DNA of 64,000 nt, taken from the NCBI RefSeq assembly GCF_023509015.1, contig NZ_CP094975.1, positions 131,501-195,500 of the forward strand, read 5' to 3'. Shown piece after piece: positions 1-64,000 of the stretch (position 1 is the first letter of the stretch; each line of letters opens with the position of its first letter). Both the position numbers and the translations under genes were made by a program. The notes beneath the pieces are model-generated. The model worked only from the letters and a program-made list of their open reading frames with translations, was not told where the DNA came from and made no database searches. This DNA comes from Pseudomonas abieticivorans. GTDB taxonomy: Bacteria; Pseudomonadota; Gammaproteobacteria; Pseudomonadales; Pseudomonadaceae.

Positions 1-447
1 CGCCGCCGCCGCGGCCTCCTTTTCAGCCATCGGCATCTGGTCGATGGTGCTGAAAATCTCCTGGGGCTCGATGGCCCCGGATTTCTCCAGCTTCTTCTCG
101 CCGTCCTTGCCCACCAGAATGATCTTGGTGCCGCTGCTGGCGCCCAACTTGAGCTCGCGGATCAACGCCATGGTGTCTTGGGGGTTCAAGTCCTTGCCGT
201 CACGTTGGCCAATGGTGTTGACCACGGTGTAGAGCACCATGTTGCGCTGCACGAAGGCCTGGTGGTTGGCGGGCTCGTCCAGGGCTTTCTTGAGGCCCAC
301 CAGGGTGGGATCCACGCTACTGGGGGCGATGACGATCAACGGGCGCGATTGCCCGCGATCCTTGGCCAAGGGGCTGTCGCTGTCGGCCGCCAGGGCGGTG
401 CCCGTGATGGCAAACAGCGTGGCGAGGGTCAGGGACCGAATGAACAT
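1..447 (-). CDS. DUF4174-like secreted protein, C-terminus cut by window edge
   Basis: An open frame runs from an ATG at 447 to the window edge without a stop (149 codons seen). The first ~20 residues form a signal peptide (basic start, hydrophobic core, ALA-A cleavage site), so the product should be periplasmic or secreted. The mature part has a thioredoxin-like beta-strand feel: RPLIVIAPS near the start, RNMVLYTVVN in the middle and KIILVGKDGEKK later. This pattern fits the DUF4174 family of small uncharacterised proteins. The visible end is rich in Glu and Ala. The function is unknown. Assignment to DUF4174 rests on recall of the motif order, so it is moderate. Confidence 0.6.
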   Translation of the reverse strand, partial: MFIRSLTLATLFAITGTALAADSDSPLAKDRGQSRPLIVIAPSSVDPTLVGLKKALDEPANHQAFVQRNMVLYTVVNTIGQRDGKDLNPQDTMALIRELKLGASSGTKIILVGKDGEKKLEKSGAIEPQEIFSTIDQMPMAEKEAAAAA

Positions 448-542
448 GTGCACCTTCCTTTTACTTAGACGTGCACTAATGATTGCGCATGTTGGCAAAA
501 GGTCCAGCCGGGGTGCCGAATTTCTGAGATTTAGCCGCAGCG

Positions 543-1217
543 CTATACCTTGCGCAGCACGTAAACCCGCCACATCGCGTACATCGGTATGAAATCAACG
601 TGCTCCTGCACCCGGAACCCCGCCTGCACGAATTCTGCCTCGATGGTCGCACGCGGGATCACGAAACGGTTCTGGTAACCGTCCGGGCCGCGCTTGCGCT
701 TGGCTTCTTCACGGGCGCGTTTCCAGGACTTGAAGTTACCGTCCACCCACAGCGAGATAATCGCGGTATCGCGGGTTACCCGGTGAAACTCCTTCAACAA
801 CGACACCCGATGTGCAGAATCACCAATATGGTGCAACAGGCGCATGCAAAAGATGCTGTCAACTGACTCATCTGGCAATTCAATATCAAAGGCCGAAGTT
901 ACGACCGGCTTGACCCGCTTGACGATATCGGCCGACTGGAACTTGCACGCGGTGGCGACCATATCGGCGGAGTTGTCTGCACCAATAATGACCCGGTTTT
1001 GCTTCTCGGCCAGCAGCGGCCAGAAACGCCCCGCCCCACAGGGCAAATCCAGCACCAAACCCGGCTCCCCGGCCAGCGCCAGCGCCTTGCGCGCCACCTG
1101 CTCGTCACGCCGATGGGACATGCGCCGGGAAAATTCCTTCTGATGTTTATGGAAGTAACGCTGAGCATGCTGCTCGTCGTACTTTTCCGAAAACTTGAGT
1201 TTGATGGGTTCGCTCAT
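543..1217 (-). CDS. class I SAM-dependent methyltransferase
   Basis: The 224-residue product has the Rossmann-type SAM-binding fold. Motif I is DLPCGAGRF at about residues 65-73, followed by an acidic turn (IIGADNS) and a motif IV-like segment (SIFCMRLLHHI) near residue 125. This is the Methyltransf_11/25 type, which acts on small molecules or lipids; the substrate cannot be told. I chose the ATG at 1217, which has a GGAGAAAG Shine-Dalgarno in front, over an upstream in-frame start at 1244. The many Arg, Lys and His residues in the N-terminal 40 positions may bind a phosphorylated or acidic substrate (inference). It is monocistronic: 95 nt separate it from the DUF4174 gene downstream and 258 nt from the hydrolase gene upstream. 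Confidence 0.8.
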   Translation of the reverse strand: MSEPIKLKFSEKYDEQHAQRYFHKHQKEFSRRMSHRRDEQVARKALALAGEPGLVLDLPCGAGRFWPLLAEKQNRVIIGADNSADMVATACKFQSADIVKRVKPVVTSAFDIELPDESVDSIFCMRLLHHIGDSAHRVSLLKEFHRVTRDTAIISLWVDGNFKSWKRAREEAKRKRGPDGYQNRFVIPRATIEAEFVQAGFRVQEHVDFIPMYAMWRVYVLRKV

Positions 1218-1475
1218 GATCTTTCTCCAGTAACCGATGGGCACTATTTTATGAAAGAAAAATCAGCAAGAAGTGATGGAGATGTGAAAAAAACGTGAGA
1301 CAGGCTAGTTACGTGTAACAGCATGTTACGCATGTATCGAAACAACTTGATAAACTTAAGTTTATAATTCTTTTATGAATATAAATAGACATGTGTTGAT
1401 ACATTTAGGCCGTAGTGGAACAGCCCCCCAGCCCTCGCCCGGTGGGAAAGAGCCGGGGTGAAGGTAGCCTCCCCC

Positions 1476-2630
1476 TTATCCCAACCGCTGTGCCACCCAA
1501 TCGGCAATCCACGCCCCCGCGTTCGCCGTATTGTCCAGGCTGCTGTGGTGAACACCCCCTTCACGCTGGGTAAACACCTTCAACTCCCGATCTGGGCTGT
1601 TAGTAAGCTGGTCAAACGACTGATGGGCATACTCCAGCGGTATCTGCCGATCGGCCTCGCCGTGGGCCACCAAAAACGGCACTTTGATACGTTCCATCAC
1701 GCCATTGAGATGAACCTGCTCGGCCAAGGCCATGAACGCTTCCATGTCACTGGCCCCCCACACCCAACGCACGTGCTCCCAGTAATGCGGTACCGGGCGC
1801 TCGCCTTCGCGGGCCAGGCGGCGTTTCTGCATTTCGCCCCAGTTGTGGTTAGCGCCCCACACCACGCCCAAGGCGAAACGCGGTTCGAAGGCCACGGCGC
1901 GCGGGCAGTAATAACCGCCCAAGGACACGCCCAGCAAACCAATGCGCTGCGGGTCGATCTCGGCACGGGTGTGCAGGTAGTCCACCAGCGGCGTGGCCCA
2001 TTGCTCGGTATTGGCCACCGCCGTCATGCCGTGCAGGCGCAGGGCCTCGCCGGTGCCGGGCTGGTCGATGAACAGGCTGGCAATACCGCGCTTGGCCAAC
2101 AGCTGCGGGAACATACCGGCGCGGTGGACCATCTCTTTGGTGCTGTCCAGGCCGTTGACGATGACCAGGCATGGGGCGGGGCCAACGACGCCGTCAGCCG
2201 GGGTAAAAAGGCCGGCGATATGGGCACCCGCGTAGGGGATTTCAAAGCGCTGGGTGTTCTCGCCCGACAGTTTCACGCCTTCGGCAAAGGTGCGCAGAAA
2301 CTTGGCATACAGCGCCTTGCGCGGCGCGTAGCCGTGGGCCTGCATGCGTTCGGCGGTGATGAAATACACCGCGGCGCGGTTGAGTTTGTCACCGGCGCTG
2401 AGCAGCCGACCCGCAGCCTGGTCTTCTTCGGCCAGGGCCACCAGGTTGTCACCGCCCGCCTCCCACGCCGCCAGGAACGCCTGGGTGCCTTCGTCGTCAC
2501 CTTGCCTGGCCACCGCCAGCAGGGGCCTGCACATGCTCTCGATCTCGCCGATCTTGCCGCCCATCTCGATGGCCGCAGCCACCGCCAGGCTCCATACGTA
2601 GTTGGTTTCGAAATACTGGAACATGCTCAT
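1476..2630 (-). CDS. alpha/beta hydrolase of the 2,6-dihydropseudooxynicotine hydrolase/FrsA-like type
   Basis: This 384-residue product has a helical N-terminal half (about 1-130), then an alpha/beta hydrolase core. The nucleophile elbow is GVSLGGYY (Ser near residue 217). An acidic residue lies in HGEADRQIP and a catalytic His in the late VHHSS segment. The helical cap plus core is the layout of 2,6-dihydropseudooxynicotine hydrolase and related C-C or ester hydrolases. It lies 19 nt downstream of a VOC dioxygenase-like gene in the same operon. A ring-cleavage enzyme followed by a C-C hydrolase is a classic pairing, so I infer that it cleaves the ring-opened product. The actual substrate is unknown. 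Confidence 0.75.
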   Translation of the reverse strand: MSMFQYFETNYVWSLAVAAAIEMGGKIGEIESMCRPLLAVARQGDDEGTQAFLAAWEAGGDNLVALAEEDQAAGRLLSAGDKLNRAAVYFITAERMQAHGYAPRKALYAKFLRTFAEGVKLSGENTQRFEIPYAGAHIAGLFTPADGVVGPAPCLVIVNGLDSTKEMVHRAGMFPQLLAKRGIASLFIDQPGTGEALRLHGMTAVANTEQWATPLVDYLHTRAEIDPQRIGLLGVSLGGYYCPRAVAFEPRFALGVVWGANHNWGEMQKRRLAREGERPVPHYWEHVRWVWGASDMEAFMALAEQVHLNGVMERIKVPFLVAHGEADRQIPLEYAHQSFDQLTNSPDRELKVFTQREGGVHHSSLDNTANAGAWIADWVAQRLG

Positions 2631-2649
2631 GGATCAATCCTTATGAAAT

Positions 2650-3624
2650 TCAGCGGCGCACGGCCGGATGTTCGCCTTGGTAAAAGGTCACGTCCCAAGG
2701 GATGTCGTCCTGCATGAATGCGGGCGGGTTGCCCATCCACTGCGCCGTGCCAAATCGAAACTCCCACTCGCGCGGTACCCAGTTGTCGTCCAGGTAGTCG
2801 GTATCGGCGCCGTATTCGGCCTCACCGCCGGTGGGCGAGTTGAAGTAGCAGAAAATGGCCGAGGCGATGCGGTGCCGCCCCGTGCCCAGGAACCCGTGCT
2901 GCCAGCCGCGTTTGGTCATGTAGTTGGAGCCCACCATCACCTCGTCGAAATCCTCGACGCCAAAGCAGGTGTGATGGAAGCGCGGCACGCCGCCAGCCCC
3001 CGGCGCCTGGTTGTTGAGCAAAAAGGTGTTGTGGTGCTCATGGGCGCCGTCGGCGCGCAGGTAAGTGCCCACGCCCTTCTGGTGGTCAGACAGGCGAAAG
3101 TTCAGGCGGTCGCGAAAGAACGCGAAGCTCTGCCAATAGTCATCCACGGCAAAAACCACGTGATTGATGGTTTTGGGCCGCGCGCGGGTGCGCCACTTGC
3201 GGTGCTGGTTGAGGCGGTTGACGTTGCCCGAAGCATTGATCGGGTCTGGCGCGTAGGTGACCTTCTTGCGGCTGAACACGCGCAAGCCCAGGGCCTGGCC
3301 GCAGTCACTGTGAAAATGCCAGGCCCCGTCGTCGCCCAGGCGCACGTCGCGGTCGCTGGCAAGGTCCGCCACCAAGCGCGACAGGCTATCGGCGTTGTCC
3401 ACGCCCCAAATGGTTTCCTTCACGCCACACCCTTCGTAGCGCGAAGCCGGGATGCTGGGGTGCTGGATACCGCGCACGATGATGGTCGAGCCTTCATCCA
3501 GTCGGTAAAGGGTTTCTTCGGCGTTGGCGCTCAAGCGTACCAGGCCGAAATCGTCGAAGAAGCGCGAGGCCGTGGCCAGGTCTTCGACGCCATACAACAG
3601 GGTGTCGATGCCGACGATTGCCAT
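2650..3624 (-). CDS. VOC-family extradiol dioxygenase-like protein
   Basis: The 324-residue product has two vicinal-oxygen-chelate modules, at about 1-120 and 150-290. The second has the spacing expected for a 2-His-1-Glu metal site: His in INHVVFAVDD, His in RFHHTCFGV and Glu in GGEAEYG. Such proteins are typically Fe(II)-dependent extradiol ring-cleavage dioxygenases. The start ATG has a strong GGAGG 6 nt upstream. It is the first gene of a two-gene unit with the hydrolase gene at 1476-2630. The leader carries a dyad (3743-3757) nearly identical to one in the LysR/monooxygenase intergenic region, suggesting control by that LysR protein. Dioxygenase activity is inferred from the family. Confidence 0.75.
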   Translation of the reverse strand: MAIVGIDTLLYGVEDLATASRFFDDFGLVRLSANAEETLYRLDEGSTIIVRGIQHPSIPASRYEGCGVKETIWGVDNADSLSRLVADLASDRDVRLGDDGAWHFHSDCGQALGLRVFSRKKVTYAPDPINASGNVNRLNQHRKWRTRARPKTINHVVFAVDDYWQSFAFFRDRLNFRLSDHQKGVGTYLRADGAHEHHNTFLLNNQAPGAGGVPRFHHTCFGVEDFDEVMVGSNYMTKRGWQHGFLGTGRHRIASAIFCYFNSPTGGEAEYGADTDYLDDNWVPREWEFRFGTAQWMGNPPAFMQDDIPWDVTFYQGEHPAVRR

Positions 3625-3742
3625 GTCAGGCCTCCTCTGAAATTGGGTTGTGCTGCATTATTGTTGTCCTTGTGTGCTCGGTTGCCAGGCCAGAGTAAGA
3701 ACCCCCGCGCATGCCCACCAATCGTTTGTCGGCATGGGATCT

Positions 3743-3757
3743 ATCCATGCGCTGGAT
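3743..3757. promoter_or_regulatory. LysR-type dyad ATCCA-N5-TGGAT upstream of the VOC-hydrolase unit
   Basis: The sequence is ATCCA TGCGC TGGAT. The 17-nt block 3741-3757 matches the reverse complement of 13408-13424 at 16 of 17 positions. It lies about 120 nt upstream of the VOC start codon, in the gap left by the broken SDR gene. The dyad form and the second copy beside a LysR gene suggest an operator for that regulator. Confidence 0.6.
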
Positions 3758-3759
3758 GG

Positions 3760-3885
3760 TTAGAACAAAAAGCCCCCATCGACGTTGAATACCTGGCCGG
3801 TCATGTAGCTCGACGCTGGCCAGGCCAGGGAACGCCAGCACCCCGCACAGGTCCTCAGGCTCGCCGGTGCGCTTGATCAATGGTG
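3760..3885 (-). pseudogene. remnant of a short-chain dehydrogenase/reductase (C-terminal fragment, frameshifted)
   Basis: On the minus strand one frame reads IKRTGEPEDLCGVLAF, a typical SDR C-terminal segment. The neighbouring frame then continues ASSYMTGQVFNVDGGFLF followed by a stop at 3760-3762, the classic SDR ending. The two parts are out of frame around 3830, so the fragment is broken. The catalytic N-terminal ~200 residues are absent: the fragment begins inside the stop region of the porin gene. It is probably the tail of a former last gene of the catabolic operon, left by a deletion. I cannot exclude a short translated peptide. Confidence 0.75.
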
Positions 3886-5319
3886 AGTGTTTAACCCGAG
3901 CATTTCGTCAAACTGCACGTGAAACAGCAGCCCAGCGGCGTAGCCATCGTGCGGGTTGACGCCGGTGTAGGGGTTCAGCCAACTGCTGGCGCCCCAGGTG
4001 CGCAACACGAACGGGCTGACGACGATGCTGTCGGTGAGGATGAAATTGGCGTCCAGGGCCACGGCGTATTCGTTACGCCCCGGGTTGTAGCTGCCCCCTC
4101 CGGAAGCGGCATGGGCCTCTTCCAGGAAGCGCTGCTCGCGGCTGGTCAGTTGCGCCCAATTGACGTTCACCGAGTAGCTGTCGAACGGCCGGCTGCGAAA
4201 CGGTGCTGAAAGGATCAGCCCGGCATTGCCCTGGGTACCGACACCGTTGGTGGTGTCTTCGTCCAGGGTGTGGGTCAGGCTGGCGTAGGCCGCCACGGCA
4301 GTGGGGTTGGGGTCGTTGGTTTTGCCGCCGTCCTGGCGCCACACGGTTTTCTTGGCGCCCAGGTAGAAGCCACTCACGCCCTTGCTGGTGTCGGCTGCGG
4401 CACTGGCGTCGGTGACCTTGGAGGTACCGTTTACCGTGTAATAGGGGTCGGTTTGCTGACCGTTGTTATGAAAGCCCAGCACCTCGAACGTCTGCGGGTA
4501 GGCCTCCATGCGGTAGTCACTGCGATAAGCCAGGTTGGCCAGGTACAGCGTGCTCATGGTGCCGCCACTGTCGCCGGCGTCACGCTCCCAGCCGTTGGTG
4601 AACGGGTAGGCATTGTTGCTGCGCCAGGCGCCCACCTGGGCGCGGATGGCGGGGCTGAAGTCGTAGCCAACCCGGGCGCCCCAGTTGGCATAGGGTGGAG
4701 GGTTGATGCCGGCACTGTCCTGCAGGATCGCATTCACACAGCCCAGCGGGACATTGCACAGCGGCAGTGCGAAGTAGTTGCCGGCGTTGCTTTTGCCCAC
4801 TTCGATGGCCAGCGTGTCGTCCATCAACTTCTGTTCGTAGGTGAATAGGCTCAGGTGGCTGACCCTTGGAATATAGGGGCCCGGTTTACCCGCGATCACA
4901 TCGCCCACCTGGCCGCCGTACGTCAGGTTGCTGGTCCAAGGCACATACAGTTGCTCAAAGTGCACGGTGCCGCCCGGCAAGCCGATCAGCTTGTCCAGGT
5001 TGAAGTCGGCGCCGATGGCAAAGATGGTCAGCGCTTCATGGTTGCCGGTGTTCAGGCCCACGCTGGGGTTGCGCAAGTAGATCTCGGTCATCGACAGGTG
5101 CGGGCTGATGCCGTGGTCGTTGAGCCATTTGCCTTGCTGCTCCAGCAGCTTGCCACTGGCCGGTGGCATGTTGGGCTCGACGTTGAGCACCCGTGGGCCG
5201 ATCTTCTCGTTGGGATATTCAGTGGCCATGGTATCGGCCACCGGGCCTGTTTCGGCTGCCAGGGTGGGGCCTGCCGCCGCGATCATCAGTGCACAGCCAA
5301 GCGCCGCTCGAATCGTCAT
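3877..5319 (-). CDS. OprB-type carbohydrate-selective outer-membrane porin
   Basis: The 480-residue product starts with a clear signal peptide (about 1-22, ending TLAA). The mature part has the OprB-family pattern of amphipathic strands with many Tyr, Trp, Asn and Gly, and ends in a short strand with LLFHVQFDEM. A start at 5319 gives the signal peptide directly at the N-terminus and has AAAGAGA 8 nt upstream; the longer frame start at 5379 adds a basic leader and is unlikely. OprB proteins admit sugars or aromatic acids across the outer membrane. It follows the MFS transporter gene with an 82-nt gap that contains a hairpin, so uptake across both membranes is encoded together. Its last codons overlap the SDR remnant. 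Confidence 0.85.
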   Translation of the reverse strand: MTIRAALGCALMIAAAGPTLAAETGPVADTMATEYPNEKIGPRVLNVEPNMPPASGKLLEQQGKWLNDHGISPHLSMTEIYLRNPSVGLNTGNHEALTIFAIGADFNLDKLIGLPGGTVHFEQLYVPWTSNLTYGGQVGDVIAGKPGPYIPRVSHLSLFTYEQKLMDDTLAIEVGKSNAGNYFALPLCNVPLGCVNAILQDSAGINPPPYANWGARVGYDFSPAIRAQVGAWRSNNAYPFTNGWERDAGDSGGTMSTLYLANLAYRSDYRMEAYPQTFEVLGFHNNGQQTDPYYTVNGTSKVTDASAAADTSKGVSGFYLGAKKTVWRQDGGKTNDPNPTAVAAYASLTHTLDEDTTNGVGTQGNAGLILSAPFRSRPFDSYSVNVNWAQLTSREQRFLEEAHAASGGGSYNPGRNEYAVALDANFILTDSIVVSPFVLRTWGASSWLNPYTGVNPHDGYAAGLLFHVQFDEMLGLNTHH

Positions 5320-5362
5320 GTTCAGTCTCTTTTTATTGTTTTTTCGAGGATGAGGGTGTCCG

Positions 5363-5384
5363 CTCCGGTGCCAGGGCACCGGAG
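5363..5384 (-). other. perfect hairpin between MFS transporter and porin genes
   Basis: CTCCGGTGCC and GGCACCGGAG form a perfect 10-bp stem with a 2-nt loop. No U-run follows on the minus strand, so it is not a standard terminator. It may stabilise or process the mRNA to set porin expression apart from the upstream genes (inference). Confidence 0.55.
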
Positions 5385-5401
5385 TGTTCGATCAGCAAAA
5401 G

Positions 5402-6640
5402 TCAGGCGTCTTCGAGGTTGACGCCCATCACCTGCAGGTGGCGCGCCGCCCGGTACTTGACCAGGCTGGCAGCCAAGGCCAGCACCACCACCGGCACGCA
5501 CAGCCAGCCGGCCCAGCCCACCGTGGTGGCCAGGCTACCGCTGAGCTTGCCGGTGGCCACCACCAGGATCGGGCTGCAGAACATGCCCAGGCAATAGCTG
5601 CCGTACCACATGCCGGTGCCCAGGCCGCGGCGCTGCCAGGGCAGTTCGCGCATGTTCCAGATGGCCAGGGTGGGCAACATCAGGCCGCAGCCCAGGCCAT
5701 TGACCAGGGCCACCAGCATGATGCCCTGCCAGGTGTGCATCGCCGGGATCAGCAAAAAGCTGGTAGCGATCAGGCCGAACGCCAGCGCCAGGCAATGCGG
5801 CGTACGCAGGCCCACGCGGGTGAGCATGTGCACGCTCAAGGTGCCCAGCACAATCATCACGCTGCAGGCCGAAGCGACAAGGCCTGCGGTTTGCGGTGAG
5901 TGCTCGCCGATGTCGCCCAGCAGGTAGGCCATCTGGATCTGCAAAATCATGAACATCACCGCGCCAATGAAGGTCACCACGCAGATGCCCAGCAACATCA
6001 TGGGCCGGAACGTCACGCTCACACGCCCCTGCTCTTCATCCGAGGCCATGCTCGCCGCCTTCGGCTCCCACAGCATGATCTTGCTCAGCAACGCCAGGGC
6101 CAGGGGCACTGCGTACACCACGTAAGGCATGCGCCAACCGATCTCACCCAAGGCACCACCCACCATGAAAAACAGGATGGCCGAGGCCGAGGCGAAGGTG
6201 GTTTGCAGCGCCAGGTATTTCTGCCGTTGCGCGCCGCTGTAGTAGTCGCCGATCAGCATGGTGCTGACCGTCACCACCACCGCCTCCACGCAGCCCAGGG
6301 CAATGCGACTGACGATGATCGCGTACAGCGAATCGAGGAACATCGGCATCAGGCCGAAAATGCCGTAGCCCACGATGGAGGCCACCAACAACTGCTTGCG
6401 CCCGTAGCGGTCGGCGAGGATGCCCACCAGGGGGCTGAGCAAGGCCACCAACAGGCCCGGCACCGTCAGGGCCACCGGGATCAGAAACTCGACGTTGGGC
6501 ACGCTGGCAAAATGCGCCTGCATTTGCGGCAGGCTGGGCGCGACGACAATCGCCGCCATGGGCGACAGACAATTGATCAGCAACAGCAGGTACGTGGCAA
6601 CGGTCGCCTTGGACTGGGTGATGCGGGTGGGAGCGTTCAT
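5402..6640 (-). CDS. MFS transporter
   Basis: The 412-residue product has about 12 hydrophobic segments and the MFS loop 2-3 signature, GILADRYGRKQLLV, near residues 72-85. It should be a proton-coupled importer or exporter in the inner membrane. Family placement beyond MFS is not possible by eye. It is flanked by the DenD-like gene upstream (61-nt gap) and the porin gene downstream. In this context an importer for the operon's substrate is most likely (inference). A GGAGAGGCC Shine-Dalgarno precedes the ATG. Confidence 0.85.
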   Translation of the reverse strand: MNAPTRITQSKATVATYLLLLINCLSPMAAIVVAPSLPQMQAHFASVPNVEFLIPVALTVPGLLVALLSPLVGILADRYGRKQLLVASIVGYGIFGLMPMFLDSLYAIIVSRIALGCVEAVVVTVSTMLIGDYYSGAQRQKYLALQTTFASASAILFFMVGGALGEIGWRMPYVVYAVPLALALLSKIMLWEPKAASMASDEEQGRVSVTFRPMMLLGICVVTFIGAVMFMILQIQMAYLLGDIGEHSPQTAGLVASACSVMIVLGTLSVHMLTRVGLRTPHCLALAFGLIATSFLLIPAMHTWQGIMLVALVNGLGCGLMLPTLAIWNMRELPWQRRGLGTGMWYGSYCLGMFCSPILVVATGKLSGSLATTVGWAGWLCVPVVVLALAASLVKYRAARHLQVMGVNLEDA

Positions 6641-6701
6641 GGCCTCTCCGGATTGTTATTATTAAGGGGTAAAACGCACGCTGTTTTTTCTGGGCAAAGG
6701 T

Positions 6702-7652
6702 TTACGCCAGCGGTTGTCGCAGTGTTCGGTCGATCAGTTGCGAAAGGTCGCCGTCATGACGCAAACCCAACGCTTGGGCCGCCTGGGCCTGCAACGGCGG
6801 GTAGCGGCCAAAATTCGCTTCCAGTTGTTCATTGGGCTGGTAAAACACCAGGGCGCGGCGGTCTTCACCCAAATGCTGGCACAGCCCGTCAATCAACTGT
6901 GCCATGCTCAGGTGCAGCACCGGCAGGGCAAACACGCGGCGCGCCTGCAGGCGCTCGGCAGGTAGCTTCGCGGCGTGCAACAGGTTGTCGACACAGCGCG
7001 CCGCCGACATCCACCAAGCCTGCGCCTGCGGCGACACTGGGCAATCGAAGCGCTCGCCCGCGGCCAGCTTCCAGAACATGTCGCTCATGTAGGCCGACAG
7101 CAGGCCCGAGGGTTGCGGCGGGCGCGCCACGATACCCGGTAGGCGCAGGCTGATGCCATCGATCCAGCCACGGCGGCTGAAGTCGTCGATCAGCAGTTCG
7201 CCCATCAGCTTCTGGGTGGCGTAACTGAGTTGCGGGTGCAGCGGGGTGTGGTCATCCACCGTGGCGGGCAAGGGCGAGCCATAGACCGCGATGGTACTGG
7301 CGAACACCACGCGCGCCGGGCGCTGTTGCGCTTTCAGGCCTTCGAGTAGCGCCAGGGTGGCGTCCAGGTTGACCTGCCGGCCCAGGGCGTAATCACGCTC
7401 GGCCGCGCCACCGGGGATGCTCGCCAGGTGCAAGGCGATGTCCACCGGGGTTTCCAGCGCATCGGCCAACAGCGCGGTGTCGGCGATGCTGCCGGCCAGG
7501 CAACGTACGCGGGCATCCTGCGGCGGCTGGTGAAATGCCAGGTCCAGTAAGGTCAGTTGCGTCCAACCCGTCAGCGCCTCGGGGTCGCTCAGCAGTCGGC
7601 GCACCAGGGTGGCGCCGACGAAGCCGTTGGCGCCGGTAATCAGTACGTGCAT
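6702..7652 (-). CDS. NAD-dependent epimerase/dehydrogenase, DenD (D-erythronate dehydrogenase)-like
   Basis: The 316-residue extended-SDR protein opens with the NAD-binding motif TGANGFVG. It has Ser in ASTIAVYG and the catalytic YATQK (YxxxK) near residue 150. The overall layout and length resemble D-erythronate dehydrogenase DenD and related sugar-acid dehydrogenases. The start at 7652 sits 1 nt after the FAH-family stop, so translation is probably coupled. The longer frame start at 7754 lies inside the FAH gene and was rejected. The substrate is uncertain. Erythronate kinase/isomerase partners (DenK, OtnI) are not nearby, so classic erythronate catabolism is not supported. Confidence 0.7.
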   Translation of the reverse strand: MHVLITGANGFVGATLVRRLLSDPEALTGWTQLTLLDLAFHQPPQDARVRCLAGSIADTALLADALETPVDIALHLASIPGGAAERDYALGRQVNLDATLALLEGLKAQQRPARVVFASTIAVYGSPLPATVDDHTPLHPQLSYATQKLMGELLIDDFSRRGWIDGISLRLPGIVARPPQPSGLLSAYMSDMFWKLAAGERFDCPVSPQAQAWWMSAARCVDNLLHAAKLPAERLQARRVFALPVLHLSMAQLIDGLCQHLGEDRRALVFYQPNEQLEANFGRYPPLQAQAAQALGLRHDGDLSQLIDRTLRQPLA

Positions 7653-7653
7653 G

Positions 7654-8646
7654 TCAGCTCTCCAATCCAGGCGCGGGGACGAAACGATGGTCGATGGCGC
7701 CGAACAGGCTCTGCCCGTCCAGGCCGAACATCTCGAAGCGCAGGCGGTCGCCAAAGCTTAGGAACGGCGTGCTCGCCTCACCCTGCTCGATCACTTGCAC
7801 CGCGCGGCGCTCGGCCAGGCACGCAGAGCCTGTGACGTTGTAGTCGCGGTTGGAGAACGTACCCGAACCCAGCACCGTGCCGGCGCGCAGGTTGCGGGTG
7901 CGGGCCAGGTGCATCACCAACTCCGGGAAGCTGAAATCCATCTCCTGGCCATTGGGCTCGCCAAACCGCTGGCCATTGCACTGTACGTGCAAGGGCAGCT
8001 TGACGCGGCCCTCATGCCAGGCCTCACCCAGTTCATCCGGAGTGACCGCCACCGGGGCGAATACGGTGCAGGGCTTGGCCCGCAGCGGGCCGAAACCGAT
8101 ACTCACTTCCTTGAACAGGTGCGCACGCAGGCTGACGTCGTTGAGCAACATCAACAGTTTGATATGGCCCGCCGCGGCAGCCGGCTGGCTGCCCATGGGC
8201 ACGTCATCGAGGACCACGGCCACCTCCCCCTCGAAATCGATCTGGTGCTCCTCGCCCGGTACCGGGTAATCGTCGCAGGCGCCGAGAAAGTCGTCCCCCG
8301 AACCCTGGTAGATGATAGGCACGCCGGGGTCTTTCTTGATGTCCAGATTGTACGCACGCTCCATCAGGCTGCCGTGGTTGAGAAACGCCGAGGCGTCGGC
8401 CCATTGGTAGGCCCTGGGCAGCGGCGCCATGGCCTCACGCGGTTCAAAGTCGAAGGCCTGGGCTGCGCGCCCTTCGTTGAGCGCGGCAGACAGTTGCTGC
8501 AACGCCGGCTCGCAACGCGCCCAATCGTCCAGGGCCGCCTGCAGCGTGGCGGCGATACCGCTGGCGAGCACAGCGCGGCTCAGGTCGCGGCTGACCACCA
8601 CCAGGCGGCCATCGCGGCTGCCATCTTTTAAGGTTGCCAATTTCAT
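7654..8646 (-). CDS. fumarylacetoacetate hydrolase (FAH) family protein
   Basis: The 330-residue product starts MKLATLKDGSRDG. An acidic metal-site region lies near residues 140-165 (IDFEGEVAVVLDD). The later segment GTVLGSGTFSNRD matches the FAH-family GTxxGxG signature. FAH-family enzymes hydrolyse C-C bonds of beta-diketones or act as decarboxylases or hydratases on 2-oxo acids, with Mg2+ or Ca2+. The full-length two-part form is closer to true fumarylacetoacetase-like proteins than to the short ~220-residue type. The ATG at 8646 overlaps the upstream VOC stop by 4 nt (ATGA). It likely acts late in the pathway, cleaving an acylpyruvate-like intermediate (inference). Confidence 0.85.
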   Translation of the reverse strand: MKLATLKDGSRDGRLVVVSRDLSRAVLASGIAATLQAALDDWARCEPALQQLSAALNEGRAAQAFDFEPREAMAPLPRAYQWADASAFLNHGSLMERAYNLDIKKDPGVPIIYQGSGDDFLGACDDYPVPGEEHQIDFEGEVAVVLDDVPMGSQPAAAAGHIKLLMLLNDVSLRAHLFKEVSIGFGPLRAKPCTVFAPVAVTPDELGEAWHEGRVKLPLHVQCNGQRFGEPNGQEMDFSFPELVMHLARTRNLRAGTVLGSGTFSNRDYNVTGSACLAERRAVQVIEQGEASTPFLSFGDRLRFEMFGLDGQSLFGAIDHRFVPAPGLES

Positions 8647-9074
8647 CGGTGTTCTCCTTGCGCCGGCCACAGGGCCGGGCATTGAATGAGCTCCAGCAGG
8701 TTGCCGCTGTTGTCGCGTAAAAAACCCATGGGCGTGCCGTCGATAACGTTTTCGAAGACGATGTCGGCGCCCTTGTCGCGCAGCGCCGCAAAGGCTGCCG
8801 GGGCATCCAGCACGGCAAAGCACAGGTGCTTGTGGCCATGGGTCTTGAGGTCCAGGTGCGGCTCGCGGCGCTCGGCCGGCAAGGGCTGCGCCTGGTCCAG
8901 CTCAAACAGTTCGATGCGGTATTGGCCGCAGCGGATAAACGCGATGTGCGCCGGGATCTGCTCGATGTACGCACGGCTTTCCAATTCGAAACCCAACATC
9001 AGCTGGTACCAGGCGATGGCAGCGTCCAGGCTGGGCACGCTGATGCCGCCATGGTGGGGTTTGATCGCAAACAT
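8643..9074 (-). CDS. VOC-family (glyoxalase/bleomycin-resistance fold) protein
   Basis: The 143-residue single-domain product begins FAIKPHHGGISVPSLDAAIAWY, typical of glyoxalase-like proteins (metal-binding His after the first strand). It ends with a Glu in GNLLELIQ, the usual last metal ligand. Such proteins act as isomerases, epimerases or dioxygenases. A much longer open frame upstream is antisense-like noise in the SDR gene; the ATG at 9074 gives the correct family N-terminus. It sits 11 nt after the SDR stop and overlaps the FAH-family gene by 4 nt. The reaction is unknown. Confidence 0.8.
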   Translation of the reverse strand: MFAIKPHHGGISVPSLDAAIAWYQLMLGFELESRAYIEQIPAHIAFIRCGQYRIELFELDQAQPLPAERREPHLDLKTHGHKHLCFAVLDAPAAFAALRDKGADIVFENVIDGTPMGFLRDNSGNLLELIQCPALWPAQGEHR

Positions 9075-9085
9075 CGACGCTCTCC

Positions 9086-9838
9086 TCAGCTCAAGGGCCG
9101 ACCGCCATCCACAGGGATGACGGCGCCGGTGGTAAAGGTCAGGTGGCAGGCCAGGGCCAACACCGCCTGGGCGACTTCCTCGGGCAGCGCCAGCCGGCCC
9201 AACGGCGTGCGCGCAGCCTGCTCGTCTCGCCAGCCCTGGGCCAGGCCCTGGACGAACTCGGTGTCGGCCAGCCCCGGCGCCACCGACACCACCCGCACCT
9301 GGGGCGCCAGGGCGCGGGCCAGCGACAGGGTCAGGTTGTCGACGGCCGCCTTGCTGGCGCAGTAGGCGATGTTGCTGCCCATGGCGGTGCGCGCGGCGAT
9401 GGAGCTGATGTTCACCACCAGACCGTTGCCACTGGCCTTGAGCAGCGGCGCCAAGGCACGGGTGCAGGCAATGGGGCCGCGCACGTTGGTGGCCAGGATG
9501 CTGTCGATCAGCGCGTCGTCCAGGCCGTCGAGGTCGGCGTGGGCGACAAAGCGCGTGGTGCCGGCGCAATTGACCAGGATGTCGCAGCGACCGTAATGGG
9601 CCTGAACCTGAAGAGCCAGGTCGCCCAGTGCCGCGCTGTCGGTAACCGGCGCCGCCACGGCCAGGTGGCCGTTGGCGGTGGCCGGCAAGTCGGCGACCAG
9701 TGCATGGGCGGCGTCGCTGGAGCGGTTGTAACCGGCCACCACGCTGGCGCCGTTGCGCGCCAACGCCTGGCAGATCACCACGCCCAGGCCGCCGGTGGCG
9801 CCGGTGACCACCGCCACCTTGCCCTCCAGGCGGTTCAT
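9086..9838 (-). CDS. short-chain dehydrogenase/reductase (SDR)
   Basis: This 250-residue classical SDR has the cofactor motif TGATGGLG near residue 12, NCAG in the middle, Ser in VVNISSIAAR, and the YCASK (YxxxK) active site near residue 155. The C-terminus ends with VDGGRPLS, the standard SDR tail. It should interconvert an alcohol and a ketone with NAD(P)H. The start at 9838 shares one base with the stop of the HisD-like gene (TGATG), so the two are coupled. It is a full-length SDR, unlike the broken one at the far end of the same operon. Confidence 0.85.
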   Translation of the reverse strand: MNRLEGKVAVVTGATGGLGVVICQALARNGASVVAGYNRSSDAAHALVADLPATANGHLAVAAPVTDSAALGDLALQVQAHYGRCDILVNCAGTTRFVAHADLDGLDDALIDSILATNVRGPIACTRALAPLLKASGNGLVVNISSIAARTAMGSNIAYCASKAAVDNLTLSLARALAPQVRVVSVAPGLADTEFVQGLAQGWRDEQAARTPLGRLALPEEVAQAVLALACHLTFTTGAVIPVDGGRPLS

Positions 9839-11121
9839 CACGAGGCCTTCTTCAAGCGGCGCACACGAATGTCGGCTTGCTCCTTGTGGCCAGAAAAATG
9901 CTCCAGCGCACACAGCCGCGAACAGACTTCACCGATGGCCACGCAGGCTTCGTCGGTGAGCACCCGCTGGTAGGTGTGGGTCTTGATGAACTTGCCCACC
10001 CACAAGCCACCGGTGTAACGCCCAGCGCCCATGGTCGGCAGGGTGTGGTTGGTGCCGATCACTTTGTCGCCGTAGGACACGTTGGTACGGTGGCCCAGAA
10101 ACAGCCCGCCATAGTTGGTCATGCGTGCCAGGAACCAGTCCGGGTCGCGGGTCATGACCTGCACGTGCTCGGAGCAGATGCGCTCGGACTCGGCGAGCAT
10201 CTCTTCATCGCTGTCACACAGGATGATCTCGCCATAATCGCGCCAGGCCACGCTGGCGATAGGCGCGGTGTCCAGGCGCGCCAATACGTTCTCGATCGCC
10301 GCTGGCAGCGCCTCGGCAATGCGGGTGCTGGTGGTCACGCAAAACGCCGGGGACGTGGGGCCGTGCTCGGCCTGGCCCAGCAGGTCGACGGCCACCAGTT
10401 CGGCGTCCACCGTGTCGTCGCAGATCACCATGGTTTCGGTGGGCCCGGCGAACAGGTCAATGCCCACGCGGCCGTATAATTGGCGCTTGGCTTCGGCCAC
10501 ATAGGCGTTGCCCGGGCCGACGATCATGTCGACTTTCTCGATGTTCTCAGTGCCCAGGGCCATCGCCGCGACGCCCTGCACCCCACCCATCACGTAGATT
10601 TCATCGGCGCCGGCCATGGCCATGGCGGCGATGATTTGCGGTGACGGCCGGCCCTCGAACGGCGGCGCACAGGCAATCACTCGTTTCACGCCTGCCACCT
10701 TGGCGGTCAGCACGCTCATGTGCGCCGAGGCCAGCAGCGGGTACTTGCCGCCAGGGATATAGCAGCCCACCGAGTTCACCGGGATATTCTTGTGGCCCAG
10801 CACCACGCCGGGCAGGGTCTGGACCTCGACGTCGCGCATGGACAGCAACTGGATCTGCGCAAAACGGCGGATTTGCGCCTGGGCGAACTGGATGTCTGCA
10901 ATGACCTGGGGTGACAGGCTATCGATGCAGGCCTGAATTTCTGCCTGACTCAGCCGCAGGCTCGCCGGGTTCCAGTGGTCGAATTTTTCCGAGTACTCAC
11001 GCACGGCGGCCTCGCCACGCTGCTCGATGGCGTGGATGATCTGCTCCACGGTGTCGCGCACCTGAGCGTTGAGTTCAGCCTTTTGCTCGGCCGGCTTGCC
11101 TTTTTTCAAGTAGCGAATCAT
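9838..11121 (-). CDS. histidinol dehydrogenase-family catabolic dehydrogenase
   Basis: The 427-residue product is full length for the HisD family and holds its hallmarks: [10 protein letters not shown] near residue 125, [17 protein letters not shown] near 215, DLFAGPTE, the QAEHGP metal-site segment near 260, and [15 protein letters not shown] near 320. There are no his genes nearby. Operon-embedded HisD homologues often oxidise other alcohols to acids in two NAD+-dependent steps, as sulfopropanediol dehydrogenase HpsN does. I infer a four-electron oxidation of a primary alcohol of unknown identity. The gene lies 28 nt after the SMP-30 gene. Confidence 0.8.
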
Positions 11122-11149
11122 CTGCAGGTTCCTGTCTTGTCATTGGATG

Positions 11150-12166
11150 TCAGCGCCAGTGGATCAGCGCCTGGCCCGCCACCGGAGCCTGGAAAAACGG
11201 GATGCGCGTGCCCTGCAAGCTGCCCAGGTACACGGTCTTCAAATCCGCCCCGCCGAACGTCAGGCTGGCCAACCACGGCGCCAACGTGCCGTGGGCCGCC
11301 TGCATGATCTGCGGGGTCAGGGTCTTGGCCTGGTAATGCTGGTTAAGCAATGCGGTGGCCTGGGGGTTGCCGTCGTCCAGCAGGGTCAACACTTCGCCAT
11401 CGGGGGTCAGGGCGATCAGCTTGTCGCTCATTACCAGGGTCACCCACAGGTTGCCGAAGCTGTCGAAAGCAAAGCCGTCGGGGAAACCTTCAAGCTCTGC
11501 CGGGCCAAACACTTCGCGGTCACTGAGCGTGCCGTTGGCGTTCAAGCGCAGACGGGAAATACGCCGCACGTTGCTCTCCACCACGTACAACCACTCTTCG
11601 TGGTCGTCGAAGCGGATCTCGTTGGTGCCACCAAAGCCTTGGGCGACGATGCGCATGCCCTGCTCATCGATCACGCCGATGTAGCCGTCCAGCACGCCGG
11701 AATTGATCGAGTCGGTCCAGGGCTGCATCGTGGTGGTCACGGTGAACCAGATGCGGCCGCGGCGATCGCGCAACGGGAAATTGGTCTTGCCCAGGGGCTT
11801 GCCATCAAGCTGGTCGAACAGCACCTGGATATTGCCTTGGCGATCGAGCTTTTCGATGCGGTCCAGGCCCCAGTTGCAGATGATGAAGTCGCCGCTTTCG
11901 GTCAGTGCCAGGCCGTTGGGCAAGGAGGCGCCCTGGGACTGCACATAGCGCGATTCGAAAGACGCCGCCTGCCCTGCCGGCTGCTTGGGCGCCAACAGGG
12001 TTTGCTCGCCATTGGCGGCAATGTGCATCACCCCGCCACGGGCGTCGGCGGCCCACAGGCTGCCGTCGGGCTGGGCGATGATGCATTCGGGGCGCTGCAG
12101 GTCGTGGCCGATGAAGCCGATGGCGTCGCGGTCCACCTGCCAGCCTTTGAGGGGGTTGCGTTGCAT
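11150..12166 (-). CDS. SMP-30/gluconolactonase (LRE) family lactonase
   Basis: The 338-residue product is a six-bladed beta-propeller by family. The metal-site Glu lies in QRPECIIAQPDGSLWAAD near residue 26, with the repeated D-G-x-L-W blades and the Asn/Asp-rich LPNGLALTESGDF and EGFPDGFAFDSFGNLWV segments. Such enzymes open sugar or aromatic-derived lactones with Ca2+ or Zn2+. It lies between the monooxygenase and HisD-like genes (gaps of 15 and 28 nt), so it may hydrolyse a lactone made by the monooxygenase step (inference). Confidence 0.8.
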   Translation of the reverse strand: MQRNPLKGWQVDRDAIGFIGHDLQRPECIIAQPDGSLWAADARGGVMHIAANGEQTLLAPKQPAGQAASFESRYVQSQGASLPNGLALTESGDFIICNWGLDRIEKLDRQGNIQVLFDQLDGKPLGKTNFPLRDRRGRIWFTVTTTMQPWTDSINSGVLDGYIGVIDEQGMRIVAQGFGGTNEIRFDDHEEWLYVVESNVRRISRLRLNANGTLSDREVFGPAELEGFPDGFAFDSFGNLWVTLVMSDKLIALTPDGEVLTLLDDGNPQATALLNQHYQAKTLTPQIMQAAHGTLAPWLASLTFGGADLKTVYLGSLQGTRIPFFQAPVAGQALIHWR

Positions 12167-12181
12167 GTGCGTGTCCTTGCT

Positions 12182-13309
12182 TCAGAGGGGCTGGGCGACC
12201 ACGTCGATCATCTTTTTCATCAGCCCGGCAAAGTCGGCATCCGGCGTGGGGTTTTGCTCCCATTCACCGATCTGCACCGAGCCTTGGTTGATAAACTTGC
12301 AGCGCTCGAAGCGCCGCTGCATGAAGCCGTCGAGCACTTGGCCCACGTTCAGCTCGGCGCCACACAGTTCACCCAGCACCACGGCGTCTTCCACCGCCTG
12401 TGCCGCGCCCTGCCCCATGTGCGGGGTGGTGGCGTGGGCGGCATCGCCGATCAACAGCACCCGGCCGCGGTACCAGGGCGCGGGCATCAGCAGCGCTTCC
12501 AAGGGGCGGTACACCACCTGGCTGTTGTCGGTGATTTGCGCGGCCAGTTCCGGCACCAGGCCGCCATAGCCTTCCAGGCGCTGGCGGAACTCGGCGGCCA
12601 GAGTGTCGGGGTCAAAGAACGGGTTGCCGGGTTCCTCGAATACCGAGAGGATGTACAGGCTGTCTTCGGTCAATGGCGTGTAGCCAGCCTTGCCGCCGGC
12701 CTTGCCTTCGAACATGTGCGACCAGAGCAAATCCTTGGGCCGTGGCAGGTTGTAGCGCCACACGCCCTGGCCGGTAAAGCGGGGTTTGAATTGCTCGCCA
12801 AACACCGTGGTGCGCACTTGCGAGTACACGCCATCGGCGCCTACCAACAGGTCGTAATCAGCGCGACTGCCGTCGGTGAACTGCACGCTGACATGGTCGG
12901 CGCCTTGTTCGATATCACTGAAGGTCAAACCCAAGCGCATGTTGGCGCCGCTGGCGGCCACCGCATCGAGCAGCACCTGGTGCAGCGCCGGGCGGGTCAA
13001 GCCGAGGTTGGCCGGGTACTGCTCACCCGCCAGCCGGGCACCGCTGAGTTCAACCTTGACCTCACCCTGCTGGTTGCAAATGCGCAGGCCCTTGTAAGGA
13101 AAACCGGCGGCCACGGCCGCATCGGCAATGCCCAGTTGCGCCATGGCGCGGATGCAATTGGCCTGCACCACGATCCCCACGTGGTACACCTTGGCCTGGG
13201 GGCTGATTTCGACGATGTCGACCGCCACCCCGGCTCTGCGCAAGGCAATGGCGGCGCTGAGCCCGCCAATGCCGCCGCCGACGATCAGGACTTTCTTGAT
13301 GTCGCTCAT
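12182..13309 (-). CDS. FAD-dependent monooxygenase (aromatic hydroxylase type)
   Basis: The 375-residue product is a group A flavoprotein hydroxylase: GGGIGGLSAAIAL dinucleotide-binding motif at about 10-22, the DLLVGADGVYSQVR (DG) motif near 165, and GDAAHATTPHMGQGA (GD motif) near 290. Such enzymes insert one oxygen into an aromatic or heteroaromatic ring using NAD(P)H. It is the promoter-proximal gene of the catabolic operon and thus probably the entry step. The ATG at 13309 has AAGGAA about 9 nt upstream; an in-frame TTG directly before it was not chosen. It is divergent from the LysR gene (169-nt gap). Confidence 0.88.
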   Translation of the reverse strand: MSDIKKVLIVGGGIGGLSAAIALRRAGVAVDIVEISPQAKVYHVGIVVQANCIRAMAQLGIADAAVAAGFPYKGLRICNQQGEVKVELSGARLAGEQYPANLGLTRPALHQVLLDAVAASGANMRLGLTFSDIEQGADHVSVQFTDGSRADYDLLVGADGVYSQVRTTVFGEQFKPRFTGQGVWRYNLPRPKDLLWSHMFEGKAGGKAGYTPLTEDSLYILSVFEEPGNPFFDPDTLAAEFRQRLEGYGGLVPELAAQITDNSQVVYRPLEALLMPAPWYRGRVLLIGDAAHATTPHMGQGAAQAVEDAVVLGELCGAELNVGQVLDGFMQRRFERCKFINQGSVQIGEWEQNPTPDADFAGLMKKMIDVVAQPL

Positions 13310-13408
13310 CAAAGCGTTCCTTGTGCATGAATCTTGTTTTTGTATGACTGGACTCCACCTTAATCACCCCCAAGGTATGCCGGAAATTGTTTGTTCGGAT
13401 AGGTGCAA

Positions 13409-13423
13409 TCCAGCGCGTGGATA
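13409..13423. promoter_or_regulatory. LysR-type dyad ATCCA-N5-TGGAT in the divergent LysR/monooxygenase promoter
   Basis: The sequence is ATCCA GCGCG TGGAT, 55 nt upstream of the LysR ATG. GGATAG also repeats at 13397 and 13419, two helical turns apart. The position between a LysR gene and its divergent target is the textbook location for its recognition site. A near copy is found at 3743-3757. Confidence 0.65.
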
Positions 13424-13478
13424 GGTATAACGGCGACACCTGCTTGCACCCACAATCATAAAAACCCGGAGCAAGACC

Positions 13479-14390
13479 ATGCGTTTCCATGGCTTGGATT
13501 TGAACCTGCTGGTGGTGCTGGACGTGCTGCTGGCCGAGCAGAACATCACCCGTGCCGGCGAGCGCCTGCACCTCAGCCAGCCGGCCACCAGTGCGGCACT
13601 GTCACGCTTGCGCGACTATTTCGAGGATGAGCTACTGGTGCAGATCGGCCGCAAGATGGTGCGCACGCCCATGGCCGAAACCCTGGCGCAGCCCATTCGC
13701 GACCTGTTGATACAGATGCGCTCCACCCTGGAAAACCGCAGCCAATTCCAGCCTGAACGGGCTAGCCGCAACTTCACCCTGATGGCCTCGGACTATGTCG
13801 GCATGGTGCTGTTGCCAGACGTCAGCCGCAGGCTCAATGCCATAGCGCCGCAGTGTTCCATCGAGCAATACCTGCCCACCGACGAGGCGGCGCTGGAGAT
13901 CGAACGCGGGCACGTGGATTTTCTACTGCTGCCCGACAGCAACATCCTCAAGGAACACCCCTCCACCGCCCTGTTCAGCGATGAATACGTGTGCGTGCTG
14001 TGCAAGGATCACCCGGCAGCGAACGGGCCGTTGTCGATGGCTGACTACAAGGCGCTGGGGCACGTGCTGGTGCGCTGGGGCAGCGAGCACCGCGCGCCCA
14101 TGGCCGATGAGTGGTTCGTGCGCAGCTTCGGCTTCGAGCGCCGGGTGGAGGTCACCACCAACACCTTCAACAGCGTGCCGCCGTTTTTGATCGGCACCCA
14201 GCGCATCGCCACCATGCACCGCCGCCTGGCCGAGCGCTGGGCCCAGTACCTGCCCCTGAGCGTGGTGCCGGCGCCCTGGACGGCGCCGCCATTGACCATT
14301 GCCATGCAGTGGAACAAATATCAGCAGCACGACCCAGGGTTGGCGTGGTTGCGCAATTTGATCATCGAAACGGCGGCGCGGTTGGCCTAG
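13479..14390 (+). CDS. LysR-family transcriptional regulator
   Basis: The 303-residue product has the LysR N-terminal winged helix-turn-helix (about 5-64: LDLNLLVVLDVLLAEQ, then SQPATSAALSRLRDYF), followed by a periplasmic-binding-protein-like effector domain. The starting MRFHGLDLNLL and DELLVQIGRKMVRTP segments resemble the NodD-like LysR subgroup, which often senses aromatic compounds. It is divergently transcribed from the catabolic operon and should activate it in response to the substrate or an intermediate. Its 3' end overlaps the convergent HxlR gene by 29 nt. Confidence 0.9.
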   Translation: MRFHGLDLNLLVVLDVLLAEQNITRAGERLHLSQPATSAALSRLRDYFEDELLVQIGRKMVRTPMAETLAQPIRDLLIQMRSTLENRSQFQPERASRNFTLMASDYVGMVLLPDVSRRLNAIAPQCSIEQYLPTDEAALEIERGHVDFLLLPDSNILKEHPSTALFSDEYVCVLCKDHPAANGPLSMADYKALGHVLVRWGSEHRAPMADEWFVRSFGFERRVEVTTNTFNSVPPFLIGTQRIATMHRRLAERWAQYLPLSVVPAPWTAPPLTIAMQWNKYQQHDPGLAWLRNLIIETAARLA

Positions 14391-14829
14391 GCGCGTCATA
14401 CGCCGCGCGGGCCACCTCGATCGCCGGGGCCTGCTGCTCCAGCCACGCCAGCAGCCCGTCAAGTTGCGCCACCAGTGCCAACCCCAATGGCTTGAGGCTG
14501 TACTCAACCTGCGGCGGTATGGTGGCGATCACCACGCGTTCGAGCATGCCATCGCGCTCCAGGGCCCTCAATTTCAAGGTCAGGATACGCTGCGACAGCG
14601 TGCCATCGGCCATGCCATTGACTTCGCGCTGGAGCTCGGTAAAGCGCAGCGTGCCTTGGCGCAATACCAACAACAGCAGCGGGCTCCAACGGTCGCCCAG
14701 GCGCGCCAGGGTTTCGCGCACCGGCCCGTGGGGGTCGTTGCCGCCACGCAGTACCCGTGCCTTCAAATCATCCAGTGCCTGGCGTTGCACACTGTCGACC
14801 ACGCGCGGCGAGCCTTCACCCTTGTGCAT
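14362..14829 (-). CDS. HxlR-family transcriptional regulator
   Basis: The 155-residue product has the HxlR winged helix: LGDRWSPLLLLVL, then RFTELQREVNGMADGTLSQR, then LERDGML and the conserved PPQVEYSLKPLG. The family usually represses a divergently transcribed gene and responds to a small molecule or redox signal. The neighbour on the other side is a flavin oxidoreductase gene 168 nt away, the probable target. I chose the ATG at 14829 (GGAG upstream) over an extension to 14886. No Cys is present in the chosen protein, so a thiol redox mechanism as in some HxlR proteins is unlikely. Confidence 0.85.
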   Translation of the reverse strand: MHKGEGSPRVVDSVQRQALDDLKARVLRGGNDPHGPVRETLARLGDRWSPLLLLVLRQGTLRFTELQREVNGMADGTLSQRILTLKLRALERDGMLERVVIATIPPQVEYSLKPLGLALVAQLDGLLAWLEQQAPAIEVARAAYDAPRPTAPPFR

Positions 14830-14997
14830 CCTCTGCTCCACTCCTTGCGTCCCCCGGGGGCACGCACATTTAAGTAACCGACCCACATAAAAGTGCCGTC
14901 TTCCGCGTGTTCACTCACCGCTTCTAGAATCGCCCCAGCAGCGCCATGCCCACGGGCATAGCGCTGACAACAAGAACAACAGACGCGGAAGGTCCAC

Positions 14998-16581
14998 ATG
15001 AATCACTACGATGTCGTCGCCATCGGCGGCGGGCACAACGGCCTGGTGGCCGCGGCCTACCTGGCCAAGGCCGGCAAGAAAGTCCTGGTGCTGGAGCGCA
15101 AGGGCTACGTGGGCGGCGGCGTGACAACGCGCCAGCTTAACACCCCTGGCTTCTGGCATGACGAGCACTCAAGCGTGCACATCATGATCCAGGGCAACCC
15201 CATGATCACCCAGGACGAACTGGGCTTGTTCAGCCAGTTCGGCCTTACCTACAACTACTCCGACGTGCCCCATGCCACGGTCTTCGAAGACGGCAGCGCG
15301 CTGATCACCTACCGCGACCTGGACAAGGCCTGCGAGTCCATCGCCAGCGTCTCGCCCCGCGATGCCGAAACCTATCGCCGGCTTGCCACCAAGGCCGCAG
15401 GCCTGCTGCCCATGTTCCTCTCCGGCTTCTACTCGCCACCGCTGCCCATGGGCGCCATGGTCGCCATGCTCGACCAGAGCCTGGAGGGCCGCGAGATGTT
15501 CGATGCCATGCAACGCAGCACCCTGGACATCATCGACAACCTGTTCGAACACGACAAGGTCAAGATCCACTTGCTGCGGGTGATCGCCGAAAACCTGCAG
15601 ATGCCCGATGAGCTGGGCACCGGCATGGGCGTGTACGTGTTCGTCGGCATCATGCACACCCACGGGGTGTCGCAACCGGTGGGCGGCAGCGGCAAGTTGT
15701 CCGAGGCCCTGGCCCGCTGCATCGAGCACCATGGCGGCGAGATCCGCTGCGACAGCGAAGTGCGCAAGGTGATCGTTTCAGACGGCCGTGCCGCGGGCGT
15801 CGAGTTGGCCGATGGCGAGCGCATCCTGGCCCGCGACGCGGTCATCGGCGCGCTGCACCCCCACGTGATCAAGCGCTTCGTCGACGGCCTGGACCCCGGC
15901 GTGATCGCCCGCGCCGAACGCGCCACGTTGGCGCCGTTCAGCCTGTTCGTCAGCCACTACGATTTGCATCACAAGGCCGAGTTCCATGCCGGCGCCGATG
16001 TGGGCCGGGCCACCATGTTGACCATGATGAGCAGCGACCGCCTGAGCGACATGCTCGACGACTTCGACGAACTGCGCCGCGGTCGTGTGTCGAAACGCCG
16101 GCTGGTGGCCGGTGGCGATGAGAGCATCAACGACCCGACCCGCGTGCCGCCCGGCAAGGGCATGTTCCACGGCATGACCTTCGCCCCCTACAACCTGGCC
16201 GAGGGCGGAGCGGCACGTTGGGACGAGTACAAGGAAACATTCGGCGACCTGAGCCTTCAGGCCTACCGCAAATTCGTCAAGAACCTCACGCCCGACAACA
16301 TCATCGCCCGCTCGGTGTGCTCGCCCCTGGACCTGGAGCGCAGTTCACCCAACTCCATGGTCCAGGGCGACGTGCACGGCGTGGCGCCCTACTTCTACCA
16401 GAACTTCGCCCACCGCCCCACGCCGGACCTGGGCCGCCTGAGCGTACCGGGCCTGGACAACCTCTACCTGGTGGGCCCCTTCATGCACCCCGGTGGCGGC
16501 GTATTCGGCGCAGGCCGTGGCACGGCCATCAAGATGTTCGATGACCTGGGCATCGATTTCGACCGCGTGACAAGGAACTGA
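14998..16581 (+). CDS. phytoene desaturase-like NAD(P)/FAD-dependent oxidoreductase (PYROXD2-like)
   Basis: The 527-residue product begins with a dinucleotide-binding motif (AIGGGHNGLVAAAYL, about 8-22) followed by VLVLERKGYVGGGV. The C-terminal FAD-binding segment has GPFMHPGGGVFGAGRGTAI. This is the layout of the phytoene dehydrogenase/PYROXD2 family (amine-oxidase-like fold). No carotenoid genes are nearby, so carotenoid desaturation is unlikely and the substrate is unknown. A GGAAGG precedes the ATG. It is probably co-transcribed with the small gene 2 nt downstream and may be controlled by the divergent HxlR protein. Confidence 0.8.
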   Translation: MNHYDVVAIGGGHNGLVAAAYLAKAGKKVLVLERKGYVGGGVTTRQLNTPGFWHDEHSSVHIMIQGNPMITQDELGLFSQFGLTYNYSDVPHATVFEDGSALITYRDLDKACESIASVSPRDAETYRRLATKAAGLLPMFLSGFYSPPLPMGAMVAMLDQSLEGREMFDAMQRSTLDIIDNLFEHDKVKIHLLRVIAENLQMPDELGTGMGVYVFVGIMHTHGVSQPVGGSGKLSEALARCIEHHGGEIRCDSEVRKVIVSDGRAAGVELADGERILARDAVIGALHPHVIKRFVDGLDPGVIARAERATLAPFSLFVSHYDLHHKAEFHAGADVGRATMLTMMSSDRLSDMLDDFDELRRGRVSKRRLVAGGDESINDPTRVPPGKGMFHGMTFAPYNLAEGGAARWDEYKETFGDLSLQAYRKFVKNLTPDNIIARSVCSPLDLERSSPNSMVQGDVHGVAPYFYQNFAHRPTPDLGRLSVPGLDNLYLVGPFMHPGGGVFGAGRGTAIKMFDDLGIDFDRVTRN

Positions 16582-16583
16582 CC

Positions 16584-16817
16584 ATGAAGATATTCGGCAG
16601 CGACAACAGCGAACTGATGGCCGTGAGTACCATCGAGCGTAACGGTGACGAACTGGTGCTCAAGGGCAAGATCTTCGGCGCCATGCCGATGGTGGCCAAG
16701 GTACGCCCCGAGGAGGCTCGAGCGGCCCTGAGGTTGCTGGACCTCAAGACCGTTTTGTTCTTGCTCAGCCTGGTGTTCAGGCGGCGGGTGAGCAAGCCCA
16801 AGGCGCGCGCCCTGTAG
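16584..16817 (+). CDS. conserved small protein, 77 residues, function unknown
   Basis: The frame starts 2 nt after the oxidoreductase stop, so it is almost certainly in the same operon. The product has an N-terminal beta-rich half (ELMAVSTIERNGDELVLKG, then KIFGAMPMVAKVRPEEA) and a C-terminal hydrophobic stretch (VLFLLSLVFRRR) that could touch the membrane. The coupling and good codon use support a real gene. I do not recognise the family with certainty. Confidence 0.65.
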   Translation: MKIFGSDNSELMAVSTIERNGDELVLKGKIFGAMPMVAKVRPEEARAALRLLDLKTVLFLLSLVFRRRVSKPKARAL

Positions 16818-16832
16818 TGCCGAGGGCGTGCC

Positions 16833-16849
16833 GCCTGGCCCGCCCAGGC
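16833..16849. terminator. weak hairpin between convergent genes
   Basis: GCCTGG and CCAGGC form a 6-bp GC-rich stem around a 5-nt loop, with CTTT after it on the plus strand. It lies in the 42-nt space between the small-protein gene and the convergent uppP gene. The short U-run makes it a weak terminator candidate. Confidence 0.35.
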
Positions 16850-16859
16850 CTTTGCAGAG

Positions 16860-17690
16860 TCACCCCTGAACTTGCGTCCAATCCACCCAGTTGAGCCACC
16901 AACTGGCCAAGATCAGCAAGCCGAAGGCAATGCGGTACCAGGCGAACACTGCATAGCTATGGCTGGCAATGAAGGCGAGCAACGCCTTGACCGCGATCAT
17001 CGCAAAGATGAACGCGGTCACCAGCCCTATGGCGAAGATCGGCACATCCGCGGCCTCGAACAGGTGCCGATACTTATAGCCCGAATACACCGCCGCGCCC
17101 ACCATGGTCGGCATCGCCAAAAAGAACGAGAATTGCGTGGCTGCTGTGCGCGACAGGCCAAACAGCAAGCCACCGATAATCGTCGAGCCTGACCGCGAGG
17201 TGCCTGGGATCATTGCCAGGCACTGGCAGCAACCCACCTTCAGGGCGTCTTTCCAGCCCATGCCGTCGACCTCATCGACCCGCACCACATGCACCCGCTG
17301 TTCGGCCCACAGCATAATGATCCCGCCCACGACCAACGCCACCGCGACGGTAATGGGGTTGAACAGGTACTCATGAATCACGTCAGCAAACAGCACCCCC
17401 AACACCACCGCCGGCAAAAAACCGACCAGCAAGTTGGCGGCAAAGCGCCGTGAGCGGGCTTGGCTGGGCAGGCCGGTGATGACCTCCAGCACCTTGCGGC
17501 GAAACTCCCACACCACCGCCAAGATCGCCCCCAACTGAATGATGATGTTGAAGGCCATTGCCCGCTCACCGCTGAAGTTGAGCAAGTCTGCAACAATGAT
17601 CTGATGACCAGTGCTGGAAATGGGCAAGAACTCCGTCAGCCCTTCCACCACACCGAGTAGCACAGCCTGAGTGGCGTCCCATACCTGCAT
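16860..17690 (-). CDS. uppP: undecaprenyl-diphosphate phosphatase UppP (BacA family)
   Basis: The 276-residue polytopic inner-membrane protein has both BacA/UppP signatures: [14 protein letters not shown] at about 16-29 and [12 protein letters not shown] near 165-176. It dephosphorylates undecaprenyl pyrophosphate to recycle the lipid carrier used for peptidoglycan and exopolysaccharide repeat units. Its position at one edge of a Wzx/Wzy exopolysaccharide locus suggests dedicated carrier recycling. A candidate regulatory box (17798-17810) lies about 107 nt upstream of its start. Confidence 0.93.
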
Positions 17691-17797
17691 GAATCCCCCA
17701 AAAGCCCTTATTATTTAAAGGCTTGTTATTGTTCGACAATGGAACACAGCGTACCCGGCGGCCATACTAATGCAGCATCGCGCGAATACACCGAAAT

Positions 17798-17810
17798 GTT
17801 ATAAAAGGTC
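17798..17810 (-). promoter_or_regulatory. EPS box (GAC-N6-TAAC)
   Basis: On the minus strand it reads GACCTTTTATAAC. It is about 107 nt upstream of the uppP start codon and in the same orientation as uppP. Confidence 0.5.
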
Positions 17811-17919
17811 AACGCGGTTGAGTAATGGGTGAAATAACCACTATTATCCGTAGCGGCTAAACCTGACGGATGCTATTGCCTCGGTGCATTGTCCTTCTCT
17901 ACACAATGCGGATACCTAA

Positions 17920-17932
17920 AGTTATATAACGT
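17920..17932 (-). promoter_or_regulatory. EPS box, near match
   Basis: On the minus strand it reads TACGTTATATAAC, one base off the GAC-N6-TAAC core. It lies between two full matches in the same intergenic region. Confidence 0.35.
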
Positions 17933-18045
17933 ATCAGTGCCCGATTACCGCCGTCTGCGCAGCTATCACCTTGGCTGCCAGCGCCTCACCGGTTAGGTTC
18001 TAGAGCCATGCACACGGTGATCTTCATGGAAACAATCAAGGAAAT

Positions 18046-18058
18046 GTTATGAATTGTC
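18046..18058 (-). promoter_or_regulatory. EPS box (GAC-N6-TAAC)
   Basis: On the minus strand it reads GACAATTCATAAC, 84 nt upstream of the first regulator's start. The surrounding 24 nt (18037-18060) match 27044-27067 upstream of yjbE at 20 of 24 positions, which strongly suggests a shared site. Confidence 0.6.
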
Positions 18059-18142
18059 TGACATTTTCGGGAACTTGTACATTAACATCCGCCTGCCAGC
18101 ACCAACTTGAGCTAAACCAGTATGACGTTTGAAGGGAACCAA

Positions 18143-18850
18143 ATGATGCTAACGTCGGCGCAGACGAGGCTGCTCGCTGTCGGTCGCACCTGTGCGCTTG
18201 CCGAAGATTTCAAGCAACTAATTGCTAGCCATGCGTACCAGAACACGCTGATCGACACACTCTGCTACAAGCACTTGGAGGGTGATACTAGCGACATCGA
18301 CGGCTACCAGTCCATCTTTGTCGAAGTTGATCGAACAGAGGCAGTTAACGAAAGCCTGGCCGTGATTGAAACGTTACGCGCCAACAATATGACGCCAACG
18401 ATTTATATTATATTGAGTGGCAGCGGCGTTTATAACAAGATTAAATTCTACTTGGCCGGGGCTGATCACTGCTTGAAAACCAGCGCGTCCAGCGACCGCG
18501 AGTTAAGCGAACTGGGCGAATGGATCAATGGCCCGGCGCCTGCTATCACACCCTGTTTACTACTTGATCCCACGCGCATGCGCATCCTTGGCGCACAGGA
18601 AAAGCTGGATATTTCATTTATCGAAATGAAAGTCCTCGACGCTTTGGCCAAGTCCAGAAACCTTATTTTGAGCCATGACGAAATCGCCTCGGTCATGGGC
18701 TTGAACATCAGCTTCTACGACCCTCGCGCGCTGGAGAAGTCCATCAGTCGCTTGCGCGGCAAGATCAAGACCCACTTTGGCATCAACGCACTGCAAAGCG
18801 TTCGTGGCTACGGCTACCGGCTCGCCAGAGGCCTGATTTCCCCCATCTGA
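18143..18850 (+). CDS. atypical response-regulator-like protein with OmpR/PhoB-type winged helix
   Basis: The 235-residue product has an N-terminal domain (about 1-125) with the alternating strand-helix pattern of a receiver. FVEVD stands near the phospho-acceptor strand, ILSGSG at the Thr/Ser strand and CLKTS at the Lys position. The acidic pocket is not canonical, so phosphorylation is doubtful. Residues ~135-230 form a Trans_reg_C winged helix ending in the family signature SVRGYGYRLA. I chose the ATG at 18143 (GAAGGGAA upstream) over 18122. It is the first gene of a three-gene plus-strand cassette beside the exopolysaccharide genes. The repeated EPS boxes in its own promoter suggest autoregulation (inference). 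Confidence 0.8.
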   Translation: MMLTSAQTRLLAVGRTCALAEDFKQLIASHAYQNTLIDTLCYKHLEGDTSDIDGYQSIFVEVDRTEAVNESLAVIETLRANNMTPTIYIILSGSGVYNKIKFYLAGADHCLKTSASSDRELSELGEWINGPAPAITPCLLLDPTRMRILGAQEKLDISFIEMKVLDALAKSRNLILSHDEIASVMGLNISFYDPRALEKSISRLRGKIKTHFGINALQSVRGYGYRLARGLISPI

Positions 18851-18874
18851 GAGGCCCACCGGGAGGTGCGTAGC

Positions 18875-19624
18875 ATGAATGCGTCGCAGCGGTTCCAACT
18901 CGCCAACGATACTGATTTCTACTTGAGTCGACAGTTAATCCTCAAGCGTGACGACCGCCCACTGGGCAGTGAAATCAGGATTCTGCTGGAGCAGCAACCC
19001 CGCAGCCTAGACCCCGGCACGCGCCTGTCGAGCAACAAATTGGCGTGTATTTACAGTGAAATGCTTATGCACACACAATTGATGGCTTTCGCCCTGAAAG
19101 GCCACGTCAAGCCGCTGGAACGCACGTTCAGCCGGCGCTTCGTGTGCATTGCACAACCCGACCTCGCCGACCCGGCACTTCTTGAAGAATTGATCCAGAG
19201 CGGTGAAATGCTCCGTAACCATGGCCAGACGCTGGTGGTGAGCACCAACGCGCTCGCCCCCGCCGACGCCAGCTTCAAACACAAGAAAAAGATCATAAAG
19301 CATGTGTACCTGCTCAAGGACCACGCCATAGAGCTGGCACTGGACCATCATAACCCGCACCACGAAAGTTTCGAGATCCTGACCACACTGGACGTGTTCG
19401 ACTATATAAAAATACCGTTCTCATCTCTGGACTTGAGTTTAAAACTGAACACCAACCCGGACGAATTCAATCAGCTTTACGATCGCATGAGTTCGTTAAA
19501 GCAGCGCACGCACGTCTCGTTTATTGCCGACAACGTGGAACATACCGCGAGTCACTTACTGGCCAGAGCCCTGCCGTTTGATTTTTTTCAGGGAAGCTAT
19601 TACTCACCTGCCGACCCCCTGTAG
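18875..19624 (+). CDS. degenerate EAL-domain protein (probably no phosphodiesterase activity)
   Basis: The 249-residue product follows the EAL-domain plan without its catalytic residues. An early strand reads SRQLILKRDDRPLGSEIRIL. The position of the ExL motif is not acidic (LACIYSEML). DYIKIPFSSLDL takes the place of the DxxKID segment, with Pro for Asp. VSFIADNVEHTASHL stands for the VIAEGVET strand, and the end FFQGSYYSPADPL matches the QGYxFSxP tail. Loss of the Glu and Asp metal ligands suggests a binding protein like YdiV rather than a c-di-GMP phosphodiesterase. GGGAGG precedes the ATG at 18875 by about 9 nt. It is sandwiched between two winged-helix genes (24 and 26 nt away), suggesting it modulates them. 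Confidence 0.7.
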   Translation: MNASQRFQLANDTDFYLSRQLILKRDDRPLGSEIRILLEQQPRSLDPGTRLSSNKLACIYSEMLMHTQLMAFALKGHVKPLERTFSRRFVCIAQPDLADPALLEELIQSGEMLRNHGQTLVVSTNALAPADASFKHKKKIIKHVYLLKDHAIELALDHHNPHHESFEILTTLDVFDYIKIPFSSLDLSLKLNTNPDEFNQLYDRMSSLKQRTHVSFIADNVEHTASHLLARALPFDFFQGSYYSPADPL

Positions 19625-19650
19625 CACTTCTATCCTTCAAGGAGAACATG

Positions 19651-20313
19651 ATGGAAACCGGTATGACTTCCCCTAGAAAGTACTTTGTGGTTGTGACCCA
19701 CAGCGCCACGACACAACTCGAACTCGAGTCGGTACTGGCGGGCGGTCGATACGATAACTACGACTCCGCGCACGCCAGCGTCTATGTAGAAGGCCTGGCG
19801 AATTTCACCAGTGCCAGTGAATTGGTAGCGCGCTTTTCGCAGCATATTGAGCGACTTGACCCGCCGATCCTTAAGTCTGACACGCGCCTGGTGTTGGCCC
19901 CCCCTGCTCCCCATGTGCCCCTGGTGCAGTGGCCGGCTCAGCTTGCGGCACCGCTGGCCGCCGCCGAACACGGCGTCAAGCCCGCCGCTGCACATCTGCA
20001 GCCGCAACCTTGCAACGAAACCTGGAAACTGGGCCGGGACCGTAAAATGCTGGTCAAGGACGATGCCAAGGTGGTACTCACCGGGATAGAGTCGGCGTTG
20101 GTCAGGACCCTGTTGCAAGCCGATGAGCGGGTCGTCAGCAAGGACGACCTGATTCGCAGTATTGGCCGGGAACCCGACCAGTACCGCGGCCTGGAAATGT
20201 GCCTCAGCCGCCTGCAGGACAAATTCAGAAGTGCCAGTTGCGGCGAACGTCTGTTTCGGGCAGTTCGAAACCGCGGGTATTGCCTGATCCAACCCATCGT
20301 TCGCGAAAGCTAA
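19651..20313 (+). CDS. winged-helix (OmpR/PhoB-type) regulator with a short non-receiver N-terminus
   Basis: The 220-residue product has an N-terminal ~85 residues (FVVVTHSATTQLELE onwards) that is too short for a normal receiver, a Pro/Ala-rich linker (about 85-120), and a C-terminal winged helix (about 125-217). The winged helix has LTGIESALVRTLL, VVSKDDLIRSIG, LEMCLSRLQDKF and the RAVRNRGYCL wing. It lacks visible phospho-acceptor features, so it is probably controlled by protein contacts or ligand. AAGGAG sits 6 nt before the ATG at 19651; the ATG at 19648 is too close. It is the third gene of the cassette, and its only downstream neighbour on this strand is the WcaJ-like transferase gene. 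Confidence 0.78.
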   Translation: METGMTSPRKYFVVVTHSATTQLELESVLAGGRYDNYDSAHASVYVEGLANFTSASELVARFSQHIERLDPPILKSDTRLVLAPPAPHVPLVQWPAQLAAPLAAAEHGVKPAAAHLQPQPCNETWKLGRDRKMLVKDDAKVVLTGIESALVRTLLQADERVVSKDDLIRSIGREPDQYRGLEMCLSRLQDKFRSASCGERLFRAVRNRGYCLIQPIVRES

Positions 20314-20345
20314 CTGTAACGGCTGCAGGAGACACGCCAACGGCT

Positions 20346-20358
20346 GTCCAATACTAAC
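20346..20358 (+). promoter_or_regulatory. EPS box, near match, upstream of the initiating transferase
   Basis: It reads GTCCAATACTAAC, one base off GAC-N6-TAAC, and lies 33 nt after the cassette's last stop codon. Confidence 0.4.
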
Positions 20359-20400
20359 AATAATAGTCCTGCCGCCGAGCCAAAGACTCACTCGGCGTGC

Positions 20401-20413
20401 GTTATAACTCGTC
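20401..20413 (-). promoter_or_regulatory. EPS box (CTGAC-N6-TAAC) upstream of the initiating transferase
   Basis: On the minus strand it reads GACGAGTTATAAC, preceded by CT, so the extended CTGAC-N6-TAAC core is complete. It is 160 nt upstream of the transferase ATG within a 260-nt intergenic region. Confidence 0.55.
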
Positions 20414-20573
20414 AGACTAAGTTGCTTTGATTAAATTAATCTACTTCCAGACTCGCCCATTCGCGCGCGCGTCGAAGGTGCCACTGAAAAACGCCACCCA
20501 ATAACAATAATGGAAATGACCGAAGTGGCACTTGTCTGTCGGCCTCTGTACGGATGCTCTCTGGGGATAGATC

Positions 20574-21968
20574 ATGATTAATAACAACCGTTTAACCCGT
20601 CCATACGCACTCAAGGGTTTAACCTTCTGGGGCCAATGGGTTATTGCCTCAAGTATTATCGTCACGCTGCTGTTCAGCCTCGCTTACTACCACACCGATA
20701 ATGTTGCGTTCTATTATCGTGCCTGCGCGGTACTGACGCTGCTGGCCTCGCTGCCGGCCTATTCGTTATGCCAGGTGTATGCCAAACAGGACAGCTACCT
20801 GAGCGGTTTAACGCGGTTGCTGGCGGGCTGGTTGCTGACCTTGTCGGTACTGACAGTCATAGGCTTTCTCTGCAAGGCCGATGAATTGTTCTCCCGCCAA
20901 GTCATTGTGCAATGGGCGTTGCTGGGTTATGCCGCCCAGGCCCTGACCTACCTGCCGCTGCAGTGGTTTTCACGGCGTTACCACCGGCACCTGCAGCGCC
21001 AGCACCGGACCCTGATCGTCGGCACCGGCGAACTGGCCATTGGCCTGGCCAACACCCTGGGCCAGCTGGATCAATGCCCGCTGGTGGGGCTGGTCAGTGC
21101 GGGGCAGCCGTTGCCCCGGCATATCGCCTTGCCGCCTGTACTGGGGCCTTTGCAAGCACTGCGGCAACTGATCAAGGCCCACGATATTCGCCGCCTTTAC
21201 ATCACCCTCCCGCTGAGCGAAGCCGCAAACATCGAAGCCCTGTACCTGGACGTGCTCGATGCCAACGTCGACGTGGTATGGGTACCCGACCTTAACAGCC
21301 TGACCCTGCTCAACCATTCGGTACGCGTGGTGAACGGCTTGCCGGCGATCTACCTCAACGAAAGCCCGCTCACCAGCCAACCCACGGCTGCGTTGAGCAA
21401 GAGCCTGCTCGACAAGGCCGTGGCGTTGCTGGCCATCATCGTGCTCGCCCCGGTCTTGATGGTGATCGCACTGGCGATCAAACTCACCTCTGCCGGCCCG
21501 GTTCTGTTCAAGCAAGCGCGCCACGGCTGGAACGGCAAGATCATCCAGGTCTGGAAGTTTCGCTCCATGCGCATGCATGATGACACCCATGTGGTGCAGG
21601 CCAGCCGTCATGATTCGCGCATTACGCCGGTGGGCCGCTTCATACGTCGCACATCGCTCGATGAACTCCCGCAATTGTTCAACGTGTTGCAGGGGCACAT
21701 GGCCCTGGTGGGCCCGCGCCCGCATGCCGTCGCGCACAACGACTTCTACGCCGACAAGATCCTCGCCTACATGGCCCGCCATCGCATCAAGCCGGGCATC
21801 ACCGGCCTGGCACAAATCAATGGCTGCCGCGGCGAGACCGAGACATTGGACAAGATGCAGAAGCGTGTGGAGATCGACCTCGACTACATCAATAACTGGT
21901 CGTTGTGGCTGGACCTGAAGATCTTGTGCAAGACGCCGTTCACCTTGTTGTCCAAAGACATCTACTGA
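20574..21968 (+). CDS. undecaprenyl-phosphate sugar phosphotransferase, WcaJ/PssY-like (initiates EPS repeat unit)
   Basis: The 464-residue product has four or five N-terminal membrane segments (about 17-125), a nucleotide-binding-like middle domain (RTLIVGTGELAIGLAN), a further membrane helix (near 285) and a C-terminal bacterial sugar transferase domain. Motifs there are VWKFRSM, RRTSLDELPQLFNVLQG, LVGPRPHAV and KPGITGLAQINGCRG. Such enzymes transfer glucose-1-P (or galactose-1-P) from UDP-sugar to undecaprenyl phosphate, the first step of a Wzx/Wzy polysaccharide. GGGGA precedes the ATG. It is transcribed alone from its own promoter region and stops at a strong shared terminator. Confidence 0.9.
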   Translation: MINNNRLTRPYALKGLTFWGQWVIASSIIVTLLFSLAYYHTDNVAFYYRACAVLTLLASLPAYSLCQVYAKQDSYLSGLTRLLAGWLLTLSVLTVIGFLCKADELFSRQVIVQWALLGYAAQALTYLPLQWFSRRYHRHLQRQHRTLIVGTGELAIGLANTLGQLDQCPLVGLVSAGQPLPRHIALPPVLGPLQALRQLIKAHDIRRLYITLPLSEAANIEALYLDVLDANVDVVWVPDLNSLTLLNHSVRVVNGLPAIYLNESPLTSQPTAALSKSLLDKAVALLAIIVLAPVLMVIALAIKLTSAGPVLFKQARHGWNGKIIQVWKFRSMRMHDDTHVVQASRHDSRITPVGRFIRRTSLDELPQLFNVLQGHMALVGPRPHAVAHNDFYADKILAYMARHRIKPGITGLAQINGCRGETETLDKMQKRVEIDLDYINNWSLWLDLKILCKTPFTLLSKDIY

Positions 21969-21986
21969 TACTGCTGTCACAAAAAA

Positions 21987-22010
21987 GGGGGCGCTCGGTT
22001 GAGCGCCCCC
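21987..22010. terminator. strong bidirectional rho-independent terminator
   Basis: GGGGGCGCTC and GAGCGCCCCC form a perfect 10-bp GC-rich stem with a GGTT loop, preceded by six A and followed by eight T. It therefore works on both strands. It separates the convergent WcaJ-like gene and yjbH. Confidence 0.93.
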
Positions 22011-22041
22011 CTTTTTTTTAAAGGCCATTCAATCAGCAACG

Positions 22042-24108
22042 CTACTCGGTGATCTTCTCGAAATTGTCGTAAAGCAAGCGGCTGTCGCGGCTGTCGGTCA
22101 TGGCCTTCAGCGAATAGGCGTGGTTAACCTTGGCACCGCCGTCGCGGGTCAACGGCGACCACACCACGTTGGCGCGGCGCTGGGTGGAGGTACTCAGCAA
22201 CTCGTCGAAGGGTATCGACAGGTAGATGCCCTTGTCGAAACTGCCTTCGCCATACTCAGCCTTGGTTGCGGTGGTCAGGGTGACCCAGCCACCAAAGCGC
22301 ACGCCATTGCCGAACCCCCGTGAAAGGTCCAGCGTGGTGCCCCAGTCACGGGCCAGGTAGCGACCGACACTGACCACCGCCTGGGCCTGGCCGGGCAGGT
22401 CGAAGTAGCCGGTGACATTACCGGTCACGGTGGAATAATCACGCAGGCCAAAGCCCTGGTCGAACGCGCGCTGACGCACATAATTGAGGTCTGCACCCAC
22501 GGCCCAGCTTTCCCCCATAGGCCGATACAACACCTCGCCCCCACCGCCGGCGTACATGGACTCCAGGTAGCCGCCATAGGCCATGGCGTACACGTCGCGA
22601 TCCAATTGCACCGCGTGGTTGAGCTGGAAGGTCGGCAAGGTCACGTCCGAGGTGGTCAGGTACTGACGCAGGTCGGTGCGTACGCGCGGCAACCCGCTGG
22701 GGGCGTCATAGGTGAACTGGTCATAATTGTTCAACAGGTTGGCGCTGAGCATGCCGCTCCACCAGGTGGAACGGGTAAAGCGATACTCGGCAGTGGCATC
22801 GGCAGTGAACTGATACAGCAGGCCATCGGGGCCGCCGATGTTCTGCTTGTAGCCCAGGCCAAAGCCGTAATCGAACGGGTGCAACGGCTCGCTGTACAGC
22901 GTGGTTTCGCGATGAGCCATCGAGGCGTTGACCTCGGTGCCACGCTTGAGCGTGGCCAGGTCCTCGCGGTTACCGGCGACCTGGGTAAAGGCCTCTCGCG
23001 GCACGCTGGTTTCTTCCAAGGGCATGCCATAGCGTTCGTTCACCAGGGTAAACCAGGTCACGTCGGCTGCAGTGCTGTTGTCCAGGATCCGGCTGGCGCG
23101 CCCCACGGCCTTGGCGGGGTAGAAGTACTTCTGCTGCTCGCCGTACACCCGCACTTCAGCGCCCTGCTGGCTGATACGCTGCACCTGGTAACCCGCGTTG
23201 TCATGCAGGCGCCGGGACACGTCTGCCCAGTCGACCTGGGCAGGCTGCGCTGTCGAGCGTCTCTCAAAAGGCGGATCGTTACGCTTGGCCGGCGCTTTGC
23301 GGCTGGCGAAGTTGGTGTGCAGGGTGATGCCGAACATGGCCGTGTTACCCCGCTCCCAGGCGGCACTCAGGTCGACCGAATCAGTCAGCCGGTAGACCGC
23401 GCCAATGTTGACGGGCGAGTCTTGCTTGATCACGTTGTCCAGTGGTTCGTTCTGGTAATCGTTGCCTTCGTACTCAAGCTTGAGGCTCAAGGCCGGCCAA
23501 GGCGTTTGATAACTCACGCCGCCAAACAGCGCCGGCCGCCCACGGAAATAGGCATTGGTGTTGACGTCGCCGGTGCCCTCGCTGGCCGGGCGCGTTTTGA
23601 AGCGCTCGTCCAACGCCCCCAGGGGGTTGTCGAAGTCGCCACGGTTGCCCAGGTAGCCCCAGGCGATACCCGCGCTGAAGTCCAAATCGTCAACGCGCTT
23701 GTTCGCCACCAGGTATTCACTGGAGAACAACCCCGTGCCGCCGATGTCCCGAAAGCCCAAGGCGACGTCCGGCAGCCAGCGGCTTTCCTGCCACAGGCGT
23801 GCCTTGAAATCCACGGCCTTGTCCTTGTAACTCTGGTTGCCGCTCAGGGCCTGGGAGCCATAGGGCCGATTGGTGATCGCGGTATAGCGAAACGACCCCT
23901 CCAGCCATTCGAAGGGCTGCATCGACAGGCTATAGCGGCTGTAAGGTTCGGTACGGTTGGCGTTGACGCTCAACTCCCCCGCCGGCGCCATGCGCGCCGT
24001 GGGCGTTTGCAGCAAGCCCACGCCGCCGAAGTCATTCTGGGTGTAACGCGGGTCGGCATGGGCCAGGCCACACGGCAGCAACAACACTGCAGCAAAACGT
24101 AAATTCAA
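22042..24108 (-). CDS. yjbH: YjbH-family outer-membrane protein for exopolysaccharide production
   Basis: The 688-residue product has a signal peptide (about 1-18, ending LAHA) and then the YjbH signature start (NDFGGVGLLQTPTARM) and long stretches of alternating aromatic and glycine residues typical of a beta barrel (GGWVTLTTATKAEYGEG near the end). YjbH belongs to the yjbEFGH/gfcABCD exopolysaccharide system; its mechanism is unresolved, but an outer-membrane secretion or modification role is likely. The start codon is TTG at 24106-24108, overlapping the yjbG stop (TTGA), so translation is coupled. Confidence 0.85.
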   Translation of the reverse strand: MNLRFAAVLLLPCGLAHADPRYTQNDFGGVGLLQTPTARMAPAGELSVNANRTEPYSRYSLSMQPFEWLEGSFRYTAITNRPYGSQALSGNQSYKDKAVDFKARLWQESRWLPDVALGFRDIGGTGLFSSEYLVANKRVDDLDFSAGIAWGYLGNRGDFDNPLGALDERFKTRPASEGTGDVNTNAYFRGRPALFGGVSYQTPWPALSLKLEYEGNDYQNEPLDNVIKQDSPVNIGAVYRLTDSVDLSAAWERGNTAMFGITLHTNFASRKAPAKRNDPPFERRSTAQPAQVDWADVSRRLHDNAGYQVQRISQQGAEVRVYGEQQKYFYPAKAVGRASRILDNSTAADVTWFTLVNERYGMPLEETSVPREAFTQVAGNREDLATLKRGTEVNASMAHRETTLYSEPLHPFDYGFGLGYKQNIGGPDGLLYQFTADATAEYRFTRSTWWSGMLSANLLNNYDQFTYDAPSGLPRVRTDLRQYLTTSDVTLPTFQLNHAVQLDRDVYAMAYGGYLESMYAGGGGEVLYRPMGESWAVGADLNYVRQRAFDQGFGLRDYSTVTGNVTGYFDLPGQAQAVVSVGRYLARDWGTTLDLSRGFGNGVRFGGWVTLTTATKAEYGEGSFDKGIYLSIPFDELLSTSTQRRANVVWSPLTRDGGAKVNHAYSLKAMTDSRDSRLLYDNFEKITE

Positions 24109-24863
24109 GGAGCCACCTCAGCCAGTTGCGTGGCCAGAAATTCAGTCAACTGCTGATTAAGTTCAGGGACAGGGACATCAAGGTCATCGGTGCGGATCGG
24201 TACCCACAGCGTGCCGCCATCGGCCAGCACGGCAGCCGATTCGCGGTTCCACGCTGCGGCGCCGATACGCCTTACATGGCCATCGGGCTGGATCAGCCAC
24301 AGGTCATCGGGGTCGGCATCGACCAACGCCGGACAGTCGCGCAGGTAATCGCGGGCTTGCAGGAGGGGCTGATAGGGCAAGCGGCAAGGCCGCGCGACCG
24401 CGCCCATGACCTGCACGACACCGCTACGGCGGGGGTACACCAACCGATCGCCCTCTTCGACCCGATCATTGCGGGCAAAGCCCACCTCCAACGCTACCGG
24501 GTCCAGCACCGCGACCTGGCGACCCGTGACCGGCAACTGCGCCACCCATTGGTACACACGCCGCGCGATCGCAGCACGCTGCGTCAGGCCCTCCAGCATC
24601 GCGCCGCGTTCAAGCAGCTTGAGGTCGAACAGCACGCCGGTCTTGAGACGAACCTGCTCTTGCACCAGGCTCGCCCGCAGCCAACCTGCGGCCAGCCAAT
24701 AGCTTTGTGCATTGGGCTGCACGGCCGTCACGGCATCGAGCAAACGCGCGTGCGCCGGCAAGGCCACGGTTCCTGGGTAGAGCACATCCCCGCTCACCGT
24801 GACCTGCCCGGCTTGCGCCGCCCCCATTGCCAGGCCCGCCAACACCCCTGCCAGCCGCCTCAT
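24105..24863 (-). CDS. yjbG: YjbG/GfcC-family periplasmic polysaccharide protein
   Basis: The 252-residue product has a signal peptide (about 1-18, AQA) followed by VTVSGDVLYPGTVALP, a SLBB-like beta-grasp segment also seen in Wza. A second VQVMGAVARPCRLPY segment repeats the pattern near residue 150. GfcC/YjbG proteins are periplasmic partners of capsule export. The ATG overlaps the yjbF stop by 4 nt and the TTG of yjbH overlaps its own stop, so the three genes form a tight unit. Confidence 0.82.
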   Translation of the reverse strand: MRRLAGVLAGLAMGAAQAGQVTVSGDVLYPGTVALPAHARLLDAVTAVQPNAQSYWLAAGWLRASLVQEQVRLKTGVLFDLKLLERGAMLEGLTQRAAIARRVYQWVAQLPVTGRQVAVLDPVALEVGFARNDRVEEGDRLVYPRRSGVVQVMGAVARPCRLPYQPLLQARDYLRDCPALVDADPDDLWLIQPDGHVRRIGAAAWNRESAAVLADGGTLWVPIRTDDLDVPVPELNQQLTEFLATQLAEVAP

Positions 24864-25531
24864 AGCAACGGCTCGCGCGCGGCGGCGAGCTGCACAATGG
24901 TCACGGTCAAGGTCGGCGTGAGGTGTTGTTCACTTTGCAACACGGCCCCCGTCTGCGGGTCCACCCAATAGTGATTGGTGGCCTGCAAGCCGATCGCCGG
25001 GGCATCAATCTGTTCATCCAAACGCAACACCGCGTAGTCCTTGTCCAGAATGCGCAGGGTTTGCAACCCACCCCGGCTGAATCGGCTGTGCACCGGTACA
25101 CCCACGCGGTAACCGTGGTAGAGGTCGATCAAGCGCTCGCTCTGGTAACCGTCGGCCACCTGATGCAAGCCTTGCTTGAAGGGTGAACCTGGGGCCAGTT
25201 GCGTCCCATCCAAATCTTCGCCAACCCCCAGGCCCACGCTGCGCACCACCAGGCCGTCGCGCAGCATCAACACCTGCTTGCCGGACGCGACCCAGAACTG
25301 CAGGTCGCCGCGTTGGCGCACAAGGGCGAGCACGCCTTCGCCGGAGGGGGTGGTGAGTTTGAGCTGGGCGTAGGGGACGCTGGCGATTTGGGAGGGGCTC
25401 AGTTGCAACGCGGGTGCTGGCTTGATGGCAGTGACCAAGTCGTCCACTGATGCCCGGGACAACGGGTCACATCCGCCAAGGCCCAGGGCCAGCAGCAGCG
25501 CTGCGCCCGTTCGATAAATATTCACGGTCAA
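24860..25531 (-). CDS. yjbF: YjbF/GfcB-family outer-membrane lipoprotein
   Basis: The 223-residue product has a lipoprotein signal with LGLGGC as lipobox near residue 21. The mature part is beta-rich (YAQLKLTTPSGEGVLALV; TNHYWVDPQTGAVLQSEQ), as in the YjbF/GfcB family (DUF2886). The start is a TTG at 25531 with AAGG 6 nt upstream; a GTG two codons later is an alternative. It follows wza with an 8-nt gap and overlaps yjbG by 4 nt. Confidence 0.82.
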   Translation of the reverse strand: MTVNIYRTGAALLLALGLGGCDPLSRASVDDLVTAIKPAPALQLSPSQIASVPYAQLKLTTPSGEGVLALVRQRGDLQFWVASGKQVLMLRDGLVVRSVGLGVGEDLDGTQLAPGSPFKQGLHQVADGYQSERLIDLYHGYRVGVPVHSRFSRGGLQTLRILDKDYAVLRLDEQIDAPAIGLQATNHYWVDPQTGAVLQSEQHLTPTLTVTIVQLAAAREPLL

Positions 25532-25539
25532 AGTGCGCC

Positions 25540-26646
25540 TTATCTGCTGGCCGCTTCACTCAGGTTATTTTGAGCAGCAGCACCTATGCCTACGATAGAG
25601 GCCGAGGGAACCAGTTGGCTGATGAAGCGGTTCCAGCGCGTAACGTCTGCAGGTCCGACATAGACCACGTCCTGGGGTTGGACCTGAAAATGGGTCGCCA
25701 ATACCATGGCCGAGGGCGATTTCACGTCCAGCTGGTAGACCTTGGCCGGCGTGGTTTGAAGGTTATCGACCCCGCGGATCACATACACCGCGCGGCCATC
25801 GGAGGTGTTTTGATTCAACCCGCCGACCGTACCCAACACCTCGGACAAGTTCAGCGTGCGCGTCTTGAAGGTCAGCGCACGGGGCTGGTTGACCTCCCCC
25901 ATCACGTAGATTTTTTTCAGATCGTTGTACGCCAGGTACAGCGTGTCGTCGGCTTTGAGATAGACACTGTTCAACTGGTTGTCAGGTTGCCCCAGGGTGT
26001 TGAGGTCCAGGGTATAGCGCTGCCCGTCGCGCAACAGGGTGAGGTTGGCCAGGTCCGCGTTGAGGGTGTCGATACCGGCGTCACCCAACGCTTGCACCAC
26101 GCTCAACGGGCTGGTGGTCAATGACTGTTTTCCAGATTTCAGCACGGCACCCGAGACCACCACTGTCTGGCTGGCGAAGCGCAGGATACTCAGGTCGACC
26201 TGCGGGTTATCGACATAGCGAGCCAACCCCGCGGCAATCGACTTGCGCAGCTCTTCAATGGTTTTGCCCGCCGCCTGCACCGGCCCCAGGAATGGATAGA
26301 ACAGCGTACCGTCCGGGCGCACCAGCCGGCCGTTGGCATCAATTTGTTGTTGCTGCCCCGAAGGCGCCGTCAACTCGGGGTGGTCCCACACGGTGATGTA
26401 CAGCACGTCGTTGGGCCCGATCCGATAACCGTCTGGCGAATAGGCCAGCAACGGCGCCGGTACCGGATGTTGTTCGGCAGCAGCGGCATCCATGGCAATC
26501 GACTTGGGCGTGATTGCAATGAAGTCCACACCTTGTGCACCGTTCGCCGAAGTCATGGCCGCCGTGTCCATTGTCTGGCCTGGCGCAAACAGGCAGGCTT
26601 GCAACAGCATCGAGAGCGAAATTACCAACAACAATTTAACGGTCAT
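25540..26646 (-). CDS. wza: Wza-type polysaccharide export outer-membrane lipoprotein
   Basis: The 368-residue product has a lipobox (MLLQAC near residue 18), a Poly_export domain (YRIGPNDVLYITVWDHPEL at about 70-88), SLBB domains (VVVSGAVLKSGK; IYVMGEVNQPRALT) and a C-terminal amphipathic stretch (RWNRFISQLVPSAS) that fits the outer-membrane helix barrel of Wza. It forms the outer-membrane exit channel for Wzy-type polysaccharides and pairs with the Wzc-like kinase in this locus. The ATG at 26646 gives the lipobox at the right distance but has no clear Shine-Dalgarno; an in-frame GTG at 26691 is possible. A hairpin separates it from yjbE. Confidence 0.9.
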   Translation of the reverse strand: MTVKLLLVISLSMLLQACLFAPGQTMDTAAMTSANGAQGVDFIAITPKSIAMDAAAAEQHPVPAPLLAYSPDGYRIGPNDVLYITVWDHPELTAPSGQQQQIDANGRLVRPDGTLFYPFLGPVQAAGKTIEELRKSIAAGLARYVDNPQVDLSILRFASQTVVVSGAVLKSGKQSLTTSPLSVVQALGDAGIDTLNADLANLTLLRDGQRYTLDLNTLGQPDNQLNSVYLKADDTLYLAYNDLKKIYVMGEVNQPRALTFKTRTLNLSEVLGTVGGLNQNTSDGRAVYVIRGVDNLQTTPAKVYQLDVKSPSAMVLATHFQVQPQDVVYVGPADVTRWNRFISQLVPSASIVGIGAAAQNNLSEAASR

Positions 26647-26682
26647 AAGCACACTACATGGAGGAGAGACGTGTTTTGAAAG

Positions 26683-26714
26683 ACGGGCCACTCAACGCCG
26701 ATCGAGTGGCCCGT
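26683..26714 (-). terminator. hairpin between yjbE and wza, likely partial terminator/attenuator
   Basis: ACGGGCCACTC and GAGTGGCCCGT form an 11-bp perfect stem with a 10-nt loop, 20 nt after the yjbE stop. On the minus strand it is followed only by CTTT, so termination is probably partial. This would give yjbE a higher transcript level than wza and yjbFGH (inference). Confidence 0.6.
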
Positions 26715-26734
26715 TACACCGATGTTATTCCGGG

Positions 26735-26974
26735 CTAGTTGCCAGTCCCGGTAGTGCCAGTCGTTCCGGTAGTACCCGTGGTAGTACCGTTGGAACTTCC
26801 ACCACTATTGGACATCGCCAAGACGCCGCCAATCACTGCGCCAGCCACCGACAGGTAACCCGCCGGCGTCACATCGCCGATGAGCCCACTGGGTTGTGTC
26901 AGTGGCGGCTCCACGGCAAACACAGCGCCACCCCACATTGCACTTACGGCCAGTGCCATGCCTATTCGCTTCAT
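26735..26974 (-). CDS. yjbE: YjbE-like small secreted Thr/Gly-rich protein
   Basis: The 79-residue product has a signal peptide (about 1-20, AVFA), a short conserved middle with GYLSVAGAVIGGVLAMSNSGG (glycine-zipper-like), and a low-complexity tail of TTGTTGT repeats. The small, Thr-rich, exported form and the position upstream of wza and yjbFGH match YjbE/GfcA. GGGAG precedes the ATG. A long leader with an EPS box precedes it, so it is the first gene of the yjb unit. The role of YjbE is unknown. Confidence 0.8.
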   Translation of the reverse strand: MKRIGMALAVSAMWGGAVFAVEPPLTQPSGLIGDVTPAGYLSVAGAVIGGVLAMSNSGGSSNGTTTGTTGTTGTTGTGN

Positions 26975-27052
26975 AATTCACTCCCTTTAATGATGATTTT
27001 TTTCGACAGCCTGTCATTGATAAAACAGCGGCGCACACGCCTTCAAGGCAAT

Positions 27053-27065
27053 GTTATTAACTGTC
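27053..27065 (-). promoter_or_regulatory. EPS box (CTGAC-N6-TAAC) upstream of yjbE
   Basis: On the minus strand it reads GACAGTTAATAAC, preceded by GCT. The 16-nt string GCTGACAGTTA-W-TAAC recurs at 36821-36836 between wzb and galU. It lies 78 nt upstream of the yjbE ATG, just beyond the acyltransferase stop. Confidence 0.62.
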
Positions 27066-27071
27066 AGCGTG

Positions 27072-28112
27072 TTATGGCCGCAGAGGGGTAACGGCTGCGT
27101 GCGTATCCTGTTGGCGAGGTTGCCCCCAGTGCCGAAAGCGCTTGAGCAAAGGCTTCTCGACGAACACATAACACAGTTGGCCGGCCACCCATGAGGCCAC
27201 CACGAGGGCGATCACACTCAGCAAGGTGTAGTGTTGCAACCCTGACTTTTTCAGCAGCACGGCCACCGTGCTAATGGCAAAGGGATGCGACAGGTACAAG
27301 GAATACGAAGCGTCTCCCAAGCCTTTGAGCAGGCGCCCCACAGCATGTTCAGCCCACTGCCTGAACCAGGCTTCCAAGCCGACGCAACCGATAAATACCG
27401 CCATCATCGGCACCCCCCACAGCAGCACGCGCGATGCGCTACCTGGGCAATTGTTCGCCACCACCGCGCCCGCAAGCCCAAGCACCAGAATCAGCAAATA
27501 CGCCGGTCGCCCCAGCCACTCGCGCCTGATCAACCCGTAGGCGGCACAGCCCATCAGGAATTCCAGCAACAGCGGTTGGGTGGCGAAAGACAATGCCGGG
27601 GCGAGCGGCTTCAGCCACATGCCCAAAGCCACCAGCCCCACAATGATCACGCTCACAATGGCCAAGCGAGCAGCCCCCTGGACCTGCAAGCCCAAGGCGA
27701 AAATCAGGTAAAACCAAAACTCGTAACTGAGTGTCCAGCCGTTCTGTATCAATAATTTCTGGCCCACCGGGAACAGGGTGAACGAGTGCACAAGGGTCGT
27801 CACGCCGCCACTGCTGTTGACCATGCCCGGGTTGATGAGAAACACCACCAAGGCTGCACACGTCAACAACCAATACAGCGGCAAGATCCGCACCAGCCGC
27901 GCCCTCATGAAGTTCACGGGGCTTATCGATTTATTAGCCGAGACATGGCACATCACAAAGCCAGAAATAATAAAAAACAAATCCACCCCGGCATCGCCCA
28001 AGGTAAAACCCTCGATGGGCACCGATGAAAGTTGTCCGACTTTGTGCAGCGAATGGGCAACAACCACCAACAGCGCGGCCAAGGCTCTCAAGTATTGAAC
28101 GGAATAAACCAT
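27072..28112 (-). CDS. acyltransferase 3 family (OafA-like) membrane protein
   Basis: The 346-residue product begins YSVQYLRALAALLVVVAHS, the family hallmark of a first membrane helix with the essential His, and continues GVDLFFIISGFVMCHV. About ten hydrophobic segments follow. Such proteins transfer acetyl or other acyl groups to sugars on the periplasmic side, so it probably acylates the repeat unit or polymer. It is encoded 168 nt after the glycosidase gene and before yjbE. Confidence 0.88.
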   Translation of the reverse strand: MVYSVQYLRALAALLVVVAHSLHKVGQLSSVPIEGFTLGDAGVDLFFIISGFVMCHVSANKSISPVNFMRARLVRILPLYWLLTCAALVVFLINPGMVNSSGGVTTLVHSFTLFPVGQKLLIQNGWTLSYEFWFYLIFALGLQVQGAARLAIVSVIIVGLVALGMWLKPLAPALSFATQPLLLEFLMGCAAYGLIRREWLGRPAYLLILVLGLAGAVVANNCPGSASRVLLWGVPMMAVFIGCVGLEAWFRQWAEHAVGRLLKGLGDASYSLYLSHPFAISTVAVLLKKSGLQHYTLLSVIALVVASWVAGQLCYVFVEKPLLKRFRHWGQPRQQDTHAAVTPLRP

Positions 28113-28226
28113 GGTCTTTCGTTATACCCCGATCATTAGAACCCCATGAACCGACCTGATCCAGACAAGCAGGCCATCTGAGACTCATCATACTGAGCCG
28201 GATGATATTCATTTGAATTAAATGCC

Positions 28227-28239
28227 GACGTTTTATAAT
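28227..28239 (+). promoter_or_regulatory. EPS box, near match, in the glycosidase/acyltransferase gap
   Basis: It reads GACGTTTTATAAT, differing only in the last base from the box at 39371-39383. It sits in the 168-nt gap upstream of the acyltransferase start. Confidence 0.4.
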
Positions 28240-28280
28240 GACTGCCGGGGCTTAATGTTATTTTCAGAAGATTTTAATAT

Positions 28281-29498
28281 TCAGGGGGCAACCGTTAAAA
28301 TCGCCAGTGGGCGCGTGTCGACGTTCAGTTCAAACTCGCCTTTGTCAGGGCTACACGATGAGCGCTCATCACCCGCTGCCAGCGCAAATTGCTGGCAACT
28401 CGAATAACCACGCAGCGCCGCGCGCACCGGCATGCGGCCTTGATCCGCCCAGAAGATGTCCAACTGCCGCAGCCCGTCTTTCAAGGTCAACTGGTTGAGG
28501 CTCCCCGTCTTCACGTAGCCCTGCAGGGTGAAGTGCTTGAGCGTTGCCAGTGCCGCCTGGATATCGGCCAGCGCGGGTTTCGACACCTCGTCGGCCTGCA
28601 TGAGGCCAAAATTCTGCTCGCGGCTGATCGCTACGCTACCGGAGTCTTTCCAGGCATACACACTGGCCGCCTTCACGCCGGCCGCAATGTTGGCCAAGTA
28701 CATGCGCAACAACAGGTTGGCCTGCATGGCTTGGGTACGTACGGGAAAGTAACTGGCGTAGCCCCACTCCGAGGAGACGATGCCGATAGTGCCCAACCCA
28801 TGTGCATCCAGGTTCGCCCGAAGCACTTGGTAATCCTGGCTCACGGTTTCGGGCGTGCGCCGATAGGGGTGCACTGAAATGTCGGTGATGCAACCCTGTT
28901 TCGCCGCACGTTCGATATCGCTGCCAAAGCGTGCATAGCGGCTGTCACTGTAAGGAAACCTGGCGAAACCAAAGCCCATCAAGTGCTTGGGCTTAACGTT
29001 GGCAGCCTTTAACTGGGAGCAGAAGGCAGCCACTGCATTGGAAAAAACCGCCTCGTTGCCCGGGGTTAAAAACGTCTTGATCTCCGGTTCGTTCCACAAC
29101 TCCCAAGCTTGCACCTGGTCAAGATGGGCACCTACGAAGGTCGCTGCAAATTGCGCAAATGCCTCGGCCGGCTGCGGGTCGGCGGCCACGGTGTTGCCCC
29201 ACACCTGATTGCCACCGAACAACGTCACCAATGCCTGTAAACCATGGGCATTGATCCGTGCGAGCAAACGATCGTAGTCAATGACGCCCGGCTGCAACAG
29301 GGCCACGGGTGGCCGAACACCAAAACGAACGAAATCGAACCCCGCCGCCTTGATGCGTGCAAGGTCATCATCCGTCACCGCCTTGGGCATGATCTGCACG
29401 CCCAATGGCACCGGCAGCGCTGTGTTGAACATGGGTGCCGCCTGGGCGGCAATCGATGCGAACAACCCTATCAACAATAGCGACGCGCGCTTGAACAT
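28281..29498 (-). CDS. secreted glycoside hydrolase, PslG/GH39-like (clan A)
   Basis: The 405-residue product has a signal peptide (about 1-22, AAQA). The core reads as a TIM barrel: WELWNEPEIKTF near 130-141 carries the likely acid/base Glu, and VSSEWGYAS near 245 the likely nucleophile Glu, both after strands as in clan A glycosidases. PslG of P. aeruginosa (GH39) lies in an exopolysaccharide locus in the same way. It may trim or release polymer chains in the periplasm. The ATG at 29498 has AAGGGG upstream; upstream extension is rejected. It follows the GT4 gene by 23 nt. Confidence 0.78.
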   Translation of the reverse strand: MFKRASLLLIGLFASIAAQAAPMFNTALPVPLGVQIMPKAVTDDDLARIKAAGFDFVRFGVRPPVALLQPGVIDYDRLLARINAHGLQALVTLFGGNQVWGNTVAADPQPAEAFAQFAATFVGAHLDQVQAWELWNEPEIKTFLTPGNEAVFSNAVAAFCSQLKAANVKPKHLMGFGFARFPYSDSRYARFGSDIERAAKQGCITDISVHPYRRTPETVSQDYQVLRANLDAHGLGTIGIVSSEWGYASYFPVRTQAMQANLLLRMYLANIAAGVKAASVYAWKDSGSVAISREQNFGLMQADEVSKPALADIQAALATLKHFTLQGYVKTGSLNQLTLKDGLRQLDIFWADQGRMPVRAALRGYSSCQQFALAAGDERSSCSPDKGEFELNVDTRPLAILTVAP

Positions 29499-29521
29499 GA
29501 TGTTCCCCTTAGGCCGCACGC

Positions 29522-30592
29522 TCATAACGAACGGAACAGCTTCACGTACTGTTCGATGAAACGGATGACATTGTGCTTTTCGTTGTAGGCCTTCAGCGCG
29601 TTGTCGGCATAAAGCGTCTTGTGGCATTTATCCAATGTCTGGATGACCGCGTACAGCCCGTTGGCCGTGCCATCGAACACCAGCCCGTTGTAATCGGACA
29701 CCACCACGTCCGGGAGTGCACCTCGATTACTGGCGATCACCGGCAAGCCGTTGCGAAAGGCCTCCAAGGCACACAGGCCAAAGCCCTCCCAACGCGATGG
29801 CATCACCAAAAAGTCGGCAGACAGGTAATAGGAGTCGATGTCCTGGGCCCCGATCCAGCCGTGGTAGAACACATTGCCCGAGAACACGAACTTGGGCGGT
29901 TCACCGGCCAATACCGAATCCCCGACCAAATGAAAACACAGGTTATTGGGGCGCTTGTTGATCATCCGGATGGCATCGAGCAGGATATCGAAGCCTTTCT
30001 GCCGGTCGAAGCGGCCGACGAACAATACGTTTATTTTGCTTTTATCAAAACAACTCAACACGTCCGCCGACGTGGCCGGCAGCACGGTGTTTTCGATCAA
30101 GGTGCACTTGTTGGAAAAGCCCAGTTCACGTGTCTTGCGGTGCTCGTAGTGAGAGATATTCACCGTGCGCCTGGGAATAAACGACATACCGCGCTCCACG
30201 AACTGGATAACCTTTTTGACGCGCGCCGAGCTGTCGCGAAAGCTCGCCCAGCCATGGGGGCAATACAGCGTCTTGACGTGTTTGCCCAGGAACGGATACG
30301 CCAGGCACAGGCTGATGCCAGCGAAGGTGCTGTGCGCAAAGATGACATCGGGCCGTGTCTGGCGCACCGCCCAGACCAGCTTGATTGCCAGCGAGAGGGT
30401 CCCTGCCAAGCCTCGCGCGCACTCATGGGCAATCACGCGGTCGGACATGACCTGGGCCTTATGGGCCTCGGGTATCAAATAGGAAAACTCGCAATTCAAG
30501 GCCTCACGCTGGTGTTCCAGAATATTCAGGTAACTGGCGATACCCCCTTTGGCCGTCTCGGCGACGTTCAATACCCGCAGCGTTCTATTCAT
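29522..30592 (-). CDS. GT4-family glycosyltransferase
   Basis: The 356-residue product has the GT-B fold signs: N-terminal AETAKGGIASYLNIL (Gly-rich acceptor loop), and C-terminal VLFVGRFDRQKGFDILLDAI and PSRWEGFGLCALEAFRNGLPVIAS with the E-x7-E type motif. It transfers a sugar from a nucleotide donor to the lipid-linked repeat unit on the cytoplasmic side. It is the only obvious non-initiating glycosyltransferase in the locus. The ATG overlaps the stop of the polymerase candidate by 4 nt. Confidence 0.88.
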   Translation of the reverse strand: MNRTLRVLNVAETAKGGIASYLNILEHQREALNCEFSYLIPEAHKAQVMSDRVIAHECARGLAGTLSLAIKLVWAVRQTRPDVIFAHSTFAGISLCLAYPFLGKHVKTLYCPHGWASFRDSSARVKKVIQFVERGMSFIPRRTVNISHYEHRKTRELGFSNKCTLIENTVLPATSADVLSCFDKSKINVLFVGRFDRQKGFDILLDAIRMINKRPNNLCFHLVGDSVLAGEPPKFVFSGNVFYHGWIGAQDIDSYYLSADFLVMPSRWEGFGLCALEAFRNGLPVIASNRGALPDVVVSDYNGLVFDGTANGLYAVIQTLDKCHKTLYADNALKAYNEKHNVIRFIEQYVKLFRSL

Positions 30593-31599
30593 GCTCTTGA
30601 CCCGTCCATAGCGTGAGTGTTTGGCGCCTGGGGCACCGCATAAAGGCAGAAGGCGTAGGCCGTCATGTGCCTGAGGAACGACCCCAGGTCCGGCTCGAAA
30701 AAGGTCTGGATCAGGAAGTTGGAAAACAGCAGGGCCATCAACGGGTGGCTGTAGTTGCGATTCCTGACGATGAGTACGATCACGCTCCACAGCACCATGG
30801 ACAGCAGAAGCTCCTGGGGCCGGAACGAAAAAATCGGGGCAAACAGAAAGCGCACCGCGCCGTACAGCGAGTTGGGCAAGGCGGTGATAACGCCGTTGGG
30901 CGTCAGCAGGTTTGAAAAAATGGTTTTCGAGTCGCCCAGCCCCTCCCTGCTCGTATTGACCGTGTCCCGAGCCAATTGCAGCTGCGTCCAGACATCCCCT
31001 GGCAATACCACGCAAGCCACCAGTGCCAGGCACAGCAGCCCGGTGCGCAAACGTCCATGAGCGGAAAAAAAACAGGTCAAGAACACCATGCCCGCCGCGA
31101 TGAACGCGTAGTAAAACCTGAAGAAGTAGGCGTACAGCACATACAGCGAAGCGATGAAGACCACCTTGAACACTTTGCTGCGGCCCGACAGGCACGCCAG
31201 GCAGCAACTGAAGTTCATGACAATCACGATCGCCTCTTTCGACAGCTTCAAGTTGAACAAGGTGAACGGCAACATGTACAACACGGTAAAAGCCATCAGC
31301 TCGTAGCGCCGCGAACGGAACGACATCAGCACCACGACACAGATGACCCCGACGAGCAGGAATACCTGCGCGCCCTCTTCACCCAACGCGCTGAACACCC
31401 AGGCGGTGGTGACGAACGAGTCGGCCTGGGCACTGCTCAGGTCCACGTAATTAATCAAGTTGCTGATCGTGCCGGCGTCGGTGAAGAAGTACTTGGGCAA
31501 CAGCACGTCTTGGAACAGATAGATGGCAAATACAAATGACATCAACAACAGGCACAACAACAGCCGTGCCCCCAGCGTTACATCCTGACGGTTATTCAT
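30589..31599 (-). CDS. putative Wzy-type polysaccharide polymerase (EpsG-like membrane protein)
   Basis: The 336-residue product has about 9-10 hydrophobic segments and large loops; it contains no transport or transferase motif. An early loop has DAGTISNLINYVDLSS, a central part NLKLSKEAIVIVMNFS, and a later loop RFLFAPIFSFRPQELL. This pattern fits the EpsG/Wzy class of polymerases, which vary greatly in sequence. Location between the pyruvyltransferase and GT4 genes in a locus with Wzx and Wzc, and absence of another polymerase candidate, support the call. Function is by inference. Confidence 0.7.
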   Translation of the reverse strand: MNNRQDVTLGARLLLCLLLMSFVFAIYLFQDVLLPKYFFTDAGTISNLINYVDLSSAQADSFVTTAWVFSALGEEGAQVFLLVGVICVVVLMSFRSRRYELMAFTVLYMLPFTLFNLKLSKEAIVIVMNFSCCLACLSGRSKVFKVVFIASLYVLYAYFFRFYYAFIAAGMVFLTCFFSAHGRLRTGLLCLALVACVVLPGDVWTQLQLARDTVNTSREGLGDSKTIFSNLLTPNGVITALPNSLYGAVRFLFAPIFSFRPQELLLSMVLWSVIVLIVRNRNYSHPLMALLFSNFLIQTFFEPDLGSFLRHMTAYAFCLYAVPQAPNTHAMDGSRA

Positions 31600-31608
31600 G
31601 ATTGATCA

Positions 31609-32766
31609 TTACGCCAAGTGACTTTCGACTTCGTCCATCAACTGGTGAATCAACCGCGGGCCCCGGCTGCTCAGGCGGCTGTCGAGGTGTTCATCGATCA
31701 GGGCAACGGTCTGCACGGCCGTGGGCAGCACGGTGTCGATAAACAGGTGCTCGCGGTTGATCGATTTGAAAAATGACTCAAGTTTTGTGTCCCAGCGCAG
31801 CCCGATGGAGGTAATGCCCAGGGAGTAGGCGATAATGTTGGCGTGTAACCGGTGCGCCACGATCAGGTCATAGCGGTTGATGGTATTGACCAGGTCGCTC
31901 GGCGTTCTGGGCTTTTGCTCGCACACGGCCACCCACGCGGCACACGCCTCATGGATCTCGTCCTTGAGTAATTCGTCCTCACTGGCACCGTTGGTAAACA
32001 GCGAGACGTGATAACCCTGCTGATTGAGTAACTTGACCAGGCTTTCGAAATAATCGCGGGTTTGCGCATGGAACGCCCTGCCCAGGCGACCCTGCACATC
32101 GAGCCCCTTGGGATTGGAAATGCAAATTCCAATTCTTCTGTGCTGATCGCCTGGCAGGCTTTCAACCCGATAGCACTGCTTGGAGTTGACCCCGGGGTCG
32201 GGCACCACCTTGACCGCCAGGTGGGGGTTGATCAACCGAATGAAGTTCTGCCTGGACGCTTCGTCGCGCACCGAGATCGACTGTGGGTTGAAATTTTTCA
32301 GTGCCCGGCGAAACAACAGCCTGCCCACGGGGCTCAAGGTGGGTGAAACGCCGACAAACGCGATCACCGTTTTCAACGCGGGCAACTGCTTGGCGGTCAG
32401 CGACAGGAAATACAATTTAAGCGGGAAGTTCAGCTCCTCATCCAAAAATAGTTGCCCACCACCCAAGGTCAGCAGATCAGCCTCGGCCAATTTCGAGCGC
32501 CAGGATTTGCGCCACACCCCCAGGTATTTCAAGTAAAAAAACAACGCCAACAGGGGTTTGCGGCCCATGGAAGGGATGGCTGAGAGCACCCTGAATTTCA
32601 GGTCCGATGAGGTCGCGCCCGTCTCGAAATCGTCGCGGCCGGCGATGTCCAGCGGCGATATGTTCGTGGCCTTTTGGGTGCCGTCGTACAAGTTCTTGAT
32701 GTTGTCGAAAATGATCCCGTCGCCCAGGTTCTGGCTGAAAGGCACCCCTCCAATCACGATATTCAT
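31609..32766 (-). CDS. polysaccharide pyruvyltransferase family protein (CsaB/WcaK-like)
   Basis: The 385-residue product begins IVIGGVPFSQNLGDGIIFDNI, with the NxGD start typical of the PS_pyruv_trans family, and has SISVRDEASRQ in the middle and VAHRLHANIIAYSLG near 310, the conserved R-x-H segment. The family uses phosphoenolpyruvate to make ketal-linked pyruvate on a sugar, giving an acidic polymer. It overlaps the Wzx gene by 4 nt and lies 9 nt before the polymerase candidate. Confidence 0.85.
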   Translation of the reverse strand: MNIVIGGVPFSQNLGDGIIFDNIKNLYDGTQKATNISPLDIAGRDDFETGATSSDLKFRVLSAIPSMGRKPLLALFFYLKYLGVWRKSWRSKLAEADLLTLGGGQLFLDEELNFPLKLYFLSLTAKQLPALKTVIAFVGVSPTLSPVGRLLFRRALKNFNPQSISVRDEASRQNFIRLINPHLAVKVVPDPGVNSKQCYRVESLPGDQHRRIGICISNPKGLDVQGRLGRAFHAQTRDYFESLVKLLNQQGYHVSLFTNGASEDELLKDEIHEACAAWVAVCEQKPRTPSDLVNTINRYDLIVAHRLHANIIAYSLGITSIGLRWDTKLESFFKSINREHLFIDTVLPTAVQTVALIDEHLDSRLSSRGPRLIHQLMDEVESHLA

Positions 32767-33941
32767 GCGCGCACCTCTGCAGAATTAAAACGGGACAACA
32801 CGATCGTTACCAGCACCACCAACACGATGCTGGCTGCCGTCAAGTTGACCCCCAGTAACATCGCGCCAGTGGTCAACGTGTGCTGGTGGTCAATGAAATG
32901 CAGGGTGAAACCGGCCAAGCCGACTAGCATGGCCAGCAGTACGTAGTGGTTGAACCCCGATGACTTGAGAATGGTCCGCCCGGACTGGATGACCGCCAGG
33001 CTGACCGGCAAGATCGCCAGTGGCGACAGGCCGATGCCGCTGAACGCCTGGCCGAAGATCAAGCGAGGTATTGCATCGCCCCCCAGCATCAGCAACGCGC
33101 CATACAGTGCGCTTGCCCCCACCCCCAGCACGGCCAACTGTGCGCACTGGCGGTAGTACGCAGTGCGATCGCCCCCCCGCAGCTTCATCAGCCTTGGCAG
33201 GTAATGATTGGACAGCGCTATGCCGAAGTACTGAGCAGGCAGGATCAGGGTCATGACAACGCGAAAATAAGCCGACCCCGCCGTGTCGCCACCGGCCAGC
33301 AGGAAAATCACCACGCCATGGGTCATGGCCCACAGCACCACTTGGGCGGCGCTATTACTGATGCTGAAGCCGATCCAGGCGCGAGGTTCGATGGCGTAAG
33401 GCTCACCGCGACCCAAGCGTCGCCAGAAATACAGCGCCGGGCTGCCCAGGCACAGAGCAATCAGCGCCACGATCAGGTCCAGTGAGGCAATGGCGGGGTA
33501 GAGCAGCAACGTCGACAGCACTGCCACCTGCAACACCGGTGGCACCAACAGGCCAAAGGTCTTGCGATTGAGAATGGCCAAGCTGCGCAATGTCCAGTAC
33601 ATGACAAATGCCATGAAGAAAAACGGCAACAGCACGACCGTCAACTCGCGCCCCGTGGTGATCGCGAAATACCCGGTGGCAAGCACTGCCAGCACCGCCA
33701 CGGGGTACAGGATGTTCAACAGGCTGCGCAATTCAAGCGCCTGCCCGCGCCGGCCAAACATCAGCAGGATATCGGCAGTGGTGCAGGCGTGGATGATGCT
33801 CAGCAGGATCACCGACGAATACATCGCGCTGAACAAGGCAAAGTCGGCCAGGCTCAGTACCCGCGCGGCGATCACCTGGGTGACAAAGAACCCGCCCGTG
33901 TAGGCGCCCTGCTCCGCTAATGTCCCGAGTATCTTTTTCAT
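32763..33941 (-). CDS. Wzx-type oligosaccharide flippase
   Basis: The 392-residue product has roughly twelve hydrophobic segments and the Polysacc_synt-like start (EQGAYTGGFFVTQVIAARVLSLADFALFSAMYSS). Positively charged loops (RGGDRTAYYRQ) and the late LSPLAILPVSLAVIQSGRTIL segment fit the flippase/MOP superfamily. It should move the lipid-linked repeat unit across the inner membrane. It starts 14 nt after the Wzc stop and overlaps the pyruvyltransferase gene by 4 nt. Confidence 0.85.
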   Translation of the reverse strand: MKKILGTLAEQGAYTGGFFVTQVIAARVLSLADFALFSAMYSSVILLSIIHACTTADILLMFGRRGQALELRSLLNILYPVAVLAVLATGYFAITTGRELTVVLLPFFFMAFVMYWTLRSLAILNRKTFGLLVPPVLQVAVLSTLLLYPAIASLDLIVALIALCLGSPALYFWRRLGRGEPYAIEPRAWIGFSISNSAAQVVLWAMTHGVVIFLLAGGDTAGSAYFRVVMTLILPAQYFGIALSNHYLPRLMKLRGGDRTAYYRQCAQLAVLGVGASALYGALLMLGGDAIPRLIFGQAFSGIGLSPLAILPVSLAVIQSGRTILKSSGFNHYVLLAMLVGLAGFTLHFIDHQHTLTTGAMLLGVNLTAASIVLVVLVTIVLSRFNSAEVRA

Positions 33942-33955
33942 GGGTATCCTGGCGA

Positions 33956-36172
33956 TCAGTGGCTGTGGGACTTGTAGTCGTAAACGTACCCATAGCCGCC
34001 GTACCCATAGCTATTGGTGGCGGTCCTGCGCAAACCGTTGAAGATCAGGCCGCCAACACCGACTCCGTTCTGCTGCAGCTTCCTGAGGGCATAGCTGATC
34101 TCTTTGACCGGGCTCAAACCAAACCGGGCAACCATCAAATTGGTGCCGCAATGGCGTCCGATAATCAGCGCATCGGTCACGGCCAGTACCGGTGGGGTGT
34201 CGATGATGATGAAGTCGAATGCGTCATCAACCGCACGGATGAACGCCTCGAAGTTAGCGTGCATCAGCAGCTCCGAAGGGTTTGGCGGTACTTGCCCACG
34301 AGCAACAAAAAACAGCCCCGCCACCTCGGTTTCATGAATGCACTGGGACAATGGCGAGCGCTTGACGAGGATGTCCGACAGGCCGTTCTGCGCCTCTTTG
34401 CCAAACACCTCGTGGATATAGCCTTTGCGCATGTCGCCATCCACCAGCAACACCCGCTTACCCGCCTGGGCAATCACCGTGGCCAGGTTGATCGAGACGA
34501 ACGTTTTGCCCACCGACGGGCTGGGGCCGGAAATCATCACGCACTTGTTGTGCGATTCCAGCATGGCGAAGTGCATGCTGGTGCGCAGGCTACGCAGTGC
34601 CTCGATCGCGGTGTCGGTGGGGTGACTGAAGGCAAGCAACCGCGAGGTAACCCCCGCGACCAGGCTTTTGGAGCGCCCCGGCTTCTGCTCATCCTGCAGC
34701 AGGCTCTGGGGGATCGACGCATACACCGGCAAGCCGAATTGCTCGATGTCTTCCACCGACTCGACACCTCGGTTCAAGCTCTTGCGAATCAGCACCAGGG
34801 CCACCGAGATAAACGCGCCCAGGAACGTGGCGATCAGGATGATCAGCAGCTTCTTGGGCTTCACCGGTTTGGTCATGTCGGCATCAGCACTGTCGATCAG
34901 GCGCACGTTGCCTACCGCCCCGGCCCGCATCACGTCCAACTCCTGGGACTTGTTCAGCAACTGGGTGTAGATTTCGCTGCTGACCTTCACGTCCCGCGTC
35001 AAGCTCATCAGTTCTTTCTGGGTTTCAGGCAACGCTTCGACGCCCTTGGCCAACGCTTGCTTTTGCCCATTCAGCTGACTGATTTGCTTGACCAATGCCT
35101 GGTAGGCAGGGTGCTCGTGGGTGTACTGGCGGTCCATCTCCAACTGCCCCAGGCGCAACTGCGAAATTTGCGTATCCAGTGCCACGATCCGATCCAGCAC
35201 CGCCTTGGTTTCGACGCTGATATCGACAGTGCCTTTGCGGGTTTGGTAGGCGTTGAGCGCTGATTCGGCTTTTTCCAGGTCTTGCTTGACCGACGGCAAT
35301 TGTTCCTTGAGAAAGTCCAGGCTTGCCGCCGCTTCGGCCGAAGTGCGCTCGACATTCTGCTTGACGTAAAGGCTGCCAATTTCATTGAGAATCTGTTTGG
35401 CACGTTCAGGGTCACGGTTTTCCAAAGACAGTGCGACGATGCCGGAGTCCTTGCCTTTTTCAGTCACGTCCATGTCGTCCTGCAAGCGCAGGATGGTGGT
35501 CATGGGGTATTCCTTACGCACCGTGAACCGGGCACCCGGATTGGCCTCAAGGGTGCGGACCAGAATCTTCACACCCTGCTGATCGGCTTCGACGCCTACG
35601 TGCCCTTGCAATAAGAGGTTCTGGTCGTCATCAAGCAGCTCATAGGCTTGATCGTCGAGGGCGCGCAAGGTCAGGTCTTTTTCCAACAGTGCGTCTGGCA
35701 CTTCAAGGGTCGTGACACTGGCGCGCTCACCGCCCCAGTTATATCGCTCAAGGCCCAAGCGCGGTGGGGCCAGGTCGGTGTTGGCTGACTCATAGCGCTT
35801 AGCCAGGAAATACCCTACCCCTGGCAAATAACGGGGCTGCACGATGATATTCAGCCTGAGGTTTTTGACCGCCTTGCCGACCACCGAGCGGGACTTGATC
35901 AACTCTATTTCAGTGGCCGCTGGCGAGGCGCCACCGAGCATGCTGGAGATATCGGACAGGCCAAAAATATCAGCCTTCTTAGGTTCCACCTGCACCAGTG
36001 CATTGGCGCTGAAAATAGGCGGTGTGAACACCGAATAGGCGATGGCCACGGCCATGAACACCGAGGTTAGGCCGGCAATTTTCCATTTGCTGTCAATCAA
36101 GTTGGCAGCCAACGCGACAAACTCATGAGTGTCGCTTTCGCTGTGCAAGGCCTTCGGCATGATCGGTTGCAT
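33956..36172 (-). CDS. wzc: Wzc-type polysaccharide co-polymerase and tyrosine autokinase
   Basis: The 738-residue product has a Wzz domain between two membrane helices (about 30-50 and near 420-440), long periplasmic coiled coils (EQLPSVKQDLEKAESAL), and a cytoplasmic BY-kinase domain. Kinase motifs: Walker A GPSPSVGKT, A' LLVDGDMRKG and B FIIIDTPPV. The C-terminus holds a Tyr cluster (NSYGYGGYGYVYDY) for autophosphorylation. It sets chain length and, with Wza, forms the export system; the Wzb phosphatase is encoded just upstream. The ATG at 36172 with GAAGAAG upstream was chosen over 36247. Confidence 0.93.
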   Translation of the reverse strand: MQPIMPKALHSESDTHEFVALAANLIDSKWKIAGLTSVFMAVAIAYSVFTPPIFSANALVQVEPKKADIFGLSDISSMLGGASPAATEIELIKSRSVVGKAVKNLRLNIIVQPRYLPGVGYFLAKRYESANTDLAPPRLGLERYNWGGERASVTTLEVPDALLEKDLTLRALDDQAYELLDDDQNLLLQGHVGVEADQQGVKILVRTLEANPGARFTVRKEYPMTTILRLQDDMDVTEKGKDSGIVALSLENRDPERAKQILNEIGSLYVKQNVERTSAEAAASLDFLKEQLPSVKQDLEKAESALNAYQTRKGTVDISVETKAVLDRIVALDTQISQLRLGQLEMDRQYTHEHPAYQALVKQISQLNGQKQALAKGVEALPETQKELMSLTRDVKVSSEIYTQLLNKSQELDVMRAGAVGNVRLIDSADADMTKPVKPKKLLIILIATFLGAFISVALVLIRKSLNRGVESVEDIEQFGLPVYASIPQSLLQDEQKPGRSKSLVAGVTSRLLAFSHPTDTAIEALRSLRTSMHFAMLESHNKCVMISGPSPSVGKTFVSINLATVIAQAGKRVLLVDGDMRKGYIHEVFGKEAQNGLSDILVKRSPLSQCIHETEVAGLFFVARGQVPPNPSELLMHANFEAFIRAVDDAFDFIIIDTPPVLAVTDALIIGRHCGTNLMVARFGLSPVKEISYALRKLQQNGVGVGGLIFNGLRRTATNSYGYGGYGYVYDYKSHSH

Positions 36173-36277
36173 TCTAAACTTCTTCAGTAGGAGCGCTTGA
36201 ATTGAAAATCCACAAGGGAACCCGCCGATACCGCGGCGAACAGACACTATGCTAATGCTGATGCTGGGCGCGCGGCT

Positions 36278-36290
36278 GACGGTTTATAAC
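36278..36290 (+). promoter_or_regulatory. EPS box (CTGAC-N6-TAAC) between wzb and wzc
   Basis: It reads GACGGTTTATAAC, preceded by CT, and lies in the 139-nt gap between wzb stop and wzc start. This suggests wzc may have its own promoter. Confidence 0.55.
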
Positions 36291-36311
36291 ACCAGGATCA
36301 CCAAACTAACT

Positions 36312-36755
36312 TTATGGGTAGGCCAACCGTTTGATCCACGCCTGCACCCCCTCTTCAATCAATGCATAGGCCTGTTTGAACGCGCTCTCGCCTTTACAGT
36401 AAGGGTCGCTTATTTCCCGATTGCCCTGCCATTTACCCAGTAGGAACACCTTGCCTCGGGCCTCTGGTGCCAGTTTCAAAATGCGCTCTACCTGGTGTTG
36501 CTCCATCACCAGGATCAACTCGCAATCGCTCGCCGCCTGACGGGTAAACTGCCTGGCACGGTGCTCTGGCGCAGCGTGGCCATGAGCTTCCAAGACACTG
36601 CGCGCCGTCGCTTCGATCGGCGCGTCGACCAATGCCGCAAGCCCCGCCGAATGAATTTCAATGGCCGAAGAGCTCAACGCTTCGCGCAACAACTGCTCGG
36701 CCATTGGGCTTCGGCAAATATTGCCAATGCACACAATTAGAACCCGATTAATCAA
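36312..36755 (-). CDS. wzb: low-molecular-weight protein-tyrosine phosphatase (Wzb type)
   Basis: The 147-residue product has the P-loop CIGNICRS (C-x5-R-S) at about 9-16 and the general-acid loop ISDPYCKG near 113. It is the cognate phosphatase of the Wzc-like kinase, and cycling of its tyrosine cluster is needed for polymer export. The start is a TTG at 36755 with GGAG 8 nt upstream; no ATG gives the right N-terminus. Its promoter region is shared divergently with galU. Confidence 0.92.
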   Translation of the reverse strand: MINRVLIVCIGNICRSPMAEQLLREALSSSAIEIHSAGLAALVDAPIEATARSVLEAHGHAAPEHRARQFTRQAASDCELILVMEQHQVERILKLAPEARGKVFLLGKWQGNREISDPYCKGESAFKQAYALIEEGVQAWIKRLAYP

Positions 36756-36823
36756 CGAACTTACTCCGGCAACATCAACCTGATAACGTCAATCAGAGTA
36801 CGCACTGCGCGGCCGTGTTAGCT

Positions 36824-36836
36824 GACAGTTATTAAC
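36824..36836 (+). promoter_or_regulatory. EPS box (CTGAC-N6-TAAC), wzb/galU divergent region
   Basis: It reads GACAGTTATTAAC, preceded by GCT, giving 15 of 16 identity with the yjbE box in the extended form. It lies 68 nt from the wzb start and 159 nt from the galU start. Confidence 0.62.
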
Positions 36837-36853
36837 GCATGACCGTGCAGCAG

Positions 36854-36866
36854 GACAATTACTAAC
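36854..36866 (+). promoter_or_regulatory. EPS box (GAC-N6-TAAC), wzb/galU divergent region, second copy
   Basis: It reads GACAATTACTAAC and starts 30 nt after the first copy, so both lie on about the same helix face. Confidence 0.58.
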
Positions 36867-36995
36867 ATCCCGGGATTGCGCGCACTTTTACATTTGTCAG
36901 CCACCCAATTAATAAGGTAAAAAGTTGCTGAGGTACTAAGCTTATTGACATCCCGCCCACCGCAAAGCTCATCGCTTCAACTTTAAGGTACGCCC

Positions 36996-37829
36996 ATGAT
37001 TCGCAAGTGTTTATTCCCCGCCGCCGGTTATGGCACGCGTTTTCTACCGGCGACAAAAGCCATGCCCAAGGAAATGTTGCCGATTGTCAACAAACCCCTG
37101 ATCCAGTATGCCGTTGAAGAGGCACGAGACGCAGGCCTGCAACACATGGCCATTGTTACAGGTCGCGGTAAACGCGCCTTGGAAGACCACTTCGATATCA
37201 GTTACGAGTTGGAGCATCAAATTCGCGGAACCGAAAAAGAGTCCTTCCTGGCCGGCACGCGGGAATTGATCGAAACCTGTACGTTCTCCTACACCCGGCA
37301 AGTCGAGATGAAGGGGCTAGGCCATGCCATTCTCAGCGGGCGCCCGTTAATTGGTGACGAACCTTTTGCCGTGGTACTCGCCGACGACTTATGTATCAAC
37401 TTGGCCGGCGATGGCGTATTGGCGCAAATGATCGCACTGTACAAACAGTTTCGCTGCTCAATCGTGGCCATTCAGGAAGTCCCCGCCGACCAGACCCATA
37501 AATATGGGATTATCGCCGGCGAGCAGATTCGCGATGGCATCTATCGCGTCAACAGCATGGTCGAAAAGCCCAGCCCTGAAACTGCACCCTCAAACCTGGC
37601 CATTATTGGCCGCTATATTTTGACCCCCGACATCTTTGACTTGATTGCCGACACCGAGCCCGGCAAGGGCGGTGAAATTCAGATCACCGATGCGCTGATG
37701 AAGCAGGCCCAAAGCGGCTGCGTATTGGCTTACAAGTTCAAGGGGCTGCGCTTCGATTGCGGCGGTGCGGAAGGCTACATCGACGCCACTCAGTTTTGTT
37801 ACGAACAACTGTACCTCAAAGGTCGCTGA
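36996..37829 (+). CDS. galU: UTP--glucose-1-phosphate uridylyltransferase GalU
   Basis: The 277-residue product has the nucleotidyltransferase signature start FPAAGYGTRFLPATKAMPKEMLP at about 7-29 and VEKPSPETAPSNLAI near 190. It makes UDP-glucose, the precursor for cellulose synthase (BcsA/WssB), the initiating transferase and other glycans. Standing between the exopolysaccharide and wss loci, it supplies both. TAAGG precedes the ATG. It is transcribed away from wzb. Confidence 0.95.
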   Translation: MIRKCLFPAAGYGTRFLPATKAMPKEMLPIVNKPLIQYAVEEARDAGLQHMAIVTGRGKRALEDHFDISYELEHQIRGTEKESFLAGTRELIETCTFSYTRQVEMKGLGHAILSGRPLIGDEPFAVVLADDLCINLAGDGVLAQMIALYKQFRCSIVAIQEVPADQTHKYGIIAGEQIRDGIYRVNSMVEKPSPETAPSNLAIIGRYILTPDIFDLIADTEPGKGGEIQITDALMKQAQSGCVLAYKFKGLRFDCGGAEGYIDATQFCYEQLYLKGR

Positions 37830-37889
37830 GCCCGACCTTCGGCCGCTCACGACAGGGCGGCCTGCCCCATTACCTGAGAAGGCCTCACC

Positions 37890-38216
37890 ATGAACGCCCT
37901 TGAATATCTTTTTGAAACGTTGCCATTGGTGGAGCGAATGGGTGTATTCCCCAGTTCCGGCGATATCCTCCAGGCTTTGCCCAACGCCGACGCCTGCCTG
38001 ACTCGGTTGCGTGAGCGCTATGCCGCCCAGGCACTGGAGATCGATGAGCGCCATGGCTTGCGGATGGTGTTCGAACAATGGCGCTTTTGGGTGCACCGGG
38101 TACAGGGCGAGGCGGCGGTCGTGCTGCGCGTGGACAGCCGGGGGGATGTAGGCGTGCTCGGTGATAAAACGCAGGAATTACTCAGTCGCTTGAGAAGTTT
38201 CACGGCGGATCAATAA
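37890..38216 (+). CDS. hypothetical protein, 108 residues
   Basis: The frame starts 60 nt after galU with GAGAAGG in front and continues in good codon use. The product has no signal peptide or membrane segment and is mixed alpha/beta (FETLPLVERMGVFPSSGD; HGLRMVFEQWRFWVHRV; DKTQELLSRLRSF). I do not recognise a family. The 3' end overlaps the convergent PAP2-like gene by 7 nt. It is probably co-transcribed with galU. Confidence 0.55.
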   Translation: MNALEYLFETLPLVERMGVFPSSGDILQALPNADACLTRLRERYAAQALEIDERHGLRMVFEQWRFWVHRVQGEAAVVLRVDSRGDVGVLGDKTQELLSRLRSFTADQ

Positions 38217-38839
38217 CGGGCCACCTGCGCCCGCCCCGGCCAATCCGCCCGCTCAAACGCATGACTGACCCCCGAGATGGCCATCGCACAATGGTTAAGC
38301 AGCGACTCCGCCGTGACCTTGGGTATGCCGGCACACAGGATAATCACCGTAACCCCTATGGCAATGGCCGATATGGGAATCGATTCGGCGTCCAACCGCT
38401 CCAGGCGCACTAAAAACACCAGGGCTGCGACGCACCCGGCGATAGCGCCGGCAATCGCCTCCGGCAACGGATGAACGGCAGGCGCGATGAAGGTCACGCT
38501 AAACCAAACACTGGCTACCAACCCGACCACCGCCGCTGGCCAACGCAAAGCCGGATGCCATTGGCGTGCCAACAAGCTGAGGCCCACCGTGCAAATCAGG
38601 CAGGCATTCATCGCATGGCCGCTGATTACCGCGATGTCCAGGCTGTCGATACCCACGCCCCAGCCCTTGTAGAGGATTTTGCTGGTGGCCACCACGGCGT
38701 AAACGCCGAGCAATACGGTGCCCCACAGGCAAGCCGCGCGGCGCGAGGCGTTGAACCACAGCCACAGTCCGATCACGATCGCTGCAGGGAGCATGACCGT
38801 GATGCCAGCGTATTGGGCGATTGCCAACCTGGAATCCAA
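38210..38839 (-). CDS. PAP2-like membrane protein, degenerate phosphatase motifs
   Basis: The 209-residue product has about six hydrophobic segments. Of the PAP2 motifs, SGH (ISGHAM near 79) and a late H-x3-E (HPLPE near 127) are seen, but the first motif lacks the RP after KILYKGW and the third motif lacks the Arg and has Glu for Asp. It may be a phosphatase with altered chemistry or a non-catalytic relative. A lipid-phosphate role near an exopolysaccharide locus would fit. The start codon is TTG at 38839 with GAGG upstream. Confidence 0.6.
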   Translation of the reverse strand: MDSRLAIAQYAGITVMLPAAIVIGLWLWFNASRRAACLWGTVLLGVYAVVATSKILYKGWGVGIDSLDIAVISGHAMNACLICTVGLSLLARQWHPALRWPAAVVGLVASVWFSVTFIAPAVHPLPEAIAGAIAGCVAALVFLVRLERLDAESIPISAIAIGVTVIILCAGIPKVTAESLLNHCAMAISGVSHAFERADWPGRAQVARY

Positions 38840-38874
38840 TGGAGCCTCGTATCAAAAGGTGGATCAGCGCGCAA

Positions 38875-39324
38875 TCATACGCGCACGCCGGCCTTGGCGC
38901 GACAAGCCGTCGGCAGTGCCACCGGCCCCAGGCGCAATGCCGAGTAACTGACGATGTCCATCGCAATGCCTTCCTCTACCAGCAGTTCGAACAGCGCCGA
39001 CTGCGCCTCGAACCGCCCCTGGCGGTCAATTTTTTGCATCTGATGCATATGTTGAAACAACACGTGAGTCACCTGCAGCGGCGTATTTGAACGCAAGCAG
39101 CGCAACCAATAAGGCATTTTTGCTGATGTTTTGCGCTGCTGGGCTTGCGCGATCGCAGCCGCCTGGGGCGCAGTACTTTTTGAGGTAATCAACATCACCT
39201 CAAAGACATCGGTCAACTTCCTCAGCACATGGCCCAGCATTAAGTTATTCAAGGCGCCCACGCAGACACTCCCGTTAAAATAATTAAGTGTATTCTCATA
39301 AAAATGCAAACACCGGGCACACAC
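38875..39324 (-). CDS. hypothetical protein, 149 residues, upstream of wssA
   Basis: The frame starts with GTG at 39324 (GAAGG upstream) and runs to 38875. The product has His/Met/Gln-rich segments (HVLFQHMHQMQKIDRQGRFEAQ) and no obvious signal or membrane helix. A shorter start at Met 29 (39240) is possible. Base composition is lower in GC in the first third than in neighbouring genes. No family was recognised, and I cannot exclude a spurious frame. Confidence 0.4.
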   Translation of the reverse strand: MCARCLHFYENTLNYFNGSVCVGALNNLMLGHVLRKLTDVFEVMLITSKSTAPQAAAIAQAQQRKTSAKMPYWLRCLRSNTPLQVTHVLFQHMHQMQKIDRQGRFEAQSALFELLVEEGIAMDIVSYSALRLGPVALPTACRAKAGVRV

Positions 39325-39370
39325 CTAATTCGTCACCTTCATAATACGACGCCTCCCTTAACGCGCGCAT

Positions 39371-39402
39371 GACGTTTTATAACAGATACGGCAATTACTA
39401 AC
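39371..39402 (+). promoter_or_regulatory. EPS box pair 1 upstream of wssA
   Basis: GACGTTTTATAAC and, 19 nt on, GGCAATTACTAAC (one base off the core). Confidence 0.55.
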
Positions 39403-39432
39403 CGCCGCAAGCTGGACGACACTTAAAACACT

Positions 39433-39465
39433 GACGACTTATAACAATGATTGACAGCTCCTAAC
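39433..39465 (+). promoter_or_regulatory. EPS box pair 2 upstream of wssA
   Basis: GACGACTTATAAC (preceded by CT) and, 20 nt on, GACAGCTCCTAAC, both full core matches. Confidence 0.6.
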
Positions 39466-39552
39466 GCTTATCCCACATTAATAACAGCGGTATTAACCTC
39501 ACTTTTTATTATCCTAGCGCACACCTTGCTTATTTCATTTTCGGTACAATGC

Positions 39553-40539
39553 ATGTCAGCGTCGGACGATATCAAGAAACTCTTTTCACGGATTGGCGCA
39601 AGTTCAAGCAACTATCAGGAAATAACTCCTGTACCGCACTGCACTACTACTAAAGTAACGGATATAGAATCGGCCGCCGCGCCTCTTGCCTCGACACCCG
39701 GCAGCCCTTCTCGATTGCTGCGCGACCTGCTGACTGAACTGAGCCAACAACGCTCGACGAAAGCCGATCGCCGGTACCGCCAAACGGCTGCCACCCTCAT
39801 CGCGCTGGTGTCGGCCAATGGGGGCACGGGTAAGACCACGCTGGCGGCGGGCCTGGCCAAGACCCTGCAAAACCCGGGGGCGCGCACCCTCGCCATTGAC
39901 CTGGACCCGCAAGGCGCTCTGCCCAATCACCTGGGCACGCCGCCACGGGCGCCAGGGTTGGCACAGTTGCTTGCGCCCGGCGATAGTTGGAACACCTACT
40001 GTACGCCCGGCTACAGCCACAGTGAGTGCCTGGGCTACGGCATGGCCGACGAGGCGGCATATCGCACCCTCCAGCAGCAGATGCTGGAGGACCGCGATTG
40101 GTTGGGCCGGCACTTGGCGGGCATGGATTTGGGCGAACGCGACACGGTGATCCTAGACACCCCCTCGGGTGCTTCAGAGGCGACGTTACAAGCGATCCAG
40201 GTGGCCGACATGGTGCTGGTGGTGAGCCTGGCCGACGGTGCTTCCTACCTCGCGCTCGACAGCTTGCCCCAAGGGCTGGGCGCACGTGCGCCGTGCACCC
40301 GGCATGTGTTGAACCAGGTCGATGAGTCGCGCACTTTTTGCGAAGACATGGTGATGTTGTTTGAACAGCGGCTGGGCAGCGCCTTGATCGGCTCGGTGCG
40401 CCTGGACCATCAACTGCGTGAATCACTGGCTTACGGTCGCGACCCGCTGCTACGAATGCCCCAAGGCATCGGCTGCCGCGACGTCAACACCTTGGCCGGC
40501 ACACTGCGTGAACTGTTGGGCGAGCGCGCCGCGCAATGA
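39553..40539 (+). CDS. wssA: WssA: BcsP-like N-terminus fused to a BcsQ/MinD-like ATPase
   Basis: The 328-residue product starts SASDDIKKLFSRIGAS followed by SNYQEI, which resembles the BcsP signature (DDI-x2-LF, then Y-x-EI). After a linker and Q-rich helix (about 60-80), a ParA/MinD-type ATPase begins near residue 85: ALVSANGGTGKTTLAAGLA (Walker A with Asn at the usual signature-Lys position), LAIDLDPQGALPNHL, and DTVILDTPSG (Walker B). It belongs to the BcsQ/YhjQ group that helps place or assemble the cellulose machine at the pole. The ATG at 39553 was chosen; an upstream in-frame extension overlaps the promoter boxes. It overlaps wssB by 4 nt. Confidence 0.85.
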   Translation: MSASDDIKKLFSRIGASSSNYQEITPVPHCTTTKVTDIESAAAPLASTPGSPSRLLRDLLTELSQQRSTKADRRYRQTAATLIALVSANGGTGKTTLAAGLAKTLQNPGARTLAIDLDPQGALPNHLGTPPRAPGLAQLLAPGDSWNTYCTPGYSHSECLGYGMADEAAYRTLQQQMLEDRDWLGRHLAGMDLGERDTVILDTPSGASEATLQAIQVADMVLVVSLADGASYLALDSLPQGLGARAPCTRHVLNQVDESRTFCEDMVMLFEQRLGSALIGSVRLDHQLRESLAYGRDPLLRMPQGIGCRDVNTLAGTLRELLGERAAQ

Positions 40540-42743
40540 TCGCCTTCCCTACCCCTCAGGCCTGCCTGGACACCTTGGCGGCGCATATCAGCGGCTGGCC
40601 CAGGCCTGCACAGTGGCTGATGCGCGCAGGCTTGACGCTGATCGTCATCGTCATCCTGATCGGTATCCTCAGCGCCCCGCTGGGCCTGCAGGCCCAGGCG
40701 GTGTTCGCCAGCTTCTGTTTTTGCCTGAGCCTTTGGGTGCGCAAATACAAGGGCCGCCTGGCCATCATCAGCCTGATCATCCTGTCGTTGATCGCCTCGT
40801 TGCGGTACCTGTACTGGCGCCTGAGCGACACCTTGAGCTTTGAGACGTGGGAAGACGCGGTGTTCGGTTACGGCCTGGTGCTGGCCGAGTTGTACGCACT
40901 GATGGTGCTGGTATTGGGTTACGTGCAAACCGCCTGGCCGTTGCAACGCAAACCGGTAATGCTGCCAGCCGACCAACAACAATGGCCCACGGTGGACGTG
41001 TTCATCCCCACGTACAACGAAGACCTGAGCATCGTCAAATTAGTGGTGCTGGCGGCGCAAGCCATCGACTGGCCAGTTGGCAAATTGCGTGTGCATGTGC
41101 TCGACGATGGCCGGCGCGACACCTTCAAGACCTTCTGCCGGCAGGTCGGGGTGAACTACATCACCCGCGACAACAACCGCCACGCCAAGGCCGGCAACCT
41201 GAACGAAGCGTTGAAAGTCACGCACAGCGAATACGTCGCCATTTTTGATGCCGACCACGTCCCCACGCGCTCGTTTCTGCAAATCACCTTAGGCTGGTTT
41301 CTCAAGGACCCCAACCTGGCGCTGCTGCAAACGCCGCATTTTTTCTACTCCCCCGACCCCTTCGAAAAGAACCTGGGCACTTTTCGTTCCGTGCCTAACG
41401 AAGGCGAGTTGTTCTACGGCCTGGTGCAAGACGGCAACGACCTGTGGAACGCCACGTTCTTTTGTGGCTCATGTGCGGTGATGCGCCGCAGCCATTTGCT
41501 GGACGTGGGCGGCATCGCTACCGAGACCGTCACTGAAGATGCCCACACCGCCCTCAAGCTCAACCGCCGCGGCTACAACACCGCGTACCTGGCTATCCCC
41601 CAGGCCGCCGGGCTTGCCACCGAAAACCTGTCGCGGCACATTGCCCAGCGCATTCGCTGGGCACGTGGAATGGCGCAAATCTTTCGCACCGACAATCCCC
41701 TGTTGGGCAAGGGCCTGAACCTGGGCCAGCGGGTTTGCTACCTGAACGCGATGATGCATTTTTTCTACAGCCTGCCACGCCTGGTGTTCCTCACCGCGCC
41801 CCTGGCCTACCTGATATTCGATGCGCAGATATTCCATGCCTCGGCACTGATGGTGACCGTGTACGTACTGCCGCATATCGCCCACTCCAACCTCACCAAC
41901 TCCAGCATTCAGGGGCGCTTCCGCCACTCATTCTGGAACGAGGTGTATGAGTCGGTGCTGGCCTGGTACATCCTGCGCCCGGTGCTGCTGGCACTGGTCA
42001 AACCCTCGCTGGGCACGTTCAACGTGACCGACAAAGGCGGCATCATCAAAGAGGATTACTTCGACTGGCAACTGGCCCGCCCCTACATCATCTTGTTGAC
42101 GCTGAACGTGCTGGGCCTGCTGTTCGGCGCAGTCAAGCTGCTGTGGAGCGATACGTCTGTTTCCACCACCCTGGCGATCAACCTGGTGTGGACCCTGTAC
42201 AACATCATCATCGTGGCCACCGCCGTGGCCGTGGCCAAGGAAGTGTCCCAGGTACGCGCCGAACCCCGGGTTGCGGCCAACCTGCCGGTGCGCATCCTGC
42301 GCGCCGATGGCAGCCATTTCGACTGTCATACCCAGGACTTCTCCCAGCGCGGCATCGGCGTGAAGTTGCCCGCTGGCATCACCCTGGGCCTGGGCGAAAA
42401 AGTGCACGTGTGCATCTTGCGCGAGCCTCCCTCCAGCCTGTTTTGCGCCTCGGCCATTTTCCACGAGGGCGACATGGCCGGGCTGCGCCTGGACGACCTG
42501 CCCCTGACACTGCAAAGCGAGTTAGTGCGCCTGACCTTCTCGCGTGCCGATACCTGGGCCTCGACCTGGGGCAATGGGCAAGTCGATGCCCCCCTGCGCG
42601 CGCTGCTCCACGTCAGCGGTATCGGCCTGCACGCCATTGGCGACTTGTTCCTGAGCAGTCTGGGTGCGGTGCACCTGCGACTGCGCCCGCTATTCACCCG
42701 CACGCCCTCCCTGCCACCTACCGTGGAAACGCCCCAGCCTTGA
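40536..42743 (+). CDS. wssB: WssB/BcsA: cellulose synthase catalytic subunit
   Basis: The 735-residue product has N-terminal membrane helices, then GT2 motifs: VFIPTYNED (near 153), LDDGRRDTF (DDG), FDADHVPT (DxD), TVTEDAHT (TED) and QRIRWARGMAQIF (QxxRW), followed by more helices. The C-terminal PilZ domain has RAEPR (R-x3-R) and DFSQRGIG (D-x-S-x2-G), so c-di-GMP binding is intact by motif. It polymerises UDP-glucose into beta-1,4-glucan and moves it across the inner membrane. The ATG overlaps the wssA stop. Confidence 0.96.
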   Translation: MIAFPTPQACLDTLAAHISGWPRPAQWLMRAGLTLIVIVILIGILSAPLGLQAQAVFASFCFCLSLWVRKYKGRLAIISLIILSLIASLRYLYWRLSDTLSFETWEDAVFGYGLVLAELYALMVLVLGYVQTAWPLQRKPVMLPADQQQWPTVDVFIPTYNEDLSIVKLVVLAAQAIDWPVGKLRVHVLDDGRRDTFKTFCRQVGVNYITRDNNRHAKAGNLNEALKVTHSEYVAIFDADHVPTRSFLQITLGWFLKDPNLALLQTPHFFYSPDPFEKNLGTFRSVPNEGELFYGLVQDGNDLWNATFFCGSCAVMRRSHLLDVGGIATETVTEDAHTALKLNRRGYNTAYLAIPQAAGLATENLSRHIAQRIRWARGMAQIFRTDNPLLGKGLNLGQRVCYLNAMMHFFYSLPRLVFLTAPLAYLIFDAQIFHASALMVTVYVLPHIAHSNLTNSSIQGRFRHSFWNEVYESVLAWYILRPVLLALVKPSLGTFNVTDKGGIIKEDYFDWQLARPYIILLTLNVLGLLFGAVKLLWSDTSVSTTLAINLVWTLYNIIIVATAVAVAKEVSQVRAEPRVAANLPVRILRADGSHFDCHTQDFSQRGIGVKLPAGITLGLGEKVHVCILREPPSSLFCASAIFHEGDMAGLRLDDLPLTLQSELVRLTFSRADTWASTWGNGQVDAPLRALLHVSGIGLHAIGDLFLSSLGAVHLRLRPLFTRTPSLPPTVETPQP

Positions 42744-44974
42744 ACTCTTTTACCCCCCGCGGCCTGCTCGCTGTCCTCACGTTTTTTGCTGCATGTCCCT
42801 GTGCGTTGGCCGATGCACCGGCCGATGACGCTGCAACCGTTCACTACAGCCGCACACTCAAGGCATTGGGCAAAAGCTACTCGATGACCCTCAAGGGCGT
42901 GGAGGCAACCGACAGCGTCAATTTCGACGTGCGCGCCGACGAACTGGTGACCGCTGCCCAGTTGACCCTGGATTACAGCTATTCCCAGGCCTTGCTGGCC
43001 GACCTGTCGCAAATCAACGTGCTGGTGAACGACCAGGTGGCCGCCACCCTGCCCTTGCCCAAGGCGCAGGCCGGCACCCCGCAGCGACAGGTCGTGCAGA
43101 TCCCCGCGCAATTGATTACCGAGTTCAACCGCCTGAGCCTGCAGTTCATCGGCCACTACACGATGCAGTGCGAAGACCCGCTGCACTCCAGCCTCTGGGC
43201 ACGCATCAGCAACGACAGCCTACTGGACCTGACACTCACGCCCATCGCCCAACCCAATGACTTGGCGAACTGGCCGCTGCCATTTTTTGATCGTCGCGAT
43301 GCCCGGCCGCTGAACCTGCCGTTCGTGTTTGCCAGCGCACCGGACAACGCCACCCTGGAGGCTGCCGGCACCTTGTCGTCACGGTTTGGTGCACTGGCCA
43401 GTTACCGGGGCGCACGCTTTGGCGCGCAAATCGGGCAACTGCCTGCCAGTGGTAACGCGGTGATATTCGTCAGTGGGCGTGAGGCGCAGACCGTTGCCGG
43501 TCTCAGCCTGCCTGCCCCGCAGGGGCCTACGCTGAGCCTGCTCACTCACCCCGGCGACCCACTGGGCAAACTGTTGATCGTGGCCGGCCGCGATAGCGCC
43601 GAGCTCAAGGTTGCGGCCAGCGCGTTGGCTTTGGGTGGCAAGGGCTTATCGGGGCAAAGCGTGACCATTGGCAGTGTCGACGCGCTCAAACCGCGACGCC
43701 CCTACGACGCGCCCAACTGGTTACCCTCTGATCGTCCGGTACGCCTTGGCGAACTGGCCACGGCTGGCCAACTCAATGTGGCCGGCTACAACCCGGGGCA
43801 GATCACCGTGCCCCTGCGTCTGCCACCGGATCTGTTCAGCTGGCGCGAAAGTGGCGCACCGTTGAACCTCAAATACCGATACACCCCACAGCCGGTGGCC
43901 ACCAACTCGTCCTTGCTGATCAGCTTCAATGACAGTTTCATCCAGTCGATCGCGCTCCCTTCGGTGGACAAGCTTGGCGCTGCGAACAGCGTGCTGGCCG
44001 CCTTGAAAAGCGATGACAGCCTGGCCCGCGAGTCGCATCTGCTGCTGCCGCTCAATGCGGTAGCGCTGCAATCGCGCCTGCAATTTCGCTTCATGTACGA
44101 CTACATCAAGCAGGGCGATTGCCGCGACATCATCATCGACAACATGCGCGGGGTGATCGACCCGGACTCGACCCTGGACCTGAGCCATTACGAACACTTC
44201 ATGGCCATGCCCAACCTTGGGGTATTCAAGGACAGTGGCTTCCCGTTCACGCGCCTGGCCGACCTGTCGGAAACCGCCGTGGTGCTACCCGAGCACCCCA
44301 GCCCCGCTGAGCTTGGCGCCTACCTCACGGTGTTGGGGCGTTTCGGCGAGTCCACCGGCTACCCCGCCACGGGTGTCAGCGTCGTGCAAGCCGACCCACT
44401 GGCACGCCTGCGCGACAAAGACTTGTTGGTTCTGGCCACTGCCGTTGACCAACCGTTGCTGGAACAGTGGCAGCGGTTCATGCCAGTGGCACTTGCGGGT
44501 GAGGAGCGCTATTTCGAACTGTCGGACCTGCCCCTGCGCGTACGCGACTGGTTGAGCCCAGACCCCAAGGCCAACCTGCGCGAAGCCCGCGACAGCCTGC
44601 GTTACACGGCTGCAGATGAGGGCGCCTACCTCGCAGGCTTTCAGTCGCCCTTGCAGCGCGGGCGCAGCGTGGTGCTGATGATCGCTGCCCGCCCCCAAGG
44701 CCTGGGCGAGGTGACCGACGCGCTCATGGACAACGGTGAAGACGCCCATCCCTTGCAAGGCAGTCTGGTGGTGATCAAGGGCAAGCTCGTTGAGTCACTG
44801 GTGGCTGAGCAGGACTATTACATCGGCAGCCTGGGCCCTTGGCGTTGGCTGCAATGGCACCTGTCGCAAAACGTCTGGCTGATGCTCCTGGCCACCACCA
44901 GCGCGGTAGGCTTGCTGGCCGCTATCGCTTACCTGGCTTTGCGAGCGCAGGCCAAGCGGCGCCTGGGCGAATGA
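42740..44974 (+). CDS. wssC: WssC/BcsB: periplasmic cellulose synthase regulatory subunit
   Basis: The 744-residue product has a signal peptide (about 1-25, CALA), a long beta-rich periplasmic part (two CBD-like and flavodoxin-like repeats; KSYSMTLKGVEATDSVNFDVRADE) and a C-terminal membrane anchor (WLMLLATTSAVGLLAAIAYL). It partners BcsA in the synthase. The start is a TTG at 42740-42742 overlapping the wssB stop, because no ATG or GTG gives the signal peptide. The longer open frame upstream lies inside wssB and is spurious. Confidence 0.93.
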   Translation: MNSFTPRGLLAVLTFFAACPCALADAPADDAATVHYSRTLKALGKSYSMTLKGVEATDSVNFDVRADELVTAAQLTLDYSYSQALLADLSQINVLVNDQVAATLPLPKAQAGTPQRQVVQIPAQLITEFNRLSLQFIGHYTMQCEDPLHSSLWARISNDSLLDLTLTPIAQPNDLANWPLPFFDRRDARPLNLPFVFASAPDNATLEAAGTLSSRFGALASYRGARFGAQIGQLPASGNAVIFVSGREAQTVAGLSLPAPQGPTLSLLTHPGDPLGKLLIVAGRDSAELKVAASALALGGKGLSGQSVTIGSVDALKPRRPYDAPNWLPSDRPVRLGELATAGQLNVAGYNPGQITVPLRLPPDLFSWRESGAPLNLKYRYTPQPVATNSSLLISFNDSFIQSIALPSVDKLGAANSVLAALKSDDSLARESHLLLPLNAVALQSRLQFRFMYDYIKQGDCRDIIIDNMRGVIDPDSTLDLSHYEHFMAMPNLGVFKDSGFPFTRLADLSETAVVLPEHPSPAELGAYLTVLGRFGESTGYPATGVSVVQADPLARLRDKDLLVLATAVDQPLLEQWQRFMPVALAGEERYFELSDLPLRVRDWLSPDPKANLREARDSLRYTAADEGAYLAGFQSPLQRGRSVVLMIAARPQGLGEVTDALMDNGEDAHPLQGSLVVIKGKLVESLVAEQDYYIGSLGPWRWLQWHLSQNVWLMLLATTSAVGLLAAIAYLALRAQAKRRLGE

Positions 44975-46161
44975 GCGCCGGCGTACGAGGGATAATCGGC
45001 GGCCTGGCCCTGGCCCTGCTGCCATTGGCCCAGGCTGCCGCTGCCTGCCCGGTGCCCGCCTGGCCACTCTGGCAACGCTATGCCAGCCAGTTCGTGCAAG
45101 CCGATGGCAGGGTGCTGGAGTCGGCCATGGCGGCGGACCAGAGCACCTCCGAAGGCCAGGCCTATGCCATGCTGTTTGCCCTGGTGGGCAACGATCAACC
45201 ACGTTTCGACGCCCTGTGGCGCTGGACGACCGCAAACCTGGCCGGCGGCGACATTGCCATGCACCTGCCGGGCTGGTTGTGGGGACGCGGCAACGATGGC
45301 CAATGGCAAATCCAGGATGCCCACTCGGCCAGCGATGCCGACCTGTGGTTCGCCTACGCCTTGCTGGAAGCCGCACGCGTATGGCATCAGCCTGGCTACC
45401 GCGACGATGCCCGCAAGCTGCTGGCCAACGTAATGTTGCAACTGCTGGTAACCCTGCCAGGCCTTGGCCTCATGGTGCTGCCCGGCCCCCAAGGCTTTGC
45501 CGGGGAAGATCACTTGTGGCGCCTGAACCCCAGCTATCTGCCTTTGCCGCTGCTGCGCAGGTTGGCGCTCGACAGCGACGAGCGCTTGTGGCACGCCGTG
45601 GCCAACACCAGCGTGACCCTGTTGCAACACGGCAGCCTGCACGGCTTTGCCGCGGACTGGGTGGGTTACCGCGCGACCTCCGAACAAGGCGGCCTATGGG
45701 TCATCGACCCGATCAAGGGCGATGTCGGCAGCTACGACGCCATTCGCGTGTACCTGTGGCTGGGCCTGGGCGCGGCCACCGAACCCAAGGCCACAATGCT
45801 GTTGCGCACCTTGGACGGCATGCTGGCCCCCACGGCCTCGCAAGGCGTGCCGCCGGAAACAGTCAGCCTGTCGACCGGCACAACGCAGGGCCAGGGGCCG
45901 TTCGGCTTCAGCGCTGCCCTGATCCCATACTTCCAGGCCCTGGGCCACCCTTGGCTCGCCGACCTGCAACGGCGACGTGTCGACCAGGCGCTGCAAGCAG
46001 AACTGGCCAACCCGGTCACCGGCCGCAACGCGCCACGCTACTACAACCTGATGCTGAGCCTGTTCGCGCTCGGCTGGGCAGATCACCACTATCGCTTCCG
46101 GGATGACGGAACGCTGAGCCTTTCCTGGGAGACTGCATGCCCCCGCACTACCCAACCCTAA
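44971..46161 (+). CDS. wssD: WssD/BcsZ: periplasmic endo-beta-1,4-glucanase (GH8)
   Basis: The 396-residue product has a signal peptide (about 1-22) and the GH8 catalytic elements: a Glu in TSEGQAYAMLFAL (near residue 60) and an Asp in GGLWVIDPIKGDVGSYDAIRV. It trims cellulose in the periplasm during synthesis. The ATG overlaps the wssC stop by 4 nt; the frame overlaps wssE by 25 nt. Confidence 0.94.
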   Translation: MSAGVRGIIGGLALALLPLAQAAAACPVPAWPLWQRYASQFVQADGRVLESAMAADQSTSEGQAYAMLFALVGNDQPRFDALWRWTTANLAGGDIAMHLPGWLWGRGNDGQWQIQDAHSASDADLWFAYALLEAARVWHQPGYRDDARKLLANVMLQLLVTLPGLGLMVLPGPQGFAGEDHLWRLNPSYLPLPLLRRLALDSDERLWHAVANTSVTLLQHGSLHGFAADWVGYRATSEQGGLWVIDPIKGDVGSYDAIRVYLWLGLGAATEPKATMLLRTLDGMLAPTASQGVPPETVSLSTGTTQGQGPFGFSAALIPYFQALGHPWLADLQRRRVDQALQAELANPVTGRNAPRYYNLMLSLFALGWADHHYRFRDDGTLSLSWETACPRTTQP

Positions 46162-49100
46162 CCCTGGCCATCGTCTGCGCATGGCTGGCCAGCCCCGCCC
46201 ACGCTGCGCAACCGTCAGCCCAACTACGCCTTATCGAGCAGGGCCAATACTGGCAACAGCACGACAACCCGCAACGTGCGACAGAGGTGTGGAACAAGCT
46301 GCTGTTGCTGGACCCGCGCCAGCCAGACGCCCTGTATGGCCTGGGCCTGATTGGCGTGCAGCAGGGCAACGCGGACCAGGCCAGGCAGAGCCTCGTACGG
46401 CTGCAAGCCTTGCAACCGCCCACGCGGCTTGCGCTGCAATTGGAGCAGGACATCCGCCTGGCGCAGCCTCAAAGCCAGGAGCGCCTCAAAGAAGCGCGCC
46501 GCCTGGTGGATGCCGGTGCCCGCGGGCAGGCCACCGCGCTCTATCGCGAGCTGTTGCAGGGCCGTCCCGCCCAAGGCCTGCTGGCGCGCGAATACTTCAA
46601 CAACCTGGCCTTCAACGACGGCGATTGGCCCGAGGCCAAGGCCGGCTTCGAGCGCCTGATACGCGAAATGCCTGATGACTCCATCGTGCCGTTGTTTTAC
46701 GCCAAGCAACAGGTGCGCCGCGAAGACTCCCGCGCCGAGGGAATCCGCGCCTTGCAACAACTGACCCAACGCGTGGATATCGCCGGTGATGCCGACGAAA
46801 GCTGGCGCCTGGCGCTAACCTGGATGGGCCCACCTGAACCTGCGCAACGGCCGCTGTTCGAGGCATTCCTGAAGGCCCACCCGGACGACGCAGCAATCCG
46901 CGCGCAATTGGACAAGGGCTTGCAGCAAGCGGCAAAAGCCCATGCGCCGGCGGCCAAGGCAAAACCGGAGCCTGTCACGGTACAACCGCAGGCACCCTCG
47001 CCCAACGGCCCCAACCACCAGGAACTGGCATTGCGCGCAACCCAACAGGCCGCGGCGGCAGAGCGGCGCGGCGACCGCGAAGGTGCCCGCCAGGCCCTGC
47101 AGCAGGCCCTGACGCTTGAACCCGACAACGTCTGGACCCGCTTCGCCCTGGCGCGCATTTACCTGAGCCTGAACCAACCGCAACAGGCCAAGGCACTGCT
47201 CGACGTGCAACTTAAAAACCACCCCGCCAGCCCGGATGCCTTGTACGCCAGTGCACTGCTGAATGTGCAGACTGGCGATTACACCAGCGCCCAGGCCAAC
47301 CTGGCCCGCGTGTTACCAGCCCAGCGCACCCCCGATATGCAGGCCCTGGCCACCGACATCAACCTCAACATTCAGGTGGGCCAGGCCCTGGACCTGGCCA
47401 ATCGCGGCCAGCGCAGCGAGGCATTGACCCTGCTCGACCGCCTGCAGCCCACCGTTGTTCACAACCCCGACCGCGTAGCCAGCCTGGCCGGCGCCTACCT
47501 GAACGTGGGCGACACGGCCAGCGCGCACACCTTGATGCGCGAGCAGTTGCAAGGGCATGCCGCGCCCTCGGCCGACTTTGTGCTGCAATACGCCAGCATG
47601 CTGCTGGCGAGCGGCGACGTCGATCAAGTGCAAGGCATCATTCAGCAACTGCAGGGCCAACCACTGAATGCTGCCAGCGGCAAGCGCCTGGACGACGTGC
47701 AGCAACAGTTGCGCATTGCCCAAGCCGACCAATTACGCAACCGCGGTGACCTGGCGGGTGCCTACGAGGTGTTGGCACCGGTGCTGGCGCAACACCCGGA
47801 CAACATCGCCGCCGTGTCAGCCCTGGCGCGCATGTACTCCGCCCACGGCGAAACGAGCAAGGCACTGGCCCTGTACAAGGCATTGCTGCAACGTCAGCAG
47901 GGCAATGCTGCGCTGCTGCTGACCGCCGCCGATGCCGGCTTACAAGCCAAGGACAGGCCCTTTGCCGAGGATGCCTTGGCCCGCTGGCAAAAAATCAACA
48001 GTGCCACGGCTGCTAGCCTGGCCGAAGCCGCTCGCCTGTACCAACTGTTGGGGCACAATGGCACGGCCACTGACCTGCTGCGCCGTGCCGTGGCTCTGGA
48101 ACACAACGATTCGCGCAGCCGCCCAGACAACCCCGTCACCGGGCTGCCGACAAGCAACCCGTTCAGTCAAGCGGCAACCAACCCGTTCAGGTCGGCGGCA
48201 CCGCTGCTCGATAACGACAGCCCCGCCCAACAGGCGCTCGACACCCTGCTGCGTGAGCGCAGCGCCTACGTGCGCCAGGGCTTGAGCATCCGCAGCAACG
48301 ACAGCGAAGCGGGCCTGAGCAAGCTGACCGACATCCAGGCCCCGCTGGAAATCGACTTGCCGGTAGGCGATGACCGCGTGGCCCTGCGCGTAACGCCAGT
48401 CTCGCTCAACGCTGGCAGTGCCAACAGCGAGGCCCTGGCCCGCTTCGGCACTGCGGCCGACAGTGGCTCGCCGGGCTCGCAAAAAGCTCAGGGCACCGGC
48501 GTTGCGCTGGCCTGGAAACAACCAGGCACAGGCCTTAGAACCGACCTTGGCATTACGCCGTTGGGGTTTGAGTACAGCACCGCCGTGGGCGGTATCAGCA
48601 TCGAGCGACCGCTCAGCGACGAAGGCACCGTGCATTACGGCATCAATGTCTCGCGCCGCGCGGTCACCGACAGCGTCACCGCGTTTGCCGGTACCACCGA
48701 CAAACGCGAGGGCTTGGCCTGGGGCGGCGTCACCGCCAACGGCGCACGTGGCCAACTGAACTTTGACGACGGCGATGTCGGCGCCTATGGCTACGCCTCC
48801 TGGTACGCATTGGTAGGGCACCATGTCGAAAACAACCAGCGCCGCGAACTGGGTGGCGGCGTGTACGGCTACCTGCAAAACGCCACCGACCGCCAGTTGA
48901 CCCTGGGGCTGAGTTTGACCGGCATGAGCTACGCCAATAACCAGGATTACTTCACCTACGGCCACGGCGGCTACTTTAGCCCGCAAACCTTTTTTGCCCT
49001 GGGCATCCCCCTCACCTGGGCCCAGCGCAGTGGGCGCCTGAGTTATCTAGTCAAGGGCTCAGTGGGCGTGCAGCACTTGGAGCAGGACGGCGCCGACTAC

Positions 49101-49361
49101 TTCCCCACCGACAGTGCCCGCCAGGCGAGCTCCGGGCTCACCTACAGCGGCCAGTCCAAGACCGGCATCGGCTACAGCCTGGCGGCGGCAGCCGAATACC
49201 GCGTGGGCAACCACATCGTGTTGGGCGCCAACCTGGGCCTGGACAACGCCCGTGACTACCAGCAGGTCAGCGGTGCGTTGTCATTGCGCTACCTGCTCGA
49301 ACCGAACGACGGGCCCCTTGCCCTGCCGATCAGCCCTTACGCCTCACCTTACGCCAACTGA
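46137..49361 (+). CDS. wssE: WssE/BcsC: TPR and outer-membrane cellulose export protein
   Basis: The 1074-residue product has a signal peptide (about 1-23, AHAA), a long TPR region (about 25-690: repeated YGLGLIGVQQGNADQA-like units), a linker (RPDNPVTGLPTSNPFS), and a C-terminal BCSC_C beta barrel of about 340 residues that ends in a strand (SGALSLRYLLEPND). It carries cellulose across the periplasm and out. GGGAG lies before the ATG, inside the end of wssD. Confidence 0.95.
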   Translation: MPPHYPTLTLAIVCAWLASPAHAAQPSAQLRLIEQGQYWQQHDNPQRATEVWNKLLLLDPRQPDALYGLGLIGVQQGNADQARQSLVRLQALQPPTRLALQLEQDIRLAQPQSQERLKEARRLVDAGARGQATALYRELLQGRPAQGLLAREYFNNLAFNDGDWPEAKAGFERLIREMPDDSIVPLFYAKQQVRREDSRAEGIRALQQLTQRVDIAGDADESWRLALTWMGPPEPAQRPLFEAFLKAHPDDAAIRAQLDKGLQQAAKAHAPAAKAKPEPVTVQPQAPSPNGPNHQELALRATQQAAAAERRGDREGARQALQQALTLEPDNVWTRFALARIYLSLNQPQQAKALLDVQLKNHPASPDALYASALLNVQTGDYTSAQANLARVLPAQRTPDMQALATDINLNIQVGQALDLANRGQRSEALTLLDRLQPTVVHNPDRVASLAGAYLNVGDTASAHTLMREQLQGHAAPSADFVLQYASMLLASGDVDQVQGIIQQLQGQPLNAASGKRLDDVQQQLRIAQADQLRNRGDLAGAYEVLAPVLAQHPDNIAAVSALARMYSAHGETSKALALYKALLQRQQGNAALLLTAADAGLQAKDRPFAEDALARWQKINSATAASLAEAARLYQLLGHNGTATDLLRRAVALEHNDSRSRPDNPVTGLPTSNPFSQAATNPFRSAAPLLDNDSPAQQALDTLLRERSAYVRQGLSIRSNDSEAGLSKLTDIQAPLEIDLPVGDDRVALRVTPVSLNAGSANSEALARFGTAADSGSPGSQKAQGTGVALAWKQPGTGLRTDLGITPLGFEYSTAVGGISIERPLSDEGTVHYGINVSRRAVTDSVTAFAGTTDKREGLAWGGVTANGARGQLNFDDGDVGAYGYASWYALVGHHVENNQRRELGGGVYGYLQNATDRQLTLGLSLTGMSYANNQDYFTYGHGGYFSPQTFFALGIPLTWAQRSGRLSYLVKGSVGVQHLEQDGADYFPTDSARQASSGLTYSGQSKTGIGYSLAAAAEYRVGNHIVLGANLGLDNARDYQQVSGALSLRYLLEPNDGPLALPISPYASPYAN

Positions 49362-49377
49362 CCCCCTGGAGCTTGCC

Positions 49378-50043
49378 ATGCCCTCTTCCGTACTCGCCGG
49401 CCTGACCTTGCTGGTCTTGGGTGAAAGCCACATGAGCCTGGCCGATCACCTGCTCGAACCCTTGCATGACAACCTCACCCGCCAAGGCGCCCTGGTGCAT
49501 TCGATCGGGGCCTGCGGGGCCAGCGCCGGCGACTGGCTGATCACCAAGCCCGTAGACTGCGGCGCCGAACGCACCGGCACCGGCAAGCTGCTGATCAAGG
49601 GCCGCGACGCCACCACCGCGCCTATTCAGGCGCTGATCGCCGCCGACAAGCCCGACCTGGTCGTGCTGGTGATCGGCGACACCATGGCCTCCTACGACAA
49701 GCCGGTATTCCCCAAGGCGTGGGCCTGGCAAAGCGTGACTAGCCTGACCAAGGCCATTGCCGCCACCGGTACCCGGTGCGCCTGGGTGGGGCCGGCGTGG
49801 GGCAAAGCCGGTGGTATGTACCAGAAAAACGATGCGCGCACCCAGTTGATGTCACAGTTTTTGGCGGCCAACGTGGCGCCTTGCACCTACATCGATTCGT
49901 TGAGCTTTTCCAAACCCGGCCAGTGGGTCACCACTGATGGCCAGCACTTTACCGTGGCAGGCTACCAGGCCTGGGGCAATGCCATCGCTGATGCGTTGGC
50001 GAAGTTGCCAGCGTCCAGCGTGCATAAGGTGGCCGCCCAATGA
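49378..50043 (+). CDS. wssF: WssF: SGNH-like protein of cellulose acetylation
   Basis: The 221-residue product starts PSSVLAGLTLLVLGESHMS, with the block I GxS of SGNH hydrolases, and ends with TTDGQHFTVAGYQ, a D-x2-H block V. VVLVIGDTMAS holds the middle block. WssF is required with WssG-I for cellulose acetylation and is thought to present acyl groups to the WssGHI complex. GGAG lies 8 nt before the ATG. Confidence 0.9.
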   Translation: MPSSVLAGLTLLVLGESHMSLADHLLEPLHDNLTRQGALVHSIGACGASAGDWLITKPVDCGAERTGTGKLLIKGRDATTAPIQALIAADKPDLVVLVIGDTMASYDKPVFPKAWAWQSVTSLTKAIAATGTRCAWVGPAWGKAGGMYQKNDARTQLMSQFLAANVAPCTYIDSLSFSKPGQWVTTDGQHFTVAGYQAWGNAIADALAKLPASSVHKVAAQ

Positions 50044-50702
50044 GCCGTTTGCTGATAGCCCTGCTAGCAGTCGCCACTGCCAGCACCCAGGCAGCCGACA
50101 TCGCCTTGTACCCGACGGGGCCCAGCCAGGATTCGGCATTTTTGCGCTTTATCAACCCGCAAGCTTCGCCCTTGGACCTGATCGCAGGCGGCCCCGACAA
50201 CCGGCTGCGCCTGGACAGTACGCAGCCGGTTTCCAACTACCTCACGGTGCCGGCCAACCAGGCGATCAAGGGCACATTATTGCGCGACGGCAAGCGCCAG
50301 ATGCTTTCAATTCAGGTGGCCCCCGGGGAGTTCGCCACCGTGATCGCCCTGGGCACGACCAGACAAGGCATCGAGCCCATGGTGGTGCGCGAGCAACCAG
50401 ACGACTTCAACGCGCTGAAGGCTTCGGTGGCCTTCGTCAATGCCGACAAGGGCTGTGCCCGGGCCGGGCTGCGGCCCGCGGGGCTGAATGTCGAGCTGTT
50501 CTCAGCCCTCGCCACGGGCGAACTGCAACGGCGAGCCATCAACCCGCTGCACCTGGCCGTGCAAGGGCGCTGCGGCGATGTGGACGCAGGCCCGCCGCTG
50601 GACCTGGGCCTGCTCAAGGCCGGTGAGCGTTATACCGTGCTGTTGCTGCCTGGGGCAAACGGCCCCGTGTTGCTGCGCACCCTCGACACCTTGGCCCATT
50701 GA
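50040..50702 (+). CDS. wssG: WssG: AlgF-like periplasmic acetylation protein
   Basis: The 220-residue product has a signal peptide (about 1-19, TQAA) and the AlgF-like beta pattern: LYPTGPSQDSAFLRFIN, then SLDL-type repeats and LKASVAFVNADKGCARAGL. It supports acetyl transfer to cellulose in the periplasm, as AlgF does for alginate. The ATG overlaps the wssF stop by 4 nt. Confidence 0.9.
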   Translation: MSRLLIALLAVATASTQAADIALYPTGPSQDSAFLRFINPQASPLDLIAGGPDNRLRLDSTQPVSNYLTVPANQAIKGTLLRDGKRQMLSIQVAPGEFATVIALGTTRQGIEPMVVREQPDDFNALKASVAFVNADKGCARAGLRPAGLNVELFSALATGELQRRAINPLHLAVQGRCGDVDAGPPLDLGLLKAGERYTVLLLPGANGPVLLRTLDTLAH

Positions 50703-50720
50703 CCGGATCGTACCCCTACC

Positions 50721-52130
50721 ATGGTGTTTGCCTCACTCGAATTCCTGACGTTGTTCCTGCCGCTGTTTGTGTTCTGCTATGCGCTGTGCCCGGCGGGGGG
50801 CCGCAACCTGGTGCTGCTAGTCGGCAGTTGGCTGTTCTATGCCTGGCTCAGCCCGCTGTTCTTGCTGCTGCATGTCCTGCTCACGCTGGTGGCCTGGGTC
50901 AGCGGGATGCTGATCGAGGCCTTGGTGGACCAGGGCAAACGGCCCCTGCGGCTATTGCAAGCCATGGTGGTGTTTTTCACCGCCGTGCTGTGTTGGTATA
51001 AGTACGCCAATATCCTGGCCGCCAGCCTTAACCAGGCCCTCGCCGCCCACGGCCTGCTACCCGTGGCCTGGCAACACGTGATCATGCCGGCAGGGCTGTC
51101 ATTCGTTGTGCTACAGGCCATCTCCTACCTGGTGGACGTGTACCGCCGAACCGTGCCTGCCGAACGCAGTTTCATCCACTTCGCCACGTATATCGCCATG
51201 TTCGGCCACTCCATCGCCGGGCCCATCATCCGCTATGACTGGGTACGCCGCGAGTTGCATCGCCGGGCGTTCAACTTCCAGGGTTTTGCCCTGGGGGCCC
51301 GGCGTTTCATGGTCGGCATGAGCATGAAAGTGCTGGTGGCCGACACCCTGTCGCCGCTTGTGGACGTCGCGTTCAAGTTGCCGGCCCCAACGTTCGCCGA
51401 TGCTTGGCTCGGCTGCCTGGCTTACTCGCTGCAACTGTTTTTCGACTTCGCCGGCTATAGCGCCATGGCCATCGGCCTGGGGTTGATGCTGGGCTTTCAC
51501 TTTCCAGAAAACTTCAACCACCCCTACCTTGCCCGCAGCCTCCAGGACTTCTGGAGGCGCTGGCATTTATCACTGTCCAGCTGGCTACGCGATTACTTGT
51601 ACATTGCATTGGGCGGTAACCGTGGGGGGACGTGGCGAACCTATTGCAACCTGTTCCTGACCATGGCAATTGCTGGCCTGTGGCATGGCGGCGACAGCTG
51701 GAACTACCTGTTGTGGGGCAGCGCCCATGGGCTGGCACTGTGCATGACCCGGGCATGGGCCCGCTCGACGATGCCGCGCCTGCAACGGCCCTTGTCCCAT
51801 GCCTTGACGCTGCTGTTCGTGTGCCTGGCCTGGACGCTGTTTCGCGCCCCGGATTTTGCCACCGCCCTGCGCATGTACGCCGCGCAATTGGGCTTGAGTG
51901 ATTGGGCGCTGGGCGACGCATTGATCGTGACGCTGCGCCCGGTGCACTCCTTGGCGGCCGGCCTGGGCGTGCTGGGCATCCTTGCACCCGTGCTGGTGGC
52001 TTGCACTGAAAAACGCTTCGGCAACCTCGCGCCGTTGGTTGCCGCCCTTTGGCCCGTCATGGGGTTCCTGCTGTCGTTCGCCTTGATCGCCAGCCGCGAA
52101 ACCGTGCCTTTTCTGTATTTCCAATTTTGA
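50721..52130 (+). CDS. wssH: WssH: MBOAT-family O-acyltransferase (AlgI-like)
   Basis: The 469-residue polytopic membrane protein has the MBOAT signatures WRRWHLSLSSWLRDYLYIALGG and the invariant His in GLWHGGDSWNYLLWG (near 320). It brings acetyl groups across the inner membrane for transfer to cellulose. It overlaps wssI (TGATG). Confidence 0.94.
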   Translation: MVFASLEFLTLFLPLFVFCYALCPAGGRNLVLLVGSWLFYAWLSPLFLLLHVLLTLVAWVSGMLIEALVDQGKRPLRLLQAMVVFFTAVLCWYKYANILAASLNQALAAHGLLPVAWQHVIMPAGLSFVVLQAISYLVDVYRRTVPAERSFIHFATYIAMFGHSIAGPIIRYDWVRRELHRRAFNFQGFALGARRFMVGMSMKVLVADTLSPLVDVAFKLPAPTFADAWLGCLAYSLQLFFDFAGYSAMAIGLGLMLGFHFPENFNHPYLARSLQDFWRRWHLSLSSWLRDYLYIALGGNRGGTWRTYCNLFLTMAIAGLWHGGDSWNYLLWGSAHGLALCMTRAWARSTMPRLQRPLSHALTLLFVCLAWTLFRAPDFATALRMYAAQLGLSDWALGDALIVTLRPVHSLAAGLGVLGILAPVLVACTEKRFGNLAPLVAALWPVMGFLLSFALIASRETVPFLYFQF

Positions 52131-53269
52131 TGAACATACCAGAGCGCACGCCCACGCCGCCCGATGCCCCGGCGCGCCGAACCAGCCCCTTGGCAGGCCT
52201 TGCCCTGCTGCTGTTTCTGTTTTTCGGGCTGCTTAGCAGCGGCCACCTGATCAGCGTCCAAGGCCTGATAACGGCGCCTGCGAGCAGGCAACTGTTCTCA
52301 ACACTGCATGGCGCGATCACCCAAGGCTGGGCCAGGCAATTGGCCGATGCCCAAATGCCCACTGTTTTCGCCCGCATTGAACGCGGCGCCGGTTGGTGGC
52401 TGTTCGGCGACCTGGGCCCGCGGGTTCGCCAAGGTTGCCCTGGTTGGCTGTTTCTCAGTGACGAGTTGGCGATCGACCCACAAGCACAGGCCCATGCCGA
52501 TCAGAAGGCGGCGGCCGTGATCGACTTAAACCAACAACTGTCGCGGCGCGGCGTGCAATTGCTGGTGGTGATCGTGCCGGACAAGACACGTATAGCGGCC
52601 GCACAACGCTGTGCCCTCCCACGCCCGGCCGTGCTCGACGCGCGCATACGCCAATGGGCCGCGCAACTCGACCGCCACGGTGTACACACCCTGGACCTGA
52701 CCGCGGTGTTGAGCCCCCTTGGCGCCAACGCGTTCTGGCGCACCGACACCCACTGGAACGAGCGCGGGGCCCAAGCGGCGGCAGAGGCCATCAGCGCGCG
52801 CTTCATCGCACTGAAGCTTACGGCTTTGCCCCGGCAAGCCTTCGATCTGCAGAACGTTGCCCCGGCCCTGCGGCCCGGCGACCTGGTGCACCTGGCAGGC
52901 CTGGACGACCTGCCGCTGAACCTGCAGCCTACGCCCGAGCGTGCCACCCGCAGTGTCGTCAGCCCACGCGATGAGGGCTCCACTCCCGCGCCGGTCAGCC
53001 TTGGGGCATTACTGGGTGACGACGACCTGCCTGACACCGCGCTGGTGGGCACCTCGTTTTCACGCAACTCCAACTTCGCAGGCTTTCTGCAGCGCGCTCT
53101 AGGCGCGCCGATCGGCCCCTTCGCCCTGGATGGCGGCGGGTTTTCGGGCGCCATGAACGCCTACCTCAAAAGCCCGGCGTTCAAGGCGTCCACCGTCAGG
53201 CAGATCATCTGGGAGATCCCCGAGCGCGACCTGCAATCGGCTTACAACCAGGCCATCGGCTTTCGCTAA
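52130..53269 (+). CDS. wssI: WssI: AlgX/AlgJ-like SGNH acetyltransferase
   Basis: The 379-residue product has an N-terminal membrane anchor (LAGLALLLFLFFGLL, about 20-35) and a periplasmic SGNH-like domain: LLVVIVPDKTRIAA, the catalytic D-x-H in RTDTHWNERGAQAA (near 207), and GTSFSRNSNFAGFL (GxSxxR) near 305. It transfers acetyl to cellulose as AlgJ/AlgX do for alginate. It ends 3 nt from the convergent stop of the PLP-dependent dehydratase gene, with no terminator between. No wssJ (second wssA copy) follows. Confidence 0.92.
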   Translation: MNIPERTPTPPDAPARRTSPLAGLALLLFLFFGLLSSGHLISVQGLITAPASRQLFSTLHGAITQGWARQLADAQMPTVFARIERGAGWWLFGDLGPRVRQGCPGWLFLSDELAIDPQAQAHADQKAAAVIDLNQQLSRRGVQLLVVIVPDKTRIAAAQRCALPRPAVLDARIRQWAAQLDRHGVHTLDLTAVLSPLGANAFWRTDTHWNERGAQAAAEAISARFIALKLTALPRQAFDLQNVAPALRPGDLVHLAGLDDLPLNLQPTPERATRSVVSPRDEGSTPAPVSLGALLGDDDLPDTALVGTSFSRNSNFAGFLQRALGAPIGPFALDGGGFSGAMNAYLKSPAFKASTVRQIIWEIPERDLQSAYNQAIGFR

Positions 53270-53272
53270 CCC

Positions 53273-54187
53273 TCAAACTCGCGCCTGCCAGGCGCGCAGT
53301 TGATCGACAGTGGCCGTTACCCCGCCGCACACCACGATCAGCACCTGCTCGTAGTCATCCAGCGCACCCGGTTCATAGGCCAACGCCAGGCTGGCGCCAC
53401 AGGCCGGTTCCACCAGCAGGCGCTGGTCATCCAGAAAGCGCTCGCACGCGGCCAATGCCGCCTGGTCACTGACCACGTGGCTGCGCACCGGGTGGCGCTG
53501 GCTGAGGGCGAAGGCCTGTTCGCACACCTGGCGGGCGCCCAGCGAGGTGGCGATGCTGGTGATCGCGTCCAGGGTGACCCGCTGGCCGAACTGCAGGGTT
53601 TGGGCAAAAGAGTCGGCACCGCGGGTTTCCGCGGCCACCACCGGCACATCGTGCCAGCCGTTGCGCTGCAAGCCTTCGACCACGCCGCTGAACAGGCCGC
53701 CACCGCCCACCGACAGCACCACCGCATCGGGCTTGAAGCCGCTGCTGAACACCTCGTCGATCAACGTCGCGTGGCCCTGCCACAGCAGCGGGTTGTCGAA
53801 GGGGTGCAAGAAGGCGTCGTCCGGGCCCACCAGCGACAACGCCAGGGCGTTGGCCTCTTGCCAGGACGCGCCGTGCACGATGACCTCGGCGCTCTCCTGG
53901 CGGATCAGTTCCTTGGCCCGCTCGGTGGTGGTTTCAGGGACCACCACCGTCACCGGGATGTGCAGGCAGCGCCCGGCATAGGCCACGGCGATGCCGGCGT
54001 TGCCGCCCGAAGACGACACAAAGCGCCGCTTGCCCTGCTGCGCATAGTGCTCGCACGCCGCGCCAATCCCGCGAATCTTGAACGAGCCGGGCGGTTGCAA
54101 GGCATCGAGTTTCAGCCAGATGGAACGGCCCGATGCCAGGCTCAAGGGGCGCGACTCGATCAGCGGGGTGTGCAGGTGCAAGGTCAT
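53273..54187 (-). CDS. PLP-dependent serine/threonine dehydratase-family enzyme
   Basis: The 304-residue product has the PLP-lysine motif PPGSFKIRGIG near residue 34, the SSSGGNAGIAVAYA phosphate-binding loop near 58, and VLSVGGGGLFSGV (Gly-rich loop) near 157. The fold-type II family covers L-serine and L-threonine ammonia-lyases and hydroxyaspartate dehydratases. It is the last gene of the cupin-hydrolase-AspDH unit (72-nt gap), so it may deaminate a hydroxyamino acid formed in that pathway (inference). The ATG at 54187 was preferred to TTG at 54190. Confidence 0.85.
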   Translation of the reverse strand: MTLHLHTPLIESRPLSLASGRSIWLKLDALQPPGSFKIRGIGAACEHYAQQGKRRFVSSSGGNAGIAVAYAGRCLHIPVTVVVPETTTERAKELIRQESAEVIVHGASWQEANALALSLVGPDDAFLHPFDNPLLWQGHATLIDEVFSSGFKPDAVVLSVGGGGLFSGVVEGLQRNGWHDVPVVAAETRGADSFAQTLQFGQRVTLDAITSIATSLGARQVCEQAFALSQRHPVRSHVVSDQAALAACERFLDDQRLLVEPACGASLALAYEPGALDDYEQVLIVVCGGVTATVDQLRAWQARV

Positions 54188-54262
54188 CAACGGCTCACTG
54201 TGGGCAGTTACTCAAATGCGGCGAGTACACCGCAGCTTTGCCCGTCTGTCAAAACCAGCGGC

Positions 54263-55075
54263 TCAAAAGACCAGGCTCAACAACTGCTTGCTCACCGCCT
54301 CTTCGATGCTCAGGGCCGCCAGCCACGAGGTTTTCGGGTTGTCGGGCAGCGGGTTGTTGGCCAGGCGAATCGACAGCTCGCCGAAGGCGCCGCAGGCTTG
54401 CACCTCGTGCACGTTCTTGTCCACGCCAGGGTCGGCCACCAGTTCCACTTGGGTGTGCTCAAAGCCCACGCCCGACAGCGCGACTGCGGCAGTCACGTTG
54501 GCGTTTTTCGGGAAGCGAATCGACGCCTCGGCGGCCGTGCCGCGGAAAATGGTGGTAGGCACGCTGATTTGCGCCAGGTCGAAATCCACTTCGGCCGGCG
54601 ACCCTGCCCAGGCGCGAGGCGGTTTGCGGCCCACGTACACCACCGTGTCCAGGCCGGCCGAGCGCGCCGAGCGCAAGGCATCCAGGCCACCGATGGCGCC
54701 CGACACCAAAATCAACCGGGCCTGGCCCTGCTCGGCGGCCTGCTCCAGGGCGGTGCTCAGGGCGTGGTCTGCCAGGGCGCCGATGGAGGCGATCACCACG
54801 TCGATACCGGCCTTGAGCAAGGTGGGCACGGTGTTCACCACCGCGCCGTGGCCGGCACACTCGATCACCAGGTCTGGTTGCCATGCCAGCAACCCCTGCA
54901 CGTCGGTAAACAGCTCCAGGCGATGGGCCTGGATGAAGGCGTCGCTGTGGGGGGCGTGATCGATGGCGGCATAGGACGCGGCCGGCAGGTGCTCGCTTTG
55001 CAGCGCTTCAAGGACCCGTTTGCCGATGGCGCCCAGGCCGATGATGCCGACGCGGTGGATGGTTTTGCTGCTCAT
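54263..55075 (-). CDS. L-aspartate dehydrogenase (NadX/AspDH family)
   Basis: The 270-residue product has a dinucleotide-binding start GIIGLGAIGKRVLEAL (about 9-24), VIECAGHGAVV near 72 and the AspDH-type SGAIGGLDALRSAR near 130. The C-terminal domain has VALSGVGFEHTQVELVADP. It oxidises L-aspartate to iminoaspartate (NAD synthesis) or works in amino-acid catabolism. No nadA/nadC is adjacent, so a catabolic role is likely. The ATG overlaps the hydrolase stop by 4 nt. Confidence 0.88.
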   Translation of the reverse strand: MSSKTIHRVGIIGLGAIGKRVLEALQSEHLPAASYAAIDHAPHSDAFIQAHRLELFTDVQGLLAWQPDLVIECAGHGAVVNTVPTLLKAGIDVVIASIGALADHALSTALEQAAEQGQARLILVSGAIGGLDALRSARSAGLDTVVYVGRKPPRAWAGSPAEVDFDLAQISVPTTIFRGTAAEASIRFPKNANVTAAVALSGVGFEHTQVELVADPGVDKNVHEVQACGAFGELSIRLANNPLPDNPKTSWLAALSIEEAVSKQLLSLVF

Positions 55076-55839
55076 GTTAATGACTCCCAGAAGTGGCGTA
55101 GTACGGCGTGGTAGGCGTGGGTACGGGTGACGGGGGCGAAGTGCCCGCCGCTAAGTTCCACCAACTGCGCACCGGGTATCAGCCGGGCCAGATCCTGCGA
55201 ATGGTGGAACGCGATCACGTAGTCATCGCCAGCCCCCACCACCGCCACTGGCAGGCGCAGCCGGTGCAACTCGTCGCGGCGGTGGTAGTTCAGCAGCATG
55301 GCCATGCGTGCTTGGGTCATGGCAACGTCGACCTCGCTGGGCGCCTCGACATCCAGCGCACCGGCGGTGGCGAACTGTTCGTTGTAAAAGGCCGACGGGT
55401 ACGCCACCAGGCGGGTCAGCGCCGTGTACGCCGCCCCGCCCAATTGCGCCAGCAAGTACTGGCGGTAGGCGAAAAAGTCCTCGAACCGTTTGTCAGGCTT
55501 GGCCCAGCCACTGCTCAGCACGGCGCTGGCAACGCGTTGTGGGTGGTCCAATGCCAGGCTCTGGGCCACCAGGGAACCGGTGGAGTGCCCCACCACATGC
55601 GCCCGCTCGATACCGTGCTCGTCGAGTAACTGCAGCACGGCATCGACAATGCCGGGGATGCTCGGCGGGCCATCAAGCCGACTGTGCCCCACGCCTGGGT
55701 GATCGAAGGTCAGCACCTGGTAATCGCGGCTCAGCGGCGCCACCAACGGTGCCCAGAACGAGGCCAGGCCACCCAGCCCGGAAATCAACACCACCGCTGC
55801 GCCCTGCCCCTGTGTTGCGCTGTAGATCGAGCTCGACAT
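55072..55839 (-). CDS. alpha/beta hydrolase, RutD-like
   Basis: The 255-residue product has LISGLGGLASFWAPL (oxyanion region), FDHPGVGHS, and the nucleophile elbow VGHSTGSLVAQ (Ser near 97). The catalytic His is in LSGGHFAPV near the end. This type, like RutD, hydrolyses carbamates, esters or amides of small molecules. It lies 8 nt after the cupin gene and overlaps the AspDH gene. Confidence 0.85.
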   Translation of the reverse strand: MSSSIYSATQGQGAAVVLISGLGGLASFWAPLVAPLSRDYQVLTFDHPGVGHSRLDGPPSIPGIVDAVLQLLDEHGIERAHVVGHSTGSLVAQSLALDHPQRVASAVLSSGWAKPDKRFEDFFAYRQYLLAQLGGAAYTALTRLVAYPSAFYNEQFATAGALDVEAPSEVDVAMTQARMAMLLNYHRRDELHRLRLPVAVVGAGDDYVIAFHHSQDLARLIPGAQLVELSGGHFAPVTRTHAYHAVLRHFWESLT

Positions 55840-55847
55840 GGCCTGCC

Positions 55848-56342
55848 TCAGCTTTTGGTGTAGGCAAAGATGCCGGTGGACTCGATCTGCTCGATGTTGG
55901 CCGGGCGCTCGAACGGTTCCGGGGTGGGCTCGCCATGCTGGCGGGGGCGGCCGATGTCACGGAAGAAGGTTTCCAGGCCGCTGGGGTTCATGAACCACAC
56001 CCAGTGCAGGTCCTTGTCGCCGTCGTTGAGGAAGGTGTGCGAGTTATTCTCGCCGAGGAACAAGGTCACCCCGGGCTCCAGTTTGTAGGTCTTGCCATCG
56101 ACAATGGCCGAGCCGGTGCCGCTGACAAAATGCAGGACTTCTTCGTTGGTGGAGTGGGCGTGCTCGCGTACCCGGCCGCCGGGCGGCAGCATCTGCGTGC
56201 CCACGGAGAAGTCACGGTTCATCTTGAACTGCTGTGGCGAGACGGCGACCGAGACATAGCCGTTGGCGGGTTTGGGCTGCCAGTAGCTGGTTTCGGTTTG
56301 GCGGGTGACGTAGATCAGGCTGCCTTGGTTGGGCTGGGTCAT
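55848..56342 (-). CDS. cupin-domain protein
   Basis: The 164-residue product has the two cupin motifs: REHAHSTNEEVLHFVSG (G-x5-H-x-H-x3,4-E pattern) near 60-76 and the later NNSHTFLNDG (second His). It may be a metal-dependent enzyme or a sensor of the pathway. It is the promoter-proximal gene of a four-gene unit that begins beside a LacI-type operator (56361-56374). Confidence 0.85.
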   Translation of the reverse strand: MTQPNQGSLIYVTRQTETSYWQPKPANGYVSVAVSPQQFKMNRDFSVGTQMLPPGGRVREHAHSTNEEVLHFVSGTGSAIVDGKTYKLEPGVTLFLGENNSHTFLNDGDKDLHWVWFMNPSGLETFFRDIGRPRQHGEPTPEPFERPANIEQIESTGIFAYTKS

Positions 56343-56360
56343 GGTTGCGTCCTGTTGGTC

Positions 56361-56374
56361 CGTAAACGATTACA
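56361..56374. promoter_or_regulatory. LacI-type operator, upstream of the cupin unit
   Basis: CGTAAACGATTACA differs at two positions from the perfect palindrome TGTAAACGTTTACA at 62099. It ends 19 nt before the cupin ATG, overlapping where a promoter would be. Confidence 0.55.
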
Positions 56375-56424
56375 TTTTCGTTAATTAAAAATGCGCGGGC
56401 AGTGAGGGCCCGAAGGCACCTCGC

Positions 56425-57459
56425 TCAGCCGTTCTTGCGCCAGGTATCACTCAATGTATAACCCGTAGGGAACGGATCGGTGGCGTCCAGCACGTACTGG
56501 TGAAACCCGGTGATCCACGCCTGCCCGCTGATGGTCGGGCGGATGCCCGGCCGGCCACCAATGCTCAGGGTCTCGACGATCTCGCCGATGAACTCGGTGC
56601 TCAAGATCGACTCATGCACCAACTTTTGCCCAGGCTTGATCTGCCCGCGCGCATGCATCACCGCCAACCGCGCGCTGGTGCCGGTCCCGCAAGGCGATCG
56701 GTCCAGGCGCCCTGGGGACACGATAACGCCGTTGCGTGAACGCTTGCCTTGCGGGTCATCATGCAGGGGCCCGGCAAACAGGGTCTGGTTGATGGTGTGG
56801 ATCTGCGGGTTTTCCGGGTGCACGGCTGGCAACTGCTCGGCGGCGGCGGCCTTGATGGTCTCCCCCACCGCCACCAGATCCGCGGCTTCGTCCGGGGTGA
56901 TGGCAAAGCCCAGGGCCTGGGCGTCGGCCAGCACATAAATCATGCCGCCGTAACTCACGTCCACCGTCAACGTGCCAAGGCCAGGCACCTCGACGTGCTG
57001 GTCCAGGCCAAACACGAAGCACGGCACGTTGGAAAACTTCACACTCAGGCACTTGCCAGCGCGGCACTGGGCCTCGACCCGCACCAAGCCACCCGGCGCC
57101 TCCAGGGTGAGCCGGGTGATGGGCTCGACCATCGGGATCATTCCGGTTTCCAACAAGGCGGTGACCGTGCAAATGGTGTTGGTGCCGGACATCGGCGGGT
57201 AAAACTCCGACTCCATGATCACAAAGCCTGCGTCGGCCTCCGGATGCGACGAGGGCAGCACCAGGTTCACGCATTGGGTGACGCTGCCACGCGGCTCCTG
57301 CAACAGGAACTTGCGCAAGTCATCGCCCTGGCTTTGCAGGTACTGCATTTTCTCGAACATGGTGGTGCCGGGCACGTTGAGCACGCCGCCGGTAATCACG
57401 TCATTGCGCTCGCCTGCCGCATGCACGCCCACCACATTGACCATCCGCTTGAAGTTCAT
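56425..57459 (-). CDS. proline racemase-family protein (hydroxyproline epimerase/dehydratase type), Ser variant
   Basis: The 344-residue product is full length for the family. The first active-site motif reads MSGTNTIC near residue 91, with Ser where racemases have Cys (M-C-G-H type), and the second reads DRSPCGTGTSAR near 255, where Cys is kept. Family members with a Ser or Thr first residue often dehydrate trans-3-hydroxy-L-proline or epimerise 4-hydroxyproline instead of racemising proline. It lies 10 nt after the aldehyde dehydrogenase gene. The exact substrate needs assay. Confidence 0.85.
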   Translation of the reverse strand: MNFKRMVNVVGVHAAGERNDVITGGVLNVPGTTMFEKMQYLQSQGDDLRKFLLQEPRGSVTQCVNLVLPSSHPEADAGFVIMESEFYPPMSGTNTICTVTALLETGMIPMVEPITRLTLEAPGGLVRVEAQCRAGKCLSVKFSNVPCFVFGLDQHVEVPGLGTLTVDVSYGGMIYVLADAQALGFAITPDEAADLVAVGETIKAAAAEQLPAVHPENPQIHTINQTLFAGPLHDDPQGKRSRNGVIVSPGRLDRSPCGTGTSARLAVMHARGQIKPGQKLVHESILSTEFIGEIVETLSIGGRPGIRPTISGQAWITGFHQYVLDATDPFPTGYTLSDTWRKNG

Positions 57460-57469
57460 TGGTCAGGCC

Positions 57470-58957
57470 TCAACCCAGGGTGTTGGGCAGCAACGGGGAG
57501 CGCGCGCCCAGCTTGATAAACGTGGATTTGACTTCGAGAAACTCATGCAAACCGTCCACGCCGTTCTCACGCCCGTAGCCGCTTTGCTTGAAGCCGCCGA
57601 AGGGCAGTTGTGGCGCGGTTTCCAGGTAAGTATTCACGAACACGGTACCGCTTTGCAGCTTTTGCGACACCTGCAGCGCCTTGTCCACATCCTTGGTCCA
57701 CAGGCCATTGCCCAGGCCGTAGTCGGTGTCGTTGGCCAGGCTGATCGCCTGCTCCACCGTGGTGAACGTGGTGACGGTCAGCACCGGGCCGAAGATTTCC
57801 TCGCGGAAGATACGGTGGTGCGGTTGCACCTCGGTGAAGATGGTCGGGCCAACGAAATAGCCTTCGCCCAGCTCGCCGTCGGTCAGGCGTTCGCCGCCAC
57901 ATACCAGGCGCGCGCCTTGCTGTTTGCCGATGTCGATGTAGCTGAGCACGCTTTCCAGGTGCTGGGCGTGGATCAGCGCACCGATCTGAGTCTTTTCATC
58001 CAGCGGCAGGCCGACCACCACCTTGTTGGCACGCGCCACCAGTTTGCTGACGAATTCATCGGCGACCGAGGCTTCGATCAACAGCCGGGTACCGGCCACG
58101 CATTCCTCGCCCTGGTTGAGGATCACGCCAAACAGCACGCCATCGAGCGCCGCCTCAAGGTCGGCGTCGGCGAACACCACGTTGGCCGCCTTGCCGCCCA
58201 GTTCCAGGGCCACGCGGGTTAGGTCGGCCGCGGCCGTGGCGGCGATCTGCTTGCCCACGCGGGTGGAGCCGGTGAAGGAAATCATCGACACGTCCGGGTG
58301 GCGCGTGAGGCGCTCGCCTACCACCGCGCCACGGCCGGTGACCACGTTGATCAAGCCGGCCGGGAAGCCTGCTTCGGCGGCCAATCGAGCGATTTCCAGG
58401 GCGCTGCCAGAGGTCAGTTCCGAAGGTTTGATCACCACCGGGCAACCGGCCGCCAGGGCATAGGGCAGCTTCTGGAACAAGCACACCAGCGGAAAATTCC
58501 ACGGCACGATCAGGCCGACCACGCCGCGCGCTTCGCGGGTGACCAGGCCCAGCTTGTCGTCGCCCAAATGGGTGTAGGCCTCGCCCTTGATCTGCCAGGC
58601 CAGGGAGGCGGCAAAGCGGGTAAGTTCAGCCGACCAGAGCACCTCGCCCTTGGCATAGGCGATGGGCTTGCCGACTTCCTCGGCCTCGATCACCGCCAGC
58701 CGATCGGCGTCGCGCTCCATCAGGTCGGCCAGCCGGGTGAGCAGCTTGGCGCGCTCGGAGCCTGGCACTGACTGCCAGGCACCCGAGGTGTGCAGGGCCT
58801 TGGCCTGGGCCACGGCGGCGTCGACATCGTGCTCGTTGCCGCTGGCGAACTTGGCTAACAGGCCGCCATGGGCCGGCGATACGCGCTCGATGTAGGCCTG
58901 GCTGGCGGGTGCCTGTTCGGCGCCGTTGATCCAATGCTGATAGGTTCTGAAGGTCAT
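57470..58957 (-). CDS. NAD(P)-dependent aldehyde dehydrogenase
   Basis: The 495-residue product has the family motifs VPWNFPLVCLFQKLPYALAAG (near 158), FTGSTRVGKQI (near 235), the Glu motif LELGGKAANVV (near 258) and the catalytic Cys in NQGEECVAGTR (near 290). It oxidises an aldehyde to an acid. It starts with its own LacI-type operator (58982-58995) and is followed by the proline racemase-family gene. It likely follows the GMC oxidoreductase step encoded upstream. Confidence 0.92.
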   Translation of the reverse strand: MTFRTYQHWINGAEQAPASQAYIERVSPAHGGLLAKFASGNEHDVDAAVAQAKALHTSGAWQSVPGSERAKLLTRLADLMERDADRLAVIEAEEVGKPIAYAKGEVLWSAELTRFAASLAWQIKGEAYTHLGDDKLGLVTREARGVVGLIVPWNFPLVCLFQKLPYALAAGCPVVIKPSELTSGSALEIARLAAEAGFPAGLINVVTGRGAVVGERLTRHPDVSMISFTGSTRVGKQIAATAAADLTRVALELGGKAANVVFADADLEAALDGVLFGVILNQGEECVAGTRLLIEASVADEFVSKLVARANKVVVGLPLDEKTQIGALIHAQHLESVLSYIDIGKQQGARLVCGGERLTDGELGEGYFVGPTIFTEVQPHHRIFREEIFGPVLTVTTFTTVEQAISLANDTDYGLGNGLWTKDVDKALQVSQKLQSGTVFVNTYLETAPQLPFGGFKQSGYGRENGVDGLHEFLEVKSTFIKLGARSPLLPNTLG

Positions 58958-58981
58958 GCTGATTTCTCCGGATTCATGCGC

Positions 58982-58995
58982 TGTATACGTTTACA
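58982..58995. promoter_or_regulatory. LacI-type operator, upstream of the aldehyde dehydrogenase unit
   Basis: TGTATACGTTTACA differs from TGTAAACGTTTACA at one position. It lies 24 nt before the ALDH ATG, in a 46-nt gap. Confidence 0.65.
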
Positions 58996-59003
58996 ATCAA
59001 TCG

Positions 59004-59597
59004 TCAAAAAAAGACAGCTTTTCTGTTTTCAGCAAGGTTTGGGGCGACGGTCGTGCTCAGGGGCACGAGCGTTCGGGTATGAATCGCGAACGGCACCTGC
59101 AAATCTACTTGGGGCGCTGCCGCCTGCGTGCCCAGCACCCACACCTGGTTGGGGTCACTGAACTCGGTGGCCCATACGCCACAGGCGCCATGGCGGCCCT
59201 GCTCGATCACCGCGTCGATTTGTGCGATGGCGTTCTGCGCCTGGCCAGTGGGGCACCAGTAGGTATGCAGGTATCGCGCCGTCGCCTCGCCCAACGCCCG
59301 GTGCGGGTTGAGCACATGCAACTGCTGCTGGCTGACAAGCGGCGCCGCCTGCGGCAAAAAGTGCTTGCGCCAGGTATCGACCTTGAGCAACTCACCGCGC
59401 AAGCGCGTGCGCTCATCCAGCGACTCATAGCGCCACAGGTGGCGAAAGGTCACGCTGCCTGCCTCGGTCTCCAGCCACACCCCCTGCAGCACGCCATAGT
59501 TGTCCTGGCGAATGGGCAGGCACAGGTTCACGAACAGTTCCCAGTACTGCTCCCAAGCGTGCGGGGTGAAGCGGTACTCGCGCAATTCATCGATCAT
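59004..59597 (-). CDS. NIPSNAP-family protein
   Basis: The 197-residue product begins IDELREYRFTPHAWEQY and repeats a related pattern later (WCPTGQAQNAI), the two-domain dimeric alpha/beta-barrel form of NIPSNAP proteins. VTFRHLWRYESLDER matches the family's aromatic-rich strand. The function in bacteria is often unknown; here it is linked to an SDR and a GMC oxidoreductase. The ATG at 59597 was chosen over 59630. Confidence 0.75.
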   Translation of the reverse strand: MIDELREYRFTPHAWEQYWELFVNLCLPIRQDNYGVLQGVWLETEAGSVTFRHLWRYESLDERTRLRGELLKVDTWRKHFLPQAAPLVSQQQLHVLNPHRALGEATARYLHTYWCPTGQAQNAIAQIDAVIEQGRHGACGVWATEFSDPNQVWVLGTQAAAPQVDLQVPFAIHTRTLVPLSTTVAPNLAENRKAVFF

Positions 59598-59607
59598 CAC
59601 GGCCTCC

Positions 59608-60360
59608 TTACCAGGCGGTGTAGCCGCCATCCACGGTGAACATGGCGCCGGTGGCGAAGCTTGAGTCGTTGCTGGACAGAAACAGGATCATGTTGGCGAT
59701 GTCCACCGGCTCGCCCATCTTGTTGAGCGGCGAACGGGCTTCCAGGCCCTGCTTGAATGCCACCGGATCCGGTACGTTTTCGAAGATCTTGTCGTAATAG
59801 CTGGAGGCGATCACACCCGGCGCCACGCTGTTCACCCGCACGCCTTGCAGGGCGTGGTCCAGGGCCATGGCGCGGGTCAGCGCGGCCACGCCGCCTTTGG
59901 CTGCCACGTAGGCGGCGCGGTCCTTGATGCCCACCACCGAGATGGTCGACGCCAGGTTGACCACAGCCCCGCCGCCCCGGCGCACGATCTCGGGGATGGC
60001 GTACTTGGAGCACAGGAACACGCCCTTGAGGTTGACGTCGATGACCTGGTCCCAGGTGTCCTCGTCCAGGCTGACCACGGTGCCCAGGGTGCCGAAGCCG
60101 GCGTTATTGACCAGGATGTCGAGGCCGCCGAAATGCGCGACCGACTGCTCGACCATGGCTTGCACCTGGGCCGCTACCGCGACGTCCGCCTGTACCGCGA
60201 AGGCTTGGCTGCCGATGCTTTCAGCCACGTTCAGGGCCAGTTCGATGTTGCGGTCGGCGACAATTACCTTGGCGCCTTCACGGGCGAACAAACGTGCGGT
60301 GGCTTCGCCAATGCCGGCACCGGCCCCGGTGATCAGGGCCACTTTATCTTGCAGTTTCAT
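59608..60360 (-). CDS. short-chain dehydrogenase/reductase (SDR)
   Basis: The 250-residue classical SDR has TGAGAGIGEAT near residue 11, NNAGFGTLG near 87, Ser in VNLASTISVV and the YVAAK (YxxxK) active site near 154. It ends FTVDGGYTAW. It interconverts an alcohol and a ketone or aldehyde in the pathway that includes the GMC and aldehyde dehydrogenases. It lies 39 nt after the GMC gene and 10 nt before the NIPSNAP gene. Confidence 0.88.
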   Translation of the reverse strand: MKLQDKVALITGAGAGIGEATARLFAREGAKVIVADRNIELALNVAESIGSQAFAVQADVAVAAQVQAMVEQSVAHFGGLDILVNNAGFGTLGTVVSLDEDTWDQVIDVNLKGVFLCSKYAIPEIVRRGGGAVVNLASTISVVGIKDRAAYVAAKGGVAALTRAMALDHALQGVRVNSVAPGVIASSYYDKIFENVPDPVAFKQGLEARSPLNKMGEPVDIANMILFLSSNDSSFATGAMFTVDGGYTAW

Positions 60361-60399
60361 GGTGTGCTTCCTGTGCTGCGTTGAGGGATGGGCCTGGTG

Positions 60400-62055
60400 T
60401 CAGGCCACCTGGTAATAGGGGGCGTTGGTTTTAGGCAGCGCCTGGCGCCCGCGAATGGCGTCGGCGATTTTCTCGGCCATCATGATCACCGGCGCGTTGA
60501 GGTTGCCGCTGACGATCTCCGGCATGATCGAGGCGTCCACCACCCGCAGGTTTTCCAGGCCATGCACGCGGGCCTGGGCGTCGACCACGCTCATGGCGTC
60601 GGTGCCCATGCGGCAGGTGCACGAGGGGTGGTAGTTGGTGCCGGCCAGGCCGCGCAGCGCCTCCAGTATTTGCTCGTCGGTCTGCACCGCCGGGCCTGGG
60701 GTCACCTCCTCGCCGCGGTAGGGGTCCCAGGCCGGCTGGCTGACCACATGGCGGATGGCCTTGACCGCAGCAATCGCATCGTCCTTGTCCTGCTGGGTAG
60801 ACAGGAAGTTGAAGGCAAACTTGGGCGCCGCCAACGGGTCGGCCGAACCCAGCCACACACGCCCGGTGCTGGTGGGGCGCATCAGGCTGAAAAAGTACTG
60901 GAAGCCGTTTTCCAGCTTCACACTGCCGTGCTGGAACTCGCCCAGCATGGGGATGAACTCGAACTGCACGTTGGGCACCTTGATGCCGTCGTGGGTGCGG
61001 ATAAACGCGCCCACTTCAAAGAAGTTGGTCGCACCCAGGCCCTTTTTGAACAGCGTCCACATCGCGCCCAGCTTGAACTTGCCCAAGGGCGTGAGCTGCT
61101 TGGCGATGGACACGTTTTGCGTGGCACGGTACTGCACGGGCGCGGCGACATGGTCCTTCATGCCCTCCCCCACCCCGGGCAGATCGGCCACGCAAGGGAT
61201 GCCGAACTCGGCCAGGTGCTCGGCACGGCCGATGCCCGACAGCATCAGCAGGTGCGGCGAGTGAATGGCGCCGGCGCACATGATGACCTCCTGCTTCACC
61301 GCCAGCGCCTGCGGTTGGCCATCGCTCAGAAAGTGCACCTTGACCGCGCGCTTGCCCTGGAACTCGATACGAGTCACTTGGGCCTTGTCGGCCACGTGCA
61401 AGTTGGCGCGGCCTTTGTTGGTGTGAATGTAGGCCTGCGAGGTGCTCCAGCGGATACCCTTGTGCACGTTGCGCTGGGTGATGTGCACACCTTCCTGGCG
61501 GTAGCCGTTGTGGTCCTTCATGTAGGGGTAGCCCGCCTGCACGCCAGCTTCGATAAACGCCTTGTACAGCGGGTTATCGGCCTTGCAGGTTTCGATGTGC
61601 ATCGGCCCGTTGTCGCCACGGTAGTCGTCGGCGCCCTGGTCAAAGGTTTCGGCCTTGCGAAAGTAAGGCAGGCATTCGTCATAGCTCCAACCCTTCAGGC
61701 CCATGGCGCCCCAGTTGTCGTAGTCCCACGGGTTGCCGCGTACCCAGTTCATGCCATTGATCGACGACGAGCCGCCCAGCACCCGGCCACGGGCCTCGTA
61801 GATACTGCGATCACCCAGCTCTTTCTCGGGTTCAGAATGGATGTACCAGTTGAAGCGGTCATTCATCAGCGGGAAGCCGAGCGCGGCCGGCATCTTGATA
61901 AAAATGCTGTTGTCCGAAGGCCCCGCCTCCAGCATCAGCACCGAGTGCCCTTGGTCTTCGGACAAGCGGGCCGCCACCACGCTGCCGGCAGAACCGGAGC
62001 CGATGACGATGTAGTCGTAGGTGGTGTTGAGGGGCCGGCCGTTGATATCACGCAT
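60400..62055 (-). CDS. GMC-family FAD oxidoreductase (choline/alcohol dehydrogenase-like)
   Basis: The 551-residue product has the FAD motif YIVIGSGSAGSVVAARL (about 15-31), the GMC signature RGRVLGGSSSINGMNWVRG near 85-103, MCAGAIHSPHLLMLSG (second signature) near 260, and the C-terminal NLRVVDASIMPEIVSGNLNAP with the active-site His region (NYHPSCTCRMG near 485) and Asn. It oxidises a primary alcohol, as choline dehydrogenase does. The ATG at 62055 was chosen over 62214. It is the first gene of a unit under a perfect LacI-type palindrome. Confidence 0.93.
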   Translation of the reverse strand: MRDINGRPLNTTYDYIVIGSGSAGSVVAARLSEDQGHSVLMLEAGPSDNSIFIKMPAALGFPLMNDRFNWYIHSEPEKELGDRSIYEARGRVLGGSSSINGMNWVRGNPWDYDNWGAMGLKGWSYDECLPYFRKAETFDQGADDYRGDNGPMHIETCKADNPLYKAFIEAGVQAGYPYMKDHNGYRQEGVHITQRNVHKGIRWSTSQAYIHTNKGRANLHVADKAQVTRIEFQGKRAVKVHFLSDGQPQALAVKQEVIMCAGAIHSPHLLMLSGIGRAEHLAEFGIPCVADLPGVGEGMKDHVAAPVQYRATQNVSIAKQLTPLGKFKLGAMWTLFKKGLGATNFFEVGAFIRTHDGIKVPNVQFEFIPMLGEFQHGSVKLENGFQYFFSLMRPTSTGRVWLGSADPLAAPKFAFNFLSTQQDKDDAIAAVKAIRHVVSQPAWDPYRGEEVTPGPAVQTDEQILEALRGLAGTNYHPSCTCRMGTDAMSVVDAQARVHGLENLRVVDASIMPEIVSGNLNAPVIMMAEKIADAIRGRQALPKTNAPYYQVA

Positions 62056-62339
62056 GGGGTCACCTGAAGGTTTGGGCACTGGCTTGTACAAGTCAGCTTG
62101 TAAACGTTTACAATGTGAGTCACAGCATAGCAAAAATTGAGGCTGTGGGAAGGGGGTTGAAGAAAATTCTATGAGTGGTCGCCTGCACAGGGCCGACGCT
62201 TTTGTAGGGAACACCTTTTAAACAATCGCTTTCATTTCCGTGCCTCCGTAAATTTTAAAACTGGTATTTCTGACAGTAGCAAGGCTGACTTCGCAGGTAT
62301 TCAATAAGTGTCCCTCCCCGAAAACAAAGGACACGCACG
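62056..62339. promoter_or_regulatory. divergent promoter region between GMC unit and the modular protein gene
   Basis: This 284-nt gene-free stretch holds the LacI-type operator at 62099-62112. AT-rich sequence near 62210-62275 may carry the promoter for the plus-strand gene. Nothing else was recognised. Confidence 0.5.
62099..62112. promoter_or_regulatory. LacI-type operator, perfect palindrome, upstream of the GMC unit
   Basis: TGTAAACGTTTACA is a perfect 14-bp palindrome with the central CG of LacI-family sites, 43 nt before the GMC ATG. Related sites precede the other two units of this region. Confidence 0.75.
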
Positions 62340-64000
62340 ATGGGCTCTCCCGTACCGTTTCCACACTCGCCGCTGCAGGCTTTCACGCACAGCCTGCAGC
62401 CCACCCCGACAACACTGGCCAGCCTGCCACAGGCGCTGGCGCCAGGCGCACCTCGCCTGCTGACACCACTGGGCATCCCGCGCGGTGAAAACATTACTGT
62501 CCTCGTCGAGGACGACCAGGGCAACGAAGTGCCGGGCCAGGCCGGGGTCAACATCGCCCTGCTGTCCAGCGGCAGCGGCCTGCTGGTGCGGGTACCCACC
62601 TGGTTGACCATGAACGAAGGCGACTCGGTCTATGTGTTTTGGAACGACAGTAACTTGCCTGCCGTGTCCAAGACCCTGGGCCCGGGCGAGCCGAACAACG
62701 AGGTGTTTTTGCTGGTACCACCCGCCGCTATCCAAAACGGCCAGGCCAGCGTGTTCCATCGAGTCATCCGCACCGACGGCGGCCTGCCGGATGAGTCCAA
62801 CCCTATCCAGGTACTGGTCAAGCTCACCCTGCCCGGCGGCTACGACCCCGAGGCCGGCCAACCTGGGCATCAAAACCTGCTGGCGCCCATAGTACCGGTC
62901 GACAAGGTGCTGCCGGAGCACGTGGTCAGTGGGCTCAACGTGACCCTTGCGCGCTACCTGAACATCCGCATCCGCGACACCATCACCCTCAGTTGGGGCG
63001 GGGTGACGGTCACCTACACGTTGACCAAAAATGACATCGACAACGGGGCGCCGATTACCGTGCACGTGCCCGGCCGCGTGATTGAACAAGCCGGTGACAG
63101 CCTGCGCTTGGAGGTGATCTACAAGGTCATCGACGAGGTGCAAAACCAGTCTATCGACGGCAACGGCCTGCCGTGGTCAGTGGCCCGCTACGTTGAGGTG
63201 GAGGTGGGCCAGGACCTGCTGGATGCGCCGTACTCCGAAGAGTTTTACGAAGAGGTCATAGACCTCGACCTGCTCGGCGCTCGCAACCTGGACATTGCCA
63301 TTTACCTGACGCCGGGCCAGTTCACCCCTGGCGACTCCCTGACCCTGGCCTGGGCCGGGCGAACCGCCGACGATGCCCCGGTGGAGTTCGACAGAACCCA
63401 GGCCGTGCCCGCTGGCCGGGTGATGCATTTCATCATCGAAAACGCCGAGGCGCGCAAGCTGCCCAATGGCCGCGTGCGCCTGAGCTACACCCGCTCCAAA
63501 GCCAGCGACGGCAGCGTCAACCGCTCGCGCAGCGCCACCTGGCGCATCGTCGGCCAAGTACTGGAGCTGCCCGCGCCTAGCGTACTCGAGGCTCGCGGCG
63601 GCACCCTCGACCCGGCGCTGCCGTATGCCACCGTACAGATCCCACCCTGGCTGGGCATGTACGCCGGCCAACCGCTGAGCATGATCTGGACCGGGACCAC
63701 AGAGGGGGGTAGCCTGGTGTACTTCGAGGAGTCCACCCCAGTTCTTGGCAGCGAGGTGGATACCCTCGTCAATCGCCTAACCCTCGCCAAAGACATCTTG
63801 CCCCTGGGCGGCAGCACCGTGCAGGTCTACTACCTGGCGACCATCAACGGCACCGTGCGCCAATCGGACACCCTGACCCTGAACGTGGGCATCGCCGCCG
63901 GTACCCTGACAGCCCCCGGCGTGGACGAGGCGGTCGACGGCTACCTAAACCCCGACACACTGGTCGGCAACCGGGCCACCCTGCGCATCGACCACGATGG
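62340..64000 (+). CDS. large modular cysteine-free protein, C-terminus beyond the window
   Basis: The frame opens with ATG at 62340 (AAAGGA about 9 nt upstream) and runs to the window end (553 codons) with no stop. There is no signal peptide at the start. From near residue 180 the sequence repeats in modules of about 114 residues, whose joints look alike: LLAPIVPVDK (180), LDAPYSEEF (294), LPAPSVLEA (409) and LTAPGVDEAV (523). Each module has beta-rich Ig-like features (GDSLTLAWAGRT, GQPLSMIWTGTT). No cysteine is seen in the 553 residues. Such repeat proteins are common in Pseudomonas as surface or secreted proteins of unknown function. Confidence 0.7.
   Translation, partial: MGSPVPFPHSPLQAFTHSLQPTPTTLASLPQALAPGAPRLLTPLGIPRGENITVLVEDDQGNEVPGQAGVNIALLSSGSGLLVRVPTWLTMNEGDSVYVFWNDSNLPAVSKTLGPGEPNNEVFLLVPPAAIQNGQASVFHRVIRTDGGLPDESNPIQVLVKLTLPGGYDPEAGQPGHQNLLAPIVPVDKVLPEHVVSGLNVTLARYLNIRIRDTITLSWGGVTVTYTLTKNDIDNGAPITVHVPGRVIEQAGDSLRLEVIYKVIDEVQNQSIDGNGLPWSVARYVEVEVGQDLLDAPYSEEFYEEVIDLDLLGARNLDIAIYLTPGQFTPGDSLTLAWAGRTADDAPVEFDRTQAVPAGRVMHFIIENAEARKLPNGRVRLSYTRSKASDGSVNRSRSATWRIVGQVLELPAPSVLEARGGTLDPALPYATVQIPPWLGMYAGQPLSMIWTGTTEGGSLVYFEESTPVLGSEVDTLVNRLTLAKDILPLGGSTVQVYYLATINGTVRQSDTLTLNVGIAAGTLTAPGVDEAVDGYLNPDTLVGNRATLRIDHD

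Follow-up and report, generated by a model that had tools for sequence, protein, structure and literature searches.

The closest described system is the CAP locus of Pseudomonas fluorescens SBW25 (pflu3654-3678), which specifies a colanic-acid-like capsule and in which the regulators pflu3655-3657 drive a bistable positive-feedback switch (PMC4357382, PMC6519391). The passages of these papers considered here also tie a ribosome-RsmA/E bistable switch to the CAP locus. In that strain insertions in pflu3654-3657 are reported to abolish or reduce the capsule, a reporter of the region upstream of pflu3655 to be on only in capsulated cells, and the pflu3655 mRNA to be 572-fold higher in capsulated switcher cells than in the ancestor. 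Excerpts of PMC10146422, PMC7716237, PMC4357382, PMC6519391 and PMC5559549 make up the literature drawn on in this work. The locus analysed here lies in a window of 64,000 nt from Pseudomonas abieticivorans (NZ_CP094975.1, 131,501-195,500, forward strand) and, like the SBW25 CAP locus, has a three-gene regulator operon directly upstream of wcaJ and a wcaJ-wzb cluster (PMC4357382, PMC6519391). Its regulators, regA and regB, are likely counterparts of pflu3655 and pflu3657, as compared by gene order and description. The SBW25 passages give neither an operator sequence nor a link between these regulators and cellulose, whereas in the window the capsule cluster adjoins wss and wssA is preceded by copies of a short repeated box. 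The Pseudomonas acidic polysaccharide (Pap) locus of the P. fluorescens complex is, likewise, a Wzy-type exopolysaccharide locus, but identity with Pap was rejected, since the excerpted description gives a different gene content and order (PMC7716237).

Results

The box GAC-N6-TAAC occurs 11 times in the window, where dinucleotide shuffles gave a mean of 2.16 and a maximum of 8 in 100 shuffles, which bears out the excess over chance claimed in an earlier note on this DNA. All ten full matches listed in that note are found where it had put them, and the near matches that it gives at 17920, 20346, 28227 and 39390 agree with its description (Table 1). Ten of the 11 copies are intergenic, all inside 17798-39465; the eleventh, at 32847, was absent from the note, lies inside a coding sequence (32763-33941), has no TT centre and is probably a chance match. 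In 2,280 bp of intergenic DNA (51% G+C; segments picked by us from the gene calls), GAC-N6-TAAC with its 10 copies was the commonest of about 213,000 gapped 3+4 patterns, and since the best-of-all-patterns count in 300 shuffles of the same DNA never exceeded 8 (mean 5.5), it survives this look-elsewhere control. A genome-wide scan, suggested in the note as a check, found the box concentrated in the capsule locus: TGACN6TAAC is present 70 times in the genome, with 17798-39465 accounting for 9, the coding copy among them (binomial P 2e-12), and GACNNTTNNTAAC 13 times, 7 of them in this interval (P 6e-15, for a pattern refined after the sites had been seen), yet the interval is only 0.3% of the chromosome. 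The box is real. For two copies the placement in the note needs a small correction: the 27053 box lies upstream of a small yjbE-like gene that starts near 26977 (recognised by eye), and the 36278 box lies within the 64-bp wzb-wzc gap.

Table 1. Copies of the box and genes of the capsule and cellulose loci in the window
Feature	Position	Strand	Remark
Box TTGACCTTTTATAAC	17798..17812	-	Upstream of uppP, points towards uppP; exact match
Box CAGACAATTCATAAC	18046..18060	-	regA promoter; GTTATGAATTGTC on regA strand; exact match
-10-like hexamer TAACAT	18083..18088	+	24 nt from regA box; position kept in relatives
Degenerate copy CTGTCCAATACTAAC	20344..20358	+	Where relatives have a perfect upstream wcaJ box
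Box CTGACGAGTTATAAC	20401..20415	-	Upstream of wcaJ; exact match
Box CTGACAGTTAATAAC	27053..27067	-	Upstream of yjbE-wza-yjbFGH; exact match
Near match CCGACGTTTTATAAT	28225..28239	+	Upstream of acyltransferase gene
Box CTGACGGTTTATAAC	36276..36290	+	wzb-wzc gap; exact match
Box CTGACAGTTATTAAC	36822..36836	+	Between wzb and galU; exact match
Second wzb-galU box AGGACAATTACTAAC	36852..36866	+	30 bp from first; exact match
Box ATGACGTTTTATAAC	39369..39383	+	Upstream of wssA; exact match
Array TGAC-N6-TAAC-N6-TGAC-N6-TAAC	39431..39465	+	Upstream of wssA; half-sites at exact 10-bp steps; two exact matches
uppP, undecaprenyl-diphosphate phosphatase	16860..17690	-	
regA, atypical OmpR-type regulator (degenerate receiver and winged helix)	18143..18850	+	Pfam, structure model, relatives
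EAL-like protein	18866..19624	+	Weak, partial Pfam match
regB, second winged-helix regulator	19648..20313	+	No receiver family found
wcaJ-type undecaprenyl-phosphate glucose phosphotransferase	20574..21968	+	
wza, yjbF, yjbG, yjbH export genes	22042..26691	-	
wzc and wzb	33956..36755	-	
galU	36996..37829	+	
wssA/bcsQ and bcsA, start of cellulose operon	39553..42743	+	wssA start 39553 chosen by us

Conservation of the sites in relatives, another check named in the note, proved strong; neither of the two outcomes that the note gave as refuting its reading was seen. In a comparative set of 80 named Pseudomonas loci plus the window, with upstream regions taken without conditioning on a match, a perfect box is found upstream of regA in 81/81, wcaJ in 81/81, wza in 63/63 and galU in 33/33 cases, against 3/81 for regB, 3/64 for yjbF, 0/64 for yjbG and 0/64 for yjbH, the internal-gene controls. 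For uppP, a box lies at most 600 bp upstream in 86/86 loci, some of them from the same genomes, and one relative (L043) has a perfect box ahead of its acyltransferase gene, about where the window has the 28227 near match. No box was found in L049, whose regA is 26% identical. Three loci that we take as the subgroup of SBW25 (L040-L042) have a box like GTGACAAATTTTAAC, and by analogy a similar one is predicted upstream of pflu3655.

The box is an asymmetric direct repeat, TGAC-N6-TAAC, with a 10-bp pitch and an A/T-rich centre; its half-sites, TGAC and TAAC, differ at one base and their order is nearly fixed. Across the loci GAC-N6-TAAC was counted 493 times, against 43 for the reversed control, whereas the other orders gave 3 vs 8 (GAC-N6-TGAC), 9 vs 43 (AAC-N6-TGAC) and 5 vs 17 (AAC-N6-TAAC). 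With gaps of 4, 5, 7 and 8 the GAC-TAAC pair was counted 3, 19, 3 and 16 times; GAC-N5-TAAC (19 vs 7) and AAC-N7-TAAC (62 vs 6) are other gapped pairs that exceed their controls. The 10-bp pitch is that of OmpR/PhoB-type sites, in which the centres of two direct half-sites lie 10-11 bp apart. At regA and wcaJ the box ends 23-24 nt before a -10-like hexamer; the regA distance does not recur at yjbE, and for galU the reading was by eye only. Boxes are found in both orientations, more in keeping with a factor bound to DNA than with an element of the RNA. Same-strand pairs in the named loci and the window lie 29 bp apart 43 times and 30 bp apart 7 times; the idea that whole boxes are in exact helical phase found no support, the tandem spacings being mostly 17-18 and 29 bp, which are not exact helical multiples. 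Genomes with regA contain on average 4.3 boxes (40 genomes) and those without it 1.1 (40 genomes), but the reversed pattern also differs (5.5 vs 3.4), so that part of this contrast is due to genome size or composition, and part is simply the presence or absence of the capsule locus.

The start of regA was placed at 18143 with relatives as the guide; in this frame the first ATG stands at 18122. Its product has a C-terminal Trans_reg_C winged helix (36.7 bits vs a cut-off of 26.2) with PhoB domain matches, and regB also carries Trans_reg_C. The regA model has a mean pLDDT of 75.6 and a pTM of 0.56 (24 rows), and its N-terminal part alternates strands and helices. In our reading there is no acidic pair after strand 1; D70 is kept in close relatives, not in all distant ones. 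The model seems to represent a receiver-like fold without the classical phosphorylation pocket. Its first fold match is CosR, followed by an entry titled as an atypical, phosphorylation-independent orphan regulator; CosR, 2hqr (which we take to be HP1043), RitR and GlnR rank 1, 3, 9 and 27 with 15-20% identity, and the matches extend to ordinary response regulators (VanR and PhoP, for instance). The seemingly missing phosphorylation pocket is a likeness to CosR, 2hqr, RitR and GlnR, atypical orphan members of the OmpR family; unlike CosR-type orphan regulators, however, regA shares its operon with regB, likewise a winged-helix protein, and with an EAL-like protein that is probably not catalytic. 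Both regA and regB are present in 81/81 loci, so the comparative data do not separate which one binds. There are homologues named P. brenneri, P. poae and P. fluorescens. A search beyond the genus matched 2 of 194 genomes of the order, namely the own genome and one of the same genus, and a plasmid collection returned distant response regulators only.

Among 397 genomes, the box precedes wssA in all 9 other genomes with a close WssA, and in the 3 where a single contig carries both, wssA and the capsule locus are 0.4-1.4 Mb apart. Because the box recurs before wssA in nine other genomes, and far from the capsule locus in the three that could be measured, the cellulose link is not a neighbour effect; the connection between the exopolysaccharide and cellulose operons drawn in the earlier note thus holds beyond the window. 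The first three half-sites of the array are found in 10/10 close wssA promoters. regA is present in 8/9 of the other close-WssA genomes; in G223 the wssA box is present but a close regA was not found in the assembly, which is 73% complete, and G233 has a stop codon within regA. Divergent WssA operons (36-44% identity) are mostly without the box.

One site, about 596 bp ahead of a gene recognised by eye as algD, raised the possibility that alginate is a third target. Among 60 algD-type upstream regions, it is present in 6/28 from regA+ relatives, 0/2 from the own genome and 0/30 from regA- genomes; one further regA+ region has a different TT-centred site at -648, and a site without the TT centre (GACAGGAGATAAC) occurs in 4 regA+ and 3 regA- regions. 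The algD site is a feature of some relatives, and its function is putative. A second group of GAC-N6-TAAC in the own genome (2.248-2.253 Mb) was rejected as a target locus: it lies in an island with an integrase and defence-type genes and, with no exopolysaccharide family among the ten proteins scanned there, is probably due to chance. Boxes were also seen near rho-like genes in two genomes and a transaldolase-like gene in one, all recognised by eye.

Discussion

The conserved position and architecture of the box point to an operator for regA and regB, the regulators that the capsule cluster itself encodes, a reading to which we give a probability of about 0.78. The two winged-helix proteins suspected as binders in the earlier note are the best candidates, with the box conserved at their promoter and a Trans_reg_C domain. 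As phosphorylation-independent proteins of the OmpR/PhoB type, regA and/or regB would bind head to tail on the box and might act as class II activators that bring in sigma-70 RNA polymerase. At the promoter of their own operon such binding would give an autoregulatory positive feedback, proposed here to be like that described in SBW25 (PMC4357382, PMC6519391), and binding at wssA would put cellulose on the same switch.

There is a close resemblance between the box and the OmpR consensus of E. coli, TTTTACTTTTTG(A/T)AACATAT: both have two AC-ended half-sites 10 bp apart and a T-rich centre, the predicted binder is of the same winged-helix class, and the best-fitting copy, the wssA box of a relative (L145), agrees at 13/15 bases. 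A resident EnvZ/OmpR-type regulator or another housekeeping OmpR-family protein could therefore bind the box, with regA and regB acting otherwise. Yet the first half-site is GAC, not TAC, TAAC comes second with little exchange, and the targets are mostly at one locus; regA- genomes hold 1.1 sites, vs 3.4 for the reversed control, and give no hint that the motif is used more widely there. The regulators adjoin the boxes and, in the SBW25 passages, are reported as required activators, and we consider binding by a resident protein unlikely. The constant spacing to a -10-like element, seen at two promoters, could also be explained if the box were not an activator site but a core element of promoters read by an alternative sigma factor, but this fits poorly with boxes that occur in both orientations, at several distances and often in several copies per promoter. 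Moreover, close wssA promoters have a separate TTGAC element, followed in most copies by a -10-like stretch about 17 nt later, which makes this explanation very improbable.

AlgU is a regulator of exopolysaccharide or capsule in Pseudomonas; to our knowledge, none of the AmrZ, AlgU and FleQ sites matches the box. AmrZ and FleQ are likewise described as regulators of exopolysaccharide or capsule in this genus in the passages considered, as is MvaT (PMC4357382, PMC6519391), and the intergenic DNA used has 51% G+C, so that the boxes might be sites of one of these proteins or a product of plain AT-rich composition. The spacing is asymmetric, gap 6 far outnumbering gaps 4, 5, 7 and 8, which argues against both, and shuffles that keep the dinucleotide content fall short of the observed count; we regard this explanation as slightly the least probable of all.

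Within the reading of the box as an operator of regA and regB, its asymmetry (493 vs 3, 9 and 5 for the other orders) might reflect a regA-regB heterodimer, with each half-site read by a different orphan winged-helix protein. Capsule and cellulose would then fire only with both proteins present, an AND gate inside a bistable loop, and the TGAC-TAAC-TGAC-TAAC array before wssA would hold two heterodimers side by side; we offer this as a tentative and rather doubtful extension.

As far as the excerpts considered go, the operator, its asymmetry and the cellulose branch are new; Remigi et al. 2019, cited in PMC6519391, lies outside them, and the operator may thus have been published. Among cases of experimentally evolved bistability the SBW25 capsule switch is well studied, and its feedback loop appears in these passages without an operator. 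The loop becomes directly testable by a point change in the predicted 15-bp site, which lies at about -49 to -37 of the regulator promoter. These passages contain no report of joint capsule-cellulose switching, and one switch for two polymers is a prediction from the distribution of the box. With the same site before distant cellulose operons, the switch is predicted to set two matrix polymers at once in those species.

A repeated box in the capsule and cellulose region

The GAC-N6-TAAC box proved to be a genuine, conserved element that is specific to the capsule/cellulose system. Scanning of the window recovered 11 matches against 2.16 expected, with a maximum of 8 in 100 shuffles. The earlier note had listed ten boxes, all of which are present and intergenic; an eleventh match, absent from its list, lies within a gene (see table). 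As a guard against after-the-fact choice of pattern, every gapped 3+4 pattern with gaps of 0 to 12 was tallied over 2,280 bp of intergenic sequence; with 10 copies, GAC-N6-TAAC ranked first, and the best pattern per shuffle never exceeded 8 (300 shuffles). The 6.7-Mb chromosome has 70 copies of TGACN6TAAC, nine of them within the 21.7-kb region (one coding), and 13 copies of GACNNTTNNTAAC, seven of them there. The reversed patterns reach 156 and 38, respectively, so the box is not common in itself. Box matches in a chromosomal island carrying integrases, a DUF6119 protein, a Shedu-type SduA protein and an AAA ATPase are probably due to chance.

The region encodes uppP and an operon of two winged-helix regulators, regA and regB, with an EAL-like protein between them, followed by wcaJ, wza-yjbFGH, an acyltransferase, a glycosyltransferase, a pyruvyltransferase, proteins without a Pfam family, wzc, wzb, galU and the cellulose genes; a small yjbE-like gene was recognised by eye. 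Its gene order and content match the published description of the capsule cluster of P. fluorescens SBW25, where the regulators pflu3655-3657 lie immediately 5' of wcaJ-wzb, pflu3658-3678 (PMC4357382, PMC6519391). Full capsule expression in SBW25 requires these regulators, activity of a reporter driven by the pflu3655 upstream region is confined to capsulated cells, and in the published model the regulators exert positive feedback on themselves (PMC4357382, PMC6519391).

The match of the EAL-like protein to the EAL profile is confined to the profile's later part, and the protein seems by eye to lack the catalytic motifs; with the threshold applied, it was picked up in 27 of 81 loci. Searches of 80 named relative loci, covering up to 10 kb a side, gave nothing above 80 bits for the acyltransferase, pyruvyltransferase, glycosyltransferase and unassigned genes, unlike the regulators, wcaJ and export genes, which were found there; perhaps a conserved frame surrounds a variable polymer.

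Coordinates of the features discussed (own genome, the source of the window)
Feature	Sequence	Position	Strand	Remark
Box-bearing region	window	17798..39465
regA	window	18143..18850 (start inferred from relatives)	+
EAL-like gene	window	18866-19624
regB	window	19648..20313	+
yjbE-like gene	window	near 26977		start
Acyltransferase, pyruvyltransferase, glycosyltransferase and unassigned genes	window	27072-33941
Eleventh GAC-N6-TAAC match	window	32847		within a gene
algD-like gene	own genome	1466031		89% identical to query
Island (L064)	own genome	2240000-2259999
Second algD-like gene (L222)	own genome	6057875-6059179		75% identical to query
Box upstream of algD	relatives			loci L179-L183; L193, L199, L200, L201, L203, L204

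Form and conservation of the site

As a consensus, the box reads C-Y-GAC-(G/A)-(A/T)-T-T-(T/A)-N-TAAC-A. At gap 6, GAC followed by TAAC was alone enriched among the four half-site orders (493 versus 43 for the control). AAC-N7-TAAC (62 versus 6 reversed, same upstream regions) and GAC-N5-TAAC (19 versus 7) also exceeded their controls. The box is a direct repeat with a 10-bp pitch, as in the OmpR-type site layout, and the published E. coli OmpR consensus, TTTTACTTTTTG(A/T)AACATAT, shares 13 of 15 bases with the best-fitting copy, the wssA box of one relative (L145). A -10-like hexamer lies 24 nt past the box in regA promoters and 23-24 nt past it in wcaJ promoters, which would put the box near -49 to -37, a class II activator position; the spacing at yjbE differs.

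A regA homologue (E 1.1e-19 or better) was found in 99 of 397 other genomes of the genus, with boxes beside regA in 29/29 relative loci among the matches listed. Conservation in related Pseudomonas loci, which the earlier note had proposed as a check, was borne out: across the window and the 80 named loci, a perfect box precedes regA (81/81; 480 bp searched), wcaJ (81/81; 300 bp), wza (63/63; 600 bp) and galU (33/33; 260 bp), and the internal genes, with 400 bp each, gave 3/81 for regB, 3/64 for yjbF and 0/64 for both yjbG and yjbH. A wider set, partly repeating these genomes, gave uppP 86/86, regA 100/101 (the exception being L049), wcaJ 99/99, wza 75/75, galU 34/35 and wzb 8/8, with few or none at EAL (0/37), regB (5/101), yjbF (4/77), yjbG (0/77), yjbH (2/77) and wzc (1/8); the acyltransferase gave 1/2. 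The single galU miss appears to be L044, whose galU is split, with boxes upstream of the first part. In an alignment conditioned on a match, the distal wcaJ box is kept while its flanks vary.

In six genomes, boxes such as GACCTTTAATAACA also occur in the long upstream region of algD (alginate; gene identified by eye), ~596 bp from the gene; neither the own genome nor any other relative tested has one there. In two genomes (L185, L190), a box-like ATGACGCTTTATAACAACG precedes a rho-like gene by ~230 bp.

A candidate binder and the cellulose branch

The regA protein carries a PhoB-type winged helix, and its receiver-like part, read by eye, lacks the acidic pair. Its predicted structure (mean pLDDT 75.6) first matched CosR and an entry whose title describes an atypical orphan regulator independent of phosphorylation, with low full-length TM-scores, mostly 0.33-0.37 among the top matches; the DNA-binding domain alone matched PhoB and CadC better. 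Sites of the form GACNNTTNNTAACA numbered 4.3 with regA versus 1.1 without (40 genomes each), although the reversed control differs too (5.5 versus 3.4). Since regA and regB co-occur in 81/81 loci, the data do not separate them. We strongly infer that the box is the operator of regA/regB.

A wssA match is present in 38 of 80 regA-positive genomes. Among the matches listed, close WssA (53-54% identity) accounts for 6 of 30 loci, with an upstream box in 6/6; 17 of the 24 loci with divergent WssA have no GAC-N6-TAAC across the 3.7-4 kb locus, and the others hold CCGAC-N6-TAAC without the TT centre (four), CTGACCCCGCGTAAC (two) or another match (one). At E 1e-70 or better, close WssA occurs in 10/398 genomes, the own genome included, and the wssA box is found in 10/10, in the form TGAC-N6-TAAC-N6-TGAC. 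Eight of the nine relatives carry regA, with an internal stop codon in one (G233); in the ninth (G223), whose assembly is 73% complete, a close regA was not found. In G275, G237 and G355, respectively, 0.41, 1.43 and 0.74 Mb separate wssA from the capsule locus; in the other regA-positive relatives the two are on separate contigs. Because the box recurs at wssA far from the capsule locus, the cellulose link is not a neighbour effect. We predict joint switching of capsule and cellulose.
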